DNA of 64,000 nt from Gryganskiella cystojenkinii. Its lineage: Eukaryota > Mortierellomycota > Mortierellomycetes > Mortierellales > Mortierellaceae. Every line of letters starts with the position of its first letter. Within the stretch, counting starts at the first letter, position 1. Positions 1 through 64,000 of this stretch are shown here, one piece after another. A program made the position numbers and the translations under genes. The stretch covers positions 32,890 through 96,889 of the forward strand of contig JAAAIG010000010.1 in assembly GCA_015852425.1 (NCBI GenBank), given 5' to 3'. The notes under the pieces are model-generated. The model was given only the letters and a program-made list of their open reading frames with translations, searched no databases and had not been told where the DNA came from.

Positions 1-442
1 CAGGCCTTTGTTTGTGTCTAAGGAGGGTAAATAAATAATTTTATTTTACATAGGGCGTACTTAAGTCTCTTGCAAGCTAAATTTTTTTGGCACACTCTTC
101 ATTCATAGCCGTTGGACTAGTAACCGTCATCAGGGTTGACAACGTTACTCATGTCGGGAGACTGTACTTTCAAGGAATGAATCAGATTGATGGTCCAGTC
201 TTTTTCAATGTCTAGTTGTTAATAATGGTACAAACCACATTGGTGGCAAACGAGTAAGTGGTGGGTCACAAAGGAGCGGCACAGCGCCAAGTTTATTAGG
301 GACGGCTCTCGCTCTCGCTCTCTTTCCTCACCATTGCCAGCACAGCTGAAAAGGTCACGAGTCAGAGAGTTACGAAAACGCCAATAAGTCCAAGAGTATG
401 ATGCATGTGCACAGAACGCTTCCTCTTTCCATGGTCATTGAC
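1..442. other. 3' flank of the binding-fold surface protein gene, no gene seen
   Basis: This stretch lies downstream of the stop codon of the minus-strand gene that ends at 443. It is A/T-rich with short pyrimidine runs. I see no convincing reading frame, RNA gene or repeat. It probably holds the 3' UTR and polyadenylation region of that gene. Confidence 0.5.
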
Positions 443-2657
443 TTAAAGAGTGAAGGCAATGGCCAAGAGACCGAGAACGGCGGTGACGGCACCAGCCATG
501 GTCTTGGTCGCACCGCTGTTGGGACCGACCTTCATGGTCTTGCAGTTCAAGGCAAGGTCAGGAACGGGCTTGCTCGAGTCAGTCGCGGTACAGTTGGCAC
601 TGGTCAACAATCTCGAGGTCTCACTCTTGGCAATGTTACGGATCCAATTGTAAGTAGTACCGGCAGGCAAAACTTCGGGGTGAACAGCACGGATGATATC
701 CTGAAGGACAGCATCGTCCATGGCAACCGCAGCAGCGAACCAGTCACGACCGTTGTTGGGGTTCACGAGACCATCCTCACGGAAGATAGCCTTGTTCTGA
801 ACAAATTTCAAGGTCGAGTTGGCAGCGAGTCCATAGTTGGTGAAGAAAGCAGCAAGGTTGTCACCAGTGAATGTCTCGTCGATAAGGATATCGACATCCT
901 TGATCGCATCCAAGAGAGCAGCCGAAGTGTTGAATTTGTTGACGCCGGTTCCGTTAAAGAACGTGGCACCGGCATCGGTCGTTAAGGCCTGCTTGTAAGG
1001 AGCAGTGACAGTAGTGGAGAACTGCCAATAGGCTGTGTTGTTGCCGTAGGGGGCAACGTACGAGGTCCAGGCAACGAGGGGCTTGGTGCTCTGAGCGGTC
1101 GCAGCAGTCTTGAAGCAGTTGTAGTTGTTGTTGATCGAGGCGGTCAAGTTCTGGGCGAACTCCTCCAAGTTGAAGAAGGTCGAATAGAACTCGAGCCACT
1201 CAGCACGCTGTGTGGTTTTTGAGATGTAGAGAGGAAGGGGTTAGCGCTTTTGTTGTTTTTGTTCGTTTTGTAGTCTCCTTGTCCGTTGCGCCATGGACAC
1301 CATCTTTTTTTTAACGGTCTGTTTGCATGTTCGTTTCCATCTTGCAAAGGAAAGTCAGTATGCTCTCGAGTTTTGCCTTCCTTTTTTTCTGTTTACACTT
1401 GCTGTTGCACCTTGGGGGATTTGGTTTGAATGCATGCCGACTGGCTAGGCTCTCGGTCTGCTCATAAGAGGTTACGTCTCCAGCGTTTGTATGTCTCACC
1501 CGCCCACACTCCAAAAAGTGTCCAAAAGGACATCACATATCCTTCTCGAACAAGTTCTCGCGCATCTCGTCAGCAACGTCCAGAGCAAAAACAGTAGTGA
1601 AAAAACCAACAAAAAACGTACGTTCAATGGGCCAGGGTCGTTAACCTCAGAGGTGATCACGGTCTTGTTAGCGGTCGCCGGGTCAGACGAAAAGCTGGAA
1701 AAGATCAGATCCACAGACTGCAATTGAGTCGCACGAAGTGTCAGGTTCGTGTCCTCGAGGCCAATAATCTCACCCCCCTCCAAACCGTGTTGGACGCAGG
1801 GAGAGCTCACCAACCCCTCAGTGTCGACAGCCTTGATCGCCTTGCGCTCTCCGAGCATCTCGAGGTAAGAAACAGCGGTCGTCGCCAACGAAGCCACGTT
1901 CTTGACGGGGACATTGAAAAAGACGGTCGTGTTGCTGAACAAAGAGGCTGCGGGTGGAGTGGTACCGCACTGGGTGAGAACAAAGGTATTGTTCGTGAAG
2001 CTGTTAGTAACAACCTTGTAGTTGTTCTTGTAGGTGACACTGAAAAGGGTAGCATTGTCGACTAATCAGTTAGTGAAAAAGGAGGGGTAATACGATAGAC
2101 AGTATAGAGTCAGTTCATCAAAATCGAATCCTTTAANNNNNNNNNNNNNNNNNNNNNNNNNNNNNNNNNNNNNNNNNNNNNNNNNNNNNNNNNNNNNNNN
2201 NNNNNNNNNNNNNNNNNNNNNNNNNNNNNNNNNNCAAAAAAAAAAAAGGCCAACTAGGTCTAGATTCATCAACTGTGGCGAATAAAGTAGATTCAATGGC
2301 CAAAATAAACAACCATACACCTCTAGAGTAGACCCTGAACTCTTTCATTTTTCAATATCTCCTTTCGCCTCTTGGACCGAAGCAGCAACAGAGCTTACCA
2401 TGGGTCTGGCTGGCGCTGGGGAAGTAGTTGTATGTGGGGTCGAACTTGATCGCGCAGCCATTCGCATCGAGGGGACCTTGGCCGGCCTGCGCGGCGACGG
2501 GCATCACCAAGAAGGGGACGAGGAGCAAGAAGGCGCAGATCGAGTGAGCGTAGTACTTGCTGAAGACGCTCTGCCCGTAGAAGGACACGGGTTGTGTCCA
2601 ACGAGGGACCTTTCCACCCTGGTTAGAAGGAGGAATGGGGATGCTTTGAACGGCCAT
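443..2657 (-). CDS. secreted, probably GPI-anchored protein with a periplasmic-binding (TroA-like) fold
   Basis: Three exons on the minus strand: 2657-2399, 2061-1622 and 1207-443, giving 487 aa. Introns start GTAAGC and GTACGT. An assembly gap lies inside intron 1. A hydrophobic segment at about residues 36-53, ending in an AxA-type motif, looks like a signal peptide or signal anchor, although some 30 residues precede it. The C-terminus has a small-residue stretch (GPNSGA) followed by a hydrophobic tail, as in GPI signals. The body has many N-glycosylation sequons. The pattern of a YKVVTN-like strand, then a QCGT motif, then alternating helices resembles fungal proteins annotated as ABC-type periplasmic-binding (metal or cobalamin type) domains. 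This family call rests on memory of the motif pattern only. An in-frame ATG at 2741 could add 28 residues but gives a worse N-terminus. The ligand is unknown. A surface role in binding a metal or cofactor is inference. Confidence 0.62.
2137..2234. other. assembly gap (98 N)
   Basis: A run of 98 N lies inside intron 1 of the binding-fold surface protein gene. It is followed by a poly-A run, which suggests a homopolymer that was hard to sequence. The coding exons on either side are complete. Confidence 0.99.
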
Positions 2658-3716
2658 GATTAAGGGTCCGGAGAGGAAGGGGAGAGGAGGGAAAGAGGGG
2701 GGAAAGGTAGTAGGGTTTGTAGTGGGGAGGGGAAAGATCAAAGAGGAAAAAGAAAAAAGAAGAAAAGAAAAATTAGGGCCGAGCCTGCACCTTTAAATGA
2801 ATTTTTCCTGGGGAGGCACGAGTCCGAGTGGAAGGAAGTTCATTTCTCTCAACCCAGTCAAGAGTGGTCCCTTCGGGTGGAGCACAAAAAAAAAAGAACG
2901 AGTGTCTGTTGGAATTTGAACTTTGTTTTCAAGGACCTGTAAACAAAGCAAAAAACGTGGCTCACAACAAACGCCCATCTCATCTCGTTCTACTGCAAGG
3001 TCTCGATCCAACCCCTTTGTTCTCGGCAGTTGCCCGAGCGAGAGACACTGAATAAAAATTGTGCCCGCAACCGTAAGCAAAGAGCATGGTGCGGTGAGCC
3101 GAGATCCTCGGATGAAGTGAAGGAAAGAGTGGAAAGTTAAGCTCTGTGGATAATGAACAGTCCGTCTCCGGTTTGTAGACAGCTGCAAGGGCGTCTTCTT
3201 TGAACAGTCAAATGGAATGGTGATCGTTGTACCTCTTCTATGTGGAGCGTTGGAAAAGGGTCTGTTGGACGGCAACCCCACACTCGAGGGGGTTTCTCAA
3301 ATCCCCTAAGGACCATTCATGCAGTTGATCGAAAGACGATGGCGCCTTTGCGATTGAGAGTCTTTGGCCAGTGAGGGCGAGGCATTATTTGGAGAAATGG
3401 AACTCCGTTTTTTGATTCTTTGGTGACTTTATCTTTTTTCTACAAAGAAACGCACTGTCGAGACCTGAGCTTTTTTTTTAGCCCGCCAACCCTAGGATAG
3501 TAAGGATTTCCCACGGTCATCAAGTTCAAATCGACACGCGAGTTTTTTTTCTTTTTCTTTTTTCTGATGCTCTTTTTATTTAATTTCTTTTTTTGTTGCT
3601 AGGTGTCTGCCAAAAGGGACAGAAGAGAGACGGGGATATGAGGAAATGAGTGGGGACGAGAAAAAATGTGATGACAGGGATGGAAAGATGAATATACAAA
3701 CTCGAAGAAAATTAGC
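2658..3716. other. intergenic region between two minus-strand genes
   Basis: It contains the promoter and 5' leader of the surface protein gene (near 2658-2900, purine-rich on the plus strand, so C/T-rich in the direction of transcription). It also holds the 3' flank of adenylosuccinate lyase (near 3550-3716, with T-rich runs). The small reading frames here have no recognisable domains and I do not call them. Confidence 0.5.
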
Positions 3717-5271
3717 TTAAACGCTCAACTCAGCCTTGCTCTCCTTGGCCAAGACATCGGCAAAGGGCTTCAAGGCAGGCTGGACATAGTTCTGCAAGAA
3801 ACGGTCAACCTGCTGAGGGGCACGACCAACGAAGGTTGAGGGATCCATCAGGGACTTGAGATCAGCCCAGATAGGCTCAAAGTAAGGATCCTTCTGGATA
3901 CGCTGGATCAAATCGTTCTCGCCACCATGCTGCTTCACGACCGCACCGGCCTCGTGAGAGAGAACACGGATGTGCTCGTGGCACTCCTGACGATCACCAC
4001 CCCTCTTGACCATGGCCATGATGATGTTCTCGGTAGCCATGAAAGGAAGCTCCTGGTTGATGCGACGCTCAATGACCTTGGGGTAGACGACCAAGCCCTC
4101 AGAGATGTTCTGCAACAAAGTCAACAAGATGTCCATGGTCAAGAAGGCCTCGGGCAAGCAGATACGACGGTTGGCACTGTCATCCAAAGTACGCTCCAAC
4201 CATTGGACACTGGCGGTTCCAAGAGCATCCTGGCACAAGATCTGAAGGTGACGCGCCAAGGAGCAGGCACGCTCGCAACGCATGGGGTTACGCTTGTAGG
4301 CCATGGCAGAGCTTCCAATCTGATCCTTCTCAAAAGGCTCTTCGATCTCCTTCAAGTTGGCCAAGAGACGGATATCGGTCGCGATCTTGTGGACAGTGGC
4401 ACCGAACGAGGCCATGGGCATGAGGATGTCGACATCGATCTTGCGCGAGTAGGTCTGGCCAGTGACAGGGTAGTACTCCTTGAATCCAGAGAGCTCAGTG
4501 ACACGCTGATCCAAGTCCTCGACCTTCTGGTGATCACCCTCAAAGAGAGCCAAGAAAGAACCCTGAGTACCAGTGGTTCCCTTGACACCACGGAAACCAA
4601 GGTCCTCGCGAGCGCGGGTCATGTTGCGCAAGTCCCAGAGAAGCTCCTGGATCCAGAGAGTAGCACGCTTACCGACGGTGGTCAATTGAGCAGGCTGGAA
4701 GTGAGTGAAGCCGAGGGTGGGCAAGTCCTTGTACTGGTCAGCAAATGCGCTCAAGCGCTGGATGACACGGGCCAACTTGGGCAAGAGAATGTCCATACCG
4801 TCGCGGAGGATGATCAGGTCTCCGTTGTCGGTAACGTAGCAGGAGGTGGCGCCCAAGTGGATGATACCGGCGGCCTTGGGGGCGGCAACACCAAAGGTGT
4901 GGACGTGAGCCATGACATCGTGGCGACGCTTCTTTTCCTCAGCGTTGGCCAACTCATAGTCGATGTCGTACTAAGGACGAGTTTGAAGTTGTAAGGTATG
5001 GCCTTGTTAGTGTCATATCCGAGGGATAGAGAGATGTCGATAGACGGTTCTATGCGAATTGAGAAGTGGCAGTTTCAATTACAATGTGCTCCTTCATTTC
5101 CTCGATGGCACCCTCGGGAATGTCGAGACCCAACTCCTTCTCGGCAATAGCGAGGTTGAGCCAGAGCTTGCGCCAGGTGCTGAAGCGCTTGTTGTCCGAG
5201 AAGTTGGCCGCCATCTCGGGCGAAGCATAGCGCGAAGTCAAGGGCGACTGGTAGCGGGCGTGGGGGTCCAT
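3717..5271 (-). CDS. ADE13: adenylosuccinate lyase
   Basis: Two exons, 5271-5083 and 4970-3717, give 480 aa, close to yeast Ade13 (482) and human ADSL. The enzyme works twice in purine synthesis: it releases fumarate from SAICAR to make AICAR, and from adenylosuccinate to make AMP. It acts in the cytosol as a homotetramer. The N-terminus ([21 protein letters not shown]) and the core ([40 protein letters not shown]) follow the eukaryotic ADSL sequence throughout. The fumarate-lyase signature loop, [15 protein letters not shown], holds the catalytic serine region and has the Pro-to-Ala form also found in yeast. The intron uses a GTAATT donor, and exon 2 starts at Tyr64 exactly in phase. The gene is divergent from BRF1, with a 585-base shared promoter. 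Confidence 0.97.
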
Positions 5272-5856
5272 TATGATAGAGGTCGGAATGAGGAATGAGG
5301 ATAAGAAGAAGAAAAAAGAAAAAATAAACATAAAAAAAAGTTGTCATCTTCCCCGCACACCGCTTTTGGGTCTCCGAACAAGCAGCGACGCCAATTGCAC
5401 TCTCTGACTCTTTTTTTTTTTTTTTATTATTTTTTAGTTTTGCTGGAGGATCAGAGGAAGGCAATAAAAACGCGGCGACAGAAAATGCAGTCACAAATGG
5501 ATGCATTGTTGACACCGCTTAACCCTTAATACATCATGAGTGACTGCGAAGCGAGGCCTTTGGAGGCGCAAAAAAAAGTGAGAATGGGGACATAGAAACT
5601 TGACCTCGACTGCTCCAATCCCACCTTTGCCTTCACTCTTCCAATACTACTCTCTAGTTTTTCCTCCCTACTCTCTACCCTTTTACCACAACGTCTTTTT
5701 TTCATTTACATTCAACATTTTCATCAACCTCAACAAAGCTTTGTTCTATTCCATAATTGCACGACCCCACTCTCCTCATTCACATCTTAATACTTCAGGA
5801 CCATTGCAGACTTTCCATTACTCCTCCTTACTCCTCCACTTACTTAATTCATCGCC
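5272..5856. promoter_or_regulatory. bidirectional promoter, ADE13 / BRF1
   Basis: This 585-base region separates the divergent starts of ADE13 and BRF1. The BRF1 side (5600-5856) is strongly C/T-rich, which is typical of fungal 5' leaders. The ADE13 side contains a TGACTC hexamer at 5405-5410. In yeast this is the core site for Bas1 and Gcn4 at ADE genes. Whether it acts here is inference, since a hexamer is likely to occur by chance once in a few promoters. Confidence 0.4.
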
Positions 5857-8800
5857 ATGGCCTGCTCCAACTGTGGCGGAAATAGTATCGAATATGACTC
5901 TGGTCAAGGAAATGCCACTTGTACCAACTGTGGTACCGTAAGTATCGATCGCCATCAACCATCCCTCCTTTTTTTTTAATGAATTCAACTTTTTCTTATG
6001 TGCCACACTGTCAGATAGAGGTTTAACAGTTCTCTACCCTTTTTTTTTTGTTTTGTTTAAACTTCGATACTGATCCTTCCATCATATCTTTTGCTGATAG
6101 GTCCTGGAAGAAAACACCATTATTGCCGAGATCACCTTCAACGAAAGTGGTGGTGGTGCTGCCTCTGTCGTAGGAACATTTGTCGGCGAAGGCAAAGGTA
6201 TTTTGGGTGGATTTTAGTTTTGTTTTAATGGAATTTGCCAAAATGGAGGCGGTTTTTTTCCTATGTAAGCCGTTATTTACAACCGTTTTGAATATCTTTG
6301 AATTTTTTCTAAAAAAAATAGCCGGAGCCCGAAGCACAGGACCAGGACGGAGACAGACAAGTCAGGAATCCAGAGAAAAGACCTTGGAGGCGGCTAGGAG
6401 ACGTATCCAGAACATTGCCTACCATCTCAAACTCAACGACCATCACGTCGAGGTTGCCCAACGCTACTTTAACCTCGCCATCACCAATAACTTTATTCAG
6501 GGTCGCAGGAGTGAACACGTTGTCGCCTGCTGTCTCTACATCGTCTGTAGAATGGAAAAGACGACTCACATGCTTATCGACTTTTCAGAAGCTCTTCAGG
6601 TAAGACATGATCGAAGGACAGTTTGAACATAATGGCACATTGGTCGTGGGGAGAAAAAAAATAGGTCTTTTCAACCAGCTGTCGTGTCTGACCCCTCCTT
6701 TTTTTTAACTTTTTAACAAATTCATAGCTGAACGTGTTCAAGCTCGGCGTCACATTCCTGCATCTTACACGACAACTCAACCTTACGCTGCCTCTTGTGG
6801 ACCCGTCCCTGTATATTTCTCGATTTGCGACTATGCTGGATTTCGGTGAGGACACTCAAAGAGTCGCTAACGACGCGCTGCGGCTGGTCTCGCGTATGGA
6901 TCGCGATTGGATCAGGACAGGTCGTCGACCTGCTGGAATCTGTGGTGCCTGTCTCCTCATTGCCGCCAGAATGCACCATTATAGACGGTCTCAGCGCGAG
7001 ATCATTCAGGTCGTCAAGATTGGAGAGTCCACATTGAGGAAACGGTATGTCTTGGTGATCGATTTTTTTCTATCGATAAATGTCGTTTGTGTGATACTAT
7101 TTTGTCAACAATTTGATTTTTCGCACAAATTTACTGACTTTTCACTTTTTCTTTAGATTGGACGAATTCGCAGCAACGCCGTCAGGACAACTGACAGTGG
7201 CAGATTTCCGGGAGCTCTGGCTGGAAGACGCGGCAGACCCACCTTCCTTCGCAAAATCAAAAAAACGGCCGCACTGGGAGCTCGGTGAAGATGAAGAGGA
7301 GGATGATGATGTGGTTACTGAAGAACTCATGCGACGTGGAGAACAGAAACACAAGATATCATTGTTGGGTGTTCGAGAAGGAGACGAGGAAGACGAAGAA
7401 GGCCATGTCGAGACGGAAACTACGACTGGTCTCCGATTTACTCCAAATATCGCCAAATCAAACCGCTCACAAAGAGCCACTACCACCAATGGTGAGGAAC
7501 AGGAAGAAACAGCAGGAGACAAGGAGAGGGTAGAAGACGGCGAAGAAGAAGAAGAAGCCGAAGTCGAAGAAGAGGTCGAAGAGGATGAGGAAGAAGCAGG
7601 CGACGAAGACGCGCTGGAGGAAGAAATGGAGGGTGAACTGGAAGCCGCCATGGAAGATCCTCTTATTCAAGAAGAACAAGCTCGTCTCGATGGTAGGTTA
7701 TTGTTGAACGGCCTATTTTTAATTAACAGTGTGATGTAAACTGGCTATTGTTTGTTTCTAACCGGATGCTTCTTTTATGTTTTGGTGTTACTCGAACAAT
7801 AAGCTGAAGAAGAGGCTCGCCGACTTATTCCTTACGAACCTCTTGATGATGTGGATGACGACGAGATTGAGAGTGTCATTCTGAATGAAGAAGAGGTCAA
7901 AATCAAGACGCAGGTTTGGATGGAACTAAACAAGGAGTTCCTGATGGAGCAAGAAGGTAATTTCCGTGACCAACCATCCATTTGTTGACCAGCAATGGAA
8001 CCTAGAAGATACTGATGTCTGATATTTGTTTTCTTCATTATTCACCTTTTAGAAAAGCGCGCTCGTATCGAAATGGAGCAGAAGATGGGCATTTTCCACT
8101 CGAAAAAGGGCGTAAGTTAATATTGCTTTTTTTCATTGATTTAACTAAAACCTGTCTTTTTGTTTTCATTAACACTTCTGGTTCCTCTTGTTATCCCTTT
8201 CAGCGCAAGAAAACCAAGCGTCAACCCCCATCCACGTCGGCCGCAGAGGCAGGCAAGAACATTCTCCAACCAAAACTGCCTCGCCAGAAATCAAAAAAGA
8301 TCAATTACAATGCACTGGACTCAATGGAGGACCTCTTTGACACCAAACCTGCGGTCTACGACCATGCCACGCCAATTAAGTCTGTATTTGAGGAAACCCC
8401 GGTGACAAGAACTCCCGCAGGCTCCAGACAATCCTCTGTGCCCCCAGGACGAGAGGGTTCTGCAAAACCGAACCGTCTTGCTTCCGTGTCCCGGATGATC
8501 AAGAGTAACACTGGGAGCCAAGTCAAGTTTTCGAGTAGCCGAACTGTTTCTCGGGAGCAGTCGATGCAGGCACGGAGTTCGAGTGTCCGTGCCAGTCCAA
8601 TGCCGGACTTTGACGACGACGAGGACGAGATAATCGCGCCTCCAAAATCACGATCGCGCGCTTCACGTGAGGCTCAAGCTCAAGTCGTTGCCTCTGTCCC
8701 CAAGACCGCTGCTCCCACTCAGCAAGAAGAAGAGGTCGAAGAGCTGGAGGCTGGTGAGGAGGAGGAACCAGAAGTTCAATCATGGCAATCACAGTTTGGC

Positions 8801-8863
8801 TATGGCAACCCAGAGGATGAATATGGTGCCGAATATGACGCTTACAACGACTACGAAGACTAG
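5857..8863 (+). CDS. BRF1: TFIIIB subunit BRF1 (TFIIB-related factor)
   Basis: Eight exons give 726 aa: 5857-5937, 6101-6197, 6322-6599, 6728-7044, 7157-7692, 7804-7956, 8053-8111 and 8204-8863. BRF1 joins TBP and Bdp1 in TFIIIB and recruits RNA polymerase III to tRNA and 5S genes. The N-terminus is a zinc ribbon (CSNCGG at residues 3-8, CTNCGT at about 22-27). Two cyclin-like repeats follow (about 85-170 and 175-260), with the conserved runs AYRR-like [27 protein letters not shown] and [18 protein letters not shown] long Glu/Asp-rich stretch lies near residues 340-440. The C-terminal block [15 protein letters not shown] matches BRF1 homology region II, which binds TBP. The start is the only good ATG directly before the zinc ribbon. 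The RNA polymerase III large subunit is encoded about 23 kb downstream in the same window. Confidence 0.96.
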
Positions 8864-8876
8864 CAAACTATTTGCC

Positions 8877-8882
8877 AATAAA
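8877..8882 (+). promoter_or_regulatory. AATAAA polyadenylation signal of BRF1
   Basis: A canonical AATAAA lies 14 bases after the BRF1 stop codon, on the coding strand. The next gene converges from the other side with its stop codon at 9055. The 3' UTR of BRF1 is therefore probably short. Confidence 0.5.
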
Positions 8883-9054
8883 AGCACTCCTTCCATCCAA
8901 ATCTCTGCTTCTGGTTGCACGACTCTCTTCTTTTGATATTTCTGAGTGGCGTGCCTGACAGTCCTCCAGTAAAGAGGTACGCAATCAAGAAAAGAGCATT
9001 AAAATGAAACCGACTTTTTTATTCGTGTGATGTTTTCTGTAGTTCTTAATAATG

Positions 9055-12000
9055 TTATGCCGAATCTTCATCATCGGATTCCTCACGGGCTTTGCCTTTC
9101 TTGGAAGTGGCTATTTGAAAATAAAAATAAAAATAAAAAAAAATAAAAAATTAGTAACATTTTCTTAGGACAGACACCAAACAACTGCGATGTAGATTAC
9201 GAGAATGACCAACGTTCATACCTTTTCCAGCAGGAGCCTTGCGCTTGGCAGCGGCCTTGGCAGGGACTTCAGCTGAAGTGGAGGATGCCGCGGGTGAGGC
9301 ACCTTCTCCCACAGTTTTCGTCCTGTTCTTTTCCTTTGCGCGCATACAACTCTGACAGAACCAATCCACATCAGGAACAACCTAAAGAAGGGTAAAAATA
9401 ATAAATCGTCAGTGATGCTAGTGTCGACCATGATGTGAAGCTTTTGCTACAACCATGCGGACCAAATTCTTCGACAGGCAAAGTCATGTTTTACCTGAAG
9501 TCGAGGGACTGTGCAGTGAAGATGGGTACCAGAGTCACACTTATCACAGAGCAACATGCTCTCCTCGTCCTCAGCACTGAGACACTCGATACAGTGTTCT
9601 TCCACATCCAGGACAGGCCACTTGGGCAAATCCTGAATCTTGTCTTGACCGGGCTTGCACAACAACAGGGTCTGGCCCAATCCACAAGAGACACTCAACA
9701 TGCTCAATCCTTCCATGGGGCGGACCTTATCAGGTTTGGTCGAGGATTTGGTTTCACCCTCGCCATAACCCAACTCGCAATGGAGCGCACCCTGACCCCA
9801 GGCAATCGTGCTGGGTTCGTGCGTGGGAATTGCAAACAAGGTCACGTTACCGGCTGCGATATCCTTGAAGGCCCAACCGTTTAGGTCATAAAGGGTGCGG
9901 GGGTACATCCAAGGCGTGCCTCCGCCACCGTCACCGGTAGTCTTCCACTTGCCCCACAGCCAAAGCTGGGACTGACCATCTAATGCCATACTGAACGAGC
10001 TTCCGGCAGCAATCTTGGTCGCCTTGGAGATCTTGTTCGATCCTGCAAACTGATCAATGGGCTGAGGAGTCCAGAGATCCTCTTGCTTAGAGTGTCCCAG
10101 ACGACCGTAACCGCCGAAACCCCAAGAGAAGACCATACCGTCTTTGTCACGGGCAAGGGTGTGGTTGGCACCGCAAGCCACCTCAACCACAAAGCTATCC
10201 TTCAAAGCGCCACCAACGAGGACTACATAGGAAGAAGAAAACAGGTCAGGGTTAAAACTGCGTATAAGAAGACAGCCGGATGATACGCAACCAGAAAGAT
10301 AAAAAATGTACTCACTTGGGCTGGTTTGGGGAACATGAACGAGACGAGTGGACGTCTGGAAGTACTGGCCGTTGGTTTTATTACCGAGCTGTCCAAACTC
10401 GGGCGATCCAAATGCGTAAAGCTGACCCTTCTCCGTCAGCACCATGGTGAAATCGGAACCACAGGCAGCGCTGACCACCTTTTCCTTGCCCATACCGGCG
10501 ATGGGCACGAACGAGGGATGGTCCTTATGGTTCGCGTTTCCAAGCTGGTTTCAAACAGTAAAAACATGGGATCGTTTAGTTTTGGTTATTCACATTGGAT
10601 TTCAACACTGATTTCGATCAAAAAAAAACCATAACGAGGCAATAAAATACCTGTCCAGCCTTGTTATCGCCAGCACCATAGATGGCTCCATTCTCAGCAA
10701 CCAATATGGTATGGTGTCTACCGACCTACAATATTTTCGCCATAAAGAAGTTTAAAAAAAATAGTCATTCTCGCTCATGAAAAGACGTCGTCTACAAACT
10801 TCATGTGAGATCAGTCAGCAAAAAAAAAAAAAAAAAGGCTTACGGCAGCGTCAACAAACTTCAGGTTTGTGGTTTTCTTGCCAACGGTCGTATAGATAGT
10901 AGGAACCTTCATAGGCAAGGGGTGAGGGTCGGTGTCTCCAACACCCAACTGTCCCTTTTCATTTCTATTGAGGAGTCAACCATGAATGACAAAGAATGCA
11001 ATTTGTATAAATAAAGTGAATTTGTGCGCAGACAACGTATAGTCAAGGTTGTTAAAACATTACCTTCCAAGCACCCAAGCATCACCGTCATCTAACAAGA
11101 GTATATGAACAGCAGCGAGCGGTGAGTTAACTTTGCATATAGAAATTGTTGATGGTTACGGAATCAAGATACTTACCAGTGATGCAGACACAGTGAGCGG
11201 CAGTGGGACCGGTGATGGCCTTTACCACTCTAAAGATTAACAAAAAAATGGAGATCAGGTCAGTCGAGCGCTCATTACTTTTTTGATATCGAGTCTCCTG
11301 CTTAAAAAAAGAATAGATTTTGAGACGTCGTATGTTACTTCAAGTCGGCAAGTTCACGAATAACGTGGAAAGTTTCAAGGTGAGGCCTAAAAGTGGTTGA
11401 TAATCCAACAGAAGTTGTGAGGTCAGTTTGTGAATTTGAGGTGTTAGGTCCCAGCTTTCGCAACTTCCGGAGGCACTTCTTTTTATTTTCTTTGCCGAGT
11501 GTCTTTTGCAAACATACAAAACCTCGCGAGTATCGCCAGCCTTGGGCTTGCGGCCAATCATGTCCCAGTCTGTGAATTTGGTTGGAGGAATCAGAAGAAC
11601 ATATTGTTTAGAGCGTTGTTAGGCCTACAAGTGGATAGCTGTTAAAAAATATAAATAAATTGCTTACCGACGGCTCCTGCGAGAAGGACCTTGCCTGGAG
11701 AGTCAAAGAATGAAAAGTAATAAAAAAAAATAGATAATTTTTAGAAACATGGGTCGTACACTGCGATGGGTGGTTTGCAAGAAAGAAAAAAGAGGCTAAA
11801 CAAGTGACAAAGCTAGGCGACGTGTCCGTGTCCCTGAAAAAATAGGACTCGCGAATCCAGGAACAAAAGAAAATGGTGATGGGCTTGGCCACCAAAATAA
11901 TAATAATAAAAAAAAGGCACTAGAAAGCCTCAGTGGGGTCTTTGGCGCCATATGTCCTGTGAAGGCAAAAAATAGACCACGGTGCAGAGACAAAGAAGCC

Positions 12001-12328
12001 CAAGAAGTGAAATCAAATAGGAACGATGACCCGAGCAGATATGTTTGGACGACAGAGAGAAATATAGGTGGAACGCGAGAGTGCCACCAAAAAGTTGGCG
12101 GCGTTTGACTGAACTTTTTTTTAAAGAGTTTGCATGGGGTTTCGTTGATGAGCTTGCATGTGCCTCGTGTCTTTCTTGCGTTAAATTTACTAACAAGATT
12201 GAAATTGTCTCGCAAGCAGCGATACAGGTGTGGAGAAATGAGAATAATAAAGCAGAGTAAAGAATGGAGGTCCAAGTCTGGAAGAAACACTTACCCCATG
12301 TGGGCGAGTCTGTGGTCGTCGTGGCCAT
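9055..12328 (-). CDS. RCC2-like beta-propeller protein with C-terminal PHD finger
   Basis: Twelve exons give 536 aa: 12328-12295, 11694-11668, 11569-11518, 11386-11339, 11229-11177, 11091-11064, 10964-10844, 10725-10651, 10544-10316, 10222-9495, 9381-9222 and 9110-9055. All junctions keep phase, and several exons are tiny (27-53 bases). The propeller (about 12-420) follows RCC2/TD-60, not RCC1: DWDMIGRK near the N-terminus, then WVLGRNEKGQLGVGD, GSDFTMVL, VACGANHTL, FSWGFGGYGRLGH and STIAWGQG. RCC2 in animals binds Rac1/RalA and microtubule structures in mitosis. Fused after it is a PHD finger (about 430-478) with the C4HC3 set CIEC, CDKC, HLHC and CQSC. A short Lys/Ala-rich and acidic tail follows. 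PHD fingers read histone H3 tails, which suggests a chromatin-linked role. The promoter holds an ACGCGT at 12413-12418. Confidence 0.9.
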
Positions 12329-13668
12329 GGTCGTTTTATTTTTCTTTTTTGAGAGTGAGTTCGTTTTTGTGAAGAGACAAAGAGGGAGGGAACTCGAAAA
12401 ACACTTCACCAGACGCGTGGGCTGTCGGCCCTTTAAGAAAGGCGATTAAAATTATTTCCTGGCGTGACTTTTTTAATCCTTTTTTTTTTTTTTTTGGCTG
12501 TGGACCAGACGTGAGAGAGCAAGAGAGAACCTGAGGTTTGGATCTTCTCGGTTTAAACAGAAAGCTATCCCAGCTTTGCAGCACGAGAGACTTAAAAACG
12601 AAACACGTCTCCTACGATGTATCATCCGTAGAGCTATTTCGAATAATGTGACCTCTTGGCTTCTCTTGTGGAGTCCACTTTGATTCACTTTTGCAGGTTT
12701 TTGTTCCGAAATCTTCCTTCTTTTGCAAACTAACTTTTGCAGCAAGTGGAGAGCGCGCCTTCCAGCATAGTTTTTATTATTTAGCTCGAGGGACCTTACC
12801 CCGACGCTAAAGATCAAAGTAGTCAACAGCGTCTGTAAGCCTGCATGGTAACAGTTTGACCAAGAGTGTGTGAAATACTCCTTGTTTCTTCCCACGGTAG
12901 ACCCGGCGTCGATTCCAAAGATCACCCTTTTGACTCAAAATGAGTTTTGTTTGTGGAAAGAAAAATACTGAACAGTCAAAAAAAAAAAACACATTGGTTT
13001 TGCTGCGCTAAAGAGATCTGGATAAAATCTTTGAAGATTGAAATTGTTCCTTCATTGACTTGTCCTTTCCTTCCCCTACTGACGGGTCAGGGGAGATGAA
13101 TCAACAGGGTCATGTCTTCGAGACATCTTTTTTGCGTGACCTGACGGAACAGGACCCGGTAAAGGAGGAGGGGTATCATGACAAAGAGATCAGCCAGATC
13201 AATGGAAGGATTCAAGATCCAATACTCAAACCAGAATAGATCCACCGAGTCGGTTGCAAAAAAAATTAAGAAAAATCATTTCCATGAACGGCAAACTCAC
13301 ATAAGGAAAGTTCCGGGCTGGCCTAAGAAAAAAAAAAGCATTTTTTTTCAACACGCCGTGGGACAAATGGAGTCTTGTGGACTGAGTCAACGAAACTTGC
13401 TTTTACTTTCCTTATTGTCCCTTCCCCTCACTTTTTTTTTTTTGCCAGCTGGGGTTCAATTGCCGAGTCGACTCGTGTGTGTCTGGCCTTTCCCTCCCCC
13501 ACGCTGATTCGAATGAATTAGAACAAATAAAGTTTGGGACTCATCGCTTTTTTGTTGCCCTCTTTTTAAAAGGGATCTCTTTTCTTTGTTCTCTTCCTTC
13601 CTTTTCGTTTTTTTTTCCCCTTCTCTTCACACTTCACCCTTACCACAAACAAGACAAGATACTTCAAG
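12329..13668. other. divergent intergenic region, RCC2-PHD / PDX1
   Basis: This 1.3-kb region lies between two divergent genes. The ends are C/T-rich on the strand of each outgoing gene, and poly-T and poly-A runs are frequent. Small reading frames are present, such as a 150-codon one on the minus strand at 12473-12925, but they show no domain, no signal peptide and no gene-like composition. I see no RNA gene. Confidence 0.5.
12413..12418. promoter_or_regulatory. ACGCGT (MCB-like) box upstream of RCC2-PHD gene
   Basis: The palindrome ACGCGT is 85 bases upstream of the start codon of the RCC2-like gene. In yeasts this MluI cell-cycle box binds MBF and drives G1/S genes. About 16 chance copies are expected in 64 kb, so the support is positional only. 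Confidence 0.3.
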
Positions 13669-15048
13669 ATGACCTTTGCAACCCCCACCAACTTGGTCTC
13701 TGATCAGAAGCCCGCTCTCTCTAACGCCTCCGAGGTCCCCGACGTTGCCACCTTCAACGTCAAGGCCGGTCTCGCCCAGATGCTCAAGGTGCGCAAACAA
13801 TAATTCAGACGCAAATGTTCCCTAGTTTTTTTTTCGATTCTCTCCCTCCTTTTACTATGAAAACAAAGAGCCGCTGTGAACTGGAAGAACTACGCAGCGA
13901 CGAAAACATGAATCTGATTCCTTCCTCCATTTGCATTCAAACTCATTAGGGTGGTGTCATCATGGATGTCATTAACGTCGAGCAGGCCCTCATTGCCGAG
14001 GCCGCTGGTGCTTGCGCCGTCATGGCCTTGGAGCGTGTCCCCGCTGATATCCGCAAGAACGGTATGCCCAGCTTTTTACACTCCTCTTATAAGGAACCGT
14101 TATCGATCTGGATTCTATTCTTGTCCTAATTATGTGATTACTTGCTTTTCCTTTTTAAGGTGGTGTGGCTCGTATGTCCGATCCTCGCATGATCCGCGAG
14201 ATCATCGCCGCCGTCTCCATCCCCGTCATGGCCAAGGTCCGCATCGGACATATGGTTGAGGCTCAGGTAAAGAAACTAAAGCACGCAATTGAGAAAAGTC
14301 ATTCAAGGGGGGAAAAATCGTTTTGATCTGGTCCTGATGGTGCCTGAGAAAAATAGAAAATGAACATGCACCAGATCTTCTAAACGACTCACCCATTTCC
14401 CCTCCCTTTTTTTCCTCTCTCACTTTCTTCCGCCAGATCATCGAGTCTCTCGGAGTTGATTACATTGACGAGTCTGAGGTCTTGACCCCCGCTGATGATA
14501 CCAACCACATCAACAAGCACGATTACAAGGTTCCCTTTGTCTGCGGCTGCAAGAACCTCGGTGAGGCTCTTCGTCGTATCAACGAGGGTGCGGCTATGAT
14601 CCGCACCAAGGGTGAGGCCGGTACCGGTAACGTTGTTGAGGCTGTCCGTCACTGCCGCACTGTCAAGTCCGAGATCCGTAAGGCTCAGTTGATGGACGAC
14701 AACGAGTTGTTCACCTATGCCAAGGAGATCCAGGCTCCTTACCACTTGTTGAAGGAGACTGCCAAGTTGGGACGTCTTCCCGTCGTCAACTTTGCTGCCG
14801 GTGGTGTTGCTACCCCTGCTGATGCTGCTTTGATGATGCAGCTCGGATGTGATGGCGTCTTTGTCGGTTCCGGCATCTTCAAGTCTGGTGACCCAGCCAA
14901 GCGTGCCCGTGCCATTGTCCAGGCTGTCACTCACTACAAGGACCCCAAGGTCCTTGCTGAGGTCTCTGAGGATCTCGGAGAGGCCATGGTCGGTATCAAC
15001 ATCTCGGATATCCCCCAGAACCAGCTCTACGCTTCCCGTGGTTGGTAA
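13669..15048 (+). CDS. PDX1: pyridoxal 5'-phosphate synthase subunit PDX1/SNZ
   Basis: Four exons (13669-13788, 13950-14061, 14160-14266 and 14437-15048) give 316 aa, slightly longer than bacterial PdxS (about 294) and similar to fungal SNZ/PyroA. The enzyme builds PLP, the active form of vitamin B6, from ribose 5-phosphate, glyceraldehyde 3-phosphate and ammonia. It forms a dodecamer of TIM barrels, and the ammonia comes from the PDX2/SNO glutaminase. The sequence shows the catalytic Asp in GGVIMDV, the Schiff-base lysine in [10 protein letters not shown], the second lysine and phosphate loop in [10 protein letters not shown], and the late [16 protein letters not shown] and GVFVGSGIF loops. 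About 30 N-terminal residues precede the conserved barrel start. No PDX2 gene lies in this window. Every catalytic landmark is present, so the product should be active. Confidence 0.97.
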
Positions 15049-15506
15049 ATTATGTTTTGTTCTTTCCAAAGACAAAACTTTTTCTCTCCAACCCCACATG
15101 AATATCGTCCTCTTTTCTCCTTGTATATCAATCCGCTCATAGAAATCGACACTTTTCCTTTCACTCCCCCCCATCTTTGTCTTTCTGTAATAATAACTAT
15201 AATTCTTTTCAACAAGAAAAAAAGCTGAAGTGGCAATGGAATACTGTTCATGTGCTTTTGTTTTGCTGTTCTCGTTTTGTGTTCCCCACATGCAAATCGG
15301 TCAAAACTTTTTTTCATTTTTTTCTTTTGCGTCGAGTCAAAAATCTGTGCACTCAAGAGGTGTTACCCCGTGGGAAATTAAAAATGCTTAAGGGTGTTAA
15401 CCGACCATTCCAAAAGTCACATGATTTCCCGTCCCGTCCTCTACCGAATACGGGCAGCGCGCGATTTCAGAGCACATTTGCCTTCTCTTCTTTTACAGCT
15501 ATTGCC
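15049..15506 (+). other. intergenic, PDX1 to DUF423 gene
   Basis: This region holds the 3' flank of PDX1 and the promoter of the next gene on the same strand. It is T-rich with no coding potential. Nothing else stands out. Confidence 0.5.
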
Positions 15507-16220
15507 ATGTCGTCTACTTTCTATCTTCGAGCTGCCTCTCTTGTTGGTAATTGAAATCAGTGTCTATTGTCGGAGCCAACGGCTTTCAACGAAAAACCTT
15601 GTACTTTTTAACCTGGCTTGCTGACACCCTGTTGTTTGTTGAACAACTCAACACAATTTAGGCGGTATTGGTGTGATGAGCGCCGGTTATGGAGCTCACG
15701 GTCTCTCCAAGCGAGTCAATGGTGACGAAGGAAAGATCAAGGTAAAATGGGACAACATAGTCTCCTCCATTCAGAGACTCAACACAAGACGATGGTTGAT
15801 GGAACCTCGTCCCCCCCTCCCCTGGTCCTTGTCTGTGAGCGTTAGTTGTTGCACAGCAATTGGGGCTCCCTCTCGATGACCTGGTTGATCTGCAGGTTAT
15901 TGCCTCGCCCACTAATCTCAACTCTCCCTATTCAACCTTTACCCATACGGCCCAATTAGTCCTGGAACACTGCTGCCAACATCCAATTGATTCACGCTGT
16001 CACCCTCTTGGCCATCTCTCAATCCCCTGCCTTGTTGGCCCGCACGGGCGGCCGCTTTGGTGCACCCCTGATCCTCCTCGGCACGACCTTGTTCTCGGGT
16101 TCGATTTACGGTTTGATCTTGGACCAGGAGAAGACCTATGCTCGGGCCTTGAAACTTGGGCCTCTCACTCCCCTCGGTGGAGTAACCTTGATCTGCGGAT
16201 GGTTGGCTTTGGCTCTTTAA
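15507..16220 (+). CDS. DUF423/TMEM256-like small membrane protein
   Basis: Three exons (15507-15546, 15662-15741 and 15960-16220) give 126 aa. The protein has about four hydrophobic segments: the N-terminal SLVGGIGVMSAGYGAHGL, an IQLIHAVTLLAI helix, APLILLGTTLFSGSIYGL, and the C-terminal LGGVTLICGWLALAL. The GAxGAHGL motif near the N-terminus, the H in the second helix and the FSGSIY motif in the third are hallmarks of the DUF423 family (bacterial YgdD, animal TMEM256). The length fits the family. The function is unknown. In eukaryotes the human relative is found in mitochondrial or exosome proteomes, but I cannot place this protein. The stop codon is 130 bases from the stop of the convergent LIM-RhoGAP gene. 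Confidence 0.88.
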
Positions 16221-16349
16221 AATTAAACGTCTCGACAAATACCTTTCACCTCTCTCAATCATCTTCATAAAAAATTGGCAAAAGAATCCTTGTTCTTTTC
16301 CCCTATTCTGTATGTGCGTTTATTGCAAAAGGATGTTTTTTATTGTTAT

Positions 16350-19300
16350 TTACACGGATAAGGGTGAGACTCCTTTCGTTGAATTTCCTTGTTCCACTCC
16401 GCCACTACTACTGCTCCCACCGCTGGGAGAGTGCAAGACGGAAGGCCGCTCTGGTATCCGGAGAAGACCCAAGGCTGAGGATGATGAAGGATTCGAAGTT
16501 GAGAGCCCCTGAGGACCGCCGCTGCCTCCATAGTAGGACCGATGTTGTTGCTGTTGATCCCTTGTTTGTTCAATTAGGACAGGAACAGAGTGTTCTCTTG
16601 AAGCGCCGTTCGAATGAAAGCCGGGTGTGCCCATAGCAGGGGTGCCCGAGTGGAGAACTCCAGCTGCTCCTCCTTCTTCAAACATTCCTTGGTCATGAAT
16701 GCCTGGTACTGTTCCATCCATAACATTCAACTTTGGCGGTGACCCACTCGTTCCCGCCGTACTCTGTTCCGGTGCATCCTGGTCTTGGTAAAGATCTCCC
16801 AACGAATGCGACTTCTTGACCTTGGTCCTGACCAAGTTTTCACAACGCTTCAGAATATCCTTTGAGGAGAGATCTGTTGATGACTCGACCAAGTCCTGGT
16901 CATTCAAAATCGTCGATAAATCCGCAGGAACCTATATAAAAAAGCAAAGACAAAAATAATTAAAACACAAAATCGATCAAAAAGCTCTGAACGCATTAGA
17001 AGCGGGAAGGAGATGAACGATTTTGCGGACAAAATCACTTACTACACAAAAATCGTCCTGGAACTCTAGAAGTCCCATGACGGCTTCGATGGCCAAGAAG
17101 CTCTCGTCTTTGATCGGATCCTTGGATTTGGAATAAAGAACGTTGGGTGTGATGACCGTGGCGAGATTATGAAGATCCATCTTGCTGCCTGTTTCCTCAT
17201 CCACGTGTGAGAACGACGCGACCCAGCGCAAGAAAAGACAGATCGCTTCCATACTGTCTCGATTGGGCTTGGGCAAGAGACAACACGTCAAATGCAAGAT
17301 CATCTTTCGGAGGTTCTCATCTTCCACTTCTATCATTCGATGGACATCATTTCAATACACGATATTGTTAATAAAACTTGCCTAGATAGGCTGGAAACAA
17401 TCACAGCGACAGTCAATTTTAACACCTACTTTGAGAGACAACAAAGAGTCGATGCAGCTTGAACGTCAAAAGAGGATCAGGAAGGTCCCGCAGGAACTTC
17501 TTCAGTAAGGCCGCCACTTGCACGGGGTTATCCTCTGTCAAGTTCACGGATGATGGATCCTTGTCGATAGCCTCGCTCAGGTCTTTGAGTCTACGGATGT
17601 TACCGTTCTTCCTGAATACACCCTCAATCGACATATCTATAAAGTTGTTGAGAAGTGGACAAAAAAATACACGTGTAAGTGTATGTACACAAGAGCCAAA
17701 TCGTGCCATACTTTGGTGGTGCAAAACAATACCCATGTTCCGCATAGCCGAGATGCTGTCATCGACAAAGCTGGGAATACGAATCCGGCCGGGTCCAGCT
17801 CCCAGTGCCGAGTCCACTCCGTTGCGCTCCACCAAGACCTCCAAAGGCACACCAAATGTGCCTTCGACTAATAAAAATATATCAAAAAATTATGATAAAG
17901 GGTGAGAATAGCATCCCAGATAAAAATCAAATCACGTTGATCGTCGTCAGTAGGGTTCTTACCTTTGGTCTTTTTCTTGTCCGTCTTGAGACCCTTCACG
18001 AATCTACCCCAAAGTGTTTGCTTGCGTTGTCCTATCAAGTCCAAAAGTTCCTCGAGCGTAAAGTATTCTGAGACGACGGGTGCCAGCGTCAAAACCGCCA
18101 GATGCTTCACGATAAAAAGTTCCAACGCCGACAGCTCGCTGAGGTATTGTCTCCTTGGATGACCAGCAGCGTTCACATTAGCAGATGAAGCCAAATGTTG
18201 GGATCCATGCAAGGACGAGTGTCCTGATCGAATACGAAGAGACGGTGTTGGGGATCGACCACTGGTACTACCGTTGATTCGAAGACGCTCCGTCAAATCT
18301 GACAGAGTTGCCGGTGCATCGCCTTCGGCAGGGCCCGAGTCATCCTCGTCATCGAATGCTTCAGACTCGTCGATAATCTCAAACTCAAGCATCGAAAGTT
18401 CTGCATCCCTGTCATTTTCGGTGTCTTCTTGAACACTAGTGTCCAGTCGTGGGGGTCGCCTCCGCTGATGCTCGATAACAGTCTGTCGTCTCGGAAATCG
18501 CGCAGAGTTGGAAAGCTTGCGATCCAAATGAGTCGATTTCACGCGCTTGATGTCTCCAAGATGAATAGCCTCATACTGTCGATGATCGTCGGAAGAATAA
18601 GACTTTGAACGAGAATCCTTGCGGATAAGTCCCTGTGGTACGAGGGGGTCTGCCGATCCTGCAGAAGATGGATGTCGCCCTCGTTGGCCCTCAGATTCCT
18701 GCATAGCATCATCACCTATTAAAAATAAAACCAGAGAATTACAAGAGTTGTTAGTGACGGGCACTCTTTTTTTTTTATGTTGTCCATAAATCTTCAATCT
18801 TGTTACAGGATTGGACTGATACCTTTGAGATGGAGCAGGTTCTCAAGACGAATCAAGGCGACTCGAAGGAGAAAGGTATATTGCTCCAGTTTGGTGACAT
18901 GAGAAAACCCAGCCTTGGCGTCTGGCGTCTTGCATTGCTGGCATAGAACTGCCCCTCGATCCGAATCGAATAAGGCATCATAATAGACAGCTGCGAGTGG
19001 CTTTGCACAGGATGAACAAATCAAACACTTTGGATGCCATCGGTGATGATGATCAAAGGTAAAGCACTCGTCCTCGATGGTGACCCTGCACGACAGACAG
19101 AGATCCGATGTCACCTCCGCATCCATGGAGGTCTTGCCATGCAAATCCTGTAAACACTTGTCCTTGTTCGCCAGATCCATGAGCTTGTTCAAGAAACGTG
19201 CAATAACGGTCTTGGAGTTATACACACGCTCAAGCTTGAGTGCGCAGGTAAGAGCGATTCGGATCAAGATTTTGAGATAGTGGGCGAGTCCAGTGACCAA

Positions 19301-21348
19301 CGAAAGCAACTCCTGCGTCATGCCTAGCCTCCGGACGCCACTCTCCTGAGTATGCGAGAGTAGCGAGAAAAAATTGACAATCTTTTTGCAGAGCATCTTT
19401 GCTTCCCGTCCATGAGCAAGATCTATGACAGGTAAGGTTGTGAAAATAAATGATCAGTATAAGCGGTGTCGTGTCCACCGTATTAAAAACTACAGGTTAC
19501 AGTATTGATGAGAACGATTGAAAAATATGATAGTACCGTTCTGATCGCCGACTTCTCGCATCTGAGCTTCCAGATCATCGATCGCGGTAAAGAGGATCTC
19601 TACATGCAGGATAAATTTTTCGGCCATTTGCACGCCATCATAGTAGGCTCCATTCGAGACATGCAGCAACATCTCGGAGATACACCCTGCAGAAGACTCC
19701 TCGAAAGCTGACAGGACTGTCCAGATTTGGTATACTTTTTCCTCCATTTGTTGCTGAGCCTGTTTGAGCTCCTCTGGTGTCTTCTGTTCGATACTCGCAC
19801 GAGTAGCGATTTCGGTTGGTGATAGCGCCACGTCGTCGTCTGTCACAGTATCCTGTTCAAGACGAGACTGGTCCTCCTCTGTTGGCGGTGCAAATGACAG
19901 TTTGACGTTCCAAAACTAGTATCGATGGATGGCGATGACGACATGGGGAGGGGTGAAGTTATTGTTAGGTTTTTAAGATGTCATTAGCGCACAGGAGAGA
20001 AGAGTTGGGCACGAACAACGATGTCATTCTACGGATTATTTTTTTTTGGAAAATGCAAGGTTTTGGGCAACACAAAATAATAGACAGGGCGAAGTAAAAA
20101 GAGGACTAGGGGGTGAATGGCTGTGCAACATTGCAATATCGTAGAATTTTTATCCTGGTCAACTGCGATGTCGCCGCTTTTTTTTTGCAAGCAGTGGTTT
20201 GTCCGTGGGCGCGCAATAAAAAAAACAAAAAAAGAAACGACCAAGCACATCAAGGGCGACAAAGACGAGGAGGCAATTCAGGGCTGAAGCAAAGAGCCGA
20301 TGTCCAACATGGTGAAAGCGGGGCAGTGTAAGAAAGAGACGTGAAGAGTAAACAGAAACCTACGACCTTTGGGAACGAGTATACATACCTTATGGATCAT
20401 ATAACACTCTGGATGCCAGTGTTCATCCTGACTATTCCGGTTAATCTCGACAAACTGTTTCAAGATCGCGGTTCTACAACCAGCGCACTTGACCGCATAA
20501 CAGAGTGAGTAATGGTAATGGCAGTAGACTTTGCCGTCGTGCTCATAGTATGAGTCCTGAGGCCCAAAGACGGTCGTGCAGACAGAACAGGTAAAGTGTT
20601 CGATATGGTACTTGTTGTCGAGTGCGGTGATGTAGCTCCCTCGCAAGGCTTCTCCACAAGAGTAACAGACCAGGTTCAGCCGTCGAAAGTAATCGCGTTC
20701 ACAGAGTGGATGCTGTTTGCCGTCGGTCTCTTTGATGGGAAAGAACTTGGAAGCGACGATTTGACCACAATCCTAAAAGAGGGATGGCATGAGAATTCGG
20801 GGTCAGTCATTGGTCCGTTCGCATTCATGCTTGGCCTGCATAAACTGTGCTTTTTTTTTTCATCAAGTTGAGAACATAAGAACGCTGTCGAATGTAAACA
20901 TTCTCCACAAAATACAGCACGTGCTGCTGCATCGCTAGTGACCATGGGAGAAATTCATTACCAAACATTTGAAGCAGTCGAGATGGTAAGTGGCGCCCAG
21001 TGCGCGGACAAAGGACCCTTGCATCTGCAGCTCACATTTGCCGCACTTTTGGACTGCAGGGGCTAGTTCGGGCGGTGGTGGCGAGGACGAGGTCTGGATA
21101 GGATGACTCTGCAGTCTTGGCTGATTGGTCTGCTGAGGAAAGGACTCCATGGTGAGGTCCCGTGATGACCTCTGTCGTTGCTGCTGTTGCAAGTGCTGAT
21201 GTTGTTGATGTTCTGCCGCTCGTTCGTCCTGTTGAATAGGAATTGGTTGTGAGAGTGAGAGAGCGGTAGGCTGAGGTTGCCGTACTGCAGGTGGTGGCGG
21301 CGGTGGTGGTGTTGGTGTAGGTGAGGAGGAGGAAGTGTCGTTAGCCAT
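16350..21348 (-). CDS. LRG1: Lrg1-type LIM-domain Rho GTPase-activating protein
   Basis: Nine exons give 1,237 aa: 21348-20962, 20772-20389, 19915-19537, 19422-18823, 18715-17963, 17867-17733, 17636-17430, 17329-17043 and 16931-16350. The domain order matches S. cerevisiae Lrg1 and S. pombe Rga1. A Pro/Gln-rich N-terminus (about 1-100) comes first. LIM zinc domains follow (CGKC..., then CYSCGEALRG..., with an extra CAGC half), and a further LIM (CLSCRVTI...) lies near the middle. The C-terminal RhoGAP domain covers about 835-1040. The arginine finger is in GVFRKNGNIRRLK, and the second helix reads KMDLHNLATVITPNVL. Lrg1 turns off Rho1 and so restrains glucan synthase and cell-wall signalling at growth sites; this role is inferred from the family. 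A Ser/Gly-rich tail of about 190 residues follows the GAP domain. The gene is divergent from the FAM72-domain gene. Confidence 0.92.
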
Positions 21349-22430
21349 GATGGAGAGGGGGGGGAACCGTGGAAGTAGAGGTGTGTCCAGGCACGGTGGA
21401 TGGACGTTCTGTACAGTTGATTAAAAGTGTGGAGCAAGACTGCAGTAAGAAAAACCAGTGGCGAGACAATGGAGGAACGAAAGGTTGCAGAGAGGGTCGA
21501 ACAGAATGAAAAGAGAGGTCTGCAAGCAATAAAAAAGGGGCTAGAGAAGACAAGGACAGCACGATGAAAGGAAAAGGGAGATGGGGGGATTGGATGGAAG
21601 TTGAATAGAAATGAACAAGGAGGAAGGCTTCGTCTTCATTTTCATTTTTCCCTNNNNNNNNNNTTTTTTTTGCGTGTGCGTGCCTTGGTAAGAAGCGGAA
21701 TAAACTAGTCAAGGTCAAAGTCTAAATTCAACAACGAATAAAATTAGTCGCAATTTCTGTTGCATCACGTGCACCATTTATTTTTAGAAGATGTGCCACC
21801 AAATACATACTGACATTTTGATCTTTTTAAAAAAACTTGTCGTTCAGCCCTTTCGATTCAAAAACCCTCGTCCGACAAAAGTCTCAAATGGCATAGAGAC
21901 ATGGGCCTGCTAAGGAGAATATGCTATACTTAAAGCGCCACCATCGCAAATAGAAAGACTGGCCAACAAGAGACAACAAGAGAAGGAGAAAAACATTTTT
22001 TTTTTTTTGCTCGCGTGTCTCTCCTCGCGCGTTCCGTGTCACTTTTTTTATATTTTTTTGTATTGACTTTCTGCACTCTTTATCCCCGCATTCTCAAGTG
22101 TCTCGTTTGTTCTTCTTTCGTTTCTCAAGTTCTTTCCCCACATCGTATACTTTTTCTATTTCTCCACTCGTATGTTCCTTTCTTCGCCTTCTTTCCTTCG
22201 TCCTCCCGTCATACACACAGAGCTAATATTTCACTTGCTTTTTTTTATCAAGTTTTGCCTTTGGCTGCGCCTATCCCTCCTCGTAGTATACGATAGCCGT
22301 TCCCCTCTGGTAAAGACACTACTATATGGCTCTTCACAGATGATTCTTTTGGTCGCTAATGCGTTTTACTAACTTGGACCCTCTCTCGTGCCTCTGACAG
22401 AAAAAAAGCCCGAGAACGTTTGTCTCAGCA
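21349..22430. promoter_or_regulatory. bidirectional promoter, LRG1-like / FAM72-like
   Basis: This 1.1-kb region between divergent starts is G/A-rich on its left half and C/T-rich on its right half. Each half is therefore C/T-rich in the direction of its own gene. A 10-base assembly gap sits at 21654-21663 next to a T run. No RNA gene or conserved reading frame is seen. Confidence 0.5.
21654..21663. other. assembly gap (10 N)
   Basis: Ten N followed by a T run, within the LRG1-like / FAM72-like intergenic region. It probably marks an unresolved homopolymer and does not affect coding sequence. Confidence 0.98.
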
Positions 22431-25343
22431 ATGCCAGGAAGCCACCCGTTAAATTCGCCAATCAGTGGATCAAACAGCGCCAATGGTTCCGCAGTCAATG
22501 ACTCTGTCCACCACCACCACAGGCGTCACCACCACCACCTGGCATTCGACCGACAGCCACAGCATCAACACCATGACCAAAGGCATCCCGGTCATACCTC
22601 TGATCCTGAAGACCACCCTCACCAGCACAACCACAACCAGCGCCAACAAGACCGCTTTAGGGTACACAACACGAATGGCGACAACCGAACAATGAGTACC
22701 GAGAGAGATCGGTATTTTGTCTCTCAAGGCACTAGTTCAGCTTCAGAATCGGTCGTCAACCGCGGGGATATCGATCATTCCCATCAAGGACCTTCGAATT
22801 ATCCGGACTTTTCTGATCAATTCTCCGAGTTTGTGCGATCCAACCATCTCGAGCGTAGAGTCAATGAACAGCCGCACACAATCGAAACATATATCGATCT
22901 GGAAGATAGCTACCAGTCTATACTAACAGCGGTGTCCAACATCCACATGAGTCAATCTCGGCCGAGTGAGGACGATCTTACATCTAACCACCATATGGAT
23001 TCTTCCGGCCGTGTCTTGTCCCACAGCCCATACTCAATGCATGTGGAAGAGCTTAATGGTGGCGATGAACTAGAAGAGATAATCATTGTTGAAGAAGGTC
23101 AAGGCGACGAAGAAACGCCCATGGCCCATGGCCTTGATCACGGCAATACTGGTCTAGAAGAAGAAACGCGAGGTGATTTCGATAGGAGTAGAAGCGTTGA
23201 CTCTGAGAGCGGTCTGGGAGACCTGTATGACATGCAACATATTTTGGTTCACAATCAGCGAATACGCGAGAGCCAGTTGCACCAGTCCCTCGTCGAGTAC
23301 AGTCAACAGTCCAGTCGCTACCGAGGGTCTTATCCACGATCGGATAACGAGCGGATCCTGGACACAATAGGCGTTCCTTCGTCTTTCGAATCGTTCCATA
23401 CAAACTCATCGCCCTTCAGTTCGGACGAGGCTAACCCTGCCGCGGCTCTGGATCGATACTCTCCTACTCACAGCCTCAGTGGATTCCTTCAGCAACCGAG
23501 CATGTCCATTTCCTCGTCCTATTTCACTCCTACCTCAGAATCGACTATCGTCCTATCCTCTCCACCTCCAGGCCGAACATCGGGTACTTTTCCTTACAAC
23601 TCCCACTCCAGTGTGCTCCCACAGTCAACACAGCCCGTCCTTGGCGATGGAAATGCTCTAATGACCAACAACAATACAGCAACTCTCCGTCATGGTGGAG
23701 GACCGTACAGGCCTTTTGTCACTGGCAGAGAGCTCGCCGCTCAACAACAGCAGATGTACCAGAATCTTCAGTCGGTCTCGGAGCAACCTCCGCTCGATCT
23801 TCGTTCGACCTGGCCAGGAGCGGTCAACCCTTGGGAGACAGAGGCATCAGACTATTCTGAAGATGAGTTTGATGAGGAAGGGGGACAAGTCGAATTCGGA
23901 GATTCAGATACTGGTCACTGGTCTGCCTATGGATCACTCACCGGAAGTCGCTCATTTGAGGAGCATAGGCACCAACACTACCACCGACAGCGGCAATTTC
24001 AGCATCGCTATCGCCAATCTGAGCAGCTGCTTCATCAATATCAGCACCCTGCTCACGAGGGCAACCCTGGTGGAGTCGCTGCAACTGCCTCTGCTCGGCC
24101 TGCCGCTGCTGTCTTGGGTCTTGGAGCAAGTCCACTGTTGTCTCGAATGCATCACGAATCTCCCCGTCGGGGGCCTCACTCCATGTCGTCCTCGTTCCCA
24201 GGCAGTGGCATGACCAACATTCCAATCCCTTCTCGATATATTAACCCTCAGCCGTTCAATCACGCTCAGTACACGTCCTCAACCGGCTCTCATCTATTCC
24301 GTCCTCACGACATATCGACAGGGTATAATCACCAAAACGGATACCGCCGGCCCAACCCCTCCTATGAAGTGACTGCGACTGCTACAGCACGTCGTCGTTA
24401 CGTGAATGGTCAACCGCTGCCATACTCGGAAACAATTGAAAGAGCCGAAGCCGGTGGCTGGACCGCCCCCAACTTGTCATCAACTTCAGGATCGACCTCA
24501 TCTAGTCACTGGAATGATGAGACCCATCCCGGACGCAGCAATATTGGCATGAAAGAGGTCATTCGTATGGCCTGTCGGTTTTGTGACACTGTTATCTGCG
24601 AGCGAGGCATGAAGGTAAGAGAAGGGGGGCGTACAGGGAATACGGGAAGACAAGCGGCGAGTTAAACTAGCTGGAGAGCTGACGTTCCAACCTGAATAGG
24701 CACAACTCCTGGCCGATCATACAATTGGGCTTATGTCGACAGACGATGAGCCACACTCGTAAGACACATTTTCCTCTCTTGAATCAATGATTAAGCTACC
24801 CATACCCTTCTAATTTCTAATTTTTTTTACATGTTTTGATTGATTCGATGGCTACAGAGTACAGCTCGTCGGGGAAGAATACAGACCTACGAACTGCTCT
24901 TGCAGGATCATGGACACTGCCTGTCTCGTTTGGTATGAACCTCATTCTCAATAACCTTGAACGTCTTTGCGCGAACGCCACCAACTTTCATGTCACTTAC
25001 GTACTTATTCTTTTTTTTCATTTTGAAACGCGACAACACTTGTCTCAACAAAAAAAAAAAAAAAAATAGCGGCAATGCTATCGGGTATCATATCACTCAA
25101 CCTTGTGTGAGATGCCTCAGCGCTGAGAACAATGGCCACCTTTGGCTCTTCCACCCAGAGTACATTGCAAGCCGTATCCGGCGGGATCCTCGGTGTGAGA
25201 AGCCTCTGTTGTGGGCAGAGCTCCCTCCACCGGAGCACGATTTTGAGACCTTGAGCCTGGTCAAGGTTCACATTGGATCGCGAGAGGGACGGTTACTGAT
25301 CGGGGGTATGGTCCGGCGAGAGTACGATGCGGTCTGCCGCTAG
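22431..25343 (+). CDS. FAM72-domain protein with long disordered N-terminal extension
   Basis: Four exons (22431-24614, 24700-24758, 24858-24932 and 25070-25343) give 863 aa. The last 155 or so residues match the FAM72 family: a CRFCDTVICERGMK block, then CSCRIMDTACLVCGNAIGYHI, then QPCVRC. Paired cysteines suggest zinc binding. Human FAM72A is only about 149 aa; it antagonises the uracil glycosylase UNG2 and affects mismatch repair during antibody diversification. Here some 700 residues of Ser-, His-, Gln- and Asp/Glu-rich sequence come first, with a poly-His run near residues 28-41 and no visible domain. The three introns all fall inside the FAM72 part, and the extension is one open exon, which argues that it is truly coding. 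The molecular role in fungi is unknown. Confidence 0.85.
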
Positions 25344-25548
25344 TCTGTCTAACCTAGAACAGTTTTGCATCCACTACCTCCACTACAACTACTTCTTGTA
25401 CCACAAAGCTAGTTTTGCAGATAGTGTCTGCGTGACTTAAGGGTATAAATTAGGCTTCTCTCTGGATGTTTTTTTGCCTCGGGCGCGATTCTTTGCTCTT
25501 GCACCTGAAAATCAATCATCCCGCGACAACCTGCGAAGCTAACCAACC

Positions 25549-28291
25549 ATGGATTGCGCGAATCCTTTGTACCTCAGCTGGATCGAGGATGAAATGAATT
25601 TTGCGCATCAGAGGAACCAAAGGACCTTTTATATGTACAAAAGGGTACTGTCAAGTCATCCAGTTCCCGCCATTTACTTTTGTCCACCCAAATGTCAGCA
25701 GAAAACAAGCTGACACGTTCTCAAAAAAAACCCCCCCCTCTTCAAATATGTACTTAGGCATATGAATCCATGGCAAAATACCCAACAGCCTTTCAGCACC
25801 CTTCCGATGCCGACGTTTTGGTCGGGGTTGGTCCCGGGATTGTTTCAATGCTTGAAGGGAAACTGGCAAAATATTGCAAGGAAAACGACATCCCCATGCC
25901 CAGTAAGTCCCAAAATGCACATAGTCGGTGTTCCCAGTAGTTGATAAGCTTACAGATCTAACAATGTCGAAACACTCTCTTTTTGCTTCTTTTTTTCATC
26001 TATACCACAGCCGCGAAAGGTAGCAGGAAGAGGAAAATCGAAGCAAAGGCTATTGTGGATGCGATGCAAGAAGCAGAAGAAGCTCAAAAGCCAGCAAAGA
26101 AATCGAAACCCAGAGCGCCAAAACAATACGTCCCCCAGATTCGATCCGGCTCTTATGCCATCCTGCTGGCCCTACTGGATGCCACAGATACCGGGGAGAA
26201 GGGTCTGACAAGGCACGAAATCTGTGCCCGAGGACAAGTTTATTGCGACACGTCTCTCACGAATGCCGAACACGGGAAATTTTACAGCTCTTGGGCGTCT
26301 GTTAAGACGTTGACAGGCAAGAACCTCGTGTATCAGAACGGTACAAAGTATTATTTGACTCCGGAGGGGATCGAGATCGCCAAGAGTATCAAGACTGCTG
26401 CCAAAGGAACAGATCGAGCTATTCGCGGAGATCCCAATGCTGATGATGATCGAGATGAGGAAGAGGAAGAAGAAGAGGAGGTAGAAGACTGGGAGCAGAC
26501 ATTCAGCTCTTCAAGGAACAAGAGCGCTATACTACCTGAGTACTCAAGGACTAAGCAAACCTCGGGATCTCAAAAGTCGACTTCAACAGCAGCGGTCTCT
26601 CGCAAAACTCCCTCTTCGTCGTCTTCTGCCAAATCTTTTACTGGTAGTCAAGCATTAAACGATTGGGATTTTAACATCGACATCGCCGGCCCGGACACTT
26701 TCGAGACTAAGTCATCGAACTCTCAAACCACGTCTTGGAAATCCTCCACTGGCTCACGCCCTGGCGTCGGCGACTTGCATCAGCATGTGAACCTCATCAG
26801 CGACTCTGAAGATGAAACCCACACGTCCAGTTCCAGGACCAGCGCTCGCCCTGAACCGACGATGGCAACGACCAACACTACAGCTTCCACTGAAAGAACT
26901 AATGGACTGCAACGGACACGGACAGTCGTGCTGCCCAAAATTGATACCCTACAGCGACAACAGCCCGATCGGTCACAGCGGACAGAGTCGTCCAGTTCTC
27001 TCACAGCCTCATCCAGTCAGTCGGCCCCCAAAAAACCAATCTCCACCCACAATCCATTCCCTCGTTTGAGATCCTCGTCGTCGAGCGCGCTCTGGGGCGG
27101 AGAGAACTCGCCCACTGCGGCCGAAATTGCTCGGCTCGCCAGATTCCAGCCCATTGTGTATCCACCGGGGACGTTTGACATCTGCCTTGTTTTGGATGTT
27201 CGAGAGGTCCGCACGCAAAAAGACAGGGATTATATTGAAGATGAAATTGGAAAGGCGGGTATCAAAGTTCTCAGAAAGCCATTGGATATCGGCGACGTGA
27301 TCTGGATGGCATGCCCTAATGACCCACAGTTTGATGGTCCTACGGAGATTGTGCTGGACTACGTCCTTGAACGCAAGCGCATGGATGATCTGGTATCGAG
27401 TATCAAGGATGGACGATACACTGAGCAAAAGGTAAGTGGTGCTTCGCTCATGATTATTGGTCATCTTGTAAAGTTCACTGAAGATAATCGTTGGAAGACT
27501 GACAGTCATGTTTGCTTTTTTCTTCTTTTTGACGACGACAATAGTTCCGACTGCGGCGGTCCGGACTGGGTCATGTTATATACCTCGTAGAGACCTACAA
27601 ACAAAACGAAGAATATGATGTTGGAGCAGAGGCACTCAGGACAGCCATGGCCTCTTCTCAAGTTCACGAAGGATTTTTTTTGAAGCGAACGAACAATACG
27701 GACCAAACAATCAATTATCTGATCAGTGTCACTAATATGCTAAAGAAAATCCACTCTGTAAGTACCAGTCGATCACTACAATCGGCCCTGAAAGCCTCTG
27801 ATGCAGAATATATCCTCGTCTGCACAACAGCATGTAAATCCCTCCTATCACTAATTACTTTTTTTTTAATTTAGAAAAATACGCTGTATGCGATCCCCAA
27901 GTCGGCGGTGAATCGAAACAACTATCTGGATCTTCAAGATTATCTTCATGAGCAACACCCTAGTCGCAACTATCTCACAACGTACGAAGGGTTTTGTGTC
28001 CTGAATGGAAAATCAGACTCGCAAGTGGTGAGCGATGTCTTTATCAAGATGCTGATGACGATTCGAGGTATCAGTGAAGAAAAGGCGGTCGAGATTGCCA
28101 AGACGTACGGGACCCCGAGAGCATTGTTCTCGGAGCTCGATGATAGCACAGAGGCCACGGATCAGGCGGGTCGGAGGAAGCTGGTGGCAAGAGCTTGTCC
28201 AGGCGTGAACCGAAAGAAAATTGGTCCGTCTCTCAGCACCAAGATTGCGGATATCTGGTACTTGGACGAGTATCCTCCTTCGCAAACATGA
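25549..28291 (+). CDS. MUS81: crossover junction endonuclease MUS81
   Basis: Five exons (25549-25644, 25758-25902, 26011-27431, 27545-27757 and 27875-28291) give 763 aa. MUS81 pairs with an EME1/MMS4 partner and cuts 3' flaps, stalled forks and Holliday-junction intermediates in the nucleus. The N-terminus CANPLYLSWIEDEM and the following helix-hairpin-helix (VGVGPGIVSMLEGKL) are typical of MUS81, as is the winged-helix region (SGSYAILLALLD...) near 130-235. A Ser/Thr-rich linker covers about 245-445. The XPF-type nuclease core starts at DICLVLDVREVR and has the catalytic ERKRMDD at about residues 534-540, the expected ERKxxxD motif. The C-terminal HhH2 (MLMTIRGISEEKAVEIA) is intact. Intron 2 starts GTAAGT after an alanine-free ATG CCC A split codon. 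All exons join in phase. Confidence 0.95.
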
Positions 28292-28664
28292 AATATAAAA
28301 AGAGTGACTGTTGATTTTAAGCGAGTTCGTTCGCGTTGCGTTGTGTCAGTGCGCACTGATGTGGTGGGTGGTCCCTTGTTCTCGCTGCCCCCTCTTTTGA
28401 GTGCAGTTTGGTGGCCCATGCAGACGGGATCGCGGGGTCCCTCTGCGAGTGTGTTTTCACAGCCCGTGTCTCTTTTTTCCCTTTTTTTTTCGAGCTTCTT
28501 TTTAAAGATGCAATTCTCTCCTTTTTTAAAAAGCATTTTGTTTGTCGAGTTGCAGCCTTTTTTCTCGTTTCATTCATCCACTCAAACTCTCAACTCACCC
28601 CGAGGCAGATCATCATAAACCTTCCTGTCCCCCTCTCCATTCGACAGATCCCTATCCTCACCTC
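28292..28664 (+). other. intergenic, MUS81 to unknown disordered-protein gene
   Basis: This region holds the 3' flank of MUS81 and a C/T-rich leader (28440-28664) typical of promoters in this genome. No RNA gene or other frame is supported. Confidence 0.5.
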
Positions 28665-31312
28665 ATGCCGAAACTAGTCTTGACCGTGGAGAACCTCGCC
28701 CTCCACACCGAACACTACAAAAAGCTTGACCAGAAGCGGGACTTTGTTGCAGAGTTCATCCATGGTCTCGTGCCCACGGCTCCACCAAGGGTGAACCCTA
28801 TCCGCTCGACGCGTCTCTCCGACGACGAAAGTACCCTACGAAAAATCCAGCCCAAGACTGACGGAGCCAATCCAGACGACCGCCAACGAGCCCAGCCTAT
28901 AACAACGACGAAAGCCACCGTCACCGCCACCACCACCATCACACCGCCAAAGGTTCTAGTCGAAGGACGCGCTTCTCGCCCTCAGGAGGTCGATATGACC
29001 GAGTCTACTGCGGTCGGCAAGAAGAAGCGGACCCGCAAAGAGGCAGTGTCAACAACACCACGGACGAAAGAAAGTCCACGTCTGGCTGGTGGTGCCTTTG
29101 CTCCATACAGCAAGCACAAGGACAACCACAGGAACAACAGCAAGAGCAAAAACATCATCAGTGGCAGTATAAACCACAACTCACACCCACATCAAGAACA
29201 AGCGTCCAAGAATAAGGCCAAGCGGAAGTCTGTTGCTGTTGTCACCACTCACGAGACCTCGGATTTGGACGTCGAGAATTTGGTCATCAACGACGCTGAT
29301 AAGGCAATGTCGACGAGTCCCGTTGGCGGTCAAGCAGGTATGTATTCTAGAATCACTTTTTTACGTTTTTTTTTTATATGTTCAAAACGTGGAAAAATGA
29401 GAAATGGCTTTCATAGAATACTTTGTTAAAAAAAATAACCACAAAACACCCCCAAATCAAATCTTCCCTTCACTGACATGTTAAAAGCCGTTCGTGACCA
29501 CAGCCAAGACCATCAGCAGCAACAGCAGCAACAGTTTCGTCCGAGACGATCCGAAAGACTCTCAGCTGCGATCCGCAAAGGAAAATCATGAGGTTGTGCG
29601 CCACCGTAAGCCTCTCGAGCGTGTCGACAAGGAAGACAACATTCAAAATGATTCAAATCGCGGCCACCATTATCGTCATCAACGTCATCATCATCATGAG
29701 CAGCAATACCCAAAACAACAACCAAAAGAGCACCACCATCGTCTTCATCATCCACACCGACTTGAACGTCCTCACAGTCATCATGATAATCGCAGCAAAG
29801 AACGACTCTCGGACGAAGAAAAGGTCGTAAAGTCAAATAGAAATAAACCACGCAAGATCTTAACCCAGGGCTCCTTAGTCATGAACGTAAGACCACTCTC
29901 ATCTCGTGCGAAAGCCTTCCCTGCTGCACAGCTCTGTCCCGATTGTACCTGCTCGGAAAACAACACTGACTCGCGACTGTTGTTCGTTTTCTTCTCGCCT
30001 TCTGTCTTATATCTTTTTGGCCTTTCCATCGTATGTCAACAGCAATTCAAGTCTTCGAAAATCGCGAAGGATAAGAGGATCACGGTATGGTCAAACTCAA
30101 GATAGACTTTACCGATGGACCATGCCACACTTGACATGCAGCGAGACTTACTCCTTGGTTGATTTTGCAAATAACTTTTAACCTTTTAGATCCCCGAAAG
30201 TACTGGTCGACTGGGCATCTTCAAGAAAGGAAAAGCGTCCAGAAAAGTGGCGGTTAACAGAGGTACGTCATCGAGTCAAAGTTTGTTTACATGGTAGCAA
30301 GGCATAATGTGAATACCATAGAACCCCATATTGACTGTCTTCTATGCCATTACTCTTTTTATACCAGGTTTCTCAGAGAGCTCATTCCTTGACCGACATG
30401 AAGAATCTGAATATAAGGGCGCCAATCCACAGAACACGGATATTGTTACCTCCAACTACTTTGCACCTCAGAAAAAGACACGGGATAAGGAAGACAAGGC
30501 GTTCATGAGCAGCGATCTGCAACAAAAGACCGACAGTAACAGTACTGGCAGTGAACACTCTCTCCACAGTCTCCAGCAGCAAAGGAAGCGAAAAGCTACT
30601 TCAAAATCCAAACAACATTCACGTCATGCTTCGTACAAAAAACGAGGTCGTCGTTACGTCAGTCCTGTTCAGTCCAACTCGTCAGAAGAAGACCAAGATC
30701 ACAAAACTACACGGAGGGTCACTCAAGAATCCTCATCAGCCTCTGGGAGATCTTCAGACAACGTTCTTAGCAGTCTTCTTGAAGAAAGCCAGCACGGTGG
30801 CAGGTAAACACAGCTAAGACGACGGGCTACGTATTGATGAGATGCAGGATGTTGGCGATATAATGACTCTTGATGTTGTGGTTCCTTTACTTAGTATGAA
30901 CTCGTATCACCCTGAGAGCTCAATGGATCATGAAAAACTTGGCCCTGGTCCCGGCTTGTTTGACGAGCCGAGCGCTTGCCCTGTCCAGGAACTAACAGTC
31001 GAGCCTCCGGTGTATTATACCGAAGGCCCACAGGGCTACATGGAATACGAGTACAACCCGGCGCTGTACTCATATCCCATCCCGTTCGAATACCACTCGA
31101 CGCTACTGCCTGCTTCGTCGTCGTGGTCAGAACCATGGGCACAGGAAATTGTTCTGCAGTCTCAGCAGTTGCAACAACCCGCTCAAGCGTACTTTCCAAC
31201 CCTGGAGGTTGAGGGTATTGCAGAGAGTGTAGATGCATCCCCGGTCGATCTTCGCGCCCACACTCATCCTCCTCAAGCACAATTCTATTGGCGACCTCGA
31301 CGACTTTACTAG
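28665..31312 (+). CDS. unrecognised, mostly disordered basic protein
   Basis: Six exons (28665-29337, 29504-29886, 30043-30084, 30190-30262, 30368-30803 and 30895-31312) give 674 aa. I do not recognise the family. The first 40 residues (KLVLTVENLALHTEHYKKL...) look helical and ordered. A Lys/Arg-, Thr- and His-rich low-complexity region follows, with a poly-His/Gln stretch near residues 280-320. The short block RITIPESTGRLGIFKKGKAS near residue 370, spread over three small exons, looks conserved and is followed by FSESSFL. Basic runs such as KKRGRRYV suggest nuclear location. The C-terminal 140 residues are Pro/Tyr/Gln-rich. The model is supported by frame continuity over all five introns. 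The exon 2 acceptor is the least certain point: an AG 16 bases upstream would shift frame and stop after about 34 residues. Confidence 0.6.
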
Positions 31313-31599
31313 CGTTTGGACTACCTATTCCTATCCCCTTATCCCTTCAATCAACCAAAGATACAGAGAATGGATACGCGCCGGAATCAATCACGTGATT
31401 TCTTGGGTGGCTTTGAGATTTTGACTGTGCCTCCAAAATGGAGGGGTGTTTTGATTTTCTTTTTTTTTGGCAGGCAAACCCTTTTTTGTGGCAATTGTTG
31501 CGACGTTCATTCTTGACTTTACTCGCTTTTGTTCCACCAACGTGCATCAACTCTTCTCCCCTATAACCGAATCCTACGTGCGGACACTGCATAGTCATC
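31313..31599 (+). other. short intergenic, promoter of RPC1
   Basis: This stretch lies between the stop of the unrecognised gene and the RPC1 start. It has T-rich runs, and no separate gene is supported. Confidence 0.4.
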
Positions 31600-34500
31600 A
31601 TGAAGGAACAAGTTCTGGAGCAGGCGCCAAAGAAGATGTAATTAACACTCCACAATCTCACATTTATTCGCCACATATATCCCTTTTTTAACGTCCTCCC
31701 TTCGGTGGGGAAAACAATTCCCTTGACACCTCTGTTTCGCATTCTCGACCATTCCCCTCTCCTTCCTCCACGCCAACATCAGTCACGTATATGCACTGAT
31801 ACGCCAATTCCGTAGTGAGAAAAACAATACCTGACCAAGTGTCTCTTTTGTTTTGATGGCCTTTTCATCCAAATAGCAAGCAGATCCAGTTCGGCGTCCT
31901 GTCACCTCAGGAGATTGTCAATGTATCAGAGTTTGAGGTCACTCAGCGTGATCTGTACACAGTGCAGGACCGCCAACCTGTCAAATACGGAATGCTCGAT
32001 TTGAGATTGGTAAGGACCTTTTTGTCCTCGCTCGTCGAGGCGGCTCCATGAAGAAATGTTTTGACATTTTTTGGATCAAGAACCCGCGCAGTGGAGGGGG
32101 CACACCAGCTATGAGTCACCCTAACATCTTGCGCCCTCGCCTTCCATACTCTTAACCATGCCTCTTTCGTCTTGTAGGGAACATCAGACAAACAAGCAAC
32201 ATGCGAAACTTGTGGACTGAAGCAACAGGATTGTATTGGTCATTTCGCTCACATCAAACTGTGTCTCCCCGTCTTTCATATTGGCTACTTCAGAGCCGCC
32301 ATCGTCATCCTTCAGAACATTTGCAAGGTATGCTTGTCTGACCTGTTCTCTGCTCGAATCGAATCGCCCGTCAGCTTTGTTTTGTTTTGTTTTTGCGATT
32401 CAGTACAGCCGAATTAACGCCAAGCGAATCCATTTGACCCTTCTTGGACTACTAGACCTGCAGTAGAGTGTTGCTTCTCGAACAAGATCGTCGTACATAT
32501 CTCAAGAGACTACGTGCACCAAATCTGGAAAATTTGACCCGAAAGAACGTTGTGAAGGCTGTGAACGAAAAGTGCAAGAAGGTAGTCCATTGTATGTACT
32601 GCGAGGCAATCAACGGTATGTAACAATAGCCTGGGATATCTCACTGCAAGGACTGCGAGAGTGCTTGAAATACCAACTCGTATCGACTCTTTAATTCTTA
32701 ACGCTTTAGGAACCGTGAAGAAGGTTGGAGCACTCAGGATCGTGCACGAAAAGTACAGAGCCAAGAAGGTTTCAGAGGACTACGAGAAGTTCAAAGACTC
32801 GTTCCGCAATGCTATCAGTTATAACCCAGAAGTCAAGGCTCACGTCAACAAGGCTCAGGAGGACATGAATCCCTTGAGAGTCTTGAACCTGTTCAAGGCC
32901 ATTTCGGACGAGGTACCCGAATCTTTTTCCTATAAGAGTCCAGGAGCTTTTTTTTAACCTTGACTGGAGACAATCAACTGACTCCTATGCTTCTTATACC
33001 TACTGTATAGGACTGCGAACTCTTGGGCATGAACCCCGATATCGGTAGACCGGAAATGTACTTGTGGCAGAATATTTCCGTTCCTCCTGTCTGCATTCGA
33101 CCCTCCGTTCAGCAGGATGGAGCCAGTAACGAAGATGATATCACTGTCAAGCTCACAGAAGTTATCTTTACAAACGCCCACATGAAAGCTGGTCTTGATG
33201 GGGGTATCGCCGTTCACAACTTGATGGTAAGCAATCATGTTTTCTCTGTTTAACGCCACAATTTTGGACACAAATTGACCCCACCCATTTTTTTATCATC
33301 ACCATAGGAACAATGGGATTTCTTGCAACTCTCAGTCGCCATGTATATCAACAGTGAACTTCCTGGAATCTCCAACTTGCAGCCAGGAAAACCTGTCAGA
33401 GGATTCTGTCAGAGACTGAAGGGAAAACAGGGACGTTTCCGTGGAAACTTGTCAGGAAAGCGTGTCGATTTCTCTGGACGTACCGTCATCTCGCCTGATC
33501 CCAACTTGCGCATCGATCAAGTCGCTGTCCCCGAGCTGGTGGCCAAAAACCTTACTTATCCCGAGCGTGTAACTCCACACAACATTGCCCGTCTGCGCAA
33601 GGCGATTTCAAACGGATCAGATGTCCATCCAGGAGCCAACTACGTTACTTTGAGTGCCACAAACCTCAAAAAGTCGCTCAAGTTTGGCGACAGAACCCGA
33701 GTTGTCAGCGAGCTTCAAGTTGGAGATATTGTCGAGCGTCATCTCAACGACGGAGATGTTGTTCTCTTCAACCGTCAGCCCTCCCTGCACAAGCTGTCCA
33801 TTATGGCCCATTATGCAAAGATCAGACCGTGGCGTACCTTCCGTTTCAACGAGTGTGTCTGCAATCCTTATAACGCTGATTTCGACGGAGACGAGATGAA
33901 CTTGCACGTCCCTCAGACCGAGGAGGCAAGAACGGAGGCGATCGAGTTGATGGGTGTCAAGAACAACTTGGTCACGCCTAGAAACGGAACCCCACTGATT
34001 GCCGCCATCCAGGATTTCATCACCGCCTCATACCTTATTACTCAGAAGGACCTCTTTTACGACCGCGCCCAGTTTGTCCAGATTTGTTCGTACTTTGGTG
34101 ATGCGGAGATGAAGATCGATATTCCTCCCCCTGCGATCATCAAGCCTGCGATGCGTTGGACCGGCAAGCAGATCATCGGCTGTCTGTTGAAACCCACAAA
34201 GGAGTCCAACGTCAACATTAACCTGGAGTGCAAGACGAGATCCTATGACAAGGAGAAGCGACCGGTCATGGACATGTGCAACAACGACGGATATCTCGTC
34301 ATCTACAACAGTGAGATGATGTGCGGAGCACTGGACAAGTCTATCGTCGGAGACGGAAACAAGAGCTCGTTGTTCTACATTGTCATGAGGGATTATGGCT
34401 CGATCGAGGCTGCCAAATGTATGAACCGACTTGCCAAGCTCTGTGCTCGTTGGTTGGGAACGGTCGGTTTTTCGATCGGTATCAACGATGTGCAGGCCGG

Positions 34501-36676
34501 AAAGAAGCTGTCCGATGAAAAATACGAAAAGGTCGAGAAGGCCTATGCAGAGTGTGACAAATACATCAAGCAGTCCTTGAGCGGTCAACTGGAAACCTCC
34601 CCCGGATGTGATGTCGAGCAGACGTTGGAGGCCAAGATTTCCGGCGTTCTTTCTAACGTTCGTGAGGATGTCGGTAACTCTTGTATGAGGGAGCTTAACA
34701 AGTACAACTCACCTCTTATCATGGCCACCTGCGGTTCCAAGGGTAGGTTGAGTGCCACTTATGAAGAATTTTTGAGTGTGCTTATGAGAGGATCGATCAC
34801 TAATCCTAATATTCCATCGATTTAATACCTAGGTTCCAAGATTAACGTCTCTCAGATGGTTGCCTGTGTGGGTCAGCAGATTATTAGTGGAAAGCGTATC
34901 CCCAACGGTTTCCAGGATAGATCGTTGCCTCATTTTTTGAAGCACTCCAAGGCCCCCGCCGCCAAGGGGTTCGTCCGCAACAGTTTCTATTCTGGTCTCA
35001 CCCCTACAGAGTTCCTCTTCCACGCTGTCTCTGGTCGTGAAGGTTTGGTCGATACTGCTGTCAAGACTGCCGAAACAGGATATATGCAGCGTCGTCTCAT
35101 GAAGGCTCTGGAAGATCTGACAACTCATTACGATCTCTCGGTCCGTAACTCTGTCGGAGCGATCATCCAGTTTACGTATGGAAGTGACGGTCTCGATCCC
35201 GCTGTCCTTGAGGGCAACGGCACTCCTGTGCTGTTTGAGCGCAACTTTATCAGTACTCTCCATATCCATCCCGTGACTGCAACCGATGTGAGATTGCTCC
35301 CCTGGCAGATCAACGCATACGCGGAAAAGGTTCTGGCCTCACCCAAGTGGACCAAGAACTGCTCTCGCGAGTTTATCGATTCCGTCTCGATGTTTGTCAA
35401 GACCAACATTGCGGGCAAGCTTAAAAAGATCCGTGAGGCTTACGAAATGATGTCCGGGGAGTTCAATCCAGGAGAGGAATACGAAGACATGGATTTGGAC
35501 GAGGATGTTGAAGCGGATGTCAAGAACATTGTCAACAACAAGATGTCGGTCACGGAGCGTCATATGGAACGATTCCTATACATTTGTTGGGACAAGTTCA
35601 TGAAGGCCAAGATCGAGCCCGCGTCGGCCGTCGGTGCTGTCGGTGCTCAGTCTATCGGAGAGCCCGGTACTCAGATGACGTTGAAGACTTTCCATTTTGC
35701 TGGTGTCGCCTCGATGAACATTACTCTCGGAGTTCCCCGTATCAAGGAAATTATCAACGCCGCCAAGGTGATTACCACACCCATCATCACGACTCGCCTC
35801 GTAAACAACAGGGATGAGAGATCGGCCCGTATCGTGAAGGGCAGAATTGAAAAGACATTGTTAGGCGATATTGCCGAGTTTATCGAGGAGGTCTACAAGC
35901 CCGAGGAATGCTACATCGGAGTGCGTCTGGATATGGAGGCTATCCGCCGATTGCAGCTCGAAACGGATTTGGACGAGGTCGCGAAGGCCATTGGATTGGC
36001 ACCGAAGCTCAAAATTGGAACCAGCAATGTCCAGTCGCACAAGCCAGACCGCCTCCGTATCTATGTTCCTTCGAAGGATCCCGCCGGACCCTACTATGCG
36101 ATCAAGCAGCTCAAGCGCGCGTTGCCCGATATTATCATCAAGGGTCTTCCCCAGATCAACCGTGCTGTCATCAACACGTTCGACTCGACCAAAAAGGAGT
36201 TGCTGGTCGAGGGTTATGGTCTTCGTGAGTTAATGAACACGGAGGGAGTTGTCGGAACCCAGACGCGATCGAACCACGTGATGGAGGTCTGGAAGGTGTT
36301 GGGTATCGAAGCCGCTCGTCGTACTATTTTGGATGAGATCAAGAGTGTTATGGACTCTCACGGTCTGACAATCGATCCACGCCACGTCATGCTGTTGGGT
36401 GATATCATGACTTCGAAGGGAGAGGTCCTTGGTATTACTCGATTCGGTATCGCCAAGATGAAGGATAGTGTGATGATGTTGGCGTCGTTTGAAAAGACGA
36501 CGGATCACCTGTTCGAGGCGGCGTTGTACTCGAAGAAGGACGCGATCGAGGGTGTCTCGGAGTGTATCATTATGGGTATCCCAATGTCGATCGGAACAGG
36601 ATTGTTCAAGCTGATTAAGCGGGATGACGCCCAGGACCGTATCCCGATCCGCCGCAAGTTGCTCTTCGACAACTAA
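31600..36676 (+). CDS. RPC1: RNA polymerase III largest subunit (RPC160/RPC1)
   Basis: Eight exons give 1,392 aa (human 1,390, yeast 1,460): 31600-31637, 31877-32009, 32178-32327, 32456-32615, 32710-32912, 33011-33226, 33308-34742 and 34833-36676. The subunit forms half of the active cleft of Pol III, which makes tRNA, 5S and U6 RNA. The start [12 protein letters not shown] and the next block [12 protein letters not shown] follow Pol III, not Pol I or II, large subunits. The zinc clamp cysteines ([14 protein letters not shown]) are present. The Mg-binding NADFDGD is at about residues 489-495, preceded by RQPSLHKLS. The bridge helix/trigger loop region reads [22 protein letters not shown]. There is no heptad-repeat C-terminal domain, as expected for Pol III. 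Exon 4 starts at an AG just before ACC TGC AGT, giving the family's TCSR motif. Confidence 0.97.
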
Positions 36677-36890
36677 AGCCTTTTGTCATCAAACAAACGA
36701 GCAAGCCCAAAAAAAAGTTGAAGACGAAAGCAGTCTTTTGCTAAAATGTACAAAATCAAAATCGAAAAATAAATATATAAAAAAAAAAGCATCATTGTTT
36801 TGCATTGACTCTTTTGTTGCCGTTCCTGTCCTCGCTGTTTTTAGTTTTTTATTTTATTTTTAGGGACACAAAACTGGTATTGTGATCGTC
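36677..36890 (+). other. 3' flank of RPC1
   Basis: A/T-rich sequence follows the RPC1 stop, with an AATAAATATATAA stretch near 36767-36780 that probably serves as the polyadenylation region. Confidence 0.45.
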
Positions 36891-37905
36891 TTAAAAAGTG
36901 GATGGACATAGCCCATCAGTAGCCTGGCCCCTGAAATGCAAGAATGACAGTGATAGTAAACTAGCGCGGAAGGACGCGTCGAGAAAATGTAGGAACTGAT
37001 ACGCCACCAACTTAGCCTTTCTCAAAGGTACGCACAAATCGTATGCAATTTGAAACGTTTTGGTGGTGGCACCTCTTTTGCCTTGAAATTGATAAATTTT
37101 CGGAACAAAGGATTCCCATGAAACCGTTCTGCCCGTCCCAGTCTTTTTGCCACCAAAAAGCACAGGCGCGATTGGCTCCAGAGATTGCTTGAGGTCACCG
37201 AAATGGAAGGCGCTGTCCTGTTCAATCAAGGACGATTTGAGAAGTAAAAACTGAGAAGTCCGGTTAGCTGGAAACGATCCTGCAATGGATACAGTACAAT
37301 ACAAAAGTCGTGTCAATTACGTGGTCCACAACGCGCTATTCATAATTTTCACACCTCGAGGCAGATTTTCGGGATTCCCATAAGTCCATCCTGCCATTCT
37401 CCCAACCAACAGACTCGTTTGTCACCAAAATTATCCAGGAATGTTGCCGCGAGGCAAGAAGCATTTTTCAGGGTCCCGATCGATCCCTGAGAATGCTGAA
37501 GGTCGTTGGGTTGAATGAACCAGTTTACATCCCTACCGATATGTCATTATTACTTGCGTGCTCTAGATATCTATGGTTGATGTTGCTGTTAGGAGTATAT
37601 GTTCTCTGCCTTTACATATCGTCCACGGACAAACGCAGCACCGCCTGTCGTTACTCAACATTGTAAACTGATTACTATAACCTTACTCTCGAATTTCTCG
37701 TCCCGAACGCGTTTTGGCAAACGACGCCTTCCTGTTGGCCTAACGTCTGTATCGGACGGAGGGTTTCCTGGTCTCGTAATCGATATAGATTGAACAACCC
37801 TGGTCGACTCTCCACGGGATCGAGCCAAAACTCAGGCGACAGGGGTTCGTAGAGCCTTCTGAGAGAGAAATTCTGGAGAATATTCCAGCTTCTATCCAGC
37901 TCCAT
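36891..37905 (-). pseudogene. probable decayed protein-coding gene, family unknown
   Basis: On the minus strand several consecutive segments read like protein. They are an open stretch at 37905-37675 (with FSLRRLYEPLSPEFWLDPVE), a short one near 37630-37575 (TGGAAFVRGRY), one at about 37540-37356 (DVNWFIQPNDLQ ... VCWLGEWQDG), and one at 37302-36891 (FHFGDLKQSLEPIAPVLFGG ... SWESFVPKIYQFQG). Some breaks can be explained by introns (a GT after CTCGAG, an AG before GATCG), others not easily, because stops and frame changes occur between segments and no good start codon begins the set. I do not recognise the family and do not assign a function. It could be an old copy of a repeated or lineage-specific gene. 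The alternative is a real multi-exon gene that I failed to splice. Confidence 0.35.
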
Positions 37906-40261
37906 GCATGTTCATCTCAGTAGGCTGACGGTCAATTTAACAGACATTGCACCTTTTCTTCCTTCCAAAGGATGCACAGATCTGAATAAACAAATGAACT
38001 GGACGATCAGTCATTCATCCACAGAAAGAAGAAACCTTGCTTCATTTTTTTTCTCGTGTACACATCGAAAAGACCGAGCTCTCAAAGAACGCCTTTGGTT
38101 GGTGAAGAAACGATGTCCAGCTTGTCGTCGCACAATACAATTGGGAGGAGGATTCTCGGGTATTTCGGCTCAGAATGACAAATTTATTACCCAAGGTTGA
38201 GTTCACTCTCTGAAAGAACGAGAAGGACAAAAAGAGGCGCGAGCGAAAGCTAATAACAGGGTACTGTAAGAAGTAATCTTTTCTCAAGAGGTTTAGATTT
38301 TGCTTTTAGTCGGGTTCTCGGAGATCATATTGGTCAAAGGTGTGCAAATTCGCACTGCAGGTACAGTACAGTACATACTATACAATCGAATCGAAAGACG
38401 CTGTCTGTTTCTACACTCTTTTTTGCTGTTCACTTTAGAATGTTCTGGGCTTGGATAACGTTCCTTGATCCTGCTGAATAGAAGAAATCCAAAAAAAAGT
38501 GTTCCAATCGTTTCTCGAATGAGTGCCAACAGAGCCCTCTTTCAACCTCTTGTGCTCTCTTTCTCTCCCTTTCTGTCTGAACTCTCCTTCCATGTGGCGT
38601 CTCTGACGACGTAGGAAGTGGGTTCCAGCCAACCAGATGCTTGTCAACAAACAACTTAATATTATCAGTGAGGTAGGACCAAAGAGCACTTCTGACCCTT
38701 CAGCTCCAGTTTCCCTAAAACAAGTCTAGTTCGCGGGCTGCAGAACTAGAAGGAGCGTTTTTACGTTCTTCCGACTGTGAGCTGTTTTCGAAAGCGGATG
38801 GACCCAGTCCAGAGTCAATGCGCGGTCTGCCTCATGTTTTTGACCAAGACTGGCCTTTCTTGCGCACATTTGAGGATCCGGTTCTTGCGTTCTTAAGCAC
38901 GAGTTTTTTTTATGCTTTCTTTTGCGGTCCCATGGAAAGGAGTGCTGTCGGCATAATCTCTTCAAATTGAGCCTGCTGCACTTTGGACTTTTTTTTGTGC
39001 GACGGCAATGTTAATATAGTGTCCGTCCATTTCTCTGTGGGCAACACAAGATAAACAACAACAACGGTTGTGTGTAACCTGTTCTATTCCCTCTTCCTTT
39101 GATCAATCATTTTTACGATGTTGATGATTATTGCTTTTTTACCCGAGAGCAACGTTTATTTCATGTCCTTCCAAGACGGGTGCACACTTTTTTTTCCGTC
39201 GAGAGTCGTTCATCTGCTCTGTTGCATGACGAGTCAAGGACTGCAGGAATCAACGATAGTGAAGAATGGAGGATACGGCGCAGAGGAGCAATTCCTGCTT
39301 GTGTGCGTGCTTGTTCTTATTTTTTAATTTGCTTGCCTGACGAAGTAAAGAATTGCAGTACCTGTTCTGCGTCCTTTTTTTTTGATAGAATTTTGTCATT
39401 TGCAATTTTTCGGAGGGCGTAGGAAACTGTGTTCTCTCCCCACAAAATACCCATCCGTAAACAAATCAGAAGGATATATTTTTCATAAGGCCTGCACACA
39501 CATTGAATGGTAAGTCCAATGTGGAGGAAGAGGGATTAAGCGATGTCGGACCAAGAATGAGTTGAATGACCAAGCACCAGCCAGAAACCATGATCTTAAC
39601 GATCGTCGGAAGGAGGAGAGAAGAAAATCGTCAAAGCGACCTGGTTGGTCGATAAAGGACGAGGGTCAAAAACACCCCACTTTTTTATTTTTATTTCTTG
39701 AACTGACCAACAAAATTGCGTCCTCACGAACAGGGCACGCAATCCACAGAAGCCAGAGAAGACAGGCAATGAACTTTGAACAAAGAGATCTTATTAAAGA
39801 GCGTCAGAAAAGAGTGGAAAAACAAAGATTCGAGGATTGGACCAACTAACCAGTTGCAGCACCCTGGTTCGTGCAAAGGATACAAAACGTTTTCTTTTGA
39901 CTTCGGACAAACTGGGAAACGATTTATTGTAGTTGTCCTCTCTCTTCTTCTCCTTTTTTGCACTTGACTTCTTCACTCTTCAACAGCCAAGCTCCCAGTC
40001 CATCCTTCTGCAGGATCATTCCCTCCCTCCTCTTCCTTCATCCGCTTCCTCTTCCTTTCGAACATTTTCATTCTCGGTGCTCCTCTCCTACTGCACCTTT
40101 TTTCCTCCTGAGCCACTCCAACCCCTCCGTTCACTCCACTCTTTTTCTTTTCTTTTTCTAAGGATATATATCACTTCACATCTCATCTCATCTCAGGAAC
40201 AGGAACCAGAGTCCAGGATACAGACCAAATAACCAACGGCGTTTTATTTGTTCAATCAAAA
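37906..40261. other. gene-poor region upstream of Frizzled-like receptor
   Basis: This 2.4-kb stretch contains only short open frames without recognisable domains on either strand. A small plus-strand frame at 37904-38200 includes a CPACRR motif but no other support. The last 300 bases (39940-40261) are strongly C/T-rich and form the likely promoter and 5' leader of the receptor gene. No tRNA or transposon ends were seen. Confidence 0.45.
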
Positions 40262-43200
40262 ATGCGCGGTCTCTCTTCCCTTTCAAGGCCAGCAGCAGCG
40301 AGTCTGCTGGTCTCGGCCATGTCCGCTTTCACCCTTCTCTCTTCAACGATGCAACAAAGCGAGGCTGTCAGCTTTGGGCAGAGTAAGTTGGCAAATAGCC
40401 GCGTCCCCCCTTTCTACGAAACTCTCTCTCCTCTCCGAATGTTACATTTCTCTCTGTGGCCCTTTCCCAACGACCTCCTTTTTTTGATTTTGTGTCCAAC
40501 GGCTCGACAACCGACAAAAAGACTTTTTTCCATGCAGTGATTGGATTGCAATTTGAATGGCATTCATCGAGTTGGGCAATGAATGAGATGAGGGGAAGAG
40601 AGCAAACACAAGTAGGACCAACATAACGGAACAGGGTCAAGTCTGCGACAACTTTTCTTGAAAGTTCTCTTTATCCTATCCCTCTCGTCTCAACTCTACC
40701 TTGTTTATGATTTTGGTGAAAATCTCGGCAGAAACTCTCGTTCCTTCCAGGGATCCAGTATGATATCTGGGTGTAAAAGTCGAAGAATGTATTGGGAATC
40801 CCTCGTTTCACGTAGTAGCGATCCAGAGCAGTTCTCGGTCATGAAATCGACATTCGGATCGAGAAGACGGGACCCTCACAATTCGGCTGAGGAGGGGGCT
40901 CTAAAGACAGGCGTCCTTCATTCTGTCCAAAGAAAACTTTGGGTTCATTTGATGAGAGGGCACGCCATTTCAAGGACGACAACTTGCACAGGTTGCACCA
41001 ACAGACGGACCAACGTTTGTGAGCCTGGAAGAGTGGGTGAAAAACATTAGGTCATGTTTTCTTTTACTGAACTGGTTGACCACTGCGACTGTGGTTCGGA
41101 GGGTTTTCTCTCTCTCTCTCTCTCTTGTGTTTCGATTTTGTCGTCGGTGCATTCATGTGCTTGAATGTAGGCGTGTAGGGTCAGGGCACAGGGCTTACGA
41201 GAGAAATTTACCGAGGAGGTTCCAGGCCGTTGAAGAAACACACCAAAACTACCAGAGGAACCACAACAACCTGGACGCGTCGTGCGTGGGACGATTGCAA
41301 ATGGGAGATCTGAGTTTTTTATTGTCCACATGTCGTCTTCCGTTTACTTTCCTCAAAGTACTCATCGAACGCCTTTAATATGAATGTTCTATGTACTCTG
41401 TTGCGAGTACTGAACGTTCTGGACACGAAAAATTTGTTTGTCCGCTTCCGCTCTCTTCCCAAACAAGCAAACAAGCAACACATTGACAGAATCTCCCGTC
41501 GCAACTCTAACGGACGCTCTTTTTGGTCATTGTTAACTTGCTCAATAGTGGTCCCTTATGACGGAGTCTACTGTAAAGGGTTCATCGATTACAAGGTCTG
41601 GGTGCCCGATGGTGCCACCGTGGCCATGGTCGAAGGGGCAGCACCACTGAAGCAGCTTCTGGACCTGCCTGACCCATGCAAATCGACTATGCTCTCCTAC
41701 GTTTGCTCAGTGGCATTCCCTCGACCTGTCACGTCTGGAGTTGGTAATTTTTTTAATTGGTTCCCTTTGTAATTGTCTCGTGTTCGCCCTTACACTCTCC
41801 CCCATCTAACATGAACGATACACAACACGCGCTTCTACCTTTTGTTTCTTCCTGCATCCAGGCAACGGCTACAATGTTCTGTTTGCTTGCGAGTCGACCT
41901 GTCAAGCAGCTATCAAGACTTGCAAGGCTGATTTCAGCTATCTCCAACTGCGAGGCATTATCCCCCCGAATATGACCCTCCCAGACTGCTCGGCCTCTAT
42001 TCCAGGCACGGAGCAATTCCCTGGTGGCGCCATCCCTTACCAACCGGACTCATCATGCAATGTCCTTCCTTGTAAGTTCTTTTTCAGTCTCGTCCTTGAT
42101 ACACAGGAGGCGACGACAAACGAACTAACGTTCGACCGCTAAACTTCCATTTATTCCAATACAGTCCAAAGCTCCAACACCACTTGCTCATCACCCATGC
42201 CCCCAGAAGCATGTCTGCCACCTTTTGTCCCAGACTCAGTCTTTGCAGCGACAGGTGGGCTCCAAAACGCAGATGATATCAACTGTGGCTGCGGATGTTG
42301 TTTACCATGCCCCCAAACGGATTCATTTTACAAACCAGGCATTCTCGACAAGGGATTTTTTGTCACGGATGTGTTAAAGGGTGTCTCAGCGGGGTTGGCT
42401 TTGATCCTCGTAGTCTCGTATATTTTTTTGCCGGACAAGCTTCAGCATCCCAGTAATCTGATCTTGTTTGCTGCAATCTCAACCTGTATCTTCAGTGCTG
42501 CTGTGGCGCCTTCTTATGGTAACCCAAAGCGGACTCAGTGTGCGACCCATCAACCGGACCCACATTATGCCATCGTCACCTCGACCTCATATAACAACAA
42601 CCTCTGCACGGCTCAAGGCGCTTGGCTCATTTTTGGAGCGATAGCGACCACGGCGTGGTTGTCGCTCGTCATTGTGAACTTGCATTTGCACACCGTCTGG
42701 AATTCGAACTGGCTAGCGAGACGGGCTTGGTTGTCTCATGTCGTTGGATGGGTCGTCCCCGCAGCTTTCGCCGCCATCGCTGTCATCACAAAGTCGATTG
42801 GATGGAACAACTCGAGCATGTAAGTTAGCGGCCGACGACTCGTTTACCAATTATCTTTATGAGTTTTCATCTTGCATCCTGACCTTTTACTTTTTTTTTA
42901 TTTTTTTTTTTATTTTGTCTAGGTGCATGGCTACGCAGAACACTTCGAACGCATTGTTGTTCATCCCTCTCGGAGTGATCATGGTCCCCTCGATCTTGCT
43001 TCATATTGCGACATTTGCTCACATTATCCGTGTCACGCTCCAGTCCGAGAACTCTGAAACAGTCTCTCACTCGACTCTGTCTTCAGGACGTGCCGCAAGA
43101 ATCTCGCATCGTCGCCACGTCTTGAACGCTATCCGTATCCAATGGCGTGCTGCTTGTCTCGCCGTTGTCATTTCGGCTTCGATTTTGGTCTACTGGGCTT

Positions 43201-43499
43201 TTTACTTGGTCGAGGGTAACAAGACAGACATGTCCTGGATGTCAACCTGGCAACTGTGTATCTTGACCGGCGGTGGTAATCAAGAACAATGCGCGGACCA
43301 GTTTGCAAAGGGAAATGTCCCCCCATTTGTGTTGATGATGATTGCCGAGGGTCTGGTCTCGACCACAGGAGTCTGGATCTTTTTGCTGTTCTTCAAATCG
43401 TCCTTGATCCAGGAATGGCGCGATATGATCACTGGTTGGGCCTGCTGTGGTGGTCGCCGGAATAGAAAGAAGGAGGAGGATGAATTCTATGTGATCTAG
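40262..43499 (+). CDS. Frizzled/Smoothened-like receptor with cysteine-rich domain
   Basis: Five exons (40262-40382, 41549-41743, 41862-42071, 42165-42819 and 42923-43499) give 585 aa. Exon 1 encodes a signal peptide (ASLLVSAMSAFTLL). The ectodomain (about 41-240) resembles a Frizzled cysteine-rich domain: LLDLPDPCKSTMLSYVCSVAFP, then CESTCQAAIKTCKADF, then IIPPNMTLPDCS, then a Cys-dense CGCGCCLPC hinge. Seven hydrophobic helices follow, from VLKGVSAGLALILVVSYIFL (near 246) to VLMMIAEGLVSTTGVWIFLLFF (near 540). The C-terminal tail is short and basic/acidic. In animals such receptors bind Wnt proteins. Fungi are not known to have Wnt, so the ligand here is unknown. Related receptors are known from Dictyostelium and some early fungi. 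Intron 1 is 1,166 bases, long for this genome, so exon 1 is the least certain part. Confidence 0.82.
41107..41125. repeat. (TC)n microsatellite in intron 1 of the Frizzled-like gene
   Basis: Nine and a half TC units in a row, inside the unusually long first intron. It has no obvious function and may vary in length between strains. Confidence 0.9.
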
Positions 43500-43863
43500 A
43501 TGAAAAAAGTCGATATTTTTTTGCGATAGTGTATTTATCTTTTTTCCAACCTACGTCATACATAAAAAACAATGAAATAATATACATTTTCCAGAGAGCA
43601 GAGAGCAGAGAATAATATCAGTTATCTCGTTCTATTCCAAGAAGTCAGTATGAGACTCGTGCCAGATAGCAACCTTTGCCAAGTTTAAGCCCATAGGAAG
43701 CGTTTCGCGCCACCAAATAACTGCGATTGAGGTCATGTGATCGAATCCAAGCCACCGATGCGATGAAATCGGAGATTGAAGGATGCAAGAAACTAGAGGA
43801 ACAATGTCCCATCAAACATTCTAATCATCTGTTTGCATTCTATCATCACACATTACAGTCACC
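43500..43863 (+). other. intergenic, Frizzled-like gene to COX6B
   Basis: This region holds the 3' flank of the receptor gene, with A/T-rich runs and a short GAGAGCA repeat near 43592-43610. It also holds the promoter of the small COX6B gene. No other gene is supported. Confidence 0.5.
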
Positions 43864-44445
43864 ATGTCCGACATCGAGATCAAGACCAGTATGTATTCAA
43901 TTTCAGGACGAAAGGAAATGACTGAAGAACCATTCCATTCGCCCAAAGATCCGACCTTGTTCCTGGACCGAATGGATGCCATTTTGAAACCGAATGTTGT
44001 GCTGATCGGAACAATGATCGACATGAGTCTCCATCGTAATCAAATATGATGCTGCCCTAAACTTGCCGCTCACCATTACATCTTTGTCTCCAATCACTTA
44101 GCCCCCTTCGACGCCCGTTTCCCCAACACCAACCAGAGCAAGCACTGCTGGCAGTCGTACTCCGACTACTTCAAGTGTATCAATGCTCGCGGCGAGGAGT
44201 TTACTGCCTGCAAGGACTTCCAGAAGGCCTACAAGAGCTTGTGCCCCAACAGCTGGGTAAGAGAAGAAATACAATGGATGCACAATGGAGTTACGCCGTG
44301 ACGCTGTGGTTTGAGGAGGATGAAACGCGTCCTCGTTACAAGCTGACCCCCGAATTTTTTGTAAATGATTATTTCGACTCTATAGGTTGCTCAGTGGGAT
44401 GAACAGCGCGAGGAGGGAACCCTTCCTTTCAAGGTCACCGTTTAA
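43864..44445 (+). CDS. COX12: cytochrome c oxidase subunit VIb (COX12/COX6B)
   Basis: Three exons (43864-43888, 44102-44256 and 44386-44445) give 79 aa, the normal size (yeast Cox12 is 83). This subunit sits on the intermembrane-space face of complex IV and links the two halves of the dimer. The sequence shows the FDARFPNTNQSKHCWQSY block and the twin-cysteine pattern: CWQSYSDYFKC (CX9C) and CKDFQKAYKSLC (CX10C). These form two disulfides after import through Mia40. The C-terminal VAQWDEQREEGTLPFK is also typical. Exon 1 has only eight full codons, and the ATG is the only one in frame with a good context (CACCATGTCC). No targeting presequence is seen, as usual for Mia40 substrates. Confidence 0.97.
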
Positions 44446-45467
44446 GAGACAGAGCAGCCGCAACGTGTCCTTTTAGGACGAATACCAGCTTTTTTTTTGT
44501 CTGGAAAATTGTTTGGGTGCGAACTTCTTATAGCATGCAGGGAATAGCACCGTCAGACAACCAGGATTCAAAATTGAAAGGAGGACAGAAAGGAAGACCA
44601 CCATCAACAAAACAACAAGCGGGAGGCAATTGACTACAAACGCCCCCGTACACTCCACTCATATCAATCAAACCATGTCCTTTGTCGAAAACTAGAAAGA
44701 ATAGGACAGAGATAGCCGAAATAGAGGACAAAACATATAAAATTACAGACCTATCTCATATTGCGCAAGATCAACAAAGGAGGGCACGAGGTCTGGATAA
44801 GAACAGAAAGGAAAGAACCAATATGGCACCGATGATGACAGGAAATTTCACAGTGTCGAAGAAAGCAAGGCCCTCGCAGCCAAGGACTATTTATGCTTCT
44901 TGACGGTTCTGCTTTATTGAGTGATTGGCGGTAGTTCATCCCTGAGATCATTGTGGGCGATACTGCACACGAAAACGATGACTGAATAAAAGGTAAAAAA
45001 TTGACAAGGGAAAAACGTCGAAAGCCAATCGACGGAGAAAAGATGTCCAGATAAACAATGGATAGTGACTATGAGCCGTCCATCTTTGCCTTTTAAAAAT
45101 TCCAGCCTTCAACCTAACGCCGGGATCTCGTCGATCATGTTGGTGACCCTCACTGTTTCCCTCGAACATCGCATCGTAATCATGGGTATGAGTTCTTATG
45201 CGTCCATCCTGTTCTCCCATAGTCTTATCTCCTTCCGACGCTTTCCGGTCGTTCGCCCGTCATCTCTCCTTCGCTTCCCGCAGTTTATCTTCCCCAAGGA
45301 TCTTCACCAACAGCGTTCTTCCTTTCCTGGTCTCTTTTTTTGCGTCTCCTGGATTCCGTCTTTTGCATCACAACTCCCCTCAAACATCTCTAGGTGATTC
45401 ACTAATATCCCGACTCTCTAGCTCCCCCACTGAAATCTCTCCTCCGACAAATAACAGCATCTTCACC
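44446..45467. other. intergenic, COX6B to RNase T2 pseudogene
   Basis: No supported gene. Small open frames occur on both strands without domains. The stretch 45200-45467 is C/T-rich on the plus strand and may be the remnant promoter of the RNase T2 pseudogene. Confidence 0.45.
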
Positions 45468-45851
45468 ATGAGGCTTAAGTCCATTGCCATCTCCCTGGCT
45501 ATCGCCTCAATGTCTGCCGTCTCGGTGCTAAAGAGTAGCTTCCCCGTAAATGGACCCATTCGTGCCAATACACAGGCAGTGTTTCTAACGCGTGCTGCAT
45601 GGAATCACCAGCTGGCTTATTGATTCAGGCTCAAGTATGGATACAATCCCAACGACTGGCCCCCTAAGGATAGTTTCACCATCCTAGGACTCTGGAACGA
45701 CAACTCTGACGGTACCATCCGTACAAACTGTGACTCATTTCGGGCTTACACCGATGTCGCGAGCCTTTTCACAGCCCAAGGAGTATCGGATACACTGGTG
45801 TACATACAAACTCACTGGACAACAGAACAAACGAACACTTTGGGAATCTGA
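45468..45851 (+). pseudogene. ribonuclease T2 pseudogene
   Basis: An ATG at 45468 starts a signal-peptide-like frame (MRLKSIAISLAIASMSAVS) that runs to an in-frame TGA at 45621-45623. The same frame then reads on from 45624 to a second TGA at 45849-45851. The second part is clearly RNase T2-like: a Tyr/Asn-rich lead, then the first catalytic block SFTILGLWNDNSDGT, then a THW-type strand. The catalytic histidine of block I (normally in FxIHGLW) is a leucine, encoded at 45684-45686. Cysteines expected near the N-terminus (CP) and in the DNCDG motif are Phe and Ser. The second catalytic block (HEWxKHG) is absent, because the frame ends before it. RNase T2 enzymes are secreted or vacuolar endoribonucleases. 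With a stop, lost catalytic residue, lost cysteines and truncation, this copy cannot be active. Confidence 0.75.
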
Positions 45852-48483
45852 GCGGGCTTTACGCGGAACCTGTTAGTCTTGAACCTGATTGCTTGACGAT
45901 CTTAAGTGCTAAGAGACGCTTCCTTTGTAGATTTTCTCTTTCTCAACATTTATTTCAATCGATGGACCGTCGGCGAATACCTAATGTGCTAGCGCTGATA
46001 TCAAGTACCTCCCCAATTCCCAGCAAGAACGCGTTGCCCTCCCGCTGCATGTAATACGGCTGTTAATATACTCAGCCTCCTCACACCCACATGTTGCCCT
46101 TGGACCCCCCTGAGAGAAAAAAGTCGCGCCGCTAGGCGCAGGTGACAAATAAATAGTCAAAAAATACTCAAGTGACCACAGGAACCAGTATGGTTTGGTC
46201 GGCCGAGGAAATTTTGTCGCTTTTGTTGTACTCTTTTTGTCCTTGGAAACATGAACCGAGAGGAATCGATGAGGGAGTGTTGACTGATCAAGGTCACCAT
46301 GCCTTTGTCGTTGTATAACCATACACAGCTGGAACTTACCTAAGGACCACTCGGAGAACCCAGTTAATAAAAATTTATCCTCCCCTTCCGGAGATGAAGT
46401 GCCACTTGACTATCGAATGGCAGCGTCATTAGCCTGAACCCAAACATCATTTTTGAACTGAGCTGAACGACACGCGAGCGAAGGAGGTCATTCATGAAAA
46501 AAAAAACCTTAACCCGTCGACTCTTCCACTACGCATCCAAATGTACTATGACATTGTATTTTTTTTCTTTATGGAGCCAGAAGCCAGACAAAAGGCAACT
46601 CTACCCCAACAACCCCGTAAATCCTATCGAGTAATGAAAAATATGTCAAATGGGCTACTGCGAGTTGTACTGCATACTGCAGAAGAAGAAGAAAAATAAA
46701 TAAGAACAACCGCAGAGTAGACAGTAAAGCTTGTTAGAGCCAAAGTGTAGGATGCAGGGAGGATACACAAGTGTGGAGAAGAGCCGAACACCACCCTTTG
46801 CTTATTCTATGTTTTTGTTGATACTGTTGTTCTGTTCTGCAGGGAAAACTGCTCAACTTCTCGACTGAAAAAGGTGATCAAACGTAACTTTTTTTTTTTG
46901 CTTTCTCATAGCCCTGCTTCCTCTTAAAAAGTCAAAAGGTCTGGACAGCAATTGGCTCTCAGGCGATCTGCAATATCCCACCTCCGACCTCCCGTCAGTC
47001 CGGCAGCGCGTTGCGGGACATGGATCACTTTACCCCCTTCACAAGGTAGACGTTCAAAATTGCCCCAAACCGGCGCTGTTGCAAAAAAAAAGAAAGTCTT
47101 TTATCTTTTCAGTGTACGTGAACCCAAAAAAAAAAATGAGGGAATTGAGTTGTAGTAAAAAGCCTGACCCTCTCCATTCCTCGAATAGGTCGCCTCTCCG
47201 GTCTGGCTGGCTGGGAACTCTGTTTGTAGCTCCCGCACATGGCAAGCCCTTCCCCCTGTGAAACTCTGTTCGGTGGGGCGGATCCTTCCCCCTGTTTGTC
47301 GAAGGGCCGCCTCCAATTTGGGTTGGTGGGATTTGTGATGCGAATTTTTCAATTTACCTTGAAATGTTTCCGTGGGGAGAATTTTTGCAACCCCACAACA
47401 AACAAACAAATAAACAGCAGAAATGATCCGTAGGAAGAATCAATTTGGGCGAATGGAAGCAAAAAAAAAAAAAGTTGTTGTGCCTTGCGTGCGTGATCTT
47501 ACCTAACAGCAAAAGCAACTACACAAGACCACCGTCGGTTGTCCCTGATGCTGCCCCTGTTGCTCTTGCTGTCGTTCCGTTGAGTAGAAAGGGTTTTGCT
47601 TCGCTTTCACTACAAGCTGGTACGTGAACGAATGATAGCACTTTGCCACAATTTTTTCCCTCCAAATTATTTTCAGCAAAAAAAGGCGCAGACAGCAAAT
47701 GGTAGGGTAGGACTGCAGTCATCGACAGAGGAGAAAAAGGAGACAAGGTAGAGCATAATGCTGGTGTATGTTGCGCTTGGGCTGAGTTTTCAAGGCAGGT
47801 GTTTGTCCAGCACCAGGAGCAAAAAAAATAAAAATAAAAAAAAGTAGAAAAGTCAGGTCATCCGTCTGCCATCCACACGCCTCTTCGGGTTGGCCGATAT
47901 TTTTTTGTCATTTCCAATTTTTTTTTGTTGGATCGCCCCCAAAAGGAATAAGACCGAGAGACCGACACCATTGCACCCTTTTTTCTGTACTGTTGTTTGT
48001 CCCTGCTTTGCTTGCTCGTCCTCTTTCACCGTCATTCGAACCACCCATTCATCCCTTCAACCCATCCAAAACACACCTCACCCCATTCCTTCTTTTATTG
48101 ATGCCCATTCTGTCTGCCCCACTGTGACCACTCTTTCTTTTCTCTTTTTTTAAACTTCTTTGTTTCAACATTCTTCTTCTGCTCTCTTAGCCCAGCTGTT
48201 CCTTCTTGCTCACTTTCTCTCCTCCTTCATTAGTCATTCATATTCCCCTTTCAGCAGTACCCTGTACTCATTCACAACCCCCAATACACATTAATCACCG
48301 TCAGCAACCCTCCCTCTATCCTCTCTTCGCACTCTTCTGGCAGCGCAGCTTTTCTCTATTTAACGTGATCTGTCTTGGCGCCAATCCTTTCTCCCTTCAA
48401 GCCAACGCCCCATCGTCCTCATATCATACACCTTTCTCATTCTCCCGAGAATAACAAGAACGGAGCAACTCAACAGAACCAGG
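45852..48483. other. gene-poor region upstream of VAP-like gene
   Basis: This 2.6-kb stretch has many A and T runs and no convincing coding frame on either strand. From about 47990 to 48483 the plus strand is strongly C/T-rich, which marks the promoter and 5' leader of the MSP-domain gene. I looked for a tRNA B box and for transposon terminal repeats and saw none. Confidence 0.45.
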
Positions 48484-50790
48484 ATGACTCTCTCTAGCAG
48501 CCCAACCTCATCCACCAGCAGCAGCCAAAGCACCACGTCCTTTCTTCGAATTTCCCCTCAAAACTTTCAGTTTACAGGTACGAAATCTTTACCTTTCCCC
48601 AAACCACAGGGGTTCGTCCCACAAAAAGGAAATCAGGGCGAAAGACGTGAATTCAAAAGAGATAGGAAAGTCGGTCGACTGTCGACAACTAAAAAAAAGT
48701 TGGTTGGGTGGAGCACATGTTTGATTTGGTGCCTGCATGGCCACAGCAAAAGCAGGAAATACCTCTTTCACCAGTACGACATTTTAGTAGGACCTTCCAT
48801 AGCTCCACCCCGCAACTTTTTGAGTTCATTCCAAGGCAACAACCCCCAATTTTTTATTTCTATCCTCTGTCCCTCGGCACGACGTCGTCAAAGGCCTGTA
48901 TCCTTTCATTCGCAAAAGGCCCAACAATGCGCAGCAATTCACTCTCACGTCAAACAGTCAGACTAAGAATATGTCGGTTGCTCGTCGTTGGATGCATGAA
49001 CAATTTGTTCTGATCCAGACTGTTTGTGAAGGATAGGAAAGAGCAGGTGTTGGTGCATAACACAAAAGAAATGGCAGCGTGTCATTGCTGAATTGTCTGT
49101 TGAGATATGGGGTCGACACGTTTCTCCACAGCGCATTAACGCACAGACTCAAACATACGCGCTTTCGGTTGGAATATCCCCCCAAAAAACAAGAAACCTT
49201 CAAATCGGAAGATTTAGTCCAGAGATGCTCTAGAGTGGGGCAGGGGAGAGAGAGGCGTTCAAGGAACCAAAGGAAAAGGGTGTGTGTCTGGACTGAGGAC
49301 GCGTCTTGGGGATGATTGGAACCTTTTCTCTTTGGCATGTTCAAAGCGAATACGTTCTCATTGCTGGTGCATATCTCTAATAGTCTGTCCTCGCACATTA
49401 TTGTCGTTGTAGCTTCCAAGGTCTCGTCCGGTCTTGTCTCCAAACTCAAAATCAAAAACTTGTTAAGCGCACCTGTCGGTTACAAGTTCAAGACCAATGC
49501 GCCTCTGAGATACTCTGTCAAGCCTGTCCTTGGGGTGCTTACTCCCGGACAGTCGATCGAGGTGTTTGGTAAGAGAAAAAAAAAAAAGAACGCTATCGAT
49601 TTGCTGCAAATGCAATACAAGATCAACACCACATCTCCTAACAGTCTTTATATGTTTTATAGTTCGCTGCGAAAATTGGGTAAATCCACAGGATCGGTTC
49701 TTGTTGCAGAGTGTTGCCTTGACCAAGGAAGAGAGCGACTATATTGATGCCACCAGCGTAAGTACTTCCTTTTTTTGAAATTTCTTTAACACCTCGAATG
49801 CTGTTAGGAGCAGGGCATTAAAGCTGATCTTTCTGCTCTTCGATGCATCCTATATAATAGTGGAAAGAATTGGACCGCAGGAGAATTATCGAGACCTTTA
49901 TCCAGTGTGCTTCTTCGTCAACATTAGCGCTGCGCGATCCACAGGATGATGGAGGTTCGATCTCTTCCTCCTCCTCCTCTAATTCTTCCTCCGTGACGTC
50001 ATCTGTCCACTCGTCGACTCGATCCGATCGTTCCGACAGGTCTCGTCCTCAACCTCATACTCAACGGTCCTACCACCACCAACAGAGCGATCACCTTCAG
50101 GCGCCTGGAGGCGGTCGCAAAATGTCCACAAGTTCAGCGACATCCTCGGCCGCCTCAGCATCCCCTCCTGGCTCCTATCCAACACTTTTCAGATCGTCCT
50201 CCAAAGGCGCTGCCACCAATGCATCCCTCGCATCCTCAAATTCAACATCAACCAAAGTTTCAAGAGGATCAACCGTAAGTGCCAAGGGCGAGAGTGTAGA
50301 CTCCCCCACGCCATCTTCTGCTCTTGGCCTATTGGCTGTTCCTGTTGGTTATTTGACCTCAAAGCTCAGTAATTCCAAGCAAACTGTGCGGATGGTGTCG
50401 AGGTTCCTGGCCGTTCGCCACTATACCAAAATGCAAGTCTTTACGGTCTCGGTCATTTGTCTCCTCCTGGGCTTACTCTTGCCGCTCGAGAAGCTGTTGG
50501 TCCTGGTCGGTGGCGGAACAGCCCTGCCCGCGGTCATGAACCATCAGCATTCTCATGATCCTTTCCAGAACGGTGGTATCTTGACCACCCGAACGGCGAT
50601 TCGTGCCTCGCCTTTGTCGTCGTCGTTGGATCTTGCTTACTCTACACTCTCGGTTGTTGCCCCTTCTTCAGAACCTGCAGCGTTTCAGAACGTACCGGAG
50701 GCGGAACATATCGAGGTCGATCCAATTGAGTCGTCTTTGACCGGTAACGATGCACCACCTATGACCGTTGAAGTCGAAGGGTCTGTTTGA
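48484..50790 (+). CDS. VAP/SCS2-type MSP-domain membrane protein
   Basis: Four exons (48484-48577, 49413-49568, 49663-49757 and 49861-50790) give 424 aa. The MSP domain (about 20-130) has LRISPQNFQF at its first strand and the VAP signature GYKFKTNAPLRYSVKP, which binds FFAT motifs. VAP proteins sit in the ER membrane and form contact sites with other membranes for lipid transfer. A Ser-rich linker (about 140-300) follows, then a single strong membrane segment (TVSVICLLLGLLLPLEKLLVLV) near 308-330. Typical VAPs end just after this segment. Here about 95 further residues follow, which would face the ER lumen if the topology is standard. There is no obvious coiled coil, another difference from yeast Scs2 relatives. 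Intron 1 is 835 bases but joins the first MSP strand cleanly. Confidence 0.87.
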
Positions 50791-51102
50791 GAGTTTAGAC
50801 GACCTTCTTTTATTTCTTACTTGCAGTGTATTTTTTTATTCATTAATGCCTAATTGTCTTCCTTGTCGCACCCTTTCTATTCTTCTCCTTGTATATTATT
50901 ATTGCAAAATAAAAGAAATCCCTTTCACCTGTAGATGCTTGCTTTCTTGCTTTTGCATGTAGCAGAAAAAGATAATGAGGTTGTGCTAATGTAACATGTT
51001 TATTAATTGATTGATTGTTTGTTTTCTTGTGACGGCAACCTACCCGAGGTTCCGCCACTTTCTTGTCGACAGATGTACTTGTTGAAACGCCCTAGAGAGA
51101 AC
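50791..51102. other. convergent 3' ends, VAP-like gene / PCNA
   Basis: This 312-base A/T-rich stretch lies between two stop codons facing each other. An AATAAA at 50908-50913 on the plus strand is the likely polyadenylation signal of the VAP-like gene. No gene is present. Confidence 0.55.
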
Positions 51103-52147
<1,045 letters not shown>

Positions 52148-52347
52148 CTTGCGAGTATGTGAATATGTACAGGGGAGAGAGGAAGTAGAAGAAGGGATCG
52201 AGCGGAAAGAGAGGGAATGTGATGAAAAGAAAGAAAGAAGGAAGAAAGATAATCTCGGTCGCTGACTGTGTGCCTGTGAAAAAACCAACACTGCAAAAAC
52301 ACGTCCTGGAAAAGGGTGGCAACCACAAAAAAACATAAACAACTTGC

Positions 52348-52353
52348 ACGCGT
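52348..52353. promoter_or_regulatory. ACGCGT (MCB) box upstream of PCNA
   Basis: The palindromic MluI cell-cycle box lies about 200 bases upstream of the PCNA start. In budding and fission yeasts such boxes bind MBF and give G1/S expression of replication genes, including PCNA. The position suits this role, but the gene's function here is inferred, and chance copies exist elsewhere in the window. Confidence 0.4.
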
Positions 52354-52444
52354 CTCGAAATAAAAATAAATTAAAAAAAGGATTGATCCCCTTAAGTCTC
52401 CTTTTTTGTGCTTTTTTCTGGTGGCAAAAAGTAAAGGGCTTTTT

Positions 52445-54129
52445 TTATGAGTCTCTTATCTCGGTGGCGTCTTGAGGTAATCTCGCCTCAGAGCTTTCCT
52501 CCACTGGTGCAGGTGTCGTATTCGCTGTCGAACCTTCGGCTGAATCCTCCGCGGCTCGTACTTCTACAGAGTCTGCAGGAGAATCTGTCGAGACTTCATC
52601 ATCCGTGGTCACGGTCACAGCAGACGGTAATCCAGGCGCTTGTCCTGCAAGAGGTTTTCTGAACTTGCCCTGCAACCATACACGGTACATCTTGATCTTT
52701 CGTAACCGATTGACAATCAACCTCCGGTCGACTGCATTCTGTTCGATCGTGAACTTTGATCCAAACAACTTTACAATCTCTTCAGAGTCGAAGAAGTACA
52801 CTCTCGTACCCTCGCCGCGGACATAAAAGTTGTCCGAGAGGAGTCGATTCTTCTTAAAACGAAGCTGAGCCATATCATATCGACCATAGTCTCGGAACAC
52901 AATGAGTCCACCGGGTTTGAGGAGCTATGGTATATTGCAGAGTGAAAAGTTATGTGAGTAATGGACACTTCCTTTCGTCGAATATCTTATGTAACAACGA
53001 CCGCCCCTGTACCTTGTATAGGTTGTTCATGGCCTGGTCCCACTTGTCAGGGTGAAGCGCTGAGAGTACAAAGATTAAAACGAGTACATCCATAGACTCT
53101 GGTTCGACCTCTGGAGGAATGTTGTCGCCAGCCAGGTCCCAGACAAAGGCCTTGCCTCGTTTCTCATCATATGCTGGGTTACTCTTCACAACCTCGACCG
53201 CCGTTGAAGAAAAGTCACAGGCATAGACAAAAAGCTTCTCGTTCTTGCTCTCGCGCAACAACGGGAACATGGTATTTCCTGCGCCGCATCCAATCTCCAT
53301 GACAGCCTTCTCTCCAGCCTATTTTTTTTATTAAAAAAAAAAAAAAAAAAAAGAATAGCGATCCAGATGAATTGCTTGTGTTAGAATGAGGCCCATCGCA
53401 ATTTCGACAATGAAGGCTTGTCCAAGAATCGCCGAGGACAAAATCTGTCAAAACTTACATCGGCTTCGACCATCTGGAAGAGTTCTGGGAACTCGATTCT
53501 TAGATAATGACGATCCTTATAAAAACGATTCTCATTCTTGGTATAAAACTTGTTCCAGTTCTGAGCAGCCTCGGCGTGATAAGTCTCAACAAGCTCTGTA
53601 GGAACAGGATCCAGTTTTTGTCGCGCAATCTCTTTCAATGCATGTTGTTCCTGTTCCTCGCCCCAAGGTGCATGATCCCTAGAAGGTAGCACAAAACGGG
53701 ATGAAAACATGTTAGGAACATGCTTGACTAGATCAGCCGCCCAGCATCCTAACATCGACTCCAAGTCATAGTCCATTACCAAGCGTTTTGCTCAAAAACA
53801 GAGGACTCGTCTGTAAGGATGCGACCTCCGAAGGGCTTTGAATCGCCGGCGCCCACATCTCTCGAACTGGATTCCTCCTTCTTCTTGTTGCTGTTGTTGT
53901 CTTTGCTATCGCTGCTACTCGCACCATCAGTAGTATCTGTTGTTTCTGTGGTATCTACTATTGCCTCTGCCGAGTCATCTGCGCTTGCCTCGGCCACTGC
54001 TGCGGCTGACTCGTGTCTCTTGTTCGAGTGCTGTTCCTCCTCGGAGGCGAGTTCCGAGTGCCGCTTCTTCGAGTCGTCCTGGGTCGAAGGCCCAGTGTTG
54101 ATTTTTGCAGCTTGTTCTGATCCAGACAT
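52445..54129 (-). CDS. TRM140: tRNA N3-methylcytidine methyltransferase, TRM140/METTL2-like
   Basis: Four exons (54129-53780, 53678-53459, 53318-53013 and 52924-52445) give 451 aa. Trm140 and METTL2 put the m3C mark at position 32 of tRNA-Thr and tRNA-Ser. The first 105 residues are low-complexity Ser/Asp/Glu-rich. The m3C-type core then begins: [12 protein letters not shown], an [18 protein letters not shown] motif, and the Rossmann SAM site [35 protein letters not shown] and the family block [21 protein letters not shown] follow. All these are diagnostic for the METTL2/6/8 group. A further Ser/Thr/Glu-rich tail of about 75 residues ends the protein. It lacks the actin-binding fusion found in S. 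cerevisiae Trm140. The gene is divergent from the BAG-domain gene, with starts 267 bases apart. Confidence 0.93.
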
Positions 54130-54395
54130 GTTTGGCGAAGTGAACGTGATTGTCGAAATGGAGAATCACTTTCATGTTTCAACGAGTTATATTTTTTTTG
54201 ATCCGGTTGGTCACATGATCATAAACTAAATTTTTTTCTAGAGCTTGCGAGTTGTTCGACGCGTTCCATGGACAAGTTTCATTTATAGCGGGAAAAAATT
54301 GTTGCACCTTCTTCAGGTTCTATCTTTTCACATCCTCTTAACTCCACCCTCACCCCACCTCCCCTCCCATCTATTTGTGTGCTCATCGTTCGTCG

Positions 54396-55664
54396 ATGTA
54401 CCCATTCTTCTCAGATCCCAGAGCGCAAGGCCGTGGAGCTCGTAGGCGCCAAGAGCGCAATGATTTCTTCCCTGCCTTCTCTGACTCACAGTTCTTTGAT
54501 CCGTTCTCTTCGATGCAGTCGGACGAGAGCCGTTCTGCTACTGAATCTGAGCTCGGTCACTCACCCTACCAACAACAGCCTCACAAGCAGCACCGCAATG
54601 TTCAGCAGCAACGTCCCCAGCAACAATATCAACAAGAGCGTCAGTCCCAGCCTCCACAGCAGCAAGAGCCTCAGCATAGACAACCTCAATTCCACGGTCG
54701 TTCTCCTGTGGCGGTAAATCATCCTGGTGTGCCATCCTTACAGAAACCTCACCATCACTCTCCTCAACAGCATCAACACCATAGCCGTCAACAGCAGCAG
54801 CAGCAGCCACAGTCGCAGTCGCAGCAGCAACACCGCCGTCAGCAGGTTCGTCCTCCTCGTCAAGAATCACTCCAGCAGCAATACGAGACTCTGAAACAGC
54901 AAGAAGAACAGCAGCTGCAGCAACAACAACAGCGTCATCCCAACCAGGGTATTAACCCTGGTCATCAATCTGTCGCGACCAACAATCAGAGAAAGCAACA
55001 TATACTTCATCAGAAGCGACAGGGTCGTGGTCAGAATCAACGTTCGCAACAAGGATTCAGACCCCTCGAAGCTGATGAGGCTGCCAATGATCTCGAATCT
55101 TTGGTCCAAGACGCCTTTGGAGATACAGTCCCCGTTCATGCACCAAAGAGTGCTCCAGTCCACCTCCCAAGAGATCATCAGGCACCAACCCATCCCCCAC
55201 GTCCCAATGGTCATTACAAGATCCCCGCAAAGGAACAACGCCATCAACGGTTTTCCGATCCGGTCGAGTCATCGGAGGCAGCCTCAGATGAAGAAGAGCA
55301 GCAGGAACGCCAAGACGATACCGATCAAGACCAAGACTGGTCAGAGGAGGAAGAGATGAAGCCCGATCCCGAGGTCCAAGCGAGAAGTAATAAAGAGCTG
55401 GGTGAGATTCGACGAAACCTTGAGGGTCTTGCAGCAGAACTCGACCAGATCCTAAAGGGTGTGATCAAGAATCGTAAACAGATCCTGATGACCGAAGAGA
55501 ATCTGACCAAGGCCATGCTTAAGATTGACTCTGTAGATAGTGGTGGCGATGACTCGATCCGCAAGCAACGCAAGGACTTGATCAACCGTGCAGAGGGTCT
55601 GCTGGCAAAGGTCGACGAGTTCAAGCACCGGACCAAGACCACCATTCCTCAAAAGGCTGTTTAG
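54396..55664 (+). CDS. polyglutamine BAG-domain protein
   Basis: A single exon of 422 aa. The C-terminal 85 residues (about 335-420) form a three-helix BAG-like domain: SNKELGEIRRNLEGLAAELD, then TEENLTKAMLKIDSVDSGGDD, then QRKDLINRAEGLLAKVDEF. BAG domains bind the ATPase half of Hsp70 and release ADP. The N-terminus (MYPFFSDPRAQGR, FFPAFSDSQFFDPF) is aromatic-rich. The middle (about 50-230) is very rich in Gln, His and Pro, with many Gln runs, as in stress-related scaffold proteins. An acidic segment lies at about 285-325. The start is the ATG at 54396; an in-frame codon at 54375 has no initiator support. No intron is seen, unlike almost every other gene in this window. The Hsp70 link is inferred from the domain. 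Confidence 0.75.
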   Translation: MYPFFSDPRAQGRGARRRQERNDFFPAFSDSQFFDPFSSMQSDESRSATESELGHSPYQQQPHKQHRNVQQQRPQQQYQQERQSQPPQQQEPQHRQPQFHGRSPVAVNHPGVPSLQKPHHHSPQQHQHHSRQQQQQQPQSQSQQQHRRQQVRPPRQESLQQQYETLKQQEEQQLQQQQQRHPNQGINPGHQSVATNNQRKQHILHQKRQGRGQNQRSQQGFRPLEADEAANDLESLVQDAFGDTVPVHAPKSAPVHLPRDHQAPTHPPRPNGHYKIPAKEQRHQRFSDPVESSEAASDEEEQQERQDDTDQDQDWSEEEEMKPDPEVQARSNKELGEIRRNLEGLAAELDQILKGVIKNRKQILMTEENLTKAMLKIDSVDSGGDDSIRKQRKDLINRAEGLLAKVDEFKHRTKTTIPQKAV

Positions 55665-56872
55665 ATTGTGAAGTAGCACGGGTTGAATTTTTTTTTGCAC
55701 CTTGTCCCATAGGTCATCCCTTGTAAATAGTTCGTTTTCATGACAGAATAAACCCGGATCCCGAATGTGGGCAAGATCAATGAAAAAGCCCGATTTTGGA
55801 ATGTTGCTCAGTTTGTGAACGCCAGCTTCGCATGGGACCTTTTCTCTTGCATTATGACGTTTATCTACCCCAGGGGGAACCTCGTTCATGCAGTGATTAC
55901 AACAGGGCGTGTGTGTATGGAGGGTAACAATAGCTTTCCCTTGGCAAAGAAATGAGTAACAGAGTGAAAAAATTGATTCGACCTCCACCCCCCAGCTCTC
56001 GTTTGGTTCGTTGTCCACTCAGTGCCGTGCTGCTGTCTCAGCCCTTTTTTTGGCATTTGTTCTATTGTTCTGTAGCGTGTAGTTCTATGCCGACCTCATT
56101 CCCATTTGCATCGTTTTTTTAAATAGTCTTCACATTCACATTACATTCACCACATTCATTCGTTTCATACATCCCTCTACCCCCGGTACGCAATACTAGT
56201 TTTCTCTCTCACACACCCACAGGCAAACTCTTTCTTCCATGCACCATTTTTATTTTTATTTTTCTCCTTTTTTTTATCTGTTGGTTCATTACGCTACCCT
56301 TCTCTATCCCTACCGAATCAACAAAGTCTTGACTGTTGGATTAAACTCCACCAATCTGTTATCTTTAGCCTAGATCGCTCCTCGCTCTCACAAGACTTTC
56401 TTATCCTCACTACCTGAGTGGTATGTATCCCTTTGGTGGCATCATCCATCCAAAGCCAAAAAAAAACAGCAAAACAACAAAATCTTGTCTTCTTCATCCA
56501 AGATTTTGTAAGACTGTGGGGACTGTGCTTCTTCCAGGGTATGCGCCAGGGAACCTAATTTTAAACGAATCGATATTAAATCCTCTATTTTTTTGGGCGA
56601 AATTTTCTGCGCACCGAAAATCGGAGTCTCTGCGTGGAAAGGGATGCACTTGCAACTCCAACACTCATCCCTCTCTTTCTCTCTCGGTCATCTTTCGTTA
56701 GCGATCGACTTTGTAACCATCAGCGAAACTCTCAAAGGAAAGAACTCGAATCGACATTATTGAACGAAGGTTTTTTATGACGCTGTCGAGCGTGCCTGAC
56801 CCCCGGATAAGGGTGGAGGCAACCTCATGGACGAATCCGTCCTCATCATCTGCAGAAATAGCTGTAACAAGG
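55665..56872 (+). other. intergenic, BAG gene to class C receptor
   Basis: This 1.2-kb region holds the 3' flank of the BAG gene and a C/T-rich leader before the receptor (about 56000-56420 and 56650-56700). In-frame ATG codons at 56777 and other small frames occur, but the receptor's best start is 56873, because only this one begins directly with a signal peptide. No other gene is supported. Confidence 0.5.
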
Positions 56873-59800
56873 ATGAAATGCACGAGATCCGGACCCAGGA
56901 GAAGACTTGGTTGCCGGCTGACTTTACTCCTCGGATGTTCTCTCGTCCTTGTTTACCAATCAGGTTGTTTGGCGGATGCTCCAACTAGTAACGCCACCAG
57001 CAGCAATTGGACAGCCAACCCCTCCTCATGGATACGACACAGCCATGATCTCCTCCCGATCAAGGAGCAGGATGAAATCTGGAGAGGCGACACTCTCTAC
57101 GACCCCCCTGTCAAAGCTCCAGGCTTGACTGACGAGGAATTCACTGAGACTTGGCGAGGAGAACCCGGCACAATTAAGATAGGAATTCTTTTGCCGTTTA
57201 CACCGAATCCAGATGTTGCCTACCGGGCCATCGTGTCCAGGATCAGTTTTTCGGTGAGTTACTCTCTTGGAGACTATAAGTGTTAGTGACAACTGGATAT
57301 GGCCGAAAGATCACAGGAATCTAAAGTCGAGCTTTTTTTTTTATTCTTGAAAATCGAAACAGGTCCTCCGCATGGCCGTCAGAGATATGAATGACCGACA
57401 AACCATACCAGGCAAAGATTTTTTTACACATATGAATATTGTTGTTGGTTGGATGACCAGAATCTCGCCACTCATGTTTTCCAACATTTCTCCTCTTCGT
57501 GCAACTAGGAATGAATATCTCCCTGGTCCTAAGAGATAGTCAGCGCCGTATACAAAGCACAAACGCCTCAGGAGTTGCCGCTGCGATCTCGGCTACGACT
57601 CGGCTACTTGCCATGGAAGTTGGTGGCATCATCGGCGACGTTGCCTCAGAACTGACCTCGGCTGAGGCTCTCATGACATCGAGTGTTGGTGTGCCACAAT
57701 GTTCCTTTACGTCTTGTAAGCGGACATCTGCCTTTTTTTGTCTGTATCCCATAACGGTCGTGTCACTCGTTTTGTCTGGCTTTGTCCTATCTGACTTTCT
57801 TTCCCAAAATGAATAGATAACATGGACCTTGAATACATCTCGAATTACGCGTACGAGTTCCGTACCGCACCTGGCGTCTTGGCTTATGTCGACGCTCTAA
57901 GCAAGGTCGCTATGCACTATGGCTGGAAAAGATTTACGATCTTTCACACCTCGGACGTTACAGGAATTTTAGGTATAATATTTCGACTTGTTTTTTTAAA
58001 AAAAAAATTCATGGAGTGCAGAGAGCCTGGCCTTTTATCTTTATTCTTTGTTCTTTTGATTTATGTAAAGCTCAGATTTTCTTTTCTGTTATTTCTTATC
58101 GTTCCTCCCCTCCTTTTCGAAAAAATTAGGTGAAAAATTGCTTACAAAATTGTGCAAGGACGTCGAGATCCTCAAGGTCGCGATCCCTCTACCAGAGCAA
58201 GACAATCAGCTTGTGCCCCTTGCTCAAAAAGCGATCCCGGCGATCCAGGACTCAAATTACCGCATTCATTTCTTGATCGCTGCCAGAGCCGATCAGGTCA
58301 CCTTATTGAATGTTATCAGGTACTCGTGCACAAAAGACAAAAAAAAAAGTTGCTGAAACTCTCCACATCTTGACCCCACTTTGACCTTGTGTTTAACCTC
58401 GCGAAATGGCCAATTTTGTTCCTTATGTAGGAACGCGGGCCTGCTCCATAAGGATCATGTGTGGCTGACGCCAATCGACATGTCGGACTCGATCGCTCTT
58501 TTGGATAGACCTGAGGATTTCAACGGTCTCATCATGGCAGACGCTTTATGGGAACTCACAGGGGTGCCAGAATTCGAAAACTTTGTCTCGAACTGGCGCA
58601 GCTTAGATACAAAAAAGTAAAGGAGCACTTTTTCTCGAAAATGACCCAAGACCCAGGCGCGGATTAGAGTTTTCTAACGCAATAGTTATTTTCATTGGGA
58701 TCATAGGTATCCTTTATCTGGATCTGCGCAGCTTACCTGGCACGAAACATATGCCTACACGTGCGTTCAGGTCCTCGCCGAAGCATACAGAGCAGTAAGC
58801 CGAAAATAATTTAGCTTTTCAAGAGCCAAAGAGAGGAGCGGACAAAAATAACGAGACAGTCTGCTGACATGAATGAGTTTCTATTCCGTATGATTAGTTG
58901 GTCCAAAACGCAATGCTAATCACGAATGACACCCAGAGGGCGATGGTGTTGCATGAAATTCGACGTGGGAGACGAAGTCAAAACTTGACCGATGCATTTT
59001 TAGGGTCAAGGAACTACAGTACGCCTGTCGGTGACTTTTCTGTCGATGGGCGTGGCAACCCGTTGAATTCGTGAGTCGCGACAAACAAGTGAACCTGATT
59101 TTACTCTCTTAGCTATGAATTGCGCGCACAATCAATTACACATTTCTCAACCTCTTCCTTTCTTTGTTCTTCCGCGGTAGACGGATATCCATCCTGACCT
59201 TCCAAAATACTACCAGTGTTCCAAACGGGAAAGTCATCAATAGCGTGGTCAACATATTCAAACCTATCAGATTTAAAGGAAACACTACGGTTCCTCCGCG
59301 AGATTCGCCCGCATGGGAAGGTACGTAAAATTTATCCGTTCTGTTTGGCGGGAATAGCTGATGCTGCACTATGGCTAACTCATTTCTTATTTTGAACTTA
59401 GAACTGAACCCTGACGCTGATTCGCCATTCGGTATTGTCCTCATCCTATTGTCCTCCGTTTTGATGCTCGCCATTTTTTTTACCGCGATCGTTGTTATCG
59501 TCAACAGGGACAACATCATCATCAAATCTGCGAGGCAAGTGATAATATTGTTTCATATGAATTCATACTTGGTGATTGTCCCGTACCTCATCTAACTCAT
59601 CTAACTAGAATTTTTTAATCCATTAAGTCCGTTGTTCTGTATACTTGAGCTGATTGGGTTGGCTTTGACACTCTCTTGGTCTTATCTGAGAGCGGATGTT
59701 CCCACAGCAGGAATCTGTAGGATCGGTCTCTTGGTTGTAGTCGTCGGCTTAACTATCAATCTGTCCGCGCTGGTCGTCAAGAACTATCGAATCTATCGAA

Positions 59801-62800
59801 TTTTCAACAGTGTTAGCATCATCAACCACGCTGTTTCGAACAAGTATTTGTTACGCGTGGTCGCTATCCCTGTGGTCCTCGTACTGGCAAGTTTGTTGTC
59901 GCTATTCCGAAGAATTATGCTTTTGTATGATACTCAAGGATTATGAGTAACCTTTTTTTTTCCTGCAATGCTACTCCATTTAGATTCCTTGTATCATCCA
60001 TAGCTTTGTCCACTATCTTGTGCCGGATCTGGTCAGGACCAATAACCACGAGTACTGGGTACAATGCAGTTCTGATGAGTCTCAGTCCGTGTGGAATATT
60101 ATGATTGCATTAATTCCCATCCTGTTGAACATCTTTGGAGTCTATCTTGCATTTAAGACCCGAAACGTGACCCGCCTTTGGAATGAAGCCCGTGCCATCG
60201 CAACAACGATCTAGTAGGTTATTTCAGGACCATTTTCAGTAAGGGAAATTGTAAAAAAAAATGTGAGTTTAACCTCTTCGCCTGTGGTCGAAATTTCTAT
60301 TGGATGGATTAGCATCGTTACGTTCTTCGTGATCATCATTGTGATCGTGCAGACGTTTCCAGCGTATCTCTACCAGGTGTCATATTATGTTACAATGGTC
60401 TGCGTTTATGTCGCCTGTTTGCTCGAGTATTGTATCCTATTCATTCCGAAGCTCCGGAACCTTTGGTTGCAAAAACGTGGACTCCACGTACCAGCAGGAC
60501 GCGACGGCGACATGATGGACAGCATCTTGGGCGGTATGTCTGCTGCGGTCGGACGACGAGGCGCTGTGAGTATTGGTGAAGCCGATGGTACTGCTGGCGC
60601 TGAATTCACAGAAGACGGAGAGAAACGCTTTGGGTCAACTGCAGGAATGCTCTCCTCTGAGCGCGCATCGATCGCGTCTTCCGAAGCTCAGCAGAACATG
60701 AACATCTCGGATCTGGTCTCATCCTATCCATTCGGTCAGATCAACAACGAAAATGGAGCTGCACCCATCACATCGCCTGTCCATCGACCTACCTTCTATG
60801 GCCACTCGGATCTTTCCAACCAAGGCGGTGGAAAATCCGTCTCTAGGCAGGATGCCAACAACGCAGATACTCCGGATTCGTCAGAGATGCCACGGCGATT
60901 GCCACCTCGGCCATCACATCTGATGGGTCGTCTCTCCAGCGACGGGACTCAAGTCGAATCTTCCTCTCAACCAAAAACTGGAACAAACTACGATGCATTT
61001 GCGGGTGGAGTTGGTCGAAGAATGGCGGGCCGGGGTAGCCGAGATGCTCAACCCTTCGATCTTCACGAGATCTTGCTTGCCTCCTCGATTAACCGAACTA
61101 CTCCTGATACCATTTCCGGTCCTCGTTCCAATGGAATGTTGTCTGTGAATCAGAGCGATTACTTTGGCGATTCAGATATGGATTTGCGGTCACGGAAGAG
61201 TAGTTTCGGGGACTTTGGTCAGTCCGGCATAGGAAGGTCTCGGACAGGAGGCATTCCGGGAAATAAGAGTCCCAACCTATACCCACCACAAAAACAGGGC
61301 GCGTTGAATGCCGGAAACGGTTCTATGAAATCTGGGATGCGCGAGACCAGGGTAAGAGGATCGACGAACCTGTGCGTCTACTTTTTATGCGGACAGGACT
61401 GACTTCAAACTTTTCATTTTTACCTTCGAAAAACTAGATGGATTCCTATACTGTTATCGTTCCAGTTCAGAGGCAACGCTGGTACATTATGCGTGTACTT
61501 GCACAATGGCGCATGTCCAAGATTATTTTTGTACCGTACTCCAAGGTCCTGGTGATCGTCGATGTGAGTACAGCTATTCTTTTACTGCCCCTTCGACTCT
61601 ATTGGTCGGGTTGACAGAGCCTTTGAACTAATATTGCTGCACCATGGTAACATAGTTGGAGACTGAAAAGTCTTACAGTCTTATTTTGCATACGATCGAG
61701 ACTGGATACTCGTCGCCGAGGCGTCAAAGCACAGAGATCAGAACCAACGCAGATATCCCTGAGGTCATAAACAAGATATCTACACCGAGTCGTCCTCCAA
61801 CAGTCCTTGTTCGCGAGGATTCAGAAGCCCCAAAGGATCCTGTCTTGTTTTCAAATCAAATGGCACCCGCGATCCAAAAGTCACCCGAGACAGTCGCGGA
61901 TAGGCGCCCTGCGCTGGGTGATATTTGTGTCCAGATTCTACCTGATGACACGTCCATGCCCTCCACCTCAACTCAATTAGCAGTTAGCTGTGCTGAACTG
62001 ACTGCACAACGACCCTCGCTCAGACGGCGAATTAGTCAACAAGTGATGAATTTTCCTCCCATTAACCTCGGCCTTGACGAACGAAATTTCGATGGTGTTC
62101 ACAGCAAAGATGATGGATGTCTTGGCGGGATGGATGAGGGAATCCAAACCGATTATATCATACGCGTCATATCGATCCATAATGAGTGTTGGCGAGTTCA
62201 ACTTCCAGACCAAGAAACCATGGATCGTTGGATCGATATCGGGCAGCAGATAAAGGATGAAAACTGGATCGCAAGACCCTTGACTGGCAGTCGAGGCAAT
62301 TCGGGTTCCACCAAACAAGGTCCTGGCGGCGATGAACTCGCCGGTGCAATTGCGGAAGACGATAGCTTGCCAGGCGTCGGTGGATCCTCAAGTCTGGCAA
62401 CCCAACGAACACGAAAGATGAGTCAGTCCTTCCATCCGTTGCAGCACCATGGAAGCGAGCCTTTCCTTAGAGATGATCCCAGTCCAAGACCTCGGAGGGA
62501 GGATCGGTGGATGGGTGATCTGACCGACTCCAGCACGCCATCCAACGACTCTGAGCGACAGATCAACCGCGAACGCGCGGCCCGGATCAACCAACGTATG
62601 AACGCGTCCAGCAAGTTCCCGTCCGTCTATTTGCGAGGATTGAGATCTGAGAGTATCAAGAGCGGGAGCAGTAGTCCGACTCGAGAACTGTCCCCAATCA
62701 CGTTTGGAACGGAATCACCCATCCCGAGACGTATCCATCGACCGTCAGCCCTCAGTTCGCTCAGTCGGATCATGACGCTTCCTCTCTCCTCGACCGAGCT

Positions 62801-63752
62801 TGACACTGTCTTGTCGTCGGAAGGAATCCCCGCAAGCGAACCAACAAGTGCCATTCCAGGCCATGACCGAGGACGGTCGTCGGAAGGAATCCCCGCAAGC
62901 GAACCAACAAGTGCCATTCCAGGTCATGACCGAGGACGGTCGTCGGAAGGAATCCCCGCAAGCGAACCAACAAGTGCCTTTCCAGACCATTGCCGAGGAC
63001 TGTCGATTGACAACAATGACAATGGCAGCATTGATCTGGGCCCGTTGAGTAGAAGGGGCACCGAGGATACGGATCTACGTGATGTTCTGGCAGAGACCAA
63101 TATTGCATACCATCAAGGACATCATGCGATATATCATGATCAGGATCCAGCACTCGCTCATCGAGAGCATCGACATTTTAATAGTCTGCAGTATAACTAC
63201 GATCGGAGGCGAAGTCGAGAAGACGAAGCTCCGGAGAGTCCTGAATGGCACTTGACTAGTGTCGAGGTGGATCAGATGGAAGCACAGCGAAGCCAGCCAG
63301 AAAGAACAGGCAACAGGGATAACGACGAGCTCACGACTCCAGTGCCGATTCTTTCGATCACTGGACCACCAGAAACTCTCTTGGATCAGGAGTGGTCGAA
63401 CGAGGATCCGATCCCTTCAACACTTTCACTTTTTCATCCGCTTGCTCCTCCTCCTCTTCCGCCTGCTCAGCAGGAGGATGAGACGACCCAAGGTGCTCTT
63501 GCGCCACCCGCGCTTGAGAGTTTCGTACCCATGTCTCCGATGATGATACATCTCCCTCCGACATTCCCAAAGTTTTGTCCGCCCGGTCAAGAAGAGAATG
63601 GACTTCAGGAACACGGTCAGGTCCATATGACAGAGGTTTTTGATACTCCTCAGACTCCTGCGTCTCAAGAGCTCCTGGACCGTGGCTCTGCCGATCCGAT
63701 GGTCTCAACTCCTATCGAGAACTCATCCAACACAGGAACGGCGGCGCAATGA
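56873..63752 (+). CDS. class C (GABA-B-like) G protein-coupled receptor
   Basis: Fifteen exons give 1,832 aa: 56873-57253, 57363-57411, 57509-57715, 57817-57972, 58130-58319, 58431-58616, 58707-58794, 58898-59070, 59181-59320, 59402-59534, 59628-59886, 59984-60213, 60268-61351, 61438-61563 and 61656-63752. A signal peptide (CRLTLLLGCSLVLV) is followed by a Venus-flytrap ligand domain (about 100-520; IKIGILLPFTPN, AVRDMNDRQTIPG, ISLVLRDSQRR, HYGWKRFTIFHTSD). Seven helices follow (about 530-790). Landmarks are SPLFCILELIGLAL in helix 2, the AGIC cysteine in helix 3 and VYLAFKTRNVTRLWNEAR after helix 5. There is no cysteine-rich linker, as in GABA-B receptors. A Ser-rich cytoplasmic tail of about 1,000 residues ends the protein. 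The ligand is unknown. Introns 2, 10 and 11 appear to be GC-AG. Confidence 0.85.
62814..63002 (+). repeat. 63-bp tandem repeat, three copies, in the receptor tail
   Basis: Three head-to-tail 63-base copies start at 62814, 62877 and 62940, coding three 21-residue units that begin SSEGIPASEPTSA. The first two are nearly identical. The third differs in its last part (an I-to-F change and others). The period is a multiple of three, so the frame is kept. It lies in the disordered cytoplasmic tail of the class C receptor. Confidence 0.95.
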
Positions 63753-64000
63753 TAGGAACCAATATTTCATGTCCGGTGGAGAACTAGTACGAGGAGACCA
63801 ATCGAGGTCAAGAAGGATCAAGAGACGGAAAGAATGGAACAAGACGAGAAGGAGAAAGGACATGAAACGTTGATGTGTACAATATTGAAATCCTTATACT
63901 TAAAAAGCCTTGAAATATAAAGCGTTTTTTTAATTGTTATCGTTCTCTTTTCATGCATTGCATCTGTCATGCAGGCAAGTGTTCTCTGCTACATAGTCGA
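63753..64000 (+). other. 3' flank of the class C receptor gene
   Basis: A/T-rich sequence after the stop codon, with a TATAAA-like run near 63916 that may be the polyadenylation region. The window ends here and no new gene is visible. Confidence 0.4.

Follow-up and report, generated by a model that had tools for sequence, protein, structure and literature searches.

What sets apart a fungal locus that carries two receptor genes of animal type, one Frizzled-like and the other of class C (GABA-B-like), separated by about 13.4 kb in the same region of a Mortierellaceae genome? The window analysed here, a stretch of 64,000 nucleotides from Gryganskiella cystojenkinii, contains both genes at the places and on the strand given in a preliminary description, as borne out by splicing, Pfam and relatives (Table 1). 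That description had called both classes rare in fungi. This stands for Ascomycota and Basidiomycota, where both are nearly absent (PMC12842992; PMC3251606), but is overstated for fungi at large: the two classes are already published from early-diverging fungi (PMC3251606; PMC12842992), and a 2025 survey of 1357 fungal species counts 918 proteins in the Glutamate class and 187 in the Frizzled class (PMC12842992). By the Pfam definition of fungal GPCR classes 16 (Glutamate) and 17 (Frizzled) reported there (7tm_3 or Frizzled, with seven helices), both window genes are members (PMC12842992). The receptor classes themselves are familiar from early-diverging fungi, and what is less expected is an apparent PH-like tail in the class C proteins of Mortierellaceae, which the preliminary description overlooked. 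In a word search, pleckstrin, C-terminal, Mucor, Mortier and Glomero do not occur in the survey's main text (PMC12842992). Our main reading, to which we assign a probability of roughly 55%, is that the locus encodes two Mortierellaceae membrane receptors, one Frizzled-like and one GABA-B-type with a PH-like tail that acts on phosphoinositides or Gβγ.

Table 1. Features of the two receptor genes, in window positions
Feature	Position	Strand	Details and basis
Frizzled-like receptor gene	40262–43499	+	5 exons, 585 aa; splicing and translation, Pfam, homologues
Frizzled-like gene, exons	40262–40382, 41549–41743, 41862–42071, 42165–42819, 42923–43499 (incl. stop)	+	spliced by hand
Fz-type cysteine-rich ectodomain, divergent	41572–41989	+	residues 49–148; Fz profile and 29-row alignment; contains intron 41744–41861
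Seven-helix region	42359–43394	+	residues 241–551; 7 hydropathy peaks, Frizzled profile 246–563; contains intron 42820–42922
Conserved C-terminal end DEFYVI	43479–43496	+	29-row alignment, 120-protein count
Class C (GABA-B-like) receptor gene	56873–63752	+	15 exons, 1817 aa, intact; splicing and homologues
Class C gene, exons 1–8	56873–57253, 57363–57411, 57509–57715, 57817–57972, 58130–58319, 58431–58616, 58707–58794, 58898–59070	+	
Class C gene, exons 9–15	59181–59320, 59402–59534, 59628–59886, 59984–60213, 60313–61351, 61438–61563, 61656–63752 (incl. stop)	+	
Venus-flytrap (ANF_receptor) domain	57363–59205	+	residues 128–485; Pfam; Peripla_BP_6 similarity from residue 100
7tm_3 region	59419–60451	+	residues 530–777; Pfam, hydropathy peaks
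PH-like tail domain, first half	61441–61709	+	residues 1079–1137; profile comparisons; contains intron 61564–61655
Low-conservation insert dividing the PH-like domain	61710–62150	+	147 residues; split form confined to one clade
PH-like tail domain, second half	62151–62270	+	residues 1285–1324; profile comparisons; holds conserved helix Trp
63-base tandem repeat	62813–63005	+	3.1 copies; inside the coding tail of the class C gene

Splice sites in both genes were set by reading frame and relatives, and helices were located by Kyte–Doolittle scan. The Frizzled-like protein is matched by Pfam Frizzled (E = 5.8e-15, 55.8 bits; cut-off 22.3), the profile proposed beforehand as a check, and by 7tm_2 (29.5 bits; cut-off 20.6); its hydropathy scan yields exactly seven peaks. 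Frizzled-3 is the sole match in a PDB sequence search (three chains, best E = 1.5e-7), and the best of 119 homologues, from Entomortierella parvispora, matches the entire query at 78% identity. The proposed layout of signal peptide, cysteine-rich ectodomain and seven helices is largely upheld: exon 1 encodes a hydrophobic signal-like segment (by eye), and an ectodomain precedes the helices, but the Pfam Fz match to that ectodomain (E = 5.1e-4, 21 bits) lies under the cut-off of 32.1. Its cysteines do align with those of relatives, and among four relatives the same profile rises above the cut-off in P0145 (37.6 bits) and stays below it in P0046, P0139 and P0153. In a 29-row alignment, C49, C84, C93, C115, C119, C126 and C148 are kept in 27–29 rows, and the Mortierellaceae rows lack two cysteines found in other Mucoromycota Frizzled-like proteins. 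We take the cysteine statement from this alignment because a regular expression, placed in 100 of 120 proteins, was misplaced in at least six; it also flagged P0055, a Mortierellaceae protein from whose model an exon seems to be missing. Judged by its sequence, the product is a Mucoromycota-type Frizzled/Smoothened-like receptor with a probable Fz-type ectodomain ahead of the seven-helix core.

With animal Frizzled and Smoothened, this protein shares a Frizzled 7TM profile match above cut-off and probably, in divergent form, an Fz-type ectodomain. The KTxxxW motif after helix 7 is a mark of animal Frizzled receptors of the Wnt/Dishevelled type. It occurs in none of 120 Frizzled-like proteins (last 80 residues scanned; truncated and fused models counted), and the window protein reads FFKSSLIQEW near that site. 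Unlike the animal receptors, the fungal proteins instead conserve an [ED]W position, and their C-terminus reads F-x-x-[IL]. F582 is present in all 29 aligned rows; the C-terminus fits F[FYIL][VA][IL] in 102 of the 120 proteins and [FY]xx[IL] in 106, several of those without it being truncated or fused models. Taken with the lack of KTxxxW, the conserved C-terminus suggests an output that does not depend on Dishevelled. The receptor would sense an extracellular ligand and would signal through a heterotrimeric G protein rather than Dishevelled. G-alpha matches lie on five contigs of the same genome, with one further weak match; searches of this genome for Wnt and DIX, both run without a positive control, gave no match. 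With such an end and no KTxxxW, these proteins offer a place to ask what Frizzled did before Wnt. We agree with the preliminary description that the two receptors would sense unknown signals, and found no report in the literature on receptor ligands of Mortierellaceae-type soil fungi.

The class C gene uses GC donors at three introns (57412, 59535 and 59887). With the join 60213/60313 its frame has no internal stop; the TAG at 60212–60214, which might suggest a pseudogene, is read only if intron 60214–60312 is missed, and removing this intron gives the peptide TIYIVTFFVIIIVIVQTFP, near the relatives' version. The description of this protein as a class C receptor with a Venus-flytrap domain and seven helices is confirmed by a Pfam scan of the first 796 residues (7tm_3, E = 6e-36, 124.8 bits, cut-off 33.5; ANF_receptor, E = 2.5e-21, 76.6 bits, cut-off 25.4) and by a hydropathy profile with one signal-peptide-like peak and seven others. 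The helix regions of both receptors show seven peaks. The closest of 45 class C homologues, again from E. parvispora, is 53.6% identical over 1509 aligned columns; a further protein search returned 10 proteins. GABA-B2 heads the PDB sequence search (E = 2.3e-13), and GABA-B chains fill ranks 1–5 of a Foldseek search with the model of the paralogue P0045 (TM-scores 0.21–0.34). No NCD3G (Cys-rich) match appears between flytrap and 7tm_3 in this protein up to E = 1 in Pfam, so that, as in the GABA-B receptor, the flytrap is fused directly to the 7tm_3 core; this absence alone is a weak sign of GABA-B, since NCD3G is reported as not detected in non-metazoan receptors (PMC12716839). By flytrap and seven helices, the predicted product is a GABA-B-type class C receptor. 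It differs from the GABA-B receptor, which binds GABA as an obligate heterodimer, in the PH-like domain of its tail.

The cytoplasmic tail of the class C proteins is long and mostly of low conservation, save for one conserved domain without a Pfam name. At least half of this domain was found in 49 of the 51 retrieved Mortierellaceae class C proteins. Among all 54 retrieved class C proteins, both halves occur in 41 and at least one in 49; with the 18 profile-source proteins set aside, the counts are 23/36 and 31/36. All five class C loci of the window's own genome carry it (the window, C949, C220, C313 and C200). The tail HMM has no match in the chytrid proteins P0171 and P0172, the unnamed P0173 or the short models P0037 and P0038. 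A tail domain common to chytrid class C receptors was considered and rejected: P0171 is PH-like by eye, yet hhalign gives it 0.10% and the tail HMM nothing. The domain is conserved across four class C clades and comes in a contiguous and a split form, which match each other in hhalign at 98.3% (E = 2e-14; 0/100 shuffles as good), and the split form makes up a single clade in the tree (100/100).

Is this domain a PH domain? The AlphaFold model of P0045, confident over this part of the tail, shows strands in PH-like order at 835–841, 853–861, 866–870, 877–890, 893–900 and 904–910, followed by a helix at 913–924, with block pLDDT of 71–91 over 831–920 and 59 over 921–930; the linker 573–831 lies below 50. 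DSSP counts six strands against the seven of a PH domain, and we read the long strand 877–890 as two. The model of P0040, with a split tail, has a mean pLDDT of 37.7 and block values of 33–69 in both halves. Profile comparisons with nine PH domains of the same genome, hand-picked and all with a Trp near the end, gave E = 0.0012 (local) and 0.0011 (global) for the merged tail set, with 0/100 shuffles as good in each mode, at probabilities of 19% and 8%. The contiguous set alone reached 4.7% and 0.35%, the global value being equalled by 3/100 shuffles, and the split set by itself 15.9% and 0.32%. No PH family of Pfam matched the tail fragments above cut-off. The best, PH_21 (E = 0.0033), was found in 3 of 10 fragments (2 of 7 in another set) and is the sole Pfam family matched by more than two of the ten; because this best curated profile stays under its cut-off, we call the tail PH-like rather than PH. 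A PDB profile search with the tail returned one spectrin PH domain only (E = 0.54). The rows listed by Foldseek and VIA-align for P0045 are receptor cores only, so these searches speak neither for nor against a PH fold.

The tail domain could instead belong to a different superfamily as a beta-rich module, or be a scaffold particular to this lineage that binds proteins only, its PH likeness being one of strand order. We regard this as possible though doubtful: it would fit the failure of curated PH profiles to pass, the hhalign probabilities of at most 19%, the six strands of DSSP and the window copy, which by eye has no obvious canonical basic phosphoinositide motif, but it sits poorly with the series of strands closed by a C-terminal helix with an invariant Trp, with a PH family as the lone Pfam match in more than two fragments and with the merged profile's advantage over every shuffle. 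We infer that the fold is a true PH domain and that the split form folds alike. Binding of phosphoinositides or Gβγ is not universal in the PH superfamily. On balance we lean towards viewing Mortierellaceae class C proteins as a distinct architecture (flytrap, seven helices and a built-in PH domain) that predates the split of the four sampled paralogous clades, in which the receptor itself would read phosphoinositides or Gβγ as well as its ligand, and in which a regulatory insert would have opened the PH domain of the window clade.

A split PH domain is known from PLC-gamma, where the insert consists of folded domains. The window tail would likewise have a PH-type fold broken by an insert, which here is low-conservation sequence in contrast to that of PLC-gamma. 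GPCR-PIPK receptors, too, pair seven helices with a domain linked to phosphoinositides towards the C-terminus, in their case a lipid kinase (PMC12716839); here a class C core carries a PH-like fold. In the mechanism that we propose, closing of the flytrap on a ligand would switch the seven helices, which would then activate a G protein, and the PH-like tail would dock on phosphoinositide-rich membrane or catch freed Gβγ, so that the class C signal might be localised or damped. The core of GPCR-PIPK receptors is not of class C. If true, a PH-like domain in a class C receptor would join ligand sensing and the reading of membrane lipid or Gβγ in a single chain; animal GABA-B receptors hand such a role to separate partners, e.g. 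KCTD proteins. The tail domain also offers a tangible entry point to signalling across a large group of soil fungi.

The closeness of the two genes, which the preliminary description had presented as special, did not hold up as such. We found four Frizzled-like and five class C loci in the same genome; therefore a chance close pair is not very unlikely (1.5–3% by a rough post hoc estimate). In E. parvispora the two best relatives, EMPS_00654 and EMPS_00660, lie six locus tags from each other, and the pairing accordingly looks like inherited gene order, i.e. plain microsynteny. A functional cluster, with the receptors co-regulated or heteromeric, is very improbable. It could draw on the short spacing, the E. 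parvispora linkage and the Benniella sp. relatives P0014 and P0073, on contigs of equal size (3213968), but those genes between the receptors to which Pfam gives a name (PCNA, methyltransferase and BAG) belong to unrelated types, and the Linnemannia zychae relatives lie on differently sized contigs (P0030, 108296; P0059, 108011; assemblies not compared). Scanning the whole window for Rfam families and, under the bacterial code, for tRNAs gave no match. That the pair are unremarkable representatives of classes 16 and 17 of fungal GPCRs, neighbours by inherited order and nothing more, is a less probable account than our main reading: surveys of both classes in fungi (PMC12842992; PMC3251606), the several loci per class and the like linkage in E. 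parvispora all agree with it, but it leaves unaccounted for a tail domain that four class C clades have conserved.

The window carries two intact receptor genes, one Frizzled-like and one class C (GABA-B-like), in agreement with the preliminary description, and the class C receptor has a conserved domain in its cytoplasmic tail. The receptor classes themselves are of known kinds; the part worth following is this tail domain, named PH-like here. Krishnan (2012; PMC3251606) lists Glutamate receptors in four fungal species, one of these receptors being in Rhizopus oryzae, and, among fungi, Frizzled in Chytridiomycota only; PMC12842992 gives 918 Glutamate and 187 Frizzled proteins for 1357 fungal species, and excerpts of PMC12716839 record Frizzled in fungi and amoebozoans, their only mention of ‘pleckstrin’ concerning the DEP domain of GPR155. 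Searches of an open-licence library, in which few subscription papers, preprints, or supplements are covered, brought up no paper describing a class C receptor with a PH domain.

Two tail blocks, DSYTVTVPVQRQRWYI..LAQWRMSKIIFVPYSKVLVIVDLETEKS and YIIRVISIHNECWRVQLPDQETMDRWIEIGQQIKDENWI, are common to the class C orthologues. They are contiguous in class C paralogues and are parted in the clade of the window by an insert of ~147 residues (‘split form’; window residues 1079–1137 and 1285–1324). In the AlphaFold model of the paralogue P0045 (built with 18 sequences), DSSP assigns six strands to the tail, of which the long one at 877–890 is read here as two, and then a final helix (913–924); pLDDT, taken as block means, is 71–91 over residues 831–920, 59 over 921–930, and under 50 in the ~260-residue linker ahead of the domain. 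Of the 54 class C proteins retrieved, 41 were matched by both halves of a tail HMM, which was derived from the merged split and contiguous alignments and cut in two, and 49 were matched by at least one half; the five exceptions are the models P0037 (1035 aa) and P0038 (1043 aa), the unnamed P0173, and two chytrid proteins, P0171 and P0172. Eighteen of the 54, P0015 included, had supplied the profile; among the 36 outside it, both halves occur in 23 and one or more in 31. The domain is present at all five class C loci of the genome, based on the spliced protein for the window, on tblastn alignments with P0035 and P0039 that extend across the domain for contigs C949 and C220, and on exons identified by eye for C313 and C200. 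With the insert removed, the split form aligns to the contiguous form at 98.3% probability (hhalign, E=2e-14 to 2.2e-14), a score reached by 0/100 column shuffles.

The name ‘PH-like’ was chosen because curated PH profiles all stayed under their cut-offs (PH_21 being nearest) and hhalign probabilities were low. Against nine PH domains, chosen by hand among the 30 PF00169 matches of the genome, the merged tail alignment gave E=0.0012 locally (probability only 19%) and E=0.0011–0.0012 globally (only 8%), with 0/100 shuffles as high in either mode. The contiguous set alone gave E=0.0084 locally (4.7%; 0/100 shuffles) and E=0.098 globally (0.35%; 3/100), and the split set alone E=0.0016 locally (15.9%) and E=0.11 globally. 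The last ~100 residues of P0171, which has a laminin-G ectodomain, appear PH-like by eye and fail the profile comparison.

In a tree of the 7TM region (25 rows: the window, two further loci of its genome, and 22 of the 54 proteins; P0015, P0039, P0042, and P0167, lacking the anchor motif, were left out), the split form is a single clade (100/100), within which P0019 shows the first half only. Its sister group (P0034, P0035, P0041, P0037, P0038) has the contiguous form or no domain found. The contiguous form is also that of two other clades, which makes the insert look derived; the placement of three long outgroup rows is unsure. The split clade has a second conserved block beyond the PH-like domain, at the tail end of the class C protein of the window (DVLAETNIAYHQGHHAIY, NSLQYNYDRRR, SPEWHLTS). 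The coding tail also contains a 63-base in-frame tandem repeat (3.1 copies, 62813–63005), and three introns of the gene are GC-AG (57412, 59535, 59887).

In class C receptors, flytrap closure is the switch, and G proteins carry the signal onward; G-alpha matches were obtained on five contigs of the genome, along with one weaker hit. The PH-like tail would bind phosphoinositides or Gbetagamma. Pyridoxal_deC, a family that includes glutamate decarboxylase among others, has matches on three contigs, so the fungus might produce GABA.

The Frizzled-like assignment likewise held: the protein scores 55.8 bits with Pfam Frizzled (cut-off 22.3), 29.5 with 7tm_2 (cut-off 20.6), and 21.0 with Fz, under the cut-off of 32.1; hydropathy gives exactly seven helices; and a PDB sequence search gave no match other than three Frizzled-3 chains (lowest E=1.5e-7). 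At least 119 homologues were found among the 7996 candidates sharing most words, mostly from Mortierellaceae, with further genera including Mucor, Rhizopus, Phycomyces, Umbelopsis, Jimgerdemannia, Gigaspora, Diversispora, and Funneliformis, and one Blyttiomyces, a chytrid. In a 29-row alignment (the window and 28 homologues; 18 Mortierellaceae, 11 from other groups), seven ectodomain cysteines are present in 27–29 rows and F582 in all. A [YF]x[KR]C motif supplies an extra cysteine in 11/11 non-Mortierellaceae and 0/18 Mortierellaceae rows of the printed block, and one ahead of the first shared cysteine in 10/11 (exception P0141) and 0/17, P0074 being uncounted as its model misses this stretch. 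In the Frizzled disulfide numbering these would be Cys5 and Cys1, a bonded pair, and the pattern fits a single event by which one clade lost or gained both together. P0145 (Phycomyces) is the only one of four scanned relatives to score above the cut-off of Fz; PMC12716839 describes an Fz domain in Frizzled homologues of fungi and amoebozoans. Of 120 Frizzled-like proteins, none has KTxxxW in its last 80 residues, 110 have [ED]W within the last 60 residues, and 102 end in F[FYIL][VA][IL], a terminus that might serve as a sorting or PDZ-type signal.

The proximity of the two genes looks ordinary. Profile searches of the genome (35 Mb, 1050 contigs) gave four Frizzled loci and nine 7tm_3 matches at five loci (C313, C949, C200, C2, C220), C2 being the contig from which the window (32890–96889) is taken. 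The chance of a pair within about 13.4 kb is roughly 1.5–3%, reckoned after the fact from twenty possible pairs in 35 Mb with contig ends ignored. The nearest relatives of both receptors are Mortierellaceae proteins, those of Entomortierella parvispora first. In this species the two best relatives, EMPS_00654 and EMPS_00660, are six locus tags apart, and their contigs are equal in length (2944119 bases); the gene order therefore looks inherited.

Receptor genes and other coding features of the window
Feature	Position	Strand	Remarks
TFIIB/BRF-like ORF	6174-7739		by eye
RNA polymerase largest-subunit gene	33308-36676		Rpb1 domains in 33308-34822
Frizzled-like gene	40262-43499	plus	five exons, 585 aa; spliced and translated
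ORF without Pfam match	49861-50790		between the receptors
PCNA	51103-51618	minus	between the receptors; Pfam
Methyltransferase piece	52950-53318	minus	between the receptors; Pfam
BAG-domain Gln-rich ORF	54342-55664		between the receptors; Pfam
Class C receptor gene	56873-63752	plus	1817 aa

Some database models join a receptor to other domains: in P0021, P0024, and P0030, one of which bears the name pyridoxal kinase, the class C receptor shares a chain with kinase domains (PF08543/PF00294), and in P0064 and P0078 the Frizzled-like receptor does so with PF00026. Both kinds are likely fused models of neighbouring genes.
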